Below are positions 1 through 64,000 of a stretch of DNA of 64,000 nucleotides, piece by piece. The DNA comes from Physcomitrium patens (lineage: Eukaryota; Streptophyta; Bryopsida; Funariales; Funariaceae): contig NC_037256.1 of assembly GCF_000002425.4 (NCBI RefSeq), forward strand, positions 1,768,051-1,832,050, given 5' to 3'. How positions within the stretch are numbered: the stretch's first letter is position 1; the number at the start of each line of letters is the position of its first letter. The notes beneath the pieces are model-generated. The model saw only the letters and a list, made by a program, of their open reading frames with translations, did not search any database and was not told where the DNA came from. The position numbers and the translations under genes are program-made.

Positions 1-2404
1 TGTGGCGATGCACATCGGTGTGTGGTTGTTTCAGAAGCCTGCATGTCCAGGATTTCAAACAATTCAACTTCCGATTCGTTCCAGTCGCTTCGAGTGCTGC
101 GCAGTACCACGACCTTTTCCGCATTGTTGACATGCAATGCGCTGACTTCTATCTGATCGCAGCCAGGAATGGAGGTAAGCACTTCCTGCAGAGCATGATC
201 CTTGTGGTCAATGTGACACTCTTTCAATCTCAGGCTCAACATCTCAACAAGTTCCGGAAGCACTTCGTCAACACAAATGTTCTTGTTGACACCGTGAGAG
301 AGCAGTGCTGCCCCCCTCACCGATGAGTCCCCCTGGTTTTGATTCCCCGATTGATGGTTTTTGAGTTCAGATCTTGAAGGCCTCTGGAGAAGAGGAGTGA
401 ATTTAGCTTGCTCGACCAGAGGTGGGGCCTCTGCCAGTGGAGTGTGGGTTTCTTCATCTGCAGTTCCTGGGCGTGCTGGGAATCGTGCTCGCAAGGCCAT
501 GAAAGCATTACTGCACAGATATTCCATCACATTATTAGATTGTGCAATGACTTCATTTATAAATCCAATTGCTAATTGTTGCCAATCGGATCGTACACAA
601 CTACACATACCTGGACAAAAAGTCGGAAACATTCTGTGTGAGGAACGCTCCACCCACAGAATCCATGACAGAGCCCTTCCACCTTGAGAAAGCTCGATTT
701 CCTACAATCCAATGCCAAAGAGACGGTCGATTTGTTAGGTCATGAGTAATAGAGGTTTGTAATGATGATAATTCTCCAGTCTGAGTGCGATGAGGACTTT
801 GAATACTACTGTAAGCTTGGGAATTTGCCTCTACCTTGAACTTGGCGCATGATGGAAATAAACTGATGAGCTCGATTTTGCCATTGCTGCCTACACTCTT
901 CCCAGGAAGCTTTATTCCGTTCTGATTCCTCATGACTGGAGCCTTTCATTGTTAGAGTTTTGAACATCTTCACAGTGTTGAGGTCCAAGTCAACCTTCGG
1001 CTTGTAACGAAGTCTCCGTTTCCGCTGAGGCAGATCCTTGTAAACGACCATTTTCTTCGATCCCTCGTCGTAAGCCACTATCTGAAGCTCTTCCTCAAGC
1101 CTTTGTTCGTATGTATTCACGGGCAGCGAAACTGTCACTCCAGAACAGAGTTCACGCAGATCACTCAAATCCTTAGCCAACGACACATTCACGAAGGGGG
1201 CATAGTTAGCGGTAACAGAGTCTGTGTCTGTGATCTGCAATTCACAGCTAGTGGTATCATACGCAGCATGCTGCGGCGATTCTTCTCTTGAAATGCTCTC
1301 CTGCATGCCCTCGATCAAAACATTTCCTCCTTTCCTGCCGTCGGCATCGTAGCACTTGACAAAGTCGGAGCTTCCAACTTGCAATTCCTTCGTGCGTGTG
1401 TCAAAGTTGAGAGCACGCCTAGTGGTAGTGGCTGAATTGCTTGATTCATATTCTTCATTGCTGTACAACATATTCCAATCGGAAGCTTGTGGTAACAGTG
1501 GCGAAGATGGAGGCATAATGAAAGAGAGATTCTGACCAACAGAAACGAATGGAAATGCTCCGCGGGGTGTGGATGGGAGATCCTCTGTTGAACAGTGATT
1601 CATGTTGCATACTTCGAAAACCTCCTCTGCGTTGGTAGCACAGTCATGGTCGACAGGATTCAAAACATTTTGTATCTCGGTTCTACTTATTACATTGCCA
1701 GGAATTCTTAGAAATGCTTGCACAAGCATATCTGGCATAAAATTACTCCCCTGGTCTGACGGCGGGGGTGCTAACTGGAACGAGCCGCAATTGAAGTTTT
1801 CTTGACTAGCAGCAGCTAACGGCCACGAGGGCGTTTCATGAATCTCAATTGGATTCTCAGCAAATGGAGACTTCTGATGAAAATCCGAAAACTCCTTTGT
1901 CTGAGTTGATGACAATACCTCCTCAGAATCCAAATGCTTTTGTTCCTTGTCTTCACCAGGGTTGTGCTCCACCATCACCGCATCGGCTATTTCTTCTACT
2001 ACAAGATGATCTGTGTATTGCAAAAAATTTGCCGAGAGTACAAAAGTCTGCGATGAATTCATTGCTTTTGTCTTCTTCAACTCCGTTGCTTCTACAAGCA
2101 TTTCTTCACGCTCTTTTACACATGTGTTACTAGCGGCTTTGGTTAACTTCCCTTGTTTCATGAATTTCCGTTTTACATAAGCCCTTTTGTTTGTTCCTTC
2201 GGCCCATTTAAGTCTAGCCAAGTTTTTCATCCGCAACACAGTCGGGGAAATTGTGTCGAAATTGATCGGAACAGTAGGACTAATATTGAGACCCTCCTCC
2301 ACTCTCAGCTTCTTCGCGAGGCTCACCTTCGGTGTCTCGGATAATATTTTGGGCTTGTACCTCCTCTTCCTTGGCTTCTCCTTCGCATCCAGTTGCACTT
2401 GCAT
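1..2404 (-). CDS. DEMETER/ROS1-like 5-methylcytosine DNA glycosylase, N-terminal half (partial at left edge)
   Basis: Plant DEMETER/ROS1 enzymes excise 5-methylcytosine from nuclear DNA and start base-excision demethylation. Exons read on the minus strand: 2404-835, 701-611 and 510 to beyond position 1. The junctions are GT-AG and restore the family's conserved run: IMRQVQ, then GNRAFSRWKGSVMDSV, then FLTQNVSDFLS joined to SNAFMALRARFP, which is the start of the glycosylase domain. Two basic motifs, RKRRYKPK at residues 12-19 and RKRRLRYKPKVDLD at about 461-474, match the lysine-rich elements before this domain in DME proteins. The third exon stays open to the edge and is the poorly conserved insert. 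The helix-hairpin-helix, catalytic Lys/Asp and Fe-S cluster would lie outside the window. The ATG at 2404 is a minimal start: a plausible acceptor (CCTCAG before GAGTCTGCGGCT) lies 12 bases upstream, so earlier coding exons are likely. Confidence 0.9.
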
Positions 2405-4520
2405 AGCCGCAGACTCCTGAGGTTGTGCGATCCCAACGCGTCATTTTAAAAATGGTGATCATACGGACACATCTTCCTTTTGCGATTAATAACTTCGAGT
2501 CAATAAAAATAGTATGGGTTGAACAAAACGTACACAAGGCTGTGCAAGTTGATGAGAAGTAGGGGCGATCGTTCTCTGATCCGCAGTGAGCACGGATCGG
2601 TCGCAACACACTGGATTTGCACCAGTCGCCCTCCGTGGTGGGCACTTTGTCTCATCGTTTCTGAACATGGCTCCTGCAAGTGGAATCAATCTACAAATCA
2701 GTTCCACCCAATTGGCAGCAACCGGGGAATCATATCACTAGGGATACCTTCCGTGAAATGAAAGGGTTTGAAATGCTCAGTGATAGTACAAAGAAACAGC
2801 CACATGGAGAGCGGCGAATGATGATCTCAGTGGTAGAGTTGCCATACCGGAAGTGCGACTTGCAAACAGTTCTGTTAAGGGAACCGAGTCGGTAGACGGT
2901 GATCTTCCTCGGTCCTGAATGATTTCAAGAGTTTGTGGACCAGCTACTCCGCTTTGTGGACCCCCTTTGGATGCTTGCAGGTTTCGTTGAACACCCGGCA
3001 TAATCTCTGATGAGCAAAGAGGCTGCTCGTCCACGTTATGAACACCCGAGGGTGATGCTCCTGCGAGACCATCACCAGTTCAGGCAAAGTCGAAGTATCT
3101 TGAGAACAAAACGTGTATCTTGAGAACAAAACATTCCAGGATTAATTTCTGCATTCCATGCTGAATTCACCTTGAACGAGGTCGACCCCGTTGGCTGAAG
3201 ACATCAGCTCCGTCTCGAAAGAGCTTACAAGGTCTACTGAGCAACAGAGTTGGGTATTCCTCCTGTGCAAATCTTCAGTTGCGAGTATCCGCCTCACCTC
3301 TCCGTCTTCATCGTTGAGTCTCAAATTGTCCCGAGTCTGCACAATACGGACAGCTTCCTTCCTCTGAAGCGAGTCTCGAGCTTCATCGATGCACGGAGTG
3401 TCTCGAAACACATGGACGCCAGCATTGGGGGGCACCACATCATGAGTGAACAGGTTGTCCACTTCCGTCGCTCCTCGTGGAGCTCTGAATTCACCGCATT
3501 CCATGAAACCATCGCGACCAGCGACCGCCTGCACTACAGCATTGGTGTAGGACAGAATGTGCGAGGATCTGCATGATTCGCATCGTGGCAGTACATTGTG
3601 ACCACCAATCGCTTGCAAAACCAGATTGGAATGCATTGACGCAGCCAAGGGGCGCGCAGCGTGACTGCTAAATCAGTTCAGCTTCCAGGTGATGGAAGCC
3701 CCGAGCGATGGCTGTTACAACGATACACTTATACCAGAATTCTCTCAAACGCATGTAAATCGAGGCTATCCCTCACTCGACAGCCCCTACGAAACGTCCC
3801 CCACTTCCATGGGCAAGGGCAGTGACCTTGTGTGCACGACGCACCCTCTTCTTCATCACGGCTTCCAATTGCACGCAGTTGCTTAAACTAGCAGGAACGA
3901 ATGCAAGGCTTGACATCGCCCCCACTTAATTCACAAACACCGCTCTAAAACAATCTGCCAAAAATATACAAGCAGTCGGATCCAATCCAAAGCTAAACGT
4001 CCACCTCACACATCCTCCATCAAACCGGGCACAATGAACGAAATCCGCCACCCAAACCGGCTCACTTCTGAGTCTGAAAACGGATCTAATGCAACATCCA
4101 CATCCATTGGTTCCACTCATCTGCAAAAAAAAACTAGAAGAAGCTGAGCAAAGCTCAAAATGCGTCGTCGTCGTCGTACCCAGCTGGTCTCAGCACGTCC
4201 GCCGAATTCCAACCACGGCAGAGCACTGATTCTTATGACCCACACACTTTCCCAGAATCCGTTTTGCTGTAGAAGAAGAATCCTCTCTCACATGCAGGGA
4301 TCTCGTCTCGTCGCTCAAACTCTCACATTTGCACATTGATGTGACTGATTGATTGATTGTATGCACACACACACACACGATGACGATACGCCCACATCAT
4401 CCAGATCTCATCTTCTTCTTTTTATTATCTTTTTGCCCCTCTTCCTACCTTAACTTCTTATCTTCTTCTTCTTCTTTTTGTTTTTATTTTTTTAATTGTG
4501 ATTCTTTATATTGCTAACAG
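2405..4520 (-). other. 5' region of the DEMETER-like gene, possible upstream exons and promoter
   Basis: This stretch is GC-balanced, unlike the AT-rich DNA beyond 4.5 kb. It has open minus-strand frames at about 3070-2777 (includes GVQRNLQASKGGP) and at 3636-3142 (begins MHSNLVLQAIGG). Both contain GT donors, for example after DLVQ near 3170, but I could not join them in phase to the exon at 2404. They may be 5' coding exons or UTR. A TATAAAG on the minus strand near 4506-4512, followed by GA-rich sequence, could be the core promoter. None of this is recognisable by homology. Confidence 0.3.
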
Positions 4521-5177
4521 AAAACGTAGTCACTCAGCTTGTAGTCACTCAACAGACACACCACTCTTGAATCCTGAATTCATGAACCCATACAACACCC
4601 TAAAATTGAAATCTTCCCTTCTTTCTACACATATATATATATATATATATAAATTTATATATATATACTTATTTATTTATTTTATTTTTTGAAATTTAGG
4701 GCTTCTCCATACCCTAGATTTGGCTCTTCTTTTGAGTACCACACTCAGAGGTCAATGAGCCTAATATACGGTCTAATCAGAAACATTTATTTTAAAATAC
4801 ATGTACGAATTTGAAGAAAGAAATAAATGACACCATTTGTATGATATCATTCAAACCCATTTTTTTAAACACATCACATGTCAAAAAAAAAAAAAAAAAA
4901 AAAAAAAAACTAAAGAGTGGTTTATCATTGTTTCCAAATAGCTGATTAGGTGATTAAATATACTTTCCTAATAAATAGTTCTAAAACCCATACTATAAGT
5001 TTAGATAATTATTGGCAGTGTCAGTTCACATATTGAATAACATAAATTTGGATCTTGTTTTTATAACTTCAATTTTTTTTCAATCTTAGATTTTTGTTAT
5101 GATTGTCCATAGCCCAAAAGAATGCCATACAAAATGTCATGCTGATATATAAAAGAATTGATTTATACTGAATTTGA

Positions 5178-5178
<1 letters not shown>

Positions 5179-5220
<42 letters not shown>

Positions 5221-5243
5221 GAGAGAGAGAAGAAGAAGAAGAA
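5179..5243. repeat. compound microsatellite (TA)n-(CA)n-(GA)n-(AGA)n
   Basis: Four adjoining simple repeats grade into one another: TA to about 5198, CA to 5220, GA to about 5231, then GAA/AGA to 5243. Seen directly. Confidence 0.95.
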
Positions 5244-6189
5244 TTTTTGTGGTTGTATAAAACTTTGAGTAATAATAATAAAAATAAAATAAAAATTTAT
5301 TGTTATTCGTAACCACCTTCTTGGTTTTAGACAATATGTTTTAAGTCATACTAACCAATGATATTTTATTTATTATATATGTATGTATGTATGTATGTAT
5401 ACACACACACTCTTATATTTGTTTCATGATTCATATATTTGGAATTGAATTGGTTGTTTGATTTCGAATTTTCTTGGAGTATATGTGCTTGTAGCCATGG
5501 TGTTTCAAATTTACAAAATTTTCGTTAAGTAGATGTACACAATAATTTTGATGAACAAATTTCTTTGTGATTTATAGCTTTGTAGACTGAGCTTTTTGCA
5601 TATTATCTTGCTAAAGTTGTTACCACTGTTGCTGCAAAAGAATGTTTGAATGTCATTTTTTGTGTTCAATTTTGTTATTGCTAAAAAGACTAGGCTTCAT
5701 TCCTTAAAAAAAAGTAACATTAATATCCAACAATATTAATAGTCAGTTGCTATTGAAACAAATTAAAAAATTATATAATTTAAATCCATAATAAAACAGT
5801 TGATTAATCCTTAATGTGATTGAATTAACCAATTACTCAATATATAAAAATAATAAATAATTTTATGTTTACAATTATTAAAGTAATAAAAAATGATTTA
5901 TTATAAATAAATAAATAAATAAACAAAATCATAATTACAAGATGTTTAGTTGTAAAACTACAAAAGAAACCTATTTAGCTAGCTATATATATTGAGTCCT
6001 AAGATATTTATTAGACAATAAAAATTCGTTATCATTGAAAGATCATAATGTTATATTATTGCATATAATGTAAAAATTTAGTATGTGATTGGTTGAAAAA
6101 AAATTATAATATTTTCAGGATATTTTTCCACACTTTTAGCCAAATACTTCTAGAAAAGTTTTAAAAAATCCACACATTGCTTGGAAAAT

Positions 6190-6224
<35 letters not shown>

Positions 6225-6696
6225 TTGCAATTGGCATTTAGTTATAGTCTATTTAATCAAGTAACTAACTTAAGTTAGTACTCATATCTTGTAAATTGAA
6301 ATTCAAGTCACATACCAATTTGTTTGTATTAAATGGATATAATCACTAGTTTCTTTGTTTATGCTGTTTTCTTTTTTCCTGATTTGATTTGAAAACAATA
6401 ATTGTAAATGTAGTAAGAAATTTATTGTCTATTTATCTAATATATAAAGATAATTCTATGTAGCAATATATTAAGTTAAGTGACAAAAGATGCTTTTAAA
6501 TATATTAAGGCATGTAAACATAAGTACAATAATTACTAAATTTAAAAAAATTTATCTTTATAATCAATAAAAAAATATACATAACTATGAACTTGAACTT
6601 TAGATTAGTAATTTAAAAAAATATATAGAAAAAAGATTACAAAAAAAAAACAAAAAAACAAAAGTGAAGTAATTAGCTATAATCACAAAAACAATA

Positions 6697-6752
6697 GAAT
6701 TATTGTATTCAATGTAATGAATTATTGTATTCAATGTATTGAATTATTGTAG
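6697..6752. repeat. 22-bp direct tandem repeat, about 2.5 copies
   Basis: The unit GAATTATTGTATTCAATGTA plus two bases occurs at 6697-6718 and again at 6719-6740 with one difference. A partial third copy begins at 6741. No coding context. Confidence 0.85.
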
Positions 6753-7580
6753 TTTGCTAAAGCTATCATGTGGTCTAAAAAAAAATATGTTTCTAAACCA
6801 AGTCAATCATTGGTAGAGGACTAATTGAGAGTGTGTCTGCATTCAAAGGTCTTTGTTATTGGACTCTAAACTATTATTGTAGGAGCCCAAATCTGAGATT
6901 TGATTTTAAGAAAATTGGTTTTTAAAAACCATTTTTGAATAAATGATGACTTTATATATTGGCATATTGTTTTCCTAACTGGGCAATATACTCTTCTTTA
7001 TTTAACTACTTTATTAAAGAAAGAAATAAATTACTGATAAATGTAATCATAAAATTAAAAAATCAGACAAAATTTTAAAAATTATTGAATATTATGTTAG
7101 CAAGACTATAATGTAACTTAATCCTGATTTTATATAAGTTATGTTTTCTAAGTTCCAGAGAACCCTATATTAATATTGTTTGTACACAACAAAAGATTTA
7201 AGAATATGTAGTATTTTCTATGAAAATTACTAAAAAATAACCTTAGATTTTAATAAGCTATAATGGCTACTAGATGTTAGTGAAAGACTATTATAATATT
7301 TATAATAATAAAGAAGGTTCTTAAATGATTTAAAAGGTTCAGAAGGCCAGCCTAAGTCAAAATTGATGTTTTTGTTTCTTACTTATCAAATGATGTACTT
7401 CTTTCTTGGCGACTTTTAAAAAATTAAATATTTTAAATCTTTTACAATCAATACAAAGTTCTTGTTAAATATTTGCTAAATATTTTATTTTTTGCAAAAA
7501 GTAACAATACACTGAATATTTAACACAAATCATTTCAATTATATTTTTAATTCAATATTAATAACTGCAAAAATATTTCA

Positions 7581-7612
<32 letters not shown>

Positions 7613-7866
7613 GGAGTCAAATATCTTCTTAATTGTATAGTTAAATTATACATTTATAGCAGACACAATTTAAAATACATAGAAAAATGTCACAATAACA
7701 ACATAAATAAAACCATATGGTCTTATTACTATTAAGTTGCAAAAAAATGTTTTTAGTTGGGTAATTGGTAAAATCCTCTCTTTCAAGACAGTGGTTTGAA
7801 ATTCACATTTGGTAAAATAGTACATATTTAAAAAAATTAATTCAAAACTTTCAATTATATATATAT

Positions 7867-7945
7867 ATACTTGTATTGAAAGTGTCATTTCCAAAAAAAA
7901 ATACTTGTATTGAAAGTGTCATTTCCAAAAAAAAATACTTGTATT
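7867..7945. repeat. 34-bp direct tandem repeat, about 2.3 copies
   Basis: A 34-base unit beginning ATACTTGTATTGAAAGTGTC and ending in an A-run sits at 7867-7900 and 7901-7934 without mismatch. A partial third copy begins at 7935. The exact identity points to a recent tandem duplication or slippage. Confidence 0.9.
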
Positions 7946-9605
7946 TATTTTATTTATTTATTACAAGCTTATTTATCAGTTTGTGGAGGAAATTAAATTA
8001 AAACTACTAAAAAAATAAATATATTGTTTTATTTATAATTTATTTTGTTAGGTTTCTTAATTGTGAAAATGTGTATGTGAAAATAACATTTAAAAGGTTT
8101 GCAATAAAACCAGTTATGAAGTTGTAGAGCATTTAGACCCAATGAAATTATGAAGCCAGATTCATACAAATTAAAATAAATTAGTCAATTTCATAGGTAA
8201 TATTAATAAAGTCATGTCATTTACAGATTGAACAGAATGCATGAAAGAATGTAGTATTTGTCAAAAGTATAATATATACATGTTAATTAAGAGTAAGAAA
8301 CATCATATGATTTTCATTATGTATATCACAAAATCACTTGTGAGATTAGAAGTAGAGTTGACGGTTTTATTTTTTACAACAACTTAAGAACACTAGTATG
8401 TGATTATGTCGACCAATCATATAATGAAATGAAGATGGAAAAAAATCTTGGTGCTTAAAAATTCAGGTTACACTTCTCATGATTACACTTTTATGCTTAA
8501 ATAAATTATGTTGGATTATGGAAGTCTATTTGAGATTTTAATTGACAGAAGTTGAAGATTTTGCAACACAGTTGTAGAAGTGATAACCTTTAATGTACAT
8601 TTAAAACATACAACTACTTCACCAAATCATTTTTAATGCATCAGCTTAAATTAAGAATAATAATAATAATATTTTTTTTTTGTGCTGTATATAAAATGAA
8701 ATGTTATCAACATACAATCTCTTTACAACCTTGTTTGAATGTTAAACCACCGTACATTTTATCATTTTATTTTATTTTATTTTATATTTTTTCTAGAATG
8801 TTGTGTATAAATTGCACAATTTATATTGGCAGTAGCTTTCAGTATCCAAAAACATATTTGGAAAAGTTGATCAACTTAATTTGGATTTCTTATTGGCTTG
8901 TAAGACTCAACTTTACTTGCAAGTTTTGCATCACTTTGTCAAAATTCAATTCGAGTTTTCAATATACATATTGTAAATCAATTTAGTGACATTGTAATCT
9001 ACCACAACATTTTCTGTAAAACAAAAAAAGGAAAAGAAAAAACCCAAGTCAAATAAAAAAAAATTATGTCTTGTGATTGTTAAATGGCAAACAAAACAAG
9101 GAAGTTTTCAAAAAATATTAAAGCTATTACAATTATTAATATGGAAAAGATAATTTAGTGGATTTCACTTTAGAAATAGACTGTCCACACAGATCATGTG
9201 TTGGACCATAAAATCACCCATTAACCATCACATCAACGACCCCAATTTATGTAAAAGGGCACAGAAGAAGTCCCACCATCTTGTTCAGTTGAGGATCATC
9301 ACTTAACCAGTCACATACTTCACGTACTCATTTATCTCTATTGTACTAGAACTTAGGGCAATTTAAGGCTTAATTAATTACATTAATTCGGGTAAGCAAT
9401 TCAAATACCCAACTTCAGTGTTTAGTCCTTTTCACATACTCACATCTATCTCTCGTGGACTTTGTGGACTTCGTTTCTGGTGATCGGCACTTACCAGAAT
9501 TTAGGGTTCAGGTTTAAGGTTCGGAGATTGTGACGCAGCAGTTAATGCACACACTGAGTGCGAATCAGAACCCTATCCACGCGCTTAGAAGATTATTTTT
9601 GAAGC

Positions 9606-9836
9606 ATGCACACATTACTAAGAAGATTGGAGCGAGGAGAACAAACAAAGAGCCTGACGGAGGAGGACGGCGAGTTGATAAAAAAATCGTCAAAAGAGAC
9701 CGTCCTCGATCCCCCTCTGTTCCGTTATTCGCCTCCTTGGGGCTTGCACGATGTCAAGTCGAGGTTCAGGACACCTGCTCGGAAAGGAAACAATCCTTCG
9801 CGATATAGGACCATTCTCGGTGCCGTTCCATGCTGA
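9606..9836 (+). CDS. possible small basic protein or first exon (76 aa), unrecognised
   Basis: An ATG-initiated frame begins MHTLLRRLERGEQ, contains SLTEEDGELIKKSSKE and DPPLFRYSPPWG, and ends near RYRTILGAVPC. It lies in a GC-balanced block (about 9480-10250) just outside the AT-rich spacer, which supports a transcribed region. Its composition is protein-like: charged with proline and aromatic clusters, and low in Leu/Ile/Asn runs. A possible donor (CTCG before GTGCCG) near its end means it could be the first exon of a longer transcript. I do not recognise a family. It could also be a chance frame in the 5' region of the FAM114 gene. Confidence 0.3.
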   Translation: MHTLLRRLERGEQTKSLTEEDGELIKKSSKETVLDPPLFRYSPPWGLHDVKSRFRTPARKGNNPSRYRTILGAVPC

Positions 9837-10397
9837 TATGATAACTCTCACCACAGGCAGTGCTATCAAACTGTTCACAACAATCCTCACGGTGGGGAGA
9901 GATGTTGCTCCCATTGCTACAACAAGATAATCTAATTCGTTGGCACACACAGTCAATCTGTACCAATTTTAAACCCACTTCGGAAACCCACTTTTTCCTC
10001 GTCAGTAACAAGAAGATGGACAACAACAAGACACAAGACACAGTCTACTGCCACACTTCTGAATCATTCTTTCTGTAAAGCACAAAAGAACCCATTCAGT
10101 GCGGTCCCACAATGAGTACGACCCAGTTGGCTCGCGATCGCAAAAAACGCTAGCAAGCTTGGCACGCTGGGAATAATTAATCGTGTTCCATGATTCCGTG
10201 CACGACATGGGATTTCGAAGCTTTGGAATCATCATCTCCAATCATGTAAAGCTGAAATATTCTATACCAACTTCGAAAACTAGTGAAAATATTTGTTTGC
10301 AAGGGCTTCATCGGCTCTGGAACGAACACAATGAGAGGTTTATACCCGCTTAGTATCCGTCCCCAAACGTAGCCCCTACCAGATCAAGAACCGCTTA

Positions 10398-10547
10398 ATA
10401 ACCGTACCCGGATTCCTATGATACCTCAAGCGCGGGCAGAACTCTTAGTTCCAAGCCGACATATTTGGTGACGATTCCCTAATCCTACCGAACATTCGAA
10501 CGGTGTTCGCACGCACCATGGTATCATAGGATTCCGGGTACGGTTAT
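10398..10547. repeat. 28-bp inverted repeat (hairpin potential) upstream of the FAM114 gene
   Basis: Positions 10398-10425 and 10520-10547 are reverse complements with one mismatch. The core of the left arm is ACCGTACCCGGATTCCTATG. The loop is about 94 bases. A weaker direct resemblance links the left arm region (CCGCTTAATAACCGTACCCG, from 10391) to CCGCTTAGTATCCGTCCCCA at about 10348. The element is about 200 bp before the FAM114 start codon. It could be a promoter palindrome, a foldback remnant or a small-RNA hairpin. Confidence 0.85.
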
Positions 10548-10747
10548 CACAGGGTTCTCTCTCATCTGCTTGGCTCTCTCCTTGTGCTGTGTGTGTCTTG
10601 GCGTTCTCGCTCCGTTGCTCTCGCGTCTGTGTACAAATCTATCGGGGCAAGTTTAGTGTGGTTTGAGGAAGGCTGTGTTTATCGCAATTTAGAGGAAGAC
10701 GTCGTAGACGATCGGAGGACCGTGCAAGGCACTCCAGGTCGGCAGCC

Positions 10748-13700
10748 ATGATGGAAATGGAAGAAGGCGAGGAGGTGAAACCGGTGAAGAAGGAGGCTAC
10801 TACGCCCGCTACGTCGGGTGCCGGAGGAGGAGGAGGCGGGGGTGGATGGGGCTGGGGAGCCTGGAAATCTTCCGCTTTCTCCGTCTTGAACGAGATCCAG
10901 CAGGCAGCGGCCGAGGCTGCTGAAGAGATTCAGAGAAATGTGAGTGAGAAGATTCTGTTTTTATTTTCCAATCCGTGGGGGAGGAGAAATGCTGTGGTGA
11001 TGGTAGGGTGAGGTTTTCTTTGAGTTGTTAGAGTGAGAGTTTGTGTCGACGTTGTGACAGCTGGTGTGGTAATTGGTTGTTGTGTGATCGTAGCTTGAGT
11101 ATGTGCAAGAGGCAGCAAGAATTTGCTGCGCAGTGTTGAGAGTTGATTTTAATTACACGGTGCTGGTTTTCTCCTGGCGCACTCTGCCCTTGTTCTTATA
11201 AGGGTGCGGCCTTATTTTATTTTATTTTGTTTTTGTTTCGTTGATGTTTTTACGTTGTTTCGTTGAAGGTTAGGTTCAAACCCTCGTCTCATGTGTCTCG
11301 GAACGGAAAGTGTACTGCCGAGTACTCTTTCATGATTTCTGTGCGGCACTTACCACAATATCGGGTAATGTTTTAGAAGTAGAATAGTTTTGGGGAGATA
11401 ACAACGTTGAGTGGAAAACACTCCAATCTTATGATCCCTATAATTAGGGAGTTTGATATGAGAATTCGTCGCTTGATGTTCTCTGGCCATTTAGAGGTGT
11501 GATTGTACCTTTAGGGTCTTATCATACTCACTTGGTGCGATGTTTTGTGTCATCGCTCATGAACGTTCAAGGGAGAATCCTACATTACTTGGAACTGCTA
11601 AATAGCCACTCATGTGCTGCAAAGAGCTTCTATTGACCTTAGATCTTACAGAGTCAAAGCTTATTCGTTTACTCTATGCTGGTTTTGGACGATTCGATTT
11701 TCGTAGCCTTTGATTTTTGTCCCTAACCAGTTTGTGTGTTGATTTTAGCGCATTAAATATAATATATTCTTTTGGTTGCTTGGTAACGAGGTGCTGAACC
11801 ATGCCAAAAAAATACTTGGCGTGTTTGAAAGCCCCGTTGAAATAAATATTGTTTCACATCTTATTGATGTTGATCTGCATTGGTTTAAGTTGCTACATAC
11901 ATTTTTCCAAATGTTCAAGTATATGCTCTGTGTAACTTTTCTGCGCTACCCCTCTGTTACGAAATTTATATATAGCTCTGGTTAGATGCCGTTTTTTTTG
12001 TTAAAAAAGTCCTGTAGGGAATTCTGATCATCATCAATACATGTACTTGTCATTGTAGGCAGCAGCAGCTAAGGAACTTGCAGCGAAAGGTATTGCAGAC
12101 CTTCAGCATACTGTAACGGATGCAGTGCAGGTGGTGGATGATGAGGAGGTGGATGCTCTGAAGGATGAGAACAAGGAGTTAGAGAGTGCTGACCCTAAGG
12201 AAAGCAGTGAGGAAGATGCTCGACGCAAAGCTGCCTTAACGAAATTGGAGAATGCGAGTCAAGACTCTTTCCTTGGACAGGTTTGGCAGCATTAGGCCAT
12301 GAACTTTAATGGAACTTCCTGTTTTCAGCTGCTTTTGCATTAGAATACTTCTCAATCTGTTGAATTTGGGAAACATGGGGTCCAATACTCATGATTTTGG
12401 GTTCGGTTGTGCCTAATGCAGGGTCTAAAAGTACTGGATGACTCGGTTGATAACCTGACTACGGGTGCATGGCAAGCGCTAGGAAATGCATGGAAAGAAA
12501 GTGTCAATCTGGTGCACAAGTAAGCATCTATACTTTGCTTCTGTTCGAAGACTTGAAACTCGAAATGATGGCTACTGCAAGCTAACTTCTGCCTCTGACT
12601 TTTGCATGCTACCGTAAGAAGTGTAAGTTCACTGACTAGTTGGCAGTATTAAAGTTGAGACGTGTTTGGAACCAGGTTGGAGAATACGACCTTACACCAA
12701 GGCGGAGTTCTTCCACCAAATCTCCTCCAGGTGGGAATTGGGCGCTTGTCCAGTCTACATTTGTCTAATCTAATGGCAGTATGTTTCACATTACAATCCA
12801 CCAGTGTTAACAAACACAAATGCGTGGATGTACTAACTTGTAGCATGATTCTGTGCGTCATCAGCATGACTGTGTTCTTTGCATCCAAATTACTAATTGT
12901 CGACTAACTATTCATGACCTGTCGATTTTAGAGTGGCAAAGAACTTACAGTGAAGGGCATACGCGCCTTGGAGTATGTTGGTAGGGAGACTCTGGACATT
13001 TTGGCTTCTGAAACTGGGTTTGAACTTGAGACTGACGAGAAGGATTCCGAAGAAAAGGTCCCTGGAGTAGTGGAGAACTATACAGAGGACGTTACTTTTG
13101 ACCGCTGCTTTTATATATATGGTGGACCAGAACATTTGCAGGTTGATGTCTTCCATCCATACTTATATTTTCTGATGAAAAAGTTTGTTCTAAAATTGAG
13201 TACTTGAAGTGGATTTTGGACTCATTCTGAAAGGATTCTTGAGGACATGGTCTCGATTTAAACTTCGTCCCTTTGAATCATATCCAGTTGTACACTGATA
13301 TATCTTGTTCTGAGCTTCAAAGTTTTTCCTAACATGAGCTAGGACATTGTCAGGAGCTGGAGGAGTTATCCAATCATTATACTTTACTGTGTAACCGAGC
13401 CAAAGCAAAGCTATCAGGCGAGGAAAGAGCCGCTTTTGAGTCGCAGTTGAAGCAACTCCAACAAGCATTATCATTTAATGGGGACATAGAGACAGAATCA
13501 CCAGACTCTGGCAAGGGCAAGAAAGTCGCTGGTGCTGCTCACAACGGAAGTGAAATTAAGGCTCTTCGTGAGTCAAGTGTCAGCCAAGCTGCAGAGATGG
13601 CCACTGGGTAATTGCACATAATCTGATGTCTTAAGCCATGTTTTTGTAAGAGTTAACGGTATGCAATCTACTCGTGCCTGCCTCCACATATGTCCTAAGC

Positions 13701-14659
13701 TTGGTTGCACTGTTGCAGTTTTGCAGCAACACTCAGCGGGTTGGCAAAGTTAGAGGTCGTGCAGAAAACAAATGACCGGCTAGAAGCAATCAAGGCAGAT
13801 AGTATTCATGTAAGCCGGAAACTTAGCCTTCTGCACTCTCCGCTTATCAAATTGAGTCTGTCTTAACCCTGACATGGATTCTGCATGCGTTGAAATTTTC
13901 TTTTTTTTGGCTCCCTAACAAGTTCTCTACTTGTTATTTTCAGAGCATTAACTTGTAATGATCTTATTTGTAGAACGTATAATGAGGTGTAGCCTTCGTT
14001 CATCGATGTGAAACCATTTACTAACAATGGTAATGGGTCTGGATTAATACAGAGACTCTCAGAGCTGTGCACGCTATGCATTGGGCATTTGCTAATGCTT
14101 GGGAAACTAGTTCTTACTCGAGAGAAAGAGGAAGAGGGCATGGAATGGCCTGATGACTGTGTGGCTAGGGGCCAGTTGATTGCGGCAAGAGCGCAGGCTA
14201 TGATAGCGGACATAGAGGCTGTGTCTGACAGCTTTGCCACAGGTATGTCATAACTCTCGATACTTCTTTTTAAAGTTTGTAATAGTCAATCACATAATTG
14301 AAGAATTTTTTTTAAGTGTTATTGTATTACTAGATGACGTGTGTCCTGATAGAATTTTGCAATTTCGTCTGTTCCACTTGGAGGTCAGTTGCCTCACAAC
14401 TACTAACCAATTTGTGTTTGCAGCTGTTGGAGATGTAACAGCCGCATTTCAAGATGCTATGAAGAGTGAGATCCACATCACCAAGGAAGGTGAGGAAGAA
14501 GATGTAAGACTAGGGTTGCAGAAAGGAGGCTCTACTGAGGTTCGAGCCCAAGCTTTGAACAGTGACGTACAAGAAGTTGCAAGTATTGCGGTTGAGAAAG
14601 TCCATGATGGCCTCCAGTTTCTCACATATGTAGTTCTCTCCACTTGCCTCAAAAAGTAA
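10748..14659 (+). CDS. FAM114 (DUF719) family protein, 515 aa, nine exons
   Basis: Exons: 10748-10939, 12059-12280, 12422-12519, 12676-12730, 12932-13141, 13354-13607, 13719-13809, 14053-14242 and 14424-14659. All junctions are GT-AG, phases agree, and the total is 1548 nt including the stop. The protein opens acidic, then has a Gly/Trp stretch (GGGWGWGAWKSSAFSVLNEI, residues ~30-50) like the GWGxWG start of animal FAM114A proteins. The central KGIRALEYVGRETLDILA matches the FAM114 'LDALEFIGKKTMNVLAE' block, followed by a coiled region and a helical C-terminus. In animals these proteins are reported Rab2/Golgi-associated factors; the plant role is unknown. A 1.1-kb first intron (10940-12058) contains no gene. 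C-rich and CT-rich sequence at about 10550-10740 looks like a 5' UTR. The last exon could splice differently near 14655, so the C-terminus is slightly uncertain. Confidence 0.88.
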
Positions 14660-15720
14660 ATTGCAGGTGGAACCTCTACCTCAGCAACTCTTTGTCCGTG
14701 TATTATTCTTTATCAATTCAAGGGAATTGAATTAAAATCAAGTGCACAGAACTGGGTATTATTGTAGGATTGTGCCATTTACTTTTTAACCTTTCTCCTG
14801 TTTTTTTAAACAGCTGTATGTTACAAACTCCTGTCCTCTGTAATTATGTTAATTCAATTGGTCATTGTGCCTTATGCTGTAGTAAATCGCCCTTGATGCT
14901 GTGCCTTGGTTCATTTCTGGTTTTGAAGTTTGCGACAGAGGATTCTTAAATGAACCAGACCACCCGAGTTTCCGTAGTGTGGTAAATTGCAGTGATTATG
15001 TCTATTGCCAATGGCAAGAGGGAGAAATGAATATGGCGAAATGAATGGAAACAACACTCTAGAAGTTTGTATGTTATGTTGGTTACGAAGCAACAATGCA
15101 AGCATTGGTGGCAGCGAAGCATGTGATTTCTCAGCTGAACTGGAGTGAAAGTGGCTCAACTAACACCCCTCTGCCGTTTTGAGTCTGCTACCTGTATGTA
15201 AGAAACTTGTGCTAAGCTTTAGTATTTAATCTGACAGAGGTAGTGTATTCTTCACGTCTCAAGACGTCAGCCAACGTATATGTGGTTTTGTGTGTGGCTG
15301 GGCTCTGAACCAAAAGGTACAGATTTTCAGGTGGGTAGTGGTGGGTTCTAAACTTATTTAGTATCGACCGATAAGAAGCAGGAATGTTCGTTATGTTGCC
15401 CTTTGGGTTTCTAACGGAGCCCATTGTTAATGCCATCCGGCACCAACCTGCAATGATCTCAAAACCTTTTGTGCCGACCTGAACAGTGTTAAATTGTTCC
15501 CTAATCATTAAGACTTCATGATGGTAGCGGAAAAACTCACTTGTACCCCTAAATGACTGCATGCTATGGATGGAAGCTTAGTGCGGTTTCCCTTATTTTG
15601 GTTTATCCCAATTAACCATGCTATTCCAACGTTTTAATTTTGTAGGTTGGGGCACCGCTGTCTGATATATCCTAGCATGAGCATGAACCAATAAGCCATG
15701 AAATAAATAAACTTCTGTTG
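14660..15720 (+). other. 3' flank/UTR of the FAM114 gene
   Basis: GC-balanced sequence continues about 1 kb past the stop and ends at an AATAAATAAA cluster near 15700-15710, beyond which the DNA becomes AT-rich. This fits a long 3' UTR, perhaps with an alternative 3' exon. A 116-aa minus-strand frame at 15212-15562 shows no recognisable motif. Confidence 0.4.
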
Positions 15721-18700
15721 AGGTTATTTCAACTCATGCAAATCTATATTTTGAAGTATTCCAGTCTTAGAGTATTGCCACACATGATTTTTCTGAATAG
15801 TAAGATACCTTTAAATATATGCTTTGCTAACTTAAAAGGCTAAGGTACTTTTAAAAAGTAATGCTAGTCTTTCCTTTTTATTGTTTTAACAATTCAGGAA
15901 TCAGCTGTTTGGAGACATTTAATTATGAAATGTTAGAGCCATGATTTTATTTTCCACTCACCTTAAAAAGTGATAAAGATTTTGAGTCACATTTTGGATA
16001 GTCAAGTAAAAGACATGTCTTCTAATAAATAAACAATAACTAATAAACATGAGTTACAAATACTCAAATCATTAAATACATGTACATAAAACATGATCTC
16101 ATCATGTATATATGTGTGTGTATATATATATAGATGTATACTCATAAAAATTAGGCAAGGTTGAATGCCAAAGTTGTATTATGCAAAAATAAATAAATAA
16201 ATAAATACAAGATTTTTTACTTTTTAGAATGAAATAAAAATTTGAAAACTTATGTAATCCTAGTTGTACCTAATATCCTTAATCTGCACAAGCCACTAGT
16301 AGTATCAACCAGTAATTTGATATTATGCTCATGTTTTTGCAATGCAATACATGGATGGTATGACAAGCATACTTCTTGGATGTGCTCATATGAGCTCTCT
16401 CTTTGCAAGCTTCAAAATTCACCACACAAAATAACACCATGTAATAAAAAATTGCTCCCCAACACTCAGAAGACTTAAGACATTGTACCACTTACTACTC
16501 ATTTGTGAAAACCTTGACTTGTAAGTCTTCTTCACAATCCATGGAAGTTGCAATAATCACAGTGAAGAAATCATTTGTAGAAATTATAGCAGCAACATTG
16601 TAGTCCAACATGTAGAAATAAGCATATTATCATAATAATAATAATAATAATCATAATCCTATGGAAGAATGGTTGGGTCTGTGTTCACATGATGGAGAAA
16701 GTTGGTTGTTGCAATTGGACTCTAAAAGATATGGAAACAGTCCAAATGGTGTTCATTAAAATGAATATTCTAAGACATCAACCTTCACCTTTAAAACATG
16801 GAACATGGAAACCAAATTAAAGCTAAAATGGAAATTCGTGGCTCGTCACTAAGAGCCCAATTATGCCACGATTGCTGCTGACTCAGCGCGGCATGAAGGG
16901 CAAATCGAAGAGACAACACCCCCCCACTCATCGAGGGGTCAAATCCAAGTCCCCTAAACTTATTGAGCCCTGGGATGGAACCACCTTGTGATCCCTTCAC
17001 CACCCCCTATTGAGGCCGCAAACCCCCGAAGGGGCCCGGAAACCTCCGCGAAATTCTTCTGATGCAAAGTCAATGACAAGTCAATGCCATCAGCTTCCTT
17101 CCTTGGGATTCCCTGGAGCTCCCTCACCAAAGTCAAACCCAGTTTGCCCTGTATTTGTGTTGTCCAGCTCGCTAGATTATATATTATCTGACGATTTGCA
17201 TGGATGAATGATTGCGTTCATCCATATAATCTCATTCTTGAACTTATAGCAAATACATTCACTTCAAAGTTTTTTTTACTAAAAAAAATAAAAATGAAAT
17301 AGGTTCAGATATATAAGACTGAATTTAAAGAAAAATACACAATTATAATAGTCTAGTGGAGTTCATTTATCATGGTGGATCAGTGTTGAGTTCATGCATG
17401 CATGTAGCAAACTTTTGCACAAGTATAACAAAAGTTCATGCTTTTAACAATTTTTGCAATTAACTACACCTAAAATAAGACAAGGACCTAGTACTTACAA
17501 CTGCATCCTTAACAGTGATGCCTTGATGCATCTATGAATACAACATGCAAAATAGTTTTTGAACAAGTTTCTTAAAGCTTTAGTTAAAACATCTGTGCAC
17601 TTTTGAAAACATCACTTTTGATATGCATATTAAATGGTAAAAATGTTCTCACTTAAAGCTACTACAATATAATGCTGGGTTTAGAAAACACACAAAGAGT
17701 CTGATTTGAATAAAAAATTCCCTAGGGTATGGGTAAGAAATGTATGTATTGAAGGGAAAATATAATATAATATAATATAATAAATTGTAGAATAAACACA
17801 CCTGCAAACCTACCCACCATCCCCCATATTAAATTCTAGGGTTATCAACATTCTTATGCTCATTGCATTGTGATACTCTAACCAAATTCTTGGGTTTGGT
17901 ACCACATTTGCAAACCCTAAGGTTCAGGACATGATTCAAAACTACTTATTATACATGCATGTTATTGATAATAATAATAATAATGATGATAAAAAGTGGT
18001 GATAATTGTTTAGAATGGTGGTGTAAGAGAGGGAAAGATTGTTGGTCATGGGTCAAATTAGACTAGTTAAAATATTGTTGGCTTGGCTTCAAAGGAGGAA
18101 ATTGTGCAGTGTTGAGATTATTTAGGTCCAATTTCAATGCATAACCTTTAATGTATATGCACTTTAATTAAGTTGTGATTTATTATATGTAATATATGTT
18201 TTATTTATTGTGGTGGATGTTAGAGAGCCCTCAAATACTATGCTCTGAAATTGAACAACTGGTGTTTTATTTTGTTTGTAAATTGAAGCACTGATAAACT
18301 AAACCACATTGATTAAACACATTCTGGAGACATGCAGAAATCTTATTTTTGTATCACAATCAGAATTTCATTTCAGTTTGCTTTATTTCCCCTTATTGTA
18401 TGATCTCTCTAGAACTTTACAGTGGATTATCATGTTTTATGAGTATTACATGTGCAATTTGACATGTATATATAATTGCTCTTTCTGGCTATTTTTATGT
18501 AATGAAATGAAATTTATCAATGTATCAAAATGGGTCACTGAACATTAAAGCCAAAGAATATTTTAGCTCTGTTCTTCAAATTGATTATTATAATGTTAAA
18601 ACACTTTGTGGACTTTCAATATTATGCTATTCAAAGAAACAAACAAACAAACAAATAAATGGTTACATTAGTGCGGATTACTTTTGAATTGCATAAAGTA

Positions 18701-20051
18701 CTAGCTAGTAATTAATCAATTATGATTTTTTATTTAAATGTTTTAGAACAACCAAGCAATATGTACAAACTTACAGGTACATGCACACATAGCAACGAAA
18801 TATTATAAAAATTGAAAGTAAAATCTTACCATTATTATATGACGTTTCAGAAACAATTATTAATATTTCATTCGTGGGACTTTTATATATTTAAAAATAA
18901 ACTGTGATTATCAAGTTTGTTAGGAAATAATGGATCTCCAGGTTTAAGAAAAAACATATTATATTTTAATAAGAAATAAAGACATGGAATGACTACTATC
19001 AATCAATCAACCTCTCTCTATATATGTAACACTTTAAAGTAAAGAATGCTTTTATGTAATTCATATGTTTTTTGTTTGCCCTCCAAGAGTAATTCAACAA
19101 TTCATGATCTTGGATTAAACACATTATTGTGCTACTTACTGACAATGAAAGACTATCAAAACTTCAATTACTTCTTGTACATACATTTTTATTCTTGCAT
19201 AAGCATTTTAGAATCTGACATATTATTTACACTCATGAATAATTTTGACTAATTCTGGAATTTCAATGAGCTATGTTGCAAAATAGAATCGAATTGCAGA
19301 GTAAAATGTAAAGCACTAACCATTTGAAAACTTTAATTTGATTTTTACCCAGTTTGTTTGATTTATATGTTATTCCTTTGAACTGAGAAAAACAAAAATT
19401 GTGTACTAAAATCAACAAGTTATGGCTATTGTCTGCATGGAACATGTTTGAGTTCATGGATATCTAGTATATGTCTTCCAAATGATGTGAACATTCTCCC
19501 ATGTGACATGAGTGTGAATTTCAGTACCACAGGTTGTAAAAGAATAAACACATGATGAACCTAAAAACTCAACCATGAAAATCAAAACGTTTAAAAACCT
19601 TAAGTTTATTTATTTATTAATAAAGAAGAAGAAAAGAAGAAAGAAAAAAACATTTGTAACAGCAGACCAGGTTGACTTGTGACATTAATCCAAATCATAT
19701 ATATATATATATATATATATAATTTTTAAAGAAAAGATAAAAGAAATACACCACCAATAAATATTCCTGAGTTTCAACTCATATCAATCAAACAAAGAGT
19801 TCCACCATCACTGCAAACACACATCATTAAGTAAATCATCAAACATAAATATTTTAAACCACCAACACCACAACGGCACATTCACATTTATACAAGTTTA
19901 TTGGTGCACAAACCAAACATATAAAGACATAAAAAAGCCTTCTCATTAGCCAAACATGGATGAACAAGAAAAATGGATGAATGTTGCTGTGCACAACCAC
20001 ATGAATTTTTGTTAGTAAAAAAAAAAAAAAAACAAAAAAACAAAACAAGGA
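15721..20051. other. AT-rich intergenic spacer
   Basis: No gene was recognised. Simple repeats include AAAT at about 16188-16206, AAT at 16632-16652, TATAA at about 17761-17782 and (AT)n at 19698-19722. The short frames in this stretch are low-complexity and stop-bounded. The only compositional exception is the GC-rich island at about 16790-17210. Confidence 0.55.
16790..17210. other. GC-rich island inside the AT-rich spacer
   Basis: About 400 bp with much higher GC than both flanks, including C-runs (CCCCCCC near 16920) and CCCCCGAAGGGGCCCGGAAA near 17023. A minus-strand frame (17003-16791) and a plus-strand frame (17010-17207) are open but unrecognised. Likely a transposon or organelle/gene fragment, but the source cannot be named. 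Confidence 0.45.
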
Positions 20052-20259
20052 GGAATGTTAAATACACCCATGCTTTTACTAAATTTACCCGTTCATCCTA
20101 ACCATCAAAAAAAAAAAAAAAAAAAAAAAAAAACCTCTAGTGTCATTTCTCCACAAGTGGATGCAAAACCAATAAAAACCAACCACATTCGTCATAATTA
20201 CCATACTCTTCATCATGGATAGGTTGATTTAATAAAAACTTGGGTCTATTTAACATTCC
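20052..20259 (+). mobile_element. MITE-like foldback element, copy 1
   Basis: Terminal inverted repeats: the left end begins GGAATGTTAAATACACCCAT and the right end is ...GGGTCTATTTAACATTCC. Similarity extends inward about 40 bp with mismatches. The interior shares the block AATAAAA/GCCAACCACATTC with copy 2 at 52650-52852, which lies in the opposite orientation. It contains a long A-run near 20107-20133. No transposase, and no clear target-site duplication. Confidence 0.75.
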
Positions 20260-20399
20260 ACCCAAAAAAACAACCCCACCAGCAAACACATTATTTTCAA
20301 TAGATCCATCCCCTGAACAAAAGTTCACTCAAATAGATATAAATGGAACCATGTTTTATAAAACCGAACTAAATATATACTATACGATATACGAAGAGT

Positions 20400-21179
20400 C
20401 AAAAGCGTAGCATACGGCCATGGGCTGTCACAGTGGAGGAATCTGAAGGAAAGGGGTAGAATGGTGCACAGTGCTGTTGAGGCACTGACTGACTGGGATC
20501 GGGATCAAGAAGAAGAAGAAGAAGAAGCAACACTGGTCTCGATTCCGGTTTAGGTCAACCACACACATCCCAGCAGCTGACGAGCTCAACTGCATCATCA
20601 TCCTCAACGAAATTCAGCCCCGCACGCGGAACCCGGTGTTTCCGTCGTCGGGATCTCGATGATTTCGGCTGGTAGAAGCTGTTCACGAAGTCGGTCAGGA
20701 CAGTTAGGTGTCCATTAGGAAGTGGAGGGAGGAGAGCTGGTAGTGAGAATTTCTCGGATTGTCTCGCCCTTCGTTGCGTTGTTTGCCGTCAAACGCCATG
20801 GCCACTGTCGACTCGTTTAGGCTCTTGCTGTGGCCACAACAAAGTTTGTGAGATGTGCGACTCCCTTGTCGTAGCAGCGACAGCTTTTGAAGCTCTCGGA
20901 GTTTGAATTTTGTTATTATTTTTATTCGCTCGCGGAATAGGCTTGATGCAAAAGTAAGTGACTATTCTGTCACTTGCCTCGGTGCTCAACTTCGTTGCAA
21001 AAAAAGACTTAAATAAGAGACGCCGACCTCTAAATAAAATTGCTATAGATGAGAAAACACATGATTGGCACCATAGCCCATATATGACAAGCACGACAAG
21101 GACGTAGCGTGATAGATCTGGAATTTGGTGGAGACACAAGAGCAGCATATGTAGTCAATTCGCCGAGGTTGGTGTGCAA
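20400..21179 (+). promoter_or_regulatory. upstream region unique to the left SEC16 copy
   Basis: GC-balanced sequence between the MITE-bearing AT-rich DNA and the left breakpoint. It includes a (GAA)n tract at 20507-20528 and a short open frame starting MATVDSFRLLLWPQQ at 20799. It is presumably the promoter or 5' UTR of the left SEC16 copy, since the duplicated block contains only 194 bp upstream of the ATG. No TATA element could be assigned with confidence. A 119-aa minus-strand frame here is unrecognised. Confidence 0.4.
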
Positions 21180-21373
21180 AGGAGTAACGCAATGATGGGA
21201 GGAGAGGAGTAGGGTTTGGGCGTAGACGGGGAGGAAGGGGGGGTGCCTGGTTGTGGATGTCGTTGTGGTTAGGTTGAGGTGGATGAGGGTGGCAGCTGGA
21301 CTGGGTTCGGGAAGCGGAAGCCCGTGGGCGCCGTGGACGAAGACGGTTTGAAGAGGCGTTCGGGGGGAGACGG

Positions 21374-24300
21374 ATGCTGGTGGAAGTAGGAGACGGATCC
21401 ATGGCAGAAGACTCAGTGGAGGCCCTGCTTGGGCTGTGCGAGAAGCTTGATTTGGACGAACAGGTGAAGGAAAAGGAAGGAGAATCAGAGGGTGCGGTGG
21501 AGCCCGGAGCGGCGGACAGCAATGGGCACTTGACGGGAGAAGAGGCTGCAAGAATTGGAGTGGAAGGTGCGGCGGCAATTGAGCCGGTGCCAGAAGTGGA
21601 TGGAGCAGCAGATGCGTCGGAGGGCTCTCGCCCGCCGGCGCAAATAAAGAGTTGGAGTGATTTCAATGCAGTGTGTGCGCATACGTTCGGGGAGCAGCAG
21701 TCGTTCGGGTCGTTCTCAGACTTTCTTGCAAACCAGCCGGATTTGCCACCTCAAAGTTCCGGTCCGGTGGAAATGGCGTCGGATGTCGATTTTTTCGAAT
21801 GGGGAGGCATGGGATCCGAACTCTTGGCTGAGGGAGGAATGGGCTTCAAGACGTCTCAGCCCGAGCCGCCCGCCGTAGCAGTAGTTGAGGAGGCATTGCC
21901 CGAAATTGATGAGCGGCCACCGGAGACTGGTGCAACAACGACACATGAAGAGGTCGCACCACCGCAAGCGCCAGCGGAGCAGGATTTTGGAATTGGGCAG
22001 GAAGTGCAAACGTGGTCGGAGCTTCCAGCGGAGGAAGGGCAAGCTGCGGTGGCGGATGCTGGCATCGAGGATCCCTATCCAGGATGGTATTACGACTATC
22101 AAGCGTGCGAGTGGCGGCAGGTTGAGGGCTACGGCGCAGTTGCAGCTGTTACAGAGTATGCAGGTTATGACGGAGGCTATGTAGAACATCATCACTTGCA
22201 GGGTATTCCGGAGGCAAATGTTTTTCAGCCGGAGGAAAGCCAGACTCCCGTGCCGGAGGATGGAACCGTGGCAGGCGAGGTGGATTTGGGGCAGTCTCAA
22301 TCTTGGGGCACGCAGTCTGCCGCAACCCAAACAGTGGCAGACGAGTATCCGGGGTGGAAATGGGACTACGTCGCGCAGGCGTGGGTTCAAGTACCGGATT
22401 ATAACGAGGCTTGGACGAGTAGTTCGACTACTCAATCTCAGGATCACATTGGGCAGCAATCCTGGTATGGACAACCCGAGCAGCTGTCCCAAACTTACAG
22501 TGAGAAGCCGGTAGCTTCTAACGAGCAGCAGCAGGCCCAGGGGTTTTCAGGGTATGGAAACGATGGTGCAAACGTTATGGGCAATGGGCACGCATCGCAA
22601 AGTGCGAATCCAGTGAGCACTGGGCCGGTGTATGCGAAGGAGACGAGACAGTGGGAGGGTGATCTAGCACACAACAGTGCGGCAGGAGGTGGGGCGTCGA
22701 GCTTCTATTCTCCGCAGATGAATGGAGAGCAGGGTTGGGGAGCACCTGCCTTCAGCCAGCCGGAGCAGTTCGTTAGCCAGAGTTTGCCATCGGTTCCATA
22801 CGCGTCTTCGTACAATTATGGTGCAGATGGCGGACACAGCGGCTACGCGCAGCAGCCTTGGAACAATCCCTCTCCTTTCGGGCAGTATCAGCAGCAATAC
22901 ACGAATCCTACGGCTTCTCCTCCCAAGAACGTCCAAGAGGCGATGAGGACTTGTGTAGGACGACCGCCTATCTCAGTTTCAGCATTTGGATTTGGAGGGA
23001 GGTTTATTTTCATGAAGCACAGGGACCCTGTGACACTTCACACTAGTAACGGTGATCAGGTATGGCATGGGCACGGGAGGAATTTTGAGCAGTTATTGCT
23101 GGTGACGTGCTAGCAGCTTGTCATTTCCGGATTGAGTAGTGCAGTCGTCAGCAGGCAGCCTAGAACTTCAGAAACAGCGTGGAATTGTCTCAGAGCAGGT
23201 TGACATGAGTAAAGACATGCAGGATGAGTGATGATTTTGAGAGCTGTCTCCATGGAAGAAGCAGGAGAAGAGTTAGGGTTTCGTCCGAAGAGACGTCGCT
23301 AGCGGGGGGACTTGGATGCAAGGCTTGTCACCGTTGGAGTCGTCGGTAGGGAGTCCGTAGGGGTTGCACATATGTTTGTGGTAAAGAGTTCATCGGTTGC
23401 GTGCCTGTGGTGGTGGGGTTGATCATTCGGGAGTCTGGGATCGGCAAACTGGTATGATATCTGGTGGGTCTGGGGTTTTTAACGTCCGTGATGGGCATTG
23501 TGGGTGGAGCAGGCTTTTGCTAGTGGCGAGGCCTGGATGCCGGGTCCTATCCAACTGTCGAGCCTGAAGGGCCACCTTCCTCAGGAACCGACTTTTGCAG
23601 GTCCACTTCTGGGCGGTGGAGCTAGCCCCAAAGAACTGATCAAGTGGATTGACGAACGGATGGCTACTCAATCACAATACGATTCTTCGCGGCTTCTGCT
23701 GGGAGTGCTGAAGGTGGCATGCCAGCATTATGGGAAGTTGCGGTCTTCTGGCGTGAATTCCGCGAACTCTGCAGTGGTGGGTTACGATGCCATGCCGTGT
23801 GTGGTCATACGAGCTGACTTAGCTGGGGATATGCAGTTACCTTGTTGCGTTTGGGATGGTCTAAGTCAAGTGGCGTTGGGTGATCCTGTGGCGTGAGTGA
23901 TCAAGAGTTCTGAATGTGTTCATTCTTGGGCAAGGACGGTAGCAGTGGGTTATCCACGAGGGCCGAATAGGAAGTGTGTATGTAATTGGAAGTAAGCAGC
24001 ACGAGGGTATGTATGATGTGGTACGAGTTGCGCAAAGGCTGTTTTAAAGTTTTGGGACTCGGATTTCGAGCTGGATACGTACTGATCGTCACGCCTGAAG
24101 TCATTTCTGATCCATCGTCTGGAGGGGACGTTTCAAACGCAGCACTCGCTTAAGTTTGGTGTGTTTGGGGAATGCAGGAAGAAGACGGGCCAGAAGCAGC
24201 ACTGGCAAAGTTGTTGGCAGGTGCTGGAGGTGAGCAAAGTCCATATGCAGGGATGGTTAATAGGAACCTTGGATTGCGCGGAGTGCCCTCGGAGCAGCAG

Positions 24301-27300
24301 TTGCAGGTATGTGTTTTGTGGCTGTGAGGGCGTGCTGCATCGTCTGGTACATGTTGTAGTCTCGTTAGCCACGAATTGCGAGCTGTGAGCAGCGGCCATG
24401 CCGTGGTGTTACATTTGCTGTGGGGTTTCAGGGGTTGTGTGGTTTTAGTGTTGGCGGCTCAAGTTTTTTGTATTATGGGTCTTCCGTCGGCATGCTCTAA
24501 CCAAGTGGCCGTTGTCTTGGTGGCGATGCGAAGGCCACAGCAGTGGAGGTGAAGAAGTTTCTGGTGTGTGGAAAGCGAAAGGATGCTTTGAAGTGTGCAC
24601 AGGAAGGCGAGCTGTGGGGCATTGCCCTGGTCATTGCTCGACAGCTGGGCGAAAAGGTAGATGTCAAAGTTGATATGTGCTGGTGTGAGGAGTTTTACGA
24701 TGGGTCTGCGTCGTGATCGGTTGGGAGGCGACACCGTACGTAGTCCTGGTTGTGAGTGCGAGTGACTTGTGATAGGTACATGATTGTTGTTGCAGTGTTT
24801 TGATAACGTGAGTGAGATGCGTGATGGACATGTATTTGTGTTGACGGATGGCATGTTGTAATGCAGTTCTTCTGTGACACCGTGACAGAGATGGCTCGAC
24901 GGCAGTTTGTATCCGGGTCCCCTCTACGCACACTGAGCCTTCTTCTTGCCGGTCAGCCTGCGGAGGTGTTTGCAGCGCCCAGCCCGCAATCAGGAAATCC
25001 GATGGGTGGAGTAGTAGCTGCCAGCGAACAGAGTGAGGTGTTTATTCATTCATGGATATGGAGATGTCAATTGGTTTTCGTAGCTTTTGTAGGTTTACCT
25101 AGCAGCATTCGGTCTCGGATTTGAAGCTCTCTGGAGAAGGTGTTGGTTTCACTCCTCCGGAGAGGTTGTTCCTCGTCTTGAATGGTGGGGGGTGGCAGGT
25201 TGGTTCTTTGCGCGATAGTCAGGAACGGACTTCAATGCCCGTTAGTGTATTCCTTTGGCGGACGATGGTGTCTGATTGTGGTTGTTGACCAATGTAGGTC
25301 GGACAAGGAGCTATGCTGGACGATTGGCAAGAGAATATTGCCATTATGGCCGCTAATCGCACGCAAGGGGATGAGCGTGTGATGTTACATCTCGGGGACC
25401 GACTGTGGGGTGTTCGTGGGGAGGTAGGCGTTTTTTATTTTGTTTTTTATTTTGTTTTTGTTTTTGTTTTTTTTTTTAATGCTTGGATGATGCATGGAGT
25501 AAGTGGGATCGAACAAGGACTGCTTGGTCGTAATGCGATGGTTGGTTTGGTATTGCAGGTAGCAGCTGCACATGTGTGTTATTTGATTGCGGATGCAAAT
25601 TTGGAGTCGTACTCTGGAAATGCAAGGTTGTGCCTGATTGGTGCTGATCATTGCAAGAATCCGCGAACGTTTGTTACCGCAGAGGCTATTCAGGCGAGCA
25701 TTCTTGTTTCTGGGAATCGAGTAGCCTGGTCTGCGTGCTTTGCGTTGTGTCTTTATGATGTGGATATACATCGAATTGAGGTCTTTTAATATGAACAATA
25801 ATGTTCACGGAGATGTTTAGTGTCGTCGCGTGGTACTGTTGAGGTAGTTTTCATGTTATTTGGCGCTTTCCTCGTGAATCGTCCGGCACTCCGACCGTTC
25901 TGTGTGCGTACTAGTTGGAGAGGTCGTGGGTTTGTGTGAGTGAGTTTTTTCTGACTGCGTGTTTTCTGTTGGACAGAGGACAGAGATTTATGAACACGCG
26001 AAAGTATTGGGGAATCCCCAAAGCGTTTTGATATCGTTTCAACCGTACAAGCTTGTTTATGCTGAAATGCTGGTTGAATGTGGGAAGGCTGGGGACTCAC
26101 TCAAGTATGTGGCGGTTTGATGAGTTGCTATCCTGCGTTACGGTGTATCGTACAGTTGGGCTTTTGTCTGCCAAGTCTGTCAACAGCAGAACCTTGCACA
26201 GCAAGAGCTGGAGGGGATGGATAGAGCTGTGGGGATGTTGTGGATGTGGTGTGCAGTTGCGTGCTTGACTGATGTCTTTGAGGATGACACGTGCTTGAGG
26301 ATTGTGGCATTCAAATTTGTCCGATGTATGTTCGTATGCGTGAGTCGTTGAAACGCTGCAGCAGTAGAGCAGCAGCTGAATAGTTAGAGTTTGTGAGGAT
26401 TCTCACTGTATGGCGTGGTTGGATCTACAGATACTGTCAAACAGTGTTGAGGACGTTGAAGTCAGCAGGAATGCGGAGTCCGGAGGTGGAAGCATGTAAA
26501 GTACTTGCGACAAATATGGAAGAGAGGCTCCGAGTGCATTTGCAGGTATGTTGAATCAGGTTCTGGGCACTTGTGTCATCTGCTTTGTTGATGTGCGTAC
26601 TGCACGTGCTTAGGAGAGATGGTGCAGTTCGGAGGAGTTGTGTTATCTCCCTGCATTTCCAGGACCGCAAAGTTTCTGCGTCGTTCAAGCGGTTGATGAC
26701 AAATGGGGCATGCCAAACCTCTAGCAGTCTGAGGATTGTGCGGGCTCCTGATTTTGAGGGCTAGTTCCACGGGTCTTTTGGACAGGAGACATTTTACATT
26801 TCATCTGCTGGAGCGTGGCATTTTACATCATAGGGGAGGTTAATGGAGTGGTGAATGCTTTTATTCCGAAGGGAATGCCGTACAACGAACACGGTTTGCG
26901 AGGCAATAGTACGACGAGATGGAGACACTGAACGCGTTGGGATATTTGTGCGTGCAGGATGGTCATGGATCGATGTTGGCACGTGGAAAGTTGGTGAATA
27001 AAATTAAGGGCACCATGGATTGGGGGATTTCCAAGTTGATTGGAGGCCCTCCTCCAACTGCTCCAGCAACGGATTCGTTTGGGTACAGACCGTTAGACAA
27101 TGGGGATCATCATGGGGGGCAGAGCTTACGTTCCAGCGGCGGTGGAGGGCAGCGGTCAGGCGCGCAAATGGTGCCATCAGCATCTATCGCGGCCTCCATG
27201 GAGCGGCTGCCTCAGGAACCGAATCGCGGTCCAGCTCGCAGCCAGTCCGAGCCAGACTTTGGCAGGAATGCCAAGCAGGTACTTGTTCGCAGGAGGCTTT

Positions 27301-29807
27301 TGAGTTTTTTGAGAAATAAAAAGGGTTTGTACTTTGGAGCATTTCGTAAGATTCGGTGAATTTTCTACTGGTGCAGCCGATTTAGCACTCGAGTTGATTA
27401 CAAAAAGAGTTCAGACGTGAAGCTTAGAGGTGAAATTTGGTCGAGTAAACCCACACCCCCGCCCCTCCGGTTTGGAGGTTACGCAGAATGTGCAACGGCG
27501 CCAGAATAGGCATGCAGTTGTACATTATCTGAATCCTAGAGATTGCAGTCTGTGGGTTGTGGTTGCATGTGTTTCTGGACCATAGTTGAGATGATTCTGG
27601 TCTGTTACGTTTAGTACATGAAATGTTAACAGGAACGTGACAAGTTTAATTGGGTCCGTGCCTTAATAACAACATTGGAAGATGTGTGGGTCTTCTCTAA
27701 ATCGTCGCGTTACGGAATATTACTGCACTTGTTTAAGATTCCGAGCGCGAAGAAGTTCAATGTTGGACTGCCGTCATTTTCATATGTGCGAGGCACTTGC
27801 GTTTTGAAATATTTCGATAACGCATTATTGTGTGGTGCTGAAGCGGTAAACGGGAACGCGGATGCATCAATTTTTTTGTTGAAATAACACGCTCAACAAG
27901 TGTCAGAGATAGGAAGTACGTCGTATCGGATCGGATCTAACGCTTTAGGGACGGGAGTTGTAACAACATAAACACCAGCCCAACATGCCACATGGTGGGT
28001 GTGTGAGCAAGGCCAGCAGCCTTAGGGTTGTGCGGAAGAGTAGGTCGTAGCGGCGCACGTAGGTTGCGAAGTATTAGGTCCGGTACAACTACTGGATACG
28101 AAAAGGAATGGACCACCAACAGGCCCACGTCTTGTCGTCGATTTGCCATTCTGTGTTGGAGAAGTGCTCTCCAAGGATCGCATATTGTGTGGCTGTGCAG
28201 TATAACGTGCTGACGGATGTAACGTGTTTGAAAATGTGTTCAGGGAGAGACAGACGGGAATTCCGGAGTATCTCCGAGAGCAAGTGGATTACGTCTGGCT
28301 GGACTTGGTCGGTTGGGTAGCAGTTTCCTGCAGAGGGCGACTGGGCTGTGGGGTTCGAACAAGAGAGAGGTGGGGAGGCAAGCCTTGTTCTGTGTTATCT
28401 ATGTTAGATGGATATGGGCTCCGTAATTTAATTAGTTGTTAATGACTAGCCTGCGATAAGACTGGGTACGAATTTACCCTGTTTGAGCTTGCGGGAGGCA
28501 AAGCCGTATGGGTATATGGATATTTGAGGGCCTCATTGCCTGTGGTTCTAAGTGTGATTGTTCGGTAATGTAAAAGAAGAACGCGTGGTCGTGTTTTACA
28601 GGCGAAGCTGGGAGATGCTAACAAATTTTACTATGATGAGAAACTGAAGAAGTGGGTGGAAGAAGGAGTGGATCCTACTCCGGATGTTGCACCGCTTCCG
28701 CCCCCACCCACGACTTCCAGCTTCATGGGATCCGCTCCCCCTCAAGAAGAAACTCATGCACCGCCCCAAGCTGTAACTTCGAAACCGGGGACGCCGCCCT
28801 TGGCACCTACTAGCGGCAATCACTATTCGAATCGTCGGCAAGCTGGCGGCGTTCGGTCCAGGTATGTATGTGTGTGTATGCACACATACACGACACTCGC
28901 TTTCTGCATTATAGTTTCATGGTGGCATATTTGTAGATTTGGGGATCCTGATGCCCACTATTGTGCGTGTTATTTTCTGCAAGAACTGGCGATGCAGCGC
29001 AGCATGCTGTATCTTGTAATCCGCAGCGATTCTTAACATGTGTTTTTTGTGTACAGGTATGTGGACACTTTCAACAAGGGGGGTTCAACAACTCCCGCGA
29101 AATCGGTGATGGGATCTCTGATGCCACCTCTAATGCCAGGGGCGGGTATGATGTCCACGCCCGCCAATATGTTTGTTCCAGGTCCTGCCCCTTCGAGTTC
29201 GTTCACTGATAACAACAGTGATGTGGGCGAGAGCGTTGTGGGCAGGTCTTCAAGAAACGGCGATGCAGGCACCAGCCAGGGTCTATTGTCGGACACTGCG
29301 AGCTCGAATGCGAATATGGACACAGGCCTAGGCTACCCTCCTACGACATATTCCACGAGTCCTCAGGTGTCAAGCGCAGACAACGGGCTTGCATCTTTGA
29401 AGGCAGAAAGTGCCGATTTGAGTTTTCACGGGGGACCTCCTGTGTTTGGAGGTGCCCACACAAGATCGTCGTCATGGGGTGGGTACCCAAGCTCTTTCCA
29501 GAATCCGCATACTCCTGGAGAGGAAGATGCGTTTGGAGCTAGCTTTAGTGGTCACGACAGGCTGACTCGGTCGGAACAAATGCCTCATGTGTCGCCCATG
29601 TCAGTGGGTCAATCTGGGTATGGTAACTTTTATCTACTCAACGGTAGCGGGGCGAATGCTTCGTTGCCTCTTCCACATCCTTTAGGTGTTCCAAGTGCAG
29701 GTGGTGAAAATAGGGATCCCAATAGACAAATGATGGGACAACAATTTAGAGGAAGTCAGTCGGTCGATTCTCTAACTGGAGAGGAAATGCAGGAAGTAGA
29801 GCTTTAG
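21374..29807 (+). CDS. SEC16: SEC16, COPII coat assembly scaffold (left copy), 1420 aa
   Basis: SEC16 marks ER exit sites and scaffolds COPII assembly (Arabidopsis MAG5/SEC16A). Exons: 21374-23059, 23145-23198, 23513-23776, 24178-24306, 24534-24656, 24867-25037, 25298-25423, 25559-25693, 25977-26104, 26431-26545, 26958-27278, 28602-28861, 29057-29807. Phases agree throughout (4263 nt). Exon 1 is a disordered acidic/Gln-rich region with two aromatic repeats of the form YPGWxxDYxxxxWxxV at residues ~235 and ~325. The central conserved domain starts near residue 519 (GRPPISVSAFGFGGRFIFMK). The alpha-solenoid spans about 590-980, with GPLLGG, KELIKWIDERM, SGSPLRTLSLLLAGQPAEVF and AHVCYLIADANLESYSG all family-typical. 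The C-terminal NKFYYDEKLKKWVEEG (~1091-1106) matches the conserved SEC16 tail motif. The intron 25694-25976 appears to be GC-AG. Exon 2 is the least certain. A second Met at 21401 could be the real start. Confidence 0.93.
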
Positions 29808-31501
29808 GTTGTAGGAGACGAGCTGGCTATGCTCGTGAAGGTTGAGACCTTAATTTAATAATTTTTTTTTTTTTTTTTTTTCTTCTGTATTTTCCAACCA
29901 TTAGATACTGAAAGTTAATATACATGTGTGCGACACAGCACGCTAGTAGAATCATTCCCTCTGGTAAATCTTGTGGCGATGATACGAATGAGCAAGCGAG
30001 AGCGCGATTGCCGAGTGATGTCCTCAACTGGCTGACCGATTGGCTGTGGCTCGGATGGCGACGCTGGCTGTCGAAGATGTTGGCCAATAGCTGGTAATTA
30101 TCTGGACATTGGTTTTTTTTCGTGAGTGGGTGTGGTTAGCAATGTCAGTGATATGCTAAGTGCAGTATCAATTCCTACTGTTGTTTCGGGTGTCTGATTG
30201 CCTGCGTCGAGAGGGGATGCTGAGTTTTTGAAGGCTATGACGTTCGTACTGGATCGTAGATTAGCTCAACAGAAGAGGCCACTTAGCTTGAGAGCGGTTC
30301 GGCGTGTAATGTTCTCTCGAGCGTTCCTGGAGGCACTTGCCGAAGCAGGCTCATGTGGAGCGATCTGTGTTTGACTTGGTGCGCTTTGATTAGAAGGACC
30401 TGCAAGTTCCAGTCCCTGATGCGAATGGTGGATGCATAGGGAAGCTGCACCTGCTAGTTTTGATTTTTATTATACACATGATAATCGGGAGTTTTCGTTC
30501 GTTGTTGTGTGGTGGTTTTGCAGTGGCTGGGCAGGCGGAATGAAGTCTGGTAGAGGGTAGCTGCTCATCGATGGGCGGGGAGATGCGGCTGTTGTTGTTT
30601 TGAGCGCAAGCACAGCTGGTGTTTTCTCTTTGTTTTTGTTGCACAGCTTTGAGCAGCTCAAGGGGAAGCACAGTTGTCTGCAATGGCTAATGAATAGGAA
30701 CTCAGTTGTGTACAAAATTTCAATTGGTAATTCATCAACGACACAGGTTGTGTTTGGCAGCAGTCTCCTACTGATGGCTTCCCACAATCTTGGTCTTATT
30801 ATTTTTTACTTTTTATTTTTTTTCTGTTGTTTGGTTTCCGAATCAAACTGGATCGATCCGGCAAAATAATATACACGGAGAGTCGGTGACGAGTTTAGTT
30901 GTTGCTGTGGTGGTATGATGTTGGCAGGATTAAGCCCTGCTGTGTTATTGCAACAAAGTCCAGAAAGTGTTAGCGTCATGGATTGCATAGCTTTGGCATA
31001 CCATTTTTGTTACATGTAAATTGTAGATGATATTTTGTTTTGACTTCACATATTGTGAGAGCAGTAGTTTGTGAGTGAATTATGTAAATATGAGATTATT
31101 TTTAGTTATCCTGTCCCAAAGAACAAATGGAATTAATTTAGTTATGCTTAGTTGAGTTCAAAAGCTTCAAAAAGTAGCCAATTGTTTTTGTGTTTATCAT
31201 CTTTGTAAAATCGAAAACATATTTTGTAATTTACAATATCAATAATTGTGTAGTAGTTGCAGTTTGCACAAGATATATAATTTATAAAATCTTGCAATTC
31301 AAAGAGAAGGTTCTTCTCATCCACTTATGCAATTTGGAATTTCTTTTCATTTATAAACTCATTAATGAGACTATAATAACAAATACAATATGTTAAAGAA
31401 TTTAGGAGGATATCTACAATTTGTGAATCTTCAAGGTCTTGCAACTAAAGTCATGTCCTAATAATTTTTAAAGACTAGATTTAAGAGCATCTTCTAGGCT
31501 T
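29808..31501 (+). other. 3' flank of SEC16 inside the left arm
   Basis: Includes a 20-T run at 29862-29881, GC-balanced sequence to about 30900 (3' UTR or former neighbour sequence) and AT-rich sequence to the breakpoint. The ORFs in it are open in several overlapping frames, and none resembles a protein family. The same stretch is present on the right arm at 41016-42709. Confidence 0.5.
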
Positions 31502-32345
31502 TTCACATGGTGTTCAAAATTCTTTCCAAAAGTTTACCTTGCTTTTGTTTATTGCCATGTCTCTAAAAATTTACTTTTTCCTACTGCATAAGTAGATATT
31601 TTTGACTTTTCAAAAATTGATAATCTTGTGGCAAAAGATTTGGCAAATCACTTATTAGAGCTACATGTAATAATAAAGGCATAATTAGGAAAAAATGCTC
31701 AAGAACAACAAATGATTAATATGGATGAGTTTTTTTAAGGAACAATCTTAAGGTATTGTTATTTCATTATAATATCAAAACTATTTGTTTTTATGATAAG
31801 TTGGATTATCGTAGACTTATACCATTTTCTATTTGTAAATGGATCAATTTAGTTGCATATTAATTACATCTACTGGAGTTGATAAAGATCCATATCATAT
31901 TCTATGTGTCTCTTTTTGAGCCATGTAAGACAATAGATATACAAGGAAGAAGACTTATGCCACCTCTTTCTATATAAGTAGACAATAATGAAAGGTTTGA
32001 GGTCAAAGAAGTCTTAAATTCAAGGTGGCACCAAAATAAGTTGGAATGTCTTCTACATTGATGCAGACATGATATTAGAAAACACACATGGGAATTAGTA
32101 AAAAAATCTTACAAATGTGGCAATGAAGATTGATGGTTTTATTAATTACATCCATCAAAACCAAAATGATGAATCAAGACATGATCAATGCTCTTTGTGG
32201 AATTTGTCCCTAAAAGAGGAAAAAATATCATGAAGCTACATAAATTATTTAGTTAAGAAGTGTTAAATAGAAGATAAGTATTAATTAAAATTTAAGTATT
32301 AAATAGAGGATAAGTATTAGATAGATGCGGATTTGAATATACACA
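31502..32345 (+). mobile_element. Ty3/gypsy retrotransposon remnant: integrase C-terminus and chromodomain
   Basis: A heavily decayed plus-strand coding trace. Readable pieces are AKDLANHLLELHVI near 31635, AQEQQMINMDE near 31705, DKLDYRRLIPFSICKWINLV from about 31795, then FYVSLFEPCK and FEVKEVLNSRWHQNKLE near 31996-32045, and HTWELVKK. These correspond in order to the plant gypsy integrase tail (DKLDYRRLGPF, IHPVFHVSLLEP) and a chromodomain (EEILDSRR, WEP), so a chromovirus-type element. Stops and frameshifts are frequent, with a bias towards A/T. It begins at or near the duplication breakpoint, and no integrase core precedes it. Confidence 0.8.
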
Positions 32346-32866
32346 TGTTTTTAATTGATTGGTAGGTTGGAAACTTGGCTATGTTTATCACATATTGACC
32401 TCTTATGTTACAAGTTGACTATGTGATATACATGTAGGAAATATGTCCTTCAAATTAGACACTTGTCAGAGGCTTTGTAGAACTCTGCTTCATAGCTCAT
32501 AATTTGATAGTATATGTAGAGACAAGAGTGAAGCTTTTTTATACTCTTATCAATGCCTTTCTAATCTTTAGTCTTGTCTCAAGAGTCTTTAGTTTTCTTT
32601 TTGGCGATAGCTATTCTAGTTTGATATTATACCATCTTTGAGTAATTATCTATTGTTTTATTGTGACACAAAAGTATATTGACCTCATGGTTTTTTGTGA
32701 TTCATATCCTTAATAGTTAATATAATTCATTTGTCATGCAAATGAAAGAAAATAGTGAGTGTTTTTTTTTTTTTCATCTTTGATGCATATGGTTTCTAGT
32801 ACATTCATAAAGTCAAACTTCTTTGTTGTTATTCCTTGTTCTAGCTGCCAAGCATTAAGAGCTCCA

Positions 32867-32903
<37 letters not shown>

Positions 32904-33689
32904 TACTATATAAAAATTATTTAATTTTATATTTATCATAATGTATATTTATATTAAAACTATAAACTATTATATTAATAAGAAATTTAGCTTAACATTT
33001 AATAAAATATTTTAAAAAGTGATATTAAGTAATTTATAATAAAAAATATTATTTTTATAAATATTATTTTTGAAATATTCCAAAAACATAGGTTTTAAAA
33101 AGAAAGTGATTACAAAGAAGAAGGATAGAGAAAAAGAGAAGAAATAAAAAGAATAAAGTAAAAAAAGGAAGAAAGAAGAAGATTCTTTAAAGAAGGGTTT
33201 TTTTTTTTTTTTTTTTTTTTTTTTCCTCCTCCCTCCCCCTCTTTTCTCCTCCCTCTCCTATCTTCTTTACATCTTGTGTTATAATATCACTCATTCATCT
33301 TCTCTCTTTTTTTTTTCCATCAAACTTTCTTTCATTCATAGTACTATTTATTTTTCCACTTTCTCCAATCATGCACATATTTGTGAAATATCTATTTTTT
33401 TCTTTTTTGTTTTAGATCTTCATGCTTGTTTGCTTCTTATGCAAGCTTGGCTTTATTAATGCATCACACCAAAATAAATATACAGCATGTATGAAAAAGA
33501 AATTGAATTGAAAATAATATTATAACATGATTGTTTAGAAGAAGGTTTGTAAGCAAATCATCTACCTCCACTCTAATCTAATCTATAATATTTATTAATA
33601 ATTTCAATTTTTTTGCTAATATCTAATTGAACAATGATATTTAGCTTGCAATTCAAATAAATAAAGAATGTAATATATTCTTAGGCATT
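32346..33689. other. AT-rich sequence between two inverted gypsy fragments
   Basis: No gene. It contains (AT)n at 32872-32900, a run of T at 33199-33224 followed by CT-rich sequence, and short T-runs. It may include decayed LTR sequence, because GTGTTAAATAGAAGATAAGT near 32260 has a diverged counterpart in the second fragment. Confidence 0.5.
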
Positions 33690-34050
33690 TTAGCTTCTAA
33701 AAATCTTTTTTGTAAGATATAATCAAATCTACATATATTTATCTTCTATCTAACACTTCTTATCTAGATAATTTATATATCTCTGTGATATTATTTCTTC
33801 TTCTAAGAACAAGTTCTACAAGGAGCAATGATCACATCTTGATTCTTTATTTTGGTTTTGATGGATGTCATCAATAAAACCATTAACCTTCTTTGCATTA
33901 TTTACAAGATTTTTTATTAGCTTCAATATATGTTTACTAAAATCATATTAGCGCCAATGTAGAAGACATTCAAACTTATTTTAGTGTTGCCTTGAATTTA
34001 AGACTTCTTTGACCTCAAGTTCTTTATTATTATCTACTTCTAATGTTGGA
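33690..34050 (-). mobile_element. second Ty3/gypsy chromodomain fragment, opposite orientation
   Basis: The minus strand reads EVKEVLNSRQH, NKFECLLHW, LIKNLVNNAKKVNGFIDDIH and QNQNKESRCDHCSL with stops between. It is a diverged inverted copy of about 31970-32290, including the sequence after the coding end (AGAAGTGTTAGATAGAAGAT). It has no upstream integrase trace, so it is a truncated copy. Confidence 0.75.
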
Positions 34051-35550
34051 ATACCTTAAACCATTAACTTAAGATTTTTCAACTATCTCAAGGGAGGAAT
34101 GAAAAAAAAAAAGTGGAAGGGAGGGAATTTGGAAAAAAAAAAAAAAAAAATGGCAGAGAAATAAAGTTTTGATGTGCTCTAAAAGAAAAAAAAAAATGAA
34201 TTTTTATAGTGGTTGAATTGATAAAAAAATTCAAAGTAGTTTTTGCATTTTATTTTTGTGAATTGAGTCATAGACTTAAGCAAAACTGTATTGAAAAACC
34301 TAAACTTGGAATCATGAGGCCACCATTTCAATAACTACATGAGTGGAATTCCACACATAATGCAAGCATTGATCCATATGCTCATTAGATAGAAGCCAAT
34401 GCATAAGTGCAACCAAAAACCATAGAAAGGATAGACAAAAATTGTGTATACAACTGGCAACACTCCACTTATTAGCCTACTTAGAATAGCAAGAAGTTGG
34501 GCCTCAAAACCATGTGTACAATTGGCCATATTCTACTACTTGTAGAATTCAACTCCTCCACCACTCAGAACTCAATTTTTATTGAATCTATATCAATCCA
34601 TATGTCAATGTGGATCATTGATATAGATGCTAAATAATATAAAAAATAAAATTTATAAAATATAAAAAAATTACACAAAATTTATTTGCTATGGATACTA
34701 AATTTTATATAATATAAAAATATAAATTTTATAAAAAATAAAAATTACACAAAATATATTAATTGGTACATGTATGTATTTATACTAGTGTAAGTATATC
34801 CATGGCAAGATTTTTCAAAGGAATTGGATGCATGCATTTGTTGTTTTTGTCAAATGTATAAAGCAAATATGTAGAGTTAACAAAACTGTTTATCCATCAA
34901 AGTTCATGTTGTTGCTGAGATCATTGTCCATTTACTTGATGTGAATACAACTTACATAACTACCTGGCACAGTGTTTGTACAATCAATTTTTCTTAGTTA
35001 TGGAATGTGTTTGCTTAATGCATGTGTCTTCATTTTTCATAAAAACAAAGATACATGAATTTAATAAATGCACTCTATGTCTTTGTTTACATATGTGCAG
35101 CAACATGTTAGAATTCTACACAACCATGGAGTATTTATTGTCAGTTATATGTTGGCATGTGTACATGGATTGTATATTTTTTTTTATTCTTTTATTTTTT
35201 TGTTGCTTCATTTTTATTTTTTGATATTGATTTTGTGTGCAATAAGAGATATGGTGGTCCAAAGTAAGCAAGTTATAAAAGTGATTGGCAGCAATTAAAA
35301 GCAATGACATATAATGACACAGATATAAGAGGGTATTATAGGAAGTAGACATGGATGAAGCAGATGCACAAATGCTAGTTTGAATTGACTGAGTTGTGTT
35401 ACCTGAGCATGGAGATCATGGTTGTGCCTTTGCTTCTCAAGCATTGGATTCGAGCCTAGATTTGATGAGTGTTATCATATTTTATGAAGTTTGCTTGAAA
35501 ATGCACTAAGCACTTGGCTATGGAAGATAAAATAGAACTTGCAACAAGAA
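34051..35550. other. AT-rich spacer DNA
   Basis: No gene recognised. It contains A-runs near 34107 and 34133-34150. Short open frames such as 34529-34335 (minus) and 34976-35224 (plus) are low-complexity and unsupported. Confidence 0.5.
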
Positions 35551-36185
35551 GATCTTAACAATTCTAATAGAATCCTAAACAAACTCTAATTAAATTATAA
35601 CAATGCTATTTAATCTTTAATTAAGTTCTAAAAGAAGTTTCAAAGAACTTACAAAAGAAACATAAAAAAATCATAAATTAATCTTAAAGAAATATATATA
35701 GCAAAAGAATCCTAAAAAAATATCAAAGAAATATTTAATAATACTAAAAATAAAAATTAATTAAATCCTAATCAAGTCTTAATATAATCTTCAAAAAATC
35801 TTTAAAAAATTCTATCAAACTCTAATTAAATCTTAAACCAATTCTATTTTAAAAAAATTAAATTCTAATTAAATTCTAAACAAATCCTAAACAAATCTTA
35901 AATAAATCTTCACCAAATTCTAATCAAATTCTAATAAAATCTTAGACCAAATCCTAATCAAAATCCAATCAAATCCTAAATCTTATATTCTAACCAAATC
36001 CTAATAAAATCTTAATCAAAACTTAATCAAATTTTAATAAAAAATTAATAAAATCTTAATAAAATCTTAATCAAATTCTAATAAAATTCTAATTAAATCT
36101 TAAATCCTAATCAATCCTAAAATTATCTTAAATAAATCTTTAATAAAATTTTAAAAAATATTAAATAAATCTTAATCAATTACTA
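35551..36185. repeat. 11-bp-period degenerate tandem array
   Basis: About 630 bp is built from diverged units of roughly 11 bp with consensus CAAATCYTAAT (Y = C or T). For example, CAAATTCTAAT is followed directly by another CAAATTCTAAT near 35911-35935, and several AAAATCTTAAT units run in series near 36045-36075. The period slips where units carry insertions. No coding potential. Confidence 0.85.
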
Positions 36186-39100
36186 TAGCTATTTTAAAAC
36201 CTCAAAAAGTATTAATTAAATCGTCAAACTTAAGTAAGATTATATTCACACTTTAATCTACAAGAAATTAAAAAGCACACAAAATTTGAAGAAAATCAAA
36301 CACACCAATTGAAAAAAAAGCTTCTAAAACCTCTTAGATATTGGCCGCCTTCCTTTTCCAACTTGAATGTTGATCTTCTAACAATAATTTTTCTTTATTG
36401 AACTATTCAAATGCTTCAAAATGTTGTTATTTGTAAGTATTTAAGTATCTAAGTATCTAAGTCTAAATTTCTCCTACCAATTTTTGTTGCAATTGAATTG
36501 GTAGATGTTGTAAGGTTGCATAAATCCTCACTAATCTTAAATTTTAATTATCTAAGACCATAATCTATAAAATATTTTATAACCTTCAATCTAATCACTC
36601 AATTGATATCAAAATTTTTACAAATATTTAAAATAAGTACAATGATAAATTGAAAATTTTTTACTTGTAAATACACTACAACATTCACAAAATCATCAAA
36701 TTTTTAAACTTCTTTTTATTTCTTAAAATCCAAATTCACTGAATACACCTCTCACTTTAAAAAGCTCTCAAACCATCAATATATCTTTAAATCATATGAA
36801 ATCAACTCTCAAAAATCTTCTCATAAGTTTGCTCTCAAATTTTGTTCCTTGACCAATCAAAGAATCTTGGAGTTGCCATAAGTGCATGGTTTTGAACCTC
36901 GAGGTTTGATTCCAACCTTGGTTCACAATCAATCCTCTCTAGGTATCAATTCTTGATATTTTGAGGTAATTTTTGCTAAAACATATTTTTAATTTCTTTT
37001 TAAATATGCCTATATTAATTATTTATCTCATTCACTTTTATTTGGCTCATTTTATGCTTCTATAAAGTAAATGTTTATAATTTATATTTTTAAGATAATT
37101 TTCTAAAATATTTTCATTTAAGCTTATCTATAATAAAATGTTTCTTTTTTTCTTTCACCTAATAGCCATGTTACTACATGACAACATTGCCAATCTTCCT
37201 CAAATAGTGGTTGCTTTTCCTTCAACAATTGTGCAACTTATTGAAATCAAATTCAAACATCTCAATATAATTTCTTTTCTTTGCATAATCAAGTATATAT
37301 CAAATATTGCATGCTTGCTTGCTTGCATTGTTTTCAATCATTTAGGTACTAAATTCTCCATCCAAATTTGGTAATCATGTACTAAATTTTATAGTATGAT
37401 TTTTTTATTTGTTGATTTATTTTGTTTTTAAAAGAAAGTATATATGATGTATCAATACCAACATGGCAATGCATTATGAACCGCAAGAAGAGTTTTATAG
37501 ACTTATAGTATCAAAGTTCTTTAAATTGATATTTGGCTCTTAACTTCAAGTAGTCATATAATTATTCTATAATATTTTCATTCTACATTTTTTACATCTT
37601 TTGCCATGTTGTATTGCAATTGAAATTAAATTCCAATGAATTTTGGACTAAGAACATTATATACAAATAATTTGATTATATAGAATATGATTAGTAAAGA
37701 GACAATATTGTATAAATGTAAAGCAAATTTTTGAAATAAGATGGATTAAATGGCCAAGTATTAGCATACATGATGAAAGAGGGCATGCTTTATTAACAAA
37801 GGCATTAGCTTTGAAGGTTGGTTTTGTGCATCTATATACATGAATATTTGAAGTAAAATTTCTTTGTAATATGAACCTTGTATTAGAAATAGCTTTAAAT
37901 AGAAATAATTATGAGCATAGAATGTATAGAGTGGTGAATGCAATAAAAAAGTGGTATAGTGATAGATATTAAAGCTACAAAATACAAACAAAGCTTTGGA
38001 GTAGTTGACAAAGTCAAAAGAGGCAAGATTAATAGAATCAAAGAAAAAAAATCCAAGATTAATACCAATATTAGTTCATCCAAAATATTAAGTTTAAGAT
38101 TGTTATGTCGTACTATTTATTTTATCATTTTGAAACATATTTTAGTAATAAGATATAAGAAAAATGCCAGATATTTCAGTAATTATATGAATGTATGAAT
38201 TTGTGACATTGCCTTGGTGTTTTAAAAAATAAAATATTAATATACTTTGCAAGGGTGTTAAATCATGAGTAATAAAAAGCATTATTAAACACAAAGAGAT
38301 TCTTCAAAGTGGAAGAATTGTCCATATGGAAACCACCAATTTTTCACAAAATCCATGTGATGATAGAGTGAATTAGAATAATTTAAAAATCTCTAATTTA
38401 CTTTTGTGCACAAATAGAGTTGTGACACCTAACCTTGAAATATCACACTCACCATGATGCTCTATATCCTACTCACAAAAGAATAAACAATGTTGGTTTG
38501 TTATTAAATTATTATATTATTTATTAATGTATTATAATTTATTTTTATTTTTTTGAATAATTTAAAATTTATTTTTATGTAATATAATGATAATAATAAT
38601 AATATATTTAATAAAAAAAATTAATACTACCTGATTTTTTTTATGAATTGTAAGAATTCTTTTTAAAAAAAAAAGTATTATGTACATTGAATGCTCTTGT
38701 ATATGACAACAAAAAAATTATTTAAAGTAAGAATAATTATATTTGAGAATCAATTACAATCTAACGGGTTACAATGGTGGAGCTAGTTGATTGAATAGCA
38801 AGATTTTTGTGACATGTAGTGACAAGGTATTCTACCTATCAACTTGTTTGTCTTAAATCTAAAATAGTTCTATAGCTATGAAGGCTCCTATATGAGAAGA
38901 ATCCACGCCCTTCCTATATTTGCCATTTTTTTCTAAATCAAAGTTCCATAGAACACCACTTTGGCTCACACTACTTTTAAGAAGTGTCATCTTCGGCATA
39001 TCCATAAATAAAGAAGTAAATTATGCAAGTAGCATTGTAGAATGCAAATAGATACTAAATGATGAAAATTCAAAGAAGTTGGAATATGAGGGAGAAAAGA

Positions 39101-39405
39101 AGTAATCATTGTTCTATAAAAAATAGGATTCAAATAGCAATGTTATAATAAAAAAAACTAAGTCTTGTTGTAGCTAAATTCTTTGATATGTGCTTGGTTA
39201 AAAATTGTATCACTTGATGGCATTATTTGGCTTCCATGCGTGTTCTTTGTTGCACTCTTTGTATAAATTTTTCATGTTTCTATTGCAACTCTAACTTACT
39301 TTGCTACTTTTGTAATTCAAGCTGCGTAGGCTTCTTGTGCTTGCAAAGCCTTTATGCATTGTGACATTTCTTTTTCAGTGGTGGATATTTTTTTTTGGAT
39401 ATTGT
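36186..39405. other. AT-rich spacer DNA with probable decayed retroelement sequence
   Basis: No intact gene. Frames such as 37138-37374 and 37991-37761 are open by chance in AT-rich sequence and show no motif. The last few hundred bases lead into the gypsy polymerase fragment and may be its decayed gag/protease part, but no motif there is readable. Confidence 0.45.
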
Positions 39406-40700
39406 TCCTATGATTTGTCAATTGATCTTCAAGAAGGAGCTCAACCACAATTTGGATCAATCTATTGTTTATTAAAAAATAAGTTGGCTAAAGTCAAGAA
39501 ATATATTTATGGAACCTTGTTAAGAATTTCATCCATTATTTAAAATTTCTAATAGGAGCTCCAATCTTGTTTGTGAAGAAAATAAATAGATCATTGTGGA
39601 TGTATGTGGATTATTAAAGATTTAATAAGATTACCATTAAAAATATATTTTTTCTATTTTTGATATCTAGACTTTTTGATCAATTGAATCAAATAAAGAT
39701 CTATACAAAAATAGATCTATGAGAAGCATATAATTTAGTATGCATCAAAGATAGAGATGGATAGAAGATTGTATTTTAAATTAGGTATGAAAATTTTAAA
39801 TATAATGTCATATTTTTTAGACTCATAAATGCTTTTGTAGCTTTTTGACATCTAATAAATGATTTCTTCAAGAATTTTTATATGATTTTATTGTTGGTTA
39901 TTTAAAAAACATCTTAATCTATTCTAAAAATATAAAAGATCATGAACTCCATATTTGTTGTATATTATCAAAACTAAGAAATATAGGATTCTATACCAAG
40001 ATAGAAAAGTATATATTTTATAATACTTGAGTCAAATTCTTAGAATAAATCATTTCAAATGATGAATTTATGATAGATCTTAAGAAATTTCAAACTATTA
40101 TAGATTAGAAGATCTCAAAATAGTAAGAAAAATTCAATGTTTTTTGAGATTTGCCAATTACTATTAAATCTTTAATAAGATTTTTTTTCAAGTTATAGCT
40201 CCATTTATATGTTTGATTTGTAAAGACAAACTTGAACAGAATTAAGATGCAAAAGTAGAATTTGAAGCTTTGAAGATAATTCTTGTTTCTACACCAATTT
40301 TATATTGCATCAACTTTTTTAAACCATTCTTTATGGAAAAAGTTCCATCAAACTTTGCTTTGAATGTTATATTATTATAAATAGAAGCAAATGACAAACT
40401 TCACCTAATAGCTTTTTATTCAAGAAATGTTTTAAGTAGCCAAGATTAACTACAAAATTCATAATAAAAGACTTTTTGCAATTGTAGAATCATTTTAAGA
40501 ATAACATCATTATTTAAAAGGTACTTCCAATCTAGTTACTATGTTTATTGATTATAAGAATCTTGAGTATTTTATGTCTGCACATGTTTTAAATTGTTGT
40601 TAAGCTTATTGGACCATGTCTTTGCCAAAATTTGAATTTAAGATCACTTATTGACCAAAAAAGAAACAAGATTTATTACATGTTTTTTTTAAACATGAAT
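39406..40700 (+). mobile_element. Ty3/gypsy retrotransposon remnant: reverse transcriptase and RNase H
   Basis: Decayed plus-strand pol. In order: IDLQEGAQPQFGSIYCLL from 39421, APILFVKK-like sequence near 39560, CVDY and NKITIKN-like pieces near 39600-39645, IYTKIDLRSAYN-like sequence near 39695-39735, FEALKIILVSTPILY near 40261, PSNFALN near 40345, LHLIAFYSRN near 40400, and EYFM-like plus KITYRPGKKQ-like pieces at 40565-40670. These follow the order of plant gypsy RT and RNase H. Many C-to-T/G-to-A type changes create stops. The fragment stops short of the right breakpoint without a readable integrase. Confidence 0.85.
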
Positions 40701-41015
40701 AAGAACTTTTGATTCAAATTTTCTTAAGCAAGTTTAATCAAACATGTCCTTTGATCATCTTCTTTATTTTTAAATTAAAATACAAGATCTTGAATTATTT
40801 CTATCTCCACTTCTTGATTATTATCCACTTTTGTACAAAGCAATTGCATTTTTCTTTTCTTTTCTTTTCTTTTTTCAAAATATTCTAGTATAATCATAAT
40901 TGTTCAAGTATTGGCATGGTTATAGAAGTTTGTAACCTCAATGACAACAAGAATATAAGATTTAATGAAAGTTTGATACTAAGATTTAAAATTCAATAAA
41001 ATCGAACTTTGTATC

Positions 41016-42709
41016 AAGCCTAGAAGATGCTCTTAAATCTAGTCTTTAAAAATTATTAGGACATGACTTTAGTTGCAAGACCTTGAAGATTCACAAATTG
41101 TAGATATCCTCCTAAATTCTTTAACATATTGTATTTGTTATTATAGTCTCATTAATGAGTTTATAAATGAAAAGAAATTCCAAATTGCATAAGTGGATGA
41201 GAAGAACCTTCTCTTTGAATTGCAAGATTTTATAAATTATATATCTTGTGCAAACTGCAACTACTACACAGTTATTAATATTGTAAATTACAAAATATGT
41301 TTTCGATTTTACAAAGATGATAAACACAAAAACAATTGGCTACTTTTTGAAGCTTTTGAACTCAACTAAGCATAACTAAATTAATTCCATTTGTTCTTTG
41401 GGACAGGATAACTAAAAATAATCTCATATTTACATAATTCACTCACAAACTACTGCTCTCACAATATGTGAAGTCAAAACAAAATATCATCTACAATTTA
41501 CATGTAACAAAAATGGTATGCCAAAGCTATGCAATCCATGACGCTAACACTTTCTGGACTTTGTTGCAATAACACAGCAGGGCTTAATCCTGCCAACATC
41601 ATACCACCACAGCAACAACTAAACTCGTCACCGACTCTCCGTGTATATTATTTTGCCGGATCGATCCAGTTTGATTCGGAAACCAAACAACAGAAAAAAA
41701 ATAAAAAATAAAAAATAATAAGACCAAGATTGTGGGAAGCCATCAGTAGGAGACTGCTGCCAAACACAACCTGTGTCGTTGATGAATTACCAATTGAAAT
41801 TTTGTACACAACTGAGTTCCTATTCATTAGCCATTGCAGACAACTGTGCTTCCCCTTGAGCTGCTCAAAGCTGTGCAACAAAAACAAAGAGAAAACACCA
41901 GCTGTGCTTGCGCTCAAAACAACAACAGCCGCATCTCCCCGCCCATCGATGAGCAGCTACCCTCTACCAGACTTCATTCCGCCTGCCCAGCCACTGCAAA
42001 ACCACCACACAACAACGAACGAAAACTCCCGATTATCATGTGTATAATAAAAATCAAAACTAGCAGGTGCAGCTTCCCTATGCATCCACCATTCGCATCA
42101 GGGACTGGAACTTGCAGGTCCTTCTAATCAAAGCGCACCAAGTCAAACACAGATCGCTCCACATGAGCCTGCTTCGGCAAGTGCCTCCAGGAACGCTCGA
42201 GAGAACATTACACGCCGAACCGCTCTCAAGCTAAGTGGCCTCTTCTGTTGAGCTAATCTACGATCCAGTACGAACGTCATAGCCTTCAAAAACTCAGCAT
42301 CCCCTCTCGACGCAGGCAATCAGACACCCGAAACAACAGTAGGAATTGATACTGCACTTAGCATATCACTGACATTGCTAACCACACCCACTCACGAAAA
42401 AAAACCAATGTCCAGATAATTACCAGCTATTGGCCAACATCTTCGACAGCCAGCGTCGCCATCCGAGCCACAGCCAATCGGTCAGCCAGTTGAGGACATC
42501 ACTCGGCAATCGCGCTCTCGCTTGCTCATTCGTATCATCGCCACAAGATTTACCAGAGGGAATGATTCTACTAGCGTGCTGTGTCGCACACATGTATATT
42601 AACTTTCAGTATCTAATGGTTGGAAAATACAGAAGAAAAAAAAAAAAAAAAAAAATTATTAAATTAAGGTCTCAACCTTCACGAGCATAGCCAGCTCGTC
42701 TCCTACAAC
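41016..42709 (-). other. 3' flank of SEC16 inside the right arm
   Basis: The counterpart of 29808-31501, with the 20-base A/T run at 42636-42655. It holds three of the arm differences (opposite 30809, 31240 and 31246). No gene recognised. Confidence 0.5.
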
Positions 42710-45700
42710 CTAAAGCTCTACTTCCTGCATTTCCTCTCCAGTTAGAGAATCGACCGACTGACTTCCTCTAAATTGTTGTCCCATCATTTGTCTATTGGGA
42801 TCCCTATTTTCACCACCTGCACTTGGAACACCTAAAGGATGTGGAAGAGGCAACGAAGCATTCGCCCCGCTACCGTTGAGTAGATAAAAGTTACCATACC
42901 CAGATTGACCCACTGACATGGGCGACACATGAGGCATTTGTTCCGACCGAGTCAGCCTGTCGTGACCACTAAAGCTAGCTCCAAACGCATCTTCCTCTCC
43001 AGGAGTATGCGGATTCTGGAAAGAGCTTGGGTACCCACCCCATGACGACGATCTTGTGTGGGCACCTCCAAACACAGGAGGTCCCCCGTGAAAACTCAAA
43101 TCGGCACTTTCTGCCTTCAAAGATGCAAGCCCGTTGTCTGCGCTTGACACCTGAGGACTCGTGGAATATGTCGTAGGAGGGTAGCCTAGGCCTGTGTCCA
43201 TATTCGCATTCGAGCTCGCAGTGTCCGACAATAGACCCTGGCTGGTGCCTGCATCGCCGTTTCTTGAAGACCTGCCCACAACGCTCTCGCCCACATCACT
43301 GTTGTTATCAGTGAACGAACTCGAAGGGGCAGGACCTGGAACAAACATATTGGCGGGCGTGGACATCATACCCGCCCCTGGCATTAGAGGTGGCATCAGA
43401 GATCCCATCACCGATTTCGCGGGAGTTGTTGAACCCCCCTTGTTGAAAGTGTCCACATACCTGTACACAAAAAACACATGTTAAGAATCGCTGCGGATTA
43501 CAAGATACAGCATGCTGCGCTGCATCGCCAGTTCTTGCAGAAAATAACACGCACAATAGTGGGCATCAGGATCCCCAAATCTACAAATATGCCACCATGA
43601 AACTATAATGCAGAAAGCGAGTGTCGTGTATGTGTGCATACACACACATACATACCTGGACCGAACGCCGCCAGCTTGCCGACGATTCGAATAGTGATTG
43701 CCGCTAGTAGGTGCCAAGGGCGGCGTCCCCGGTTTCGAAGTTACAGCTTGGGGCGGTGCATGAGTTTCTTCTTGAGGGGGAGCGGATCCCATGAAGCTGG
43801 AAGTCGTGGGTGGGGGCGGAAGCGGTGCAACATCCGGAGTAGGATCCACTCCTTCTTCCACCCACTTCTTCAGTTTCTCATCATAGTAAAATTTGTTAGC
43901 ATCTCCCAGCTTCGCCTGTAAAACACGACCACGCGTTCTTCTTTTACATTACCGAACAATCACACTTAGAACCACAGGCAATGAGGCCCTCAAATATCCA
44001 TATACCCATACGGCTTTGCCTCCCGCAAGCTCAAACAGGGTAAATTCGTACCCAGTCTTATCGCAGGCTAGTCATTAACAACTAATTAAATTACGGAGCC
44101 CATATCCATCTAACATAGATAACACAGAACAAGGCTTGCCTCCCCACCTCTCTCTTGTTCGAACCCCACAGCCCAGTCGCCCTCTGCAGGAAACTGCTAC
44201 CCAACCGACCAAGTCCAGCCAGACGTAATCCACTTGCTCTCGGAGATACTCCGGAATTCCCGTCTGTCTCTCCCTGAACACATTTTCAAACACGTTACAT
44301 CCGTCAGCACGTTATACTGCACAGCCACACAATATGCGATCCTTGGAGAGCACTTCTCCAACACAGAATGGCAAATCGACGACAAGACGTGGGCCTGTTG
44401 GTGGTCCATTCCTTTTCGTATCCAGTAGTTGTACCGGACCTAATACTTCGCAACCTACGTGCGCCGCTACGACCTACTCTTCCGCACAACCCTAAGGCTG
44501 CTGGCCTTGCTCACACACCCACCATGTGGCATGTTGGGCTGGTGTTTATGTTGTTACAACTCCCGTCCCTAAAGCGTTAGATCCGATCCGATACGACGTA
44601 CTTCCTATCTCTGACACTTGTTGAGCGTGTTATTTCAACAAAAAAATTGATGCATCCGCGTTCCCGTTTACCGCTTCAGCACCACACAATAATGCGTTAT
44701 CGAAATATTTCAAAACGCAAGTGCCTCGCACATATGAAAATGACGGCAGTCCAACATTGAACTTCTTCGCGCTCGGAATCTTAAACAAGTGCAGTAATAT
44801 TCCGTAACGCGACGATTTAGAGAAGACCCACACATCTTCCAATGTTGTTATTAAGGCACGGACCCAATTAAACTTGTCACGTTCCTGTTAACATTTCATG
44901 TACTAAACGTAACAGACCAGAATCATCTCAACTATGGTCCAGAAACACATGCAACCACAACCCACAGACTGCAATCTCTAGGATTCAGATAATGTACAAC
45001 TGCATGCCTATTCTGGCGCCGTTGCACATTCTGCGTAACCTCCAAACCGGAGGGGCGGGGGTGTGGGTTTACTCGACCAAATTTCACCTCTAAGCTTCAC
45101 GTCTGAACTCTTTTTGTAATCAACTCGAGTGCTAAATCGGCTGCACCAGTAGAAAATTCACCGAATCTTACGAAATGCTCCAAAGTACAAACCCTTTTTA
45201 TTTCTCAAAAAACTCAAAAGCCTCCTGCGAACAAGTACCTGCTTGGCATTCCTGCCAAAGTCTGGCTCGGACTGGCTGCGAGCTGGACCGCGATTCGGTT
45301 CCTGAGGCAGCCGCTCCATGGAGGCCGCGATAGATGCTGATGGCACCATTTGCGCGCCTGACCGCTGCCCTCCACCGCCGCTGGAACGTAAGCTCTGCCC
45401 CCCATGATGATCCCCATTGTCTAACGGTCTGTACCCAAACGAATCCGTTGCTGGAGCAGTTGGAGGAGGGCCTCCAATCAACTTGGAAATCCCCCAATCC
45501 ATGGTGCCCTTAATTTTATTCACCAACTTTCCACGTGCCAACATCGATCCATGACCATCCTGCACGCACAAATATCCCAACGCGTTCAGTGTCTCCATCT
45601 CGTCGTACTATTGCCTCGCAAACCGTGTTCGTTGTACGGCATTCCCTTCGGAATAAAAGCATTCACCACTCCATTAACCTCCCCTATGATGTAAAATGCC

Positions 45701-48700
45701 ACGCTCCAGCAGATGAAATGTAAAATGTCTCCTGTCCAAAAGACCCGTGGAACTAGCCCTCAAAATCAGGAGCCCGCACAATCCTCAGACTGCTAGAGGT
45801 TTGGCATGCCCCATTTGTCATCAACCGCTTGAACGACGCAGAAACTTTGCGGTCCTGGAAATGCAGGGAGATAACACAACTCCTCCGAACTGCACCATCT
45901 CTCCTAAGCACGTGCAGTACGCACATCAACAAAGCAGATGACACAAGTGCCCAGAACCTGATTCAACATACCTGCAAATGCACTCGGAGCCTCTCTTCCA
46001 TATTTGTCGCAAGTACTTTACATGCTTCCACCTCCGGACTCCGCATTCCTGCTGACTTCAACGTCCTCAACACTGTTTGACAGTATCTGTAGATCCAACC
46101 ACGCCATACAGTGAGAATCCTCACAAACTCTAACTATTCAGCTGCTGCTCTACTGCTGCAGCGTTTCAACGACTCACGCATACGAACATACATCGGACAA
46201 ATTTGAATGCCACAATCCTCAAGCACGTGTCATCCTCAAAGACATCAGTCAAGCACGCAACTGCACACCACATCCACAACATCCCCACAGCTCTATCCAT
46301 CCCCTCCAGCTCTTGCTGTGCAAGGTTCTGCTGTTGACAGACTTGGCAGACAAAAGCCCAACTGTACGATACACCGTAACGCAGGATAGCAACTCATCAA
46401 ACCGCCACATACTTGAGTGAGTCCCCAGCCTTCCCACATTCAACCAGCATTTCAGCATAAACAAGCTTGTACGGTTGAAACGATATCAAAACGCTTTGGG
46501 GATTCCCCAATACTTTCGCGTGTTCATAAATCTCTGTCCTCTGTCCAACAGAAAACACGCAGTCAGAAAAAACTCACTCACACAAACCCACGACCTCTCC
46601 AACTAGTACGCACACAGAACGGTCGGAGTGCCGGACGATTCACGAGGAAAGCGCCAAATAACATGAAAACTACCTCAACAGTACCACGCGACGACACTAA
46701 ACATCTCCGTGAACATTATTGTTCATATTAAAAGACCTCAATTCGATGTATATCCACATCATAAAGACACAACGCAAAGCACGCAGACCAGGCTACTCGA
46801 TTCCCAGAAACAAGAATGCTCGCCTGAATAGCCTCTGCGGTAACAAACGTTCGCGGATTCTTGCAATGATCAGCACCAATCAGGCACAACCTTGCATTTC
46901 CAGAGTACGACTCCAAATTTGCATCCGCAATCAAATAACACACATGTGCAGCTGCTACCTGCAATACCAAACCAACCATCGCATTACGACCAAGCAGTCC
47001 TTGTTCGATCCCACTTACTCCATGCATCATCCAAGCATTAAAAAAAAAAAAAAAACAAAAACAAAATAAAAAACAAAATAAAAAACGCCTACCTCCCCAC
47101 GAACACCCCACAGTCGGTCCCCGAGATGTAACATCACACGCTCATCCCCTTGCGTGCGATTAGCGGCCATAATGGCAATATTCTCTTGCCAATCGTCCAG
47201 CATAGCTCCTTGTCCGACCTACATTGGTCAACAACCACAATCAGACACCATCGTCCGCCAAAGGAATACACTAACGGGCATTGAAGTCCGTTCCTGACTA
47301 TCGCGCAAAGAACCAACCTGCCACCCCCCACCATTCAAGACGAGGAACAACCTCTCCGGAGGAGTGAAACCAACACCTTCTCCAGAGAGCTTCAAATCCG
47401 AGACCGAATGCTGCTAGGTAAACCTACAAAAGCTACGAAAACCAATTGACATCTCCATATCCATGAATGAATAAACACCTCACTCTGTTCGCTGGCAGCT
47501 ACTACTCCACCCATCGGATTTCCTGATTGCGGGCTGGGCGCTGCAAACACCTCCGCAGGCTGACCGGCAAGAAGAAGGCTCAGTGTGCGTAGAGGGGACC
47601 CGGATACAAACTGCCGTCGAGCCATCTCTGTCACGGTGTCACAGAAGAACTGCATTACAACATGCCATCCGTCAACACAAATACATGTCCATCACGCATC
47701 TCACTCACGTTATCAAAACACTGCAACAACAATCATGTACCTATCACAAGTCACTCGCACTCACAACCAGGACTACGTACGGTGTCGCCTCCCAACCGAT
47801 CACGACGCAGACCCATCGTAAAACTCCTCACACCAGCACATATCAACTTTGACATCTACCTTTTCGCCCAGCTGTCGAGCAATGACCAGGGCAATGCCCC
47901 ACAGCTCGCCTTCCTGTGCACACTTCAAAGCATCCTTTCGCTTTCCACACACCAGAAACTTCTTCACCTCCACTGCTGTGGCCTTCGCATCGCCACCAAG
48001 ACAACGGCCACTTGGTTAGAGCATGCCGACGGAAGACCCATAATACAAAAAACTTGAGCCGCCAACACTAAAACCACACAACCCCTGAAACCCCACAGCA
48101 AATGTAACACCACGGCATGGCCGCTGCTCACAGCTCGCAATTCGTGGCTAACGAGACTACAACATGTACCAGACGATGCAGCACGCCCTCACAGCCACAA
48201 AACACATACCTGCAACTGCTGCTCCGAGGGCACTCCGCGCAATCCAAGGTTCCTATTAACCATCCCTGCATATGGACTTTGCTCACCTCCAGCACCTGCC
48301 AACAACTTTGCCAGTGCTGCTTCTGGCCCGTCTTCTTCCTGCATTCCCCAAACACACCAAACTTAAGCGAGTGCTGCGTTTGAAACGTCCCCTCCAGACG
48401 ATGGATCAGAAATGACTTCAGGCGTGACGATCAGTACGTATCCAGCTCGAAATCCGAGTCCCAAAACTTTAAAACAGCCTTTGCGCAACTCGTACCACAT
48501 CATACATACCCTCGTGCTTCTTACTTCCAATTACATACACACTTCCTATTCGGCCCTCGTGGATAACCCACTGCTACCGTCCTTGCCCAAGAATGAACAC
48601 ATTCAGAACTCTTGATCACTCACGCCACAGGATCACCCAACGCCACTTGACTTAGACCATCCCAAACGCAACAAGGTAACTGCATATCCCCAGCTAAGTC

Positions 48701-51142
48701 AGCTCGTATGACCACACACGGCATGGCATCGTAACCCACCACTGCAGAGTTCGCGGAATTCACGCCAGAAGACCGCAACTTCCCATAATGCTGGCATGCC
48801 ACCTTCAGCACTCCCAGCAGAAGCCGCGAAGAATCGTATTGTGATTGAGTAGCCATCCGTTCGTCAATCCACTTGATCAGTTCTTTGGGGCTAGCTCCAC
48901 CGCCCAGAAGTGGACCTGCAAAAGTCGGTTCCTGAGGAAGGTGGCCCTTCAGGCTCGACAGTTGGATAGGACCCGGCATCCAGGCCTCGCCACTAGCAAA
49001 AGCCTGCTCCACCCACAATGCCCATCACGGACGTTAAAAACCCCAGACCCACCAGATATCATACCAGTTTGCCGATCCCAGACTCCCGAATGATCAACCC
49101 CACCACCACAGGCACGCAACCGATGAACTCTTTACCACAAACATATGTGCAACCCCTACGGACTCCCTACCGACGACTCCAACGGTGACAAGCCTTGCAT
49201 CCAAGTCCCCCCGCTAGCGACGTCTCTTCGGACGAAACCCTAACTCTTCTCCTGCTTCTTCCATGGAGACAGCTCTCAAAATCATCACTCATCCTGCATG
49301 TCTTTACTCATGTCAACCTGCTCTGAGACAATTCCACGCTGTTTCTGAAGTTCTAGGCTGCCTGCTGACGACTGCACTACTCAATCCGGAAATGACAAGC
49401 TGCTAGCACGTCACCAGCAATAACTGCTCAAAATTCCTCCCGTGCCCATGCCATACCTGATCACCGTTACTAGTGTGAAGTGTCACAGGGTCCCTGTGCT
49501 TCATGAAAATAAACCTCCCTCCAAATCCAAATGCTGAAACTGAGATAGGCGGTCGTCCTACACAAGTCCTCATCGCCTCTTGGACGTTCTTGGGAGGAGA
49601 AGCCGTAGGATTCGTGTATTGCTGCTGATACTGCCCGAAAGGAGAGGGATTGTTCCAAGGCTGCTGCGCGTAGCCGCTGTGTCCGCCATCTGCACCATAA
49701 TTGTACGAAGACGCGTATGGAACCGATGGCAAACTCTGGCTAACGAACTGCTCCGGCTGGCTGAAGGCAGGTGCTCCCCAACCCTGCTCTCCATTCATCT
49801 GCGGAGAATAGAAGCTCGACGCCCCACCTCCTGCCGCACTGTTGTGTGCTAGATCACCCTCCCACTGTCTCGTCTCCTTCGCATACACCGGCCCAGTGCT
49901 CACTGGATTCGCACTTTGCGATGCGTGCCCATTGCCCATAACGTTTGCACCATCGTTTCCATACCCTGAAAACCCCTGGGCCTGCTGCTGCTCGTTAGAA
50001 GCTACCGGCTTCTCACTGTAAGTTTGGGACAGCTGCTCGGGTTGTCCATACCAGGATTGCTGCCCAATGTGATCCTGAGATTGAGTAGTCGAACTACTCG
50101 TCCAAGCCTCGTTATAATCCGGTACTTGAACCCACGCCTGCGCGACGTAGTCCCATTTCCACCCCGGATACTCGTCTGCCACTGTTTGGGTTGCGGCAGA
50201 CTGCGTGCCCCAAGATTGAGACTGCCCCAAATCCACCTCGCCTGCCACGGTTCCATCCTCCGGCACGGGAGTCTGGCTTTCCTCCGGCTGAAAAACATTT
50301 GCCTCCGGAATACCCTGCAAGTGATGATGTTCTACATAGCCTCCGTCATAACCTGCATACTCTGTAACAGCTGCAACTGCGCCGTAGCCCTCAACCTGCC
50401 GCCACTCGCACGCTTGATAGTCGTAATACCATCCTGGATAGGGATCCTCGATGCCAGCATCCGCCACCGCAGCTTGCCCTTCCTCCGCTGGAAGCTCCGA
50501 CCACGTTTGCACTTCCTGCCCAATTCCAAAATCCTGCTCCGCTGGCGCTTGCGGTGGTGCGACCTCTTCATGTGTCGTTGTTGCACCAGTCTCCGGTGGC
50601 CGCTCATCAATTTCGGGCAATGCCTCCTCAACTACTGCTACGGCGGGCGGCTCGGGCTGAGACGTCTTGAAGCCCATTCCTCCCTCAGCCAAGAGTTCGG
50701 ATCCCATGCCTCCCCATTCGAAAAAATCGACATCCGACGCCATTTCCACCGGACCGGAACTTTGAGGTGGCAAATCCGGCTGGTTTGCAAGAAAGTCTGA
50801 GAACGACCCGAACGACTGCTGCTCCCCGAACGTATGCGCACACACTGCATTGAAATCACTCCAACTCTTTATTTGCGCCGGCGGGCGAGAGCCCTCCGAC
50901 GCATCTGCTGCTCCATCCACTTCTGGCACCGGCTCAATTGCCGCCGCACCTTCCACTCCAATTCTTGCAGCCTCTTCTCCCGTCAAGTGCCCATTGCTGT
51001 CCGCCGCTCCGGGCTCCACCGCACCCTCTGATTCTCCTTCCTTTTCCTTCACCTGTTCGTCCAAATCAAGCTTCTCGCACAGCCCAAGCAGGGCCTCCAC
51101 TGAGTCTTCTGCCATGGATCCGTCTCCTACTTCCACCAGCAT
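42710..51142 (-). CDS. SEC16: SEC16, COPII coat assembly scaffold (right copy), 1420 aa
   Basis: The mirror copy of the left gene, with the same predicted protein. Exons on the minus strand: 51142-49457, 49371-49318, 49003-48740, 48338-48210, 47982-47860, 47649-47479, 47218-47093, 46958-46824, 46540-46413, 46086-45972, 45559-45239, 43915-43656, 43460-42710. The domain order (disordered N-terminus, central conserved domain, alpha-solenoid, C-terminal YYDEKLKKWV motif) is intact, with no frameshift or stop. The only gene-body difference found is in the intron 47092-46959. The upstream DNA differs completely from the left copy beyond 51336, so the two genes may be expressed differently. The putative GC-AG intron is 46823-46541. 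Confidence 0.93.
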
Positions 51143-51334
51143 CCGTCTCCCCCCGAACGCCTCTTCAAACCGTCTTCGTCCACGGCGCCCACGGGCTTCC
51201 GCTTCCCGAACCCAGTCCAGCTGCCACCCTCATCCACCTCAACCTAACCACAACGACATCCACAACCAGGCACCCCCCCTTCCTCCCCGTCTACGCCCAA
51301 ACCCTACTCCTCTCCTCCCATCATTGCGTTACTC

Positions 51335-51600
51335 CTGCATGAAAGCCACTACACTAACCTAGTATTCTGTGACAGTGTCTGCCGTAGAAACTCACCAAAC
51401 TCAGATCTATGCAACAAAACGGTCAGAAGAAAACCCCCAATGGTTTGTTAATCCAGAGAGGAGACCTTCCTTAGCTTGCTACTCACTCGCTTGCTTAGAT
51501 CTTTGATAGAGCTGTATCCCAGAGAGAATAATCCACGGGTTCGAGCACTCGCTCGGTGCTGCCTCTCATTCAAAATCTCAATCCGAGTGTTTATATTGTT
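51335..51600 (-). promoter_or_regulatory. putative core promoter, 5' UTR exon and short 5' UTR intron of the right SEC16 copy
   Basis: Read on the minus strand: a TATAAA at 51595-51590, about 195 bp of GC-balanced leader ending ATAGATCTGAGTTTG, then a GTGAGT donor at 51395 and a CATGCAG acceptor ending at 51335. The leader would splice to GAGTAACGC and continue to the ATG at 51142. The predicted intron is only about 61 bp, near the lower limit for plants. No expression data are available, so this is inference from signals. Confidence 0.5.
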
Positions 51601-52150
51601 CCCAATAATGTTATGCTAAGCTTAGCATGTCCGTTTGGGTTGCCGCCACTGCACGCGCCAACATGAGTGCACTGTGGCCATTGCCAGCCACGACTACTCT
51701 CCACAGATCCAGCACGCATACGAAACCCAATACACTCGTGATTCCGACTAATGCAAGCCTAGTCTCTCGACCCTCAACCCTCCACCCCGCGCACGCCGTC
51801 GTCGTCGTCTTTGTCACGAACAACCAGCCAAAATTATCGACAGAATCATACCCGAGAGGATCGTCACCAAGCTGGGGGGGTATTGGTGATCGGCGATGGT
51901 GTCATTTGTGAGTGCGGGATGGTGCTTGCTTGACCTAATCGCAGAGAGAGATTAAAGGGAGCGCAGCATCGAAATCATCATTGCATTCTCCTTTCATCCA
52001 GGGAAAAGATGAAGTGTGTGTATTCCTCCGAAAACCATTTCCTCGAAACATATGCACTATGCCAGCAAAATGCGCAGTAGATTATTACTTTCGTGATGTA
52101 GATACACGTATACGTATCTCGTATTCTCTGGAAAGTATAAAGTGAATGCG
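51601..52150. other. upstream sequence of the right SEC16 copy
   Basis: GC-balanced non-coding sequence beyond the putative TATA box. It contains short frames on both strands (51627-51911 plus, 51823-51611 minus) without recognisable motifs. Probably promoter-distal sequence. Confidence 0.4.
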
Positions 52151-52369
52151 GTAACCGAGGTTATTGGATGTGATCACCGTGTCGCGTGTAGATGGTTACC
52201 GTGGTAAGTGGATGAGTCACCGTGGACTGCCCATTATGTGAAGCATTGATAGTGGATGTTGTCGCCGTGGAAAGTTGATGCGGTGACCGTAGCATGAGTA
52301 GGTGGTTGCCGTGGTGTGAGGGGTATTCACCGCGGCCTTAGGTGCTCGGCGACGTGGAGAATTGACTTA
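52151..52369. repeat. 22-bp minisatellite, ten degenerate units
   Basis: Units start at 52151, 52173, 52195, 52216, 52239, 52261, 52283, 52305, 52326 and 52348, with lengths of 21-23 bp. The core is GTYRCCGTGG (Y = C/T, R = A/G) followed by a GGATG/GATG-like end; unit 3 is GTTACCGTGGTAAGTGGATG plus A. Unit 5 has lost the CCG core but keeps the GTGGATG end. It lies about 1 kb upstream of the right SEC16 copy. Confidence 0.9.
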
Positions 52370-52649
52370 GAGCTCGAAGCCCTCGAAGCGAATTCTTCAG
52401 GTTGGGAGTTATACTCTGCTTTTTTGTATTAATTTGGGTAAGCGTGAAATATATTCTGCCATATCATGAAAGGAAAACAAAGTTAGTGCGTAGTTCTAAG
52501 GTTTTTGTGCATGGTTGTGACTTGTAAACCATGTTCCTCTACTTTTCTATATCCCGTTGCACAATTTAAGTTTTTTTAATGTGGTGTTTATTTTCCATGT
52601 TTCAGGATTTGTTTATATATATATATATATATATATATACATACATGTA

Positions 52650-52852
52650 GGGAGTATTGAATAGATCCATGATTTTACTAAATAGACCCACTCTTGATGA
52701 AGAATATGGTAATCATGATGAATGTGGTTGGCTTTTATTGGCCGCAAATCCAATAATTGGGAAATGAATCTAAAAATCATTATTTTTTTTTTTCATGATG
52801 GTTAAGATGGATGGGTTGATTTTGTAAAAACTTGGGTCTATTTAACATTCTC
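52650..52852 (-). mobile_element. MITE-like foldback element, copy 2
   Basis: The ends are GGGAGTATTGAATAGATCCA on the left and GGGTCTATTTAACATTCTC on the right, imperfect inverted repeats of each other. Read on the minus strand it aligns with copy 1 at 20052-20259, including GTTAAATAGACCCAAGTTTT and the block AAGCCAACCACATTC. It is inserted within (AT)n sequence (52616-52640 and 52854-52876). No coding sequence. Confidence 0.75.
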
Positions 52853-53620
52853 ATATATATATATATATATATATATTGAAGTTGTGTAAGAAGGTCATTG
52901 GGTGTGTTTATTAGGATTGATGATTGATAATTGATAATTAGCAGAAAATTATGATTACTACTATGTGTGATTTTTTTTTTTAATTATTCTTATTTTTATT
53001 TAAGCAAACAATTGTCTGTCATCTATGTTGATGTGCTAACAATCCAAACATGATTTATGTTTCACAACATAATACAAAAGGTTTTTTACGAAAAATAAAA
53101 AATAAAAAATTTGAACTCAAAAGTTTTTGGTGTGAAGTGTCTTTTGTGTAGAAATAAACTGTAATTTCTAAAAATTATATTGACATAATTTAATTTATCA
53201 AATACCATACTTTCTAGGTTTGAGGTTTAATAGTATCCAATTCAAGTTAGCATTCACAATTTGGATTAATCCATCAACAAATTAATATATAATCAAGTGA
53301 CAATTTTAAATTAACTTGCAAATAATTACTTTGTGTATTGAGCAAAGTATATGTGTTTGTATTTTTGTATGTATGTATATACTTCTTTGTTTTTTATTTT
53401 ATTTTTTGTTTGTGATTTAATAAAATAGGTAACCCTGTCCTTTATTTGACTCCAATCAGTAAAATAAAGAAAAATAGTTTATTTTTCACACACGATTATC
53501 TAAAAACTATTTCTAATTATGTGCAGAAAATTATATTATAATAATTTAAATTTAGGAATTTAATTTTTAATTATGGCACAAAAAATCTTTTTTAAATATT
53601 TGAAAAAATATTTGCTGCAA

Positions 53621-53653
<33 letters not shown>

Positions 53654-54275
53654 AAAGAAACGGTTTATGGTTCATTGGTAAGATCTTTAATTGTTTGTGT
53701 ATAATACCATGTTGATTATTTTAAAAGTAGAATATTTTAAAATACGAATTTTTATTATTGGCACAATTTCATTTTTGTTTATAAGATATGATTTGAATAT
53801 TTTAAAATATTTTAGAGGACTTTTCTATTCCATTTCCAGATTTAATTTGATGAAATACCATTTTTTTTTCTTTGTTGTTATTGAAAATTATCATAAATTT
53901 TATTTTAGATGATATAAAAATGGTTGTAAATTATAGTATTTTGAAGATATTGGTAAATGGTATTTTTGATATATAAGTTGATTTAAAATTTAATTATTCA
54001 ATAAATAGTAGAAAAAGAGATTGCATACTCATGTTGGTACATTATTATTGCAATTTTGTATGATCTTTTGTTCAAAAGGGTCTTCTAAGTAAGGTTTTAA
54101 CAAACACCAATGTTGACAATTGACATATATTTCTCAATTTTTACAATTGTACTGACTAAAAGAATATCTTTGGTGGTTGGATAAGTTTATATAATCATTG
54201 AACAAGATTTTTATTTTATTTGTGTAAGTTTTAAATAGAAATAAAGATGTAATTAAATTTAATGTCATGTATATG

Positions 54276-54324
<49 letters not shown>

Positions 54325-55847
54325 GATTATACTATAACATACTTGAATAAAAATGAAGATTAAATATCATTAAATAAAAAAGACAAAAGAAAAGTTTTAG
54401 TACTATCTTTTTAAGGAAAATAGTTTCGAGAAGTTTACTACAAACATATTTATTTTGAGTTTTTTTAAAAACTATAATTTTCTTTTGGATTACAATTCCT
54501 TGCTATTATTTATTTATTTATATGTTTATTTTTTTTTCTATTGTTCAATTATTTATTATAAAATTATAAACTTATTTATTTATTTATTTATTCACATCCC
54601 ATGGCAATTGGATTTCAAAAAAGCATAACAAAAATCAATGCAACTAAATAAAGTTTTATTTTATTATATGCTAATAACAATAATTTTAATGTATTTTTAA
54701 AATTATTTTTACAATTCTAATAAGAAATTCTTTCTTAAATTTAATACATACATAAATAATATATTTTAAAAATAAAATTATTATTTTGAGATGTTTTATT
54801 TCTAAAAAAATTATGTATAAAAAAATTCAAGACTATCAAATAGAAAGAGCAGTATAAAAAAAATACCTATTAGAATTTTTTTATAATAAAAAAATAAAAA
54901 AATAAAAAATGAGATGGTTGTTGTATTGATCTTATGAAAGTTAATTACTAATTTTTTTAAATAATGGAATAGATTTTGATTCTTTTTTTAAATGATTAAA
55001 CAATAGTTTGAGGTGTAGTTTTAATTTTGAATCTTTCAAAAAATCTAAAATATTGTTGTATATATAGATGAATGTTTCAAATAATTATTAGCAAAATTTT
55101 TAACTAAAAGACATTCAAATATCATATTTTTATTTATATTAAAAGATATATATTTTTTTATGATTCATTTAATATAAATTTCACTTATTCTTTACTTTTT
55201 AAAGTTTGAAGATTAAAATTAATGTTTAGGTTGAATTTGGCATTTATGATTTTTGAAAAAATCTAAAAATAACTTATAAAATTACAGTTTAAAATTAGAA
55301 TTTATGCTATTTATTAAGCCATAATTAAAGAATATTTGTTTTATGAATTATTGCAACCATTAGAAGTGCATCTACTTTGAAGTTAGTTAGAAGTAAACAA
55401 GCATTGTTTTCTAAGATGGTCAACAACTACATAAATATGATTAAAGTTTTCTTAATTCAATAATTCAGCCATTGAAATATGTGTGCTTATAAATTTTAAA
55501 TTTTAACATAAATAAAAAGTGGTTGTAATAAAATTTCAACTTTAATATTTTAACATCTTAATATATATTTTTTTACAAAATAAATATGATTTAATACATA
55601 TAAACCAAATTCTATAGTTATTTTGGCCAAATATATATATATATATATAATTCAAAAAAATAAAATATCATATTAATTTATTGATTCTAGCTATAGATAA
55701 AGAAGAATTCTTTAAATATAAAATTATTTTAAAACTACCATGAGATATAATATTCAATTTATCTTCATAAATTAGAAATCCATCTTATCAAGTTTATTTG
55801 GAACCTTCTTGTGTTTTAAAGTATACTCTCTCTCTTTCTCTCTCTCT

Positions 55848-55883
<36 letters not shown>

Positions 55884-58800
55884 AGAAAATATAAATTTTA
55901 TTAATTTTTGTAAAAAAATATATTATATAATTGTATGTGGATTTTAAAGCATTAGCTACTATGTTTTTAATAAATAATCTATAGTTTTCAATCTTAAATT
56001 TATAAATATTCTACATTTATTTATTTACGTATTTAATATTTTTAGATTTATATGCAATAAGTTCTTCTGTTAGTAATAATATTGCTCCAATTGCATGTAT
56101 AAAATTAATAATAAGTATTTTGATACAATACCAAATTCTATAATATAAAATATTAGAATATAAGACAAAAAATATTTTAACTTATTAAAAGAATTCCAGC
56201 TTTATAGATTCTATTTAGAAATATGTTTTTTAAAAATATTGGTTATCAGGACAGCTACATAAACAAAGTGATACATATAATATAAAAATATATTGCAAGA
56301 TTAAATAACATTTCAAAATTCACAAATATTTTTTGGAACTATTCAATTAAAAGTACTTGATTTTATTTACAATTTAAATTTTTAGACCATTTAGAATGTG
56401 GTCCAAGAAAGAAACAAAAGTCTAAAACATTTGGCATTTGTTGAATGTTTCAAACAACTACTAGTTAAAAAGAAATTGAAATACTTATTATGAAAGTTGT
56501 AAGGGTTTTTTTATACTATGATTACAAATAATAATATTATCAAGTTAGACCAAAACTTTCTTCTAGTTCAACCTTATAATCAAAATTATATAGGTGATGA
56601 GAGATATTGGCACATTTATAATTCTAAAAAGAATAGTAAAAAACTTATAGTATCTATGTCTATTACAACATGTTCTTCAATAAGCATCATTGACATGTAT
56701 TTTAATATGGTAGTAACCAAACTATCAAAATATCTTATTAAATACTTTAATACCATGTATATAGTTTAGATTATCATGAGTTCTTTACAAATTATTTATA
56801 TTTTAAAATTTAAATTTCCCTATTATTTAATAGTTAATTTTAAAATGAACTATTAAATCTATAAAAATAAAATAAAATAAAATAAAATTTTCTTCGTAAA
56901 AAATAATACTTATTCTTTAAATGGTAATATTAAAATACTTGTTTTTCTTTTTGTAGCTATTTTTTATTATTTTGTAAGCTTTTCAAAACTAAATCTCTAA
57001 TTAATATTTTTCAAATATTAAATATCAGATATTATTTATTTTATTTTTATATTAGGAAAATATTATTTTAGATCTATATATTTTAATATTATTTAAATTT
57101 ATTACAGTAAAGAATAATAAGTTTTTAAACATTTTTTCTACCATTCTTTTTTAGACATGATTTATTAATAATTTATTTTTAAAAATAATTAATAATTATT
57201 TTATTTATTTGATAAAAATATTTCTTACAAAAAACCAATCTATTTGTAATTTAATATTATATTATTATAATAAAGCTATTATTATTACCAAATAATTAAG
57301 AAACATACCAATTTTAGTTGGTAAAGTGTATATATAAGATTTATAATGTTTGAAGCTACTAATTATAATCTATACACTTAATTCTTTAATTTAGGTAGTT
57401 AAGATTTTAACTTTTGATACATCTTTTTTTCAAATAATATCTTAGATGGCATTATATCTAATAGAAATTATAATATTTTTTAAACCTTCTATAAATTTAG
57501 ATACTTTTAAATATACAATTCCAATCATTTCAAAAAATGAAACATAATTTTCAGCATATAATTGTAAATACTATATTTTTTTTTGGTAAGATTCTTTTAG
57601 TAGAAACTTGTAAGAATATTTTTGGTCACCTTTTTTAAATTATAGTTTATAATATCAATCTTATAGTTTATTAAATACCTGGTTCTTTACTAGTTCTTCT
57701 AGTATTATTGTTTTAGCTCTACAAAATTATTATTTTTATTTTTATATTTATATATTAATTTTATTCAGTAAAATTATAAAATTTCTGAAAAATAATTTAG
57801 GTGTTAACACTATTCTTTTGGTTTTTCTATCCACCAATTTGGTGCATAGGTTTTGAAGTAATAACATATAACATTATGTTTTTCTTTTTTTCTTTGTTTC
57901 TCTTATTGTTGTTATGATATCATATTTCTTTAAAAAAAATATCCATAATTTGACAAATTTCATCTCAAATTTCTAATTATTTTTAAGGCTTATTTTTATT
58001 CTAATTATTATTTCCAATCATCTTGTAATTGACATATCTATATTTTGGAGGACTAGAAATCTTTATTTTTATAATAAAAAAAAAATCTTGAAGATTAAGT
58101 TTCATTACCTTATCATTTTGTAAATGTGTTCTTATAGATTTTCTGATTTATTTTCTAATTACTCTATTATTTTTTATTAGAGGAGGTCATAGTAATTATT
58201 TTTTAGGATAACTACCATGTTTATTTATCTTATTTTTTATTTGTATCAAAAAAATAAAATAAACATAGTAGTTATCCTAAAAGGTTTATTTACATGAGTA
58301 GATTTTTAAAAAAGTTTTTCTTTTTCTTATTTTTTCTTTTTTTAATTCTATATAAAAATTTATATTTTTACTTTTTATTTATTTAATATTTAATAATATT
58401 ATAAGTATTATTATTATATTTTATGAAATTTTATTGAAAAAAATATAAAAAGATAGAAAAATATATTATTTTTTCGATACTATTTGTAATGTGACCTTCT
58501 TAGTCTATTTATTTATAATACTTGTGTGTAGACATCTTATTGTTCTATTAATCTATTTTTTTATCCTTCATAAAATATTCTAATTTAGAATTATATATAT
58601 ATATATATATCACTTTATCATCTCAATTTTTTTTTTTTCATTCTTAAAAAATTTGGATACTTGAGGTACTATTCTACAAGTAGAGCTGATCATTTTAATT
58701 TGATCTATTATTGTATTTTTGGCTAAATCATAGATATTTTATTAAATTTTTTTAGACATATTTGGTATGGAGATAAAGCCTCTGTGCAACATCGTAACAT

Positions 58801-59181
58801 ACAAATTTTAATACTTTAAAACGAATCAATTATAAATAAATAAAACCATCAATAGTATTTTAAGAAATTATTTGTATCCTTAAAAAGTGCAGGTTTGGTT
58901 TAATAGAATTATAGGTTGTATTGTTATTCATATATTTTTAAATCATATTATATTCTTTTTTGATTTATGGTTCATGAGATTTCTATTTTTAATACTTAGT
59001 GTTTATTACAGTTGATTTGTTTCTTGTAGTGTTTTGTTTAAGAAATACCATAAGCAAATTTTTCAGTTTAAATCATATGATTCTAAAAAAAATCAATTTT
59101 ACAACTAATAATCTTAAAAAATATTTTTAATAATCATGATAAATTATTTATTTTATAATATTTAATTTTTCATATTTGGTA

Positions 59182-59223
<42 letters not shown>

Positions 59224-59900
59224 TTTTCTTATTATTTTAACATAAGTTTGGAAGAAATATCTTTCTTGTTCCAATCCTAAGATGATGCATCTTTAAATTA
59301 TAAGCTAATAATTATAAAAATGAAAAGAGTATTTGTAGCTAGAATAACTTTGTAAAGATAATAGGAAGTCAAAACCTAAAAATATTAGATTAAATTAAGC
59401 TTTTTGTTTTTTTAACTTGAAATGATTATTTAAAGAACAGTTTTTTTATTAGTTTTTGAAAAATTATAAACTTTATGGAAATATAATTTTAGGCACTTTG
59501 AGTTCTTAAATGTGAGATAAATTTTACGTTTTACCTATATATTTTTATATAAGTAAGAAATAAAGAATTTCATCACAGTTTGTGTTAGAGGATGGAATAG
59601 TTGGCCAGATTATAGAAAGAAACAAAAAAATTTAATAAAATAAAATAAAATAAAATAAAATATTTGGTGTTCTATGTGTATTATTGGTGTTCTAATTTGA
59701 AGCTGGCCATTAAATAATATAAGACCATGGAATTGAATTACATTGATTGGTTCATTTAATACAATCCAAATCTTTTGTAAAAACAGAAAGATCCAATCGT
59801 AATCCACTCTAGTTTGATACTCTAACTATGTGTGTTTGAGTTAACATCTTCACAAGATAGTCTAAAAACTTTCTCTCTTTTTCCAATGAAAGTCACTAGT
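52853..59900. other. very AT-rich intergenic spacer
   Basis: No gene recognised in 7 kb. Simple repeats include a 24-A run at 53620-53643, (AT)n at 54283-54321, 55632-55649, 55853-55880, 58593-58610 and 59186-59220, and CT repeats at about 55827-55850. Frames such as 53691-53912 and 56518-56769 are open by chance and rich in Ile/Asn/Lys/Phe. Decayed transposons are likely but unreadable. Confidence 0.55.
58201..58282. repeat. short inverted repeat, hairpin-forming
   Basis: The left arm begins TTTTAGGATAACTACCATGT and the right arm ends ACATAGTAGTTATCCTAAAA. These arms pair over about 34 bp with one or two mismatches around a loop of roughly 10 bp. The flanks do not pair. Possibly a small foldback element or its footprint. 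Confidence 0.85.
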
Positions 59901-59966
59901 GATATACTTGTTTAGAATGCCTTTTCTACCCAACTGAAATGTTTTTCCAACAATATTCAAACAATC

Positions 59967-60780
59967 TTGTTGCATGGAAATGTATCCACATGGACAACAA
60001 TTTGGATACTGAAGATACAGGGGCATATTATCATCCACAGCAAAGCAAATGGGAGCAGAGCTAGTGATTATTTCCAAGCTCATCTGCTAGAGTGTAATGC
60101 AGTTTATAATGCTAAAATTGAAGACGAAAACCATCTGCTAGAGTGCAACACAGATTGTGTTCATGTTGAAGAAGACAATCATCTGATACACAGTGCAATG
60201 CGGACAGATCATGTTCAGATTGAAGAAGAATGTCACAGTGTATTTCAGGTAAATGTGAGTTAGTTTCCAACGTGGTCGAAAAGCACGCATAGCTTGAAGA
60301 CTTGTCAGTGCGAATTTTCGTCGTGGAGGTGCGAAGAAATGGACTGGAAAAGTGGGGCTATAATACTAGAGACGCCGCGAGAACCACAGCAGCGGAAGTC
60401 GTGGTGGTGGAACTGTTTGTTCAGTGCCAAGGCTAGACAAAGAACACCACATGGGTCAGAGATCAATCAGTATCGACAGTGTGGACCTCACCGATGTCAG
60501 AAAAAACATGGTGTTACGAGTGTGGGTGGTTGCTGCTCGTTTTTTTTGCTCTTCGCCTAATTAAATCTCAGGAAGCTAGTGACACTGCACATGAAACAGA
60601 CTTCTACAGTCTGCGGAACCTTGAACTACTGTCGTAGACATTTTCTCTGGTCACGTGGGGGTGTAGCAAGGATGACTTGTCGACGGAAGTGGCCCTGCTC
60701 AAATGGAGCCTCGATATTCTCTATTTTTTATTTACTTGTTTTTCTGTCCTTTTGTGAGTAGGCTGTGTGTGTGAGTCGAT
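59967..60780 (+). pseudogene. coding-like fragments of an unrecognised gene (gene or decayed gene)
   Basis: GC rises here and several plus-strand pieces look coding. The first is a 3-fold peptide repeat at about 60079-60249 (HLLECNAVYNAKIEDEN, HLLECNTDCVHVEEDN, HLIHSAMRTDHVQIEEE) ending at a GTAAAT donor. The next is CEFSSWRCEEMDWKSG... to QQRKSWWWNCLFSAK (60307-60435), in phase if 60250-60306 were removed. Then RLDKEHHMGQRSISIDSVDL continuing VRKNMVLRVWVVAA in another frame (60435-60540), and SQEASDTAHETDFYSLRNLE with KDDLSTEVALLKWSLDIL after a stop (60567-60720). A frame change and stop suggest a pseudogene or unresolved introns. No family recognised. Confidence 0.35.
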
Positions 60781-61765
60781 TGGGCGGGATGTCCGGGTGC
60801 TATCCATGTTGATGGAGAACCCTCTAATATGAGAAAATTCTTTTCTTGGGTAGAACAATATTCTCAGAAAACATAAGAACAAACGTGGAAGAAAAAAACA
60901 CAAAGGCTTGTTCCCAGTAGCTTCCATCATCAATCTGCTGCATAGGTCATGCTTGACGTAATCTCTCCAGAAATGGTGTTAAATTGATCGTAACCAGTTT
61001 ACAAACGTGCCCTATACTCTCAGCATTAGATACTAGTGTTAAGTCACGGCGCTTGCAACAATTTTGCAGCAATTTTTTGTGACGTCAAATGTCAAGACAA
61101 GATGGGGGAAGAGGAATTCCACACACAGAAGGTCAGGAGCAGTCACTGCCAATGAAGGCAGATGAAGCTCAAGCCTGATAGAGCATGTAGCTTAATGATT
61201 TGAGAGTAAAGTCGCAGTTAGGAAATGCCAGGGAAGAATCCAGCAGCAAGTTAGAGCCTTGAGGATATACAACGTTGCAGCCGTAATGCTGTGCAGTGTT
61301 CAGCTACTGTAGATTCTAAATGTAAAGCCTCCTGATTCTCGTAAAAATACATAAAGTAAATAAATAAAACAAACAAGCAAACAAGTCTTCTCAAGGCTTC
61401 AGGTATACGTTTGCTCGATCCAGGAAAAACAAGCAAACGACTTGGTAGCTCTCCAAAGCTGTGAAGTGGGGTGACCTGTACTCCCTGCACAAAAGTGATG
61501 GATATCCAATCTAACGGGACTCATCGCAAGTAAGAATAATGTACAGAACTGTTCTCCAATATAGTTTCAAATGCATCACACAACACCTCCTTCACCCTAA
61601 TGTTTGAGGCCAGAGCATCCTTATGGGATGAGTTTACTGACAAGCAGTGGAGGCATGTGTGTGCCATGAAAGCAAAACTGATTCTCTAAACATATCTGCG
61701 CTGTGCCACGATTGGGTGTTCTTGCAAAGCGGACCGGCTTAACCTTTGAGCATTCGTGACAAAAC
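60781..61765. other. region between the unrecognised gene and the F-box/kelch gene
   Basis: GC-balanced, no clear coding sequence. It may hold the 3' UTR of the minus-strand F-box/kelch gene. Short frames such as 61490-61251 (minus) and 60933-60721 (minus) are not supported. Confidence 0.4.
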
Positions 61766-63538
61766 TTAGCATTGCACAACTGTGCATGTTGCACCATTCT
61801 TCACGTAAGGTAGGTCAGGTCCTCGGGACCACTCCAGTGTACACGTATCATAAATTAAAACTAAGCCCTCCTTATATCCACGCCCGTTGCGGCCGCTTCT
61901 TCTCAACAAATCGTCTATAGATCCTCCAACCTGAACAAAAATGGCCACATCACACTTACGAAACATCACTCCAGCCATTTTTATTTTTTTTGATACCTTC
62001 TTTAAGCTAAACCAGCTTTTACGGGATTCAAATGAAAAAGCCACTACAGCACGACATAACTACAGAGCATTGCATTCCGAACTTACATGTCCAGTTGCAC
62101 ACAACAATTGGCTCACCTGTATAATGTAAACATCACTCCCCATCGTTACACACGAGAATTTCAAGCAGTTGTCGATTCGAAGAGGGGATGGTATTGGAGG
62201 GGGTTTCACGCGGGTGAATGACTCGTCCCAAGTGTCATACTTCCAGAAAGACAATTCAACAGCGTGGCTTGTGAGCATGTAGATAGCCCGTCCTACAACC
62301 GTACAAGCAATAACGCAGCCATCCATCGGAAGGACCTTAGTCTTTTGCCAGCAGTTCAGGTTTGTATCGAAGGCATCCATGGATGCTACATAAATATAAG
62401 GCTGCATGGAAGACCAGAGCGTGCTGCTGAATTTGAGTCCTCCAATCACATAAAAAACACCATTCACTGCTGCTCCCAAGCCTCCATACCTCCTACAATA
62501 ACGGATTCGCATCTATCAAAAATCGAATTTCAAGCTCAATAGATGTCCAGTCTGGACTCAGCGAAGTAGAACCCTACATATCGACTTCTAGAACACAGTT
62601 GACAAATGACGGTATTGACAGCTGAACCTGAAACAATCCATCGAAAGCGACTGCTGCTGTGGGTACCCATGCAGAAATGCATTTTGTGTTCTTTCTCTTT
62701 CTCTTTTAATTTTACGATGCATCAATCCGACTCATATTCTGTGATAATTACTTAGTGCCTTGTCTTACTTGCGAGGCATACTTGCAATAGGCTTCCACGC
62801 ATCCAGCTCAGGAATGTACATTTCAGAGTCGGTAATGGCATCTCGCCCAGAATCATTGCGATTAGCGCCCCCAGCAACGAAGATGCGGTCTGCAATAACA
62901 CAACAAGCAAATTTCTTTCTAGGACAGTGCATTGGTGCTCCACGCCTGAGGGTCTTGGTCCAGGCGTCGTAAACAATGGTACACTCTATCCCCACTGACT
63001 TAGAAAACCGACATGGGTTAGCTCCCAAGATGAATATTCGATGCTTGATCACTGCAGGCTGTGCATGTAGAAGGGCGTGATTCTCGTTGTGATAACCGCT
63101 CAGCCAATCATTTTCCGCTATCGATCTCCCAGAGCACAACAAACCTGCTCTCCAACTACCACTCGACTTGCAATACACAGCTGACAAAAATCCAGTCCCT
63201 GCTCCTCCGAATACGAAGAGCAGATTCTCCACTCTCCCGTTTTGTTTTCTCATTTCATAAAACTCGGTCGATTTCAAAATGGATCGCCATTTTTGGCACA
63301 CCATCATGGCTGTCTGCAACGCGGCCCTCGGCATTCGTGCTAAGCAATCAAGCAAGACGTCATCCGGGAGCGCAGAGATTGAAAACTGCGGCAAATTGGG
63401 TTGCGGGTCAGGCTTCTTTTCCACAGGTGATCGATAAGACCAACAGCCCTGCACAAGGTTGCGTAATCCAGACCTAGAGGATGATTTCTTCTTCAGCCCC
63501 GGGAGCCGTTTAGACACGGCAGCGGTGGTTGCGTCCAT
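61766..63538 (-). CDS. F-box/kelch-repeat protein, 436 aa, three exons
   Basis: F-box/kelch proteins are substrate adaptors of SCF ubiquitin ligases: the F-box binds SKP1 and the kelch propeller binds the target. Exons on the minus strand: 63538-62769, 62492-62117 and 61930-61766, all GT-AG, phases matching, 1311 nt with stop. The N-terminus is basic. The F-box is at residues ~55-97 (ALPDDVLLDCLARMPRAALQ, then CQKWRSIL). Kelch units run from ~105 to the end: LLFVFGGAGTG, RIFVAGGANRN, YIPELDAWKPIASMPRKRYG (across the first junction), GVFYVIGG, VYIIQVGGSID and LIYDTCTLEWSRGPDLP, ending in CTVVQC. Length and C-terminal motif resemble the Arabidopsis At1g55270 (SAGL1) group, but that assignment is tentative and the target is unknown. 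Confidence 0.9.
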
Positions 63539-64000
63539 AGCTACTTCGAAGAAAATACCATTCCCCCCTTGTTACATTTGCAGTATAAAGAAAGACTCCC
63601 AATTCCACAGCTGTAACAATCTGCGGTGGAGCTCGCCATTAACTTTCAGAACTTGTGACACATGAAACCACATTCTCAAGGACGTGTCCTTCTCACACAT
63701 GTCCAATCCCACCCCATACTTCATATAAACAGATATTTGTCTGCCACTTCAACAGCAACAAAGCACCTCACTTTCATAAATTGGTCGACGTCACTGATCC
63801 TGATAATATTCGTAAAGAGGAATCATGTCTGTCTTCTTGCTGGGTATCAAAGAAGCGATAAACACATGAACTTTTGGTGGGAAGTCCCGCGGAGCTAGTG
63901 AGTCCTCAGCCCCTGGTTGTGGCTTCCGCTGCAACGGCAATTGAGCCAACTTCTGGCAGGCTCTTCTCTCCAAGCACCAATTCCATCTTATGGCAACCTA
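63539..64000 (-). promoter_or_regulatory. 5' flank/UTR of the F-box/kelch gene
   Basis: GC-balanced sequence running to the window edge. It contains a complete 26-codon frame at 63986-63906 on the minus strand, starting MELVLGEKSLPEVGS and ending in TGA, which could be an upstream ORF if the transcript starts beyond 63986. No TATA element could be assigned. Confidence 0.35.
63906..63986 (-). CDS. possible upstream ORF, 26 codons
   Basis: ATG to TGA on the minus strand, MELVLGEKSLPEVGSIAVAA plus six residues, ending about 370 bases before the F-box/kelch ATG. It could be a regulatory uORF or a chance frame; nothing else supports it. Confidence 0.2.
   Translation of the reverse strand: MELVLGEKSLPEVGSIAVAAEATTRG

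What the first reader, a model, noticed from the sequence alone, without database searches (positions are those of the whole stretch)
21180..51336. Near-identical 10.3-kb inverted duplication carrying two complete SEC16 genes around a 9.5-kb unique spacer
Arms 21180-31501 and 41016-51336 are reverse complements over their whole length. I found only about five base differences, all non-coding. Both SEC16 genes are intact and converge. Such a structure is either very recent or kept uniform by gene conversion, and it could make double-stranded RNA if transcripts read through the spacer. Inverted gene pairs of this kind, such as Arabidopsis PAI, can trigger methylation and silencing. A locus encoding a dosage-sensitive COPII scaffold is an unusual place for it.
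Basis: partly seen in the sequence, partly recalled or inferred. Interest (0 to 1): 0.88.

Follow-up and report, generated by a model that had tools for sequence, protein, structure and literature searches.

The report
Old mirror-image SEC16 pair kept identical
In the moss Physcomitrium patens, two mirror-image copies of a gene needed for protein export look newly duplicated, but the pair seems older than a genome doubling of about 45 million years ago and seems to have been kept almost identical by DNA copying between its two arms.

Summary
Both SEC16 genes are intact, convergent and identical in coding sequence. The genome is Physcomitrium patens. The spacer is not unique; parts are dispersed repeats.

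I favour conversion (0.8). (1) The whole-genome-duplication partner locus on contig C12 also has an inverted SEC16 pair in the collinear place, one arm reduced by a 9.1-kb internal deletion. Its arms are 97-99.7% alike, but only 67-75% alike to C4 (Ks 0.50, as for the kelch neighbour). (2) Outside the arms, both C4 leaders share a short diverged element also found beside the C12 copies, so the duplication once reached past the present arm edges. (3) An inverted HSP70 pair on C1 is equally uniform (1 difference in 3,942 bases).

Near-identical tandem genes were already reported in this moss, with conversion proposed, so this is a datable new member of a known kind. dsRNA and silencing were not testable, and no reads were examined.

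The parts
21180..31501 (+). arm A of the inverted duplication
   Evidence: 99.952% to arm B over 10,322 columns
41016..51336 (-). arm B of the inverted duplication
   Evidence: same match; differences listed
21374..29807 (+). SEC16 gene A, 13 exons, 1444 aa (the public isoform P0001 splices the last exon differently, 14 exons, 1413 aa, stop after 30032)
   Evidence: exact spliced alignment, translation, Pfam PF12931 1e-56 and PF12932 1.3e-09
42710..51142 (-). SEC16 gene B, mirror of A, identical coding sequence
31502..41015 (.). spacer, AT-rich, holding dispersed repeats (39399-40696 and 31587-32718 among them)
   Evidence: whole-genome search, 39 other places for the first stretch
20795..20840 (+). 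leader element outside arm A, shared in diverged form with the leader of arm B; overlaps a short upstream reading frame (20798-20851)
   Evidence: score 22 against 0 of 770 control windows as high; E 0.001 in 1.5-kb flanks, E 0.008 in the longer flanks
51594..51684 (-). leader element outside arm B, shared with arm A's leader, with C12 main and with the C12 remnant; overlaps a short upstream reading frame (51622-51681)
   Evidence: scores 22, 20 and 23, each with 0 of 770 controls as high
10694..14861 (+). neighbour gene (FAM114-like, name recalled), collinear with C12 16484320-16481571
   Evidence: blastn blocks
61564..64000 (-). neighbour F-box/kelch gene, collinear with C12 16457363-16454005; the match runs beyond the window
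   Evidence: blastn, Pfam F-box 4.1e-10 and Kelch_1 2.8e-07, Ks 0.485 and 0.516

Best explanation
An inverted duplication of the SEC16 gene, reaching beyond its 5' leader, arose before the whole-genome duplication that made the C4 and C12 loci (inferred from both loci). Since then each locus has been homogenised internally by gene conversion between its two arms (inferred from concerted divergence). On C4 both arms stayed whole and the last homogenisation is recent. On C12 one arm lost 9.1 kb (shown), leaving its two ends beside one intact gene. The edges of the identical arms are then limits of conversion tracts rather than the original breakpoints (inferred). The two C4 genes make the same protein from different leaders (shown); that their expression differs is a guess.
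For: C12 carries a second, inverted SEC16 copy in the place collinear with arm B: 16462799-16463220 is 97.2% and 16463218-16463611 is 99.7% identical to the two ends of the main arm. C4 and C12 SEC16 differ with Ks 0.503, the kelch neighbour with 0.485 and 0.516, so arms are far more alike within each locus than between loci. Arm B's leader matches arm A's leader, C12 main and the C12 remnant at like distances from the arm start (offsets 37, 38, 17 bp), 0 of 770 controls as high in each case. The remnant's outer flank also matches arm B's outer flank near the kelch gene. Outer edges of the two arm pairs lie close together, 194 bp and 156-170 bp before the ATG. A second gene shows the same uniformity: the HSP70 pair on C1, 1 mismatch in 3,942. 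Weak supports: 3 of 4 substitutions sit within 437 bp near the inner edge (scan P 0.02); SEC16 intron GC is 47.5 and 49.1%, against 30-43% in six neighbour gaps and 49.5% in a seventh.
Against: The leader element is short, 46-89 bp. C4A with C12 main (12), C4A with the remnant (10) and C12 main with the remnant (9) are not above controls, though an old duplication predicts homology there too. In the longer flanks the C4A-C4B element has only E 0.008 and stands among other repeat-like matches of similar E. In the shuffle test one unrelated, AT-rich control reached z 4.9 against arm B's flank. The whole-genome search with the leader found only itself and so also missed its diverged relatives; it cannot exclude other diverged copies. 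Only 1 of 4 substitutions could be polarised. No outgroup moss genome was available.
Confidence: 0.8

Rival explanations
1. Two independent, recent inverted duplications of SEC16, one at each ohnologous locus, with no long-term conversion.
For: Arms within each locus are so alike that a clock without conversion gives about 35,000 years for C4 and 0.2-1.7 million years for C12. Inverted pairs recur in this genome, so the mechanism may be frequent.
Against: It does not predict that the sequence outside arm B resembles SEC16 leaders at the same distance, nor the same order, orientation and nearly the same outer edge at both loci.
Confidence: 0.12
2. Assembly artefact: one copy placed twice.
For: No reads were examined here.
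Against: The four arm flanks all differ, the arms differ at 5 sites, and the C12 locus has the same arrangement in decayed form.
Confidence: 0.03
3. The inverted pair works as a silencing locus: read-through transcripts form dsRNA and direct small RNAs and methylation, as recalled for Arabidopsis PAI. This could be true together with gene conversion.
For: Convergent genes with long identical arms. PAI papers seen only as a search listing.
Against: Both copies keep intact, identical reading frames, and the 9.5-kb spacer would need very long read-through. Not testable here.
Confidence: 0.05

Closest known systems
Nearly identical tandemly arrayed genes of Physcomitrium patens (PMC3729371, PMC3045890; passages seen)
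   Same: Same species; neighbouring gene copies far too alike for their supposed age; gene conversion already proposed in PMC3045890, citing Lang et al. 2008
   Different: Here the pair is inverted, spans 10.3 kb with introns, and can be dated by a decayed ohnologous pair; I saw no such dating in the passages read
Palindromes of the willow W chromosome (PMC7023750; abstract and passages seen)
   Same: Inverted arms over 99% alike with a spacer; test is lack of arm differences where the homologous sequence has diverged; one arm carries an internal deletion
   Different: Willow case is on a sex chromosome with four arms; here an ordinary chromosome of a moss, one pair per locus
Mammalian X and Y palindromes (PMC3723533, PMC8981503; search listing only)
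   Same: Arm identity over 99% ascribed to gene conversion, with GC bias
   Different: Much larger and sex-linked; conversion there was shown with population data, here inferred
Mammalian gene pairs under concerted evolution for over 100 million years (PMC2720389; search listing only)
   Same: Paralogues more alike than orthologues because of conversion
   Different: Comparison there is between species, here between ohnologous loci of one genome
Arabidopsis PAI inverted repeat (recalled; search listing)
   Same: Inverted pair of whole genes
   Different: PAI is known for methylation and silencing, which was not testable here

Membership tests
Palindrome maintained by arm-to-arm gene conversion | Long inverted arms over 99% identical around a spacer | tested here: met
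   99.952% over 10,322 columns, 9.5-kb spacer
Palindrome maintained by arm-to-arm gene conversion | Arms lack differences although the homologous sequence elsewhere has diverged | tested here: met
   Ks 0.503 to C12 against 4 substitutions in the arm and none in coding sequence
Palindrome maintained by arm-to-arm gene conversion | Duplication older than the arm identity implies | tested here: met
   inverted pair at the ohnologous locus and shared diverged leaders; three of six leader pairs not above controls
Palindrome maintained by arm-to-arm gene conversion | Conversion events seen between individuals or lineages | not testable with these tools
   no other accession or related moss genome was held
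PAI-type silencing inverted repeat | Small RNAs and DNA methylation over the arms | not testable with these tools
   no such data held
Near-identical tandem gene of P. patens | Neighbouring copies with nearly identical sequence in this species | tested here: met
   species; identity
SEC16 (COPII scaffold) | Sec16 mid-region and Sec23-binding TPR_Sec16 domain | tested here: met
   PF12932 1.3e-09 and PF12931 1e-56 in P0001

The most novel reading that the evidence does not exclude
In this haploid, mostly selfing moss (life cycle recalled), ordinary chromosomes carry many Y-like palindromes around important genes. Because exchange between homologues repairs nothing in a fully selfed plant, an inverted partner acts as a standing repair template, and selection keeps the pairs that still have a whole second arm. 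SEC16 on C4 (pair kept) and on C12 (arm lost) would be the two fates of one such template.
Probability: 0.2. Interest if true: 0.8.

Novelty: new member of a known kind. Interest (0 to 1): 0.5.

Why it matters
Physcomitrium is the plant model for efficient homologous recombination. A datable inverted pair with a decayed ohnologous twin as control turns the older remark that its tandem genes are too similar into a measurable case of concerted evolution. It warns that gene ages read from sequence identity can be wrong here by about a thousandfold (about 35,000 against more than 45 million years, with the date from a passage), and that work on the C4 SEC16 gene deals with two genes of identical coding sequence.

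Tried and rejected
The 207-bp match between the outer flanks (20053-20259 and 52651-52850, 73.9%) was first taken as a remnant of the duplication. Its ends look to me like those of a small inverted-repeat transposon, and its copy number could not be tested because that genome search did not complete. It is not used as evidence.

Inner flanks: the only match was between C4A and C12 main (61.6% over 622 columns); it overlaps a spacer stretch that is repeated in the genome and is not used.

A first flank test with block shuffles was replaced by dinucleotide shuffles and then by real-sequence controls (770 of 1,780 windows kept by GC 0.38-0.56; windows overlap, both strands). A first automatic gene model was wrong at several exons and was replaced by exact spliced alignment. 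The output was cut and was not used for counts. For the FAM114-like gene, 5 exon pieces were tried: 2 gave no C12 hit and 3 gave Ks 0.164, 0.535 and 1.04 on 46-71 codons, too few to use. HSP70 was used instead; it was chosen because a paper lists tandem HSP70 pairs, so it is not a random sample.

Full report
What is there. The window lies at C4:1768051-1832050 of a 470.4-Mb genome in 101 contigs. The genome is that of Physcomitrium patens: UniProt A0A7I4DLP5 of that species aligns exactly to both arms, and the C12 protein is named a P. patens SEC16A homologue. Arms 21180-31501 and 41016-51336 are reverse complements at 99.952%, with 4 substitutions and one 1-base indel. Each holds a complete SEC16 gene: 13 exons for the 1444-aa form, 14 for the public 1413-aa isoform; the coding sequences are identical. 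The genes converge on a 9.5-kb AT-rich spacer, parts of which are dispersed repeats. Each arm starts 194 bp before the ATG.

The partner locus. A whole-genome protein search (33 of 35 candidates scored) found SEC16 only on C4, in both arms, and on C12, as one gene and a small remnant. The C12 locus is the duplicate block of the same region: a FAM114-like gene, SEC16 and an F-box/kelch gene lie in collinear order. Blocks of SEC16 are 67-75% identical between the loci. Ks is 0.503 for SEC16 and 0.485 and 0.516 for two kelch exons, so they split together. A passage in PMC3729371 places the proposed genome duplication about 45 million years ago; one in PMC13120521 speaks of two rounds.

The key result. 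C12 has its own inverted SEC16 pair. Between the main gene and kelch, facing the main gene as on C4, lies 16462799-16463220, 97.2% identical to the start of the main arm, joined directly to 16463218-16463611, 99.7% identical to its end. About 9.1 kb between them is missing; three bases are shared at the junction. The outer edge lies 156-170 bp before the ATG. So both products of the genome duplication carry the same arrangement, each far more uniform within than between loci. That is the pattern of concerted evolution.

The flanks. If the C4 duplication were recent, the DNA outside arm B should be unrelated to SEC16. About 345 bp outside arm B lies an element that matches the like place outside arm A (score 22), outside the C12 main gene (20) and outside the C12 remnant (23, over 89 bp). 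None of 770 GC-matched control windows scored as high in these three comparisons, and distances from the arm start differ by 17-38 bp. The element overlaps a short upstream reading frame in all four leaders. Against this: the other three of the six leader pairs are not above controls; in the longer flanks the C4A-C4B element has only E 0.008 among other repeat-like matches of similar E; in the shuffle test one unrelated AT-rich control reached z 4.9. A genome search with arm B's leader gave only itself, so it missed these diverged relatives too and says little about rarer copies. Nearer the kelch gene, the outer flanks of arm B and of the remnant match again, as synteny predicts. I read the arm edges as limits of homogenisation inside a larger old duplication.

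Timing. Scaled to Ks 0.503 over 45 million years, 4 substitutions in 10,321 sites mean about 35,000 years if the arms had never exchanged sequence; for C12 the two pieces give about 1.7 and 0.2 million years. Three of the four substitutions lie within 437 bp near the inner edge (scan P 0.02), as expected where conversion is rarer. Only one of the four could be polarised: at 23997 arm A carries the change. Intron GC is 47.5% on C4 and 49.1% on C12, against 30-43% in six neighbour gaps and 49.5% in a seventh; this would fit GC-biased conversion but has few controls.

Is it peculiar to SEC16? A scan of the HSP70 family (73 of 84 candidates scored) showed an inverted pair on C1 with equal scores, an inverted pair on C2, and three equal copies on C7, one of them inverted. 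The C1 arms differ at 1 of 3,942 positions, with about 2.1 kb between them; the match is cut by the end of the fetched stretch. The C2 pair is a mosaic of 97.3, 87.6 and 79.6%, as partial conversion could leave. Blocks of C1 and C2 are 77-89% alike. The C1 genes converge and the C2 genes diverge, so these two loci are not arranged alike. HSP70 was chosen because a paper lists tandem HSP70 pairs. The phenomenon thus recurs in this genome at an unknown rate.

Comparison. Nearly identical tandemly arrayed genes were already reported in P. patens (PMC3729371, passage), and conversion had been proposed (PMC3045890, passages). Palindromes kept alike by conversion are known on the willow W chromosome (PMC7023750, passages) and on mammalian sex chromosomes (search listing). 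My searches on inverted, tandem or palindromic genes with conversion in this moss or mosses and on SEC16 in this moss listed no title or abstract start describing this locus; the library is partial and only passages of five papers were seen. What is added is a datable case with a built-in control. Silencing by dsRNA, as recalled for Arabidopsis PAI, stays possible but untested.

Noticed in passing
20798-20851 (+) and 51622-51681 (-): A short upstream reading frame of 16-19 codons lies about 330-385 bp outside the arm in all four SEC16 leaders (both C4 copies, C12 gene, C12 remnant) with loosely similar peptides; it may be a conserved regulatory uORF.
   Followed up: partly
20053-20259 and 52651-52850: A 207-bp element at 73.9% lies on both outer flanks in mirror orientation; it looks like a small inverted-repeat transposon. 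Copy number untested (search did not complete).
   Followed up: partly
3-653 and 806-2404 (-): Reading frames that resemble the N-terminal part of a DEMETER/ROS1-like DNA demethylase (recognised from memory; Pfam gave no family for 806-2404).
   Followed up: no
L020 (C1:17126501-17136500), L021 and L022 (C2): Inverted HSP70 pairs: C1 arms 99.975% alike over at least 3,942 bp; C2 pair a mosaic of 97.3, 87.6 and 79.6%.
   Followed up: partly
31973-32281 and 33735-34042: A 309-bp inverted repeat at about 81% inside the spacer, in a stretch that has further matches in the genome.
   Followed up: partly
29617-30032 and mirror 42900-42485: The public isoform P0001 splices 29617 to 29939 and ends after 30032, whereas the C12 gene and the unspliced reading end in one long last exon: possible alternative 3' ends.
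   Followed up: no
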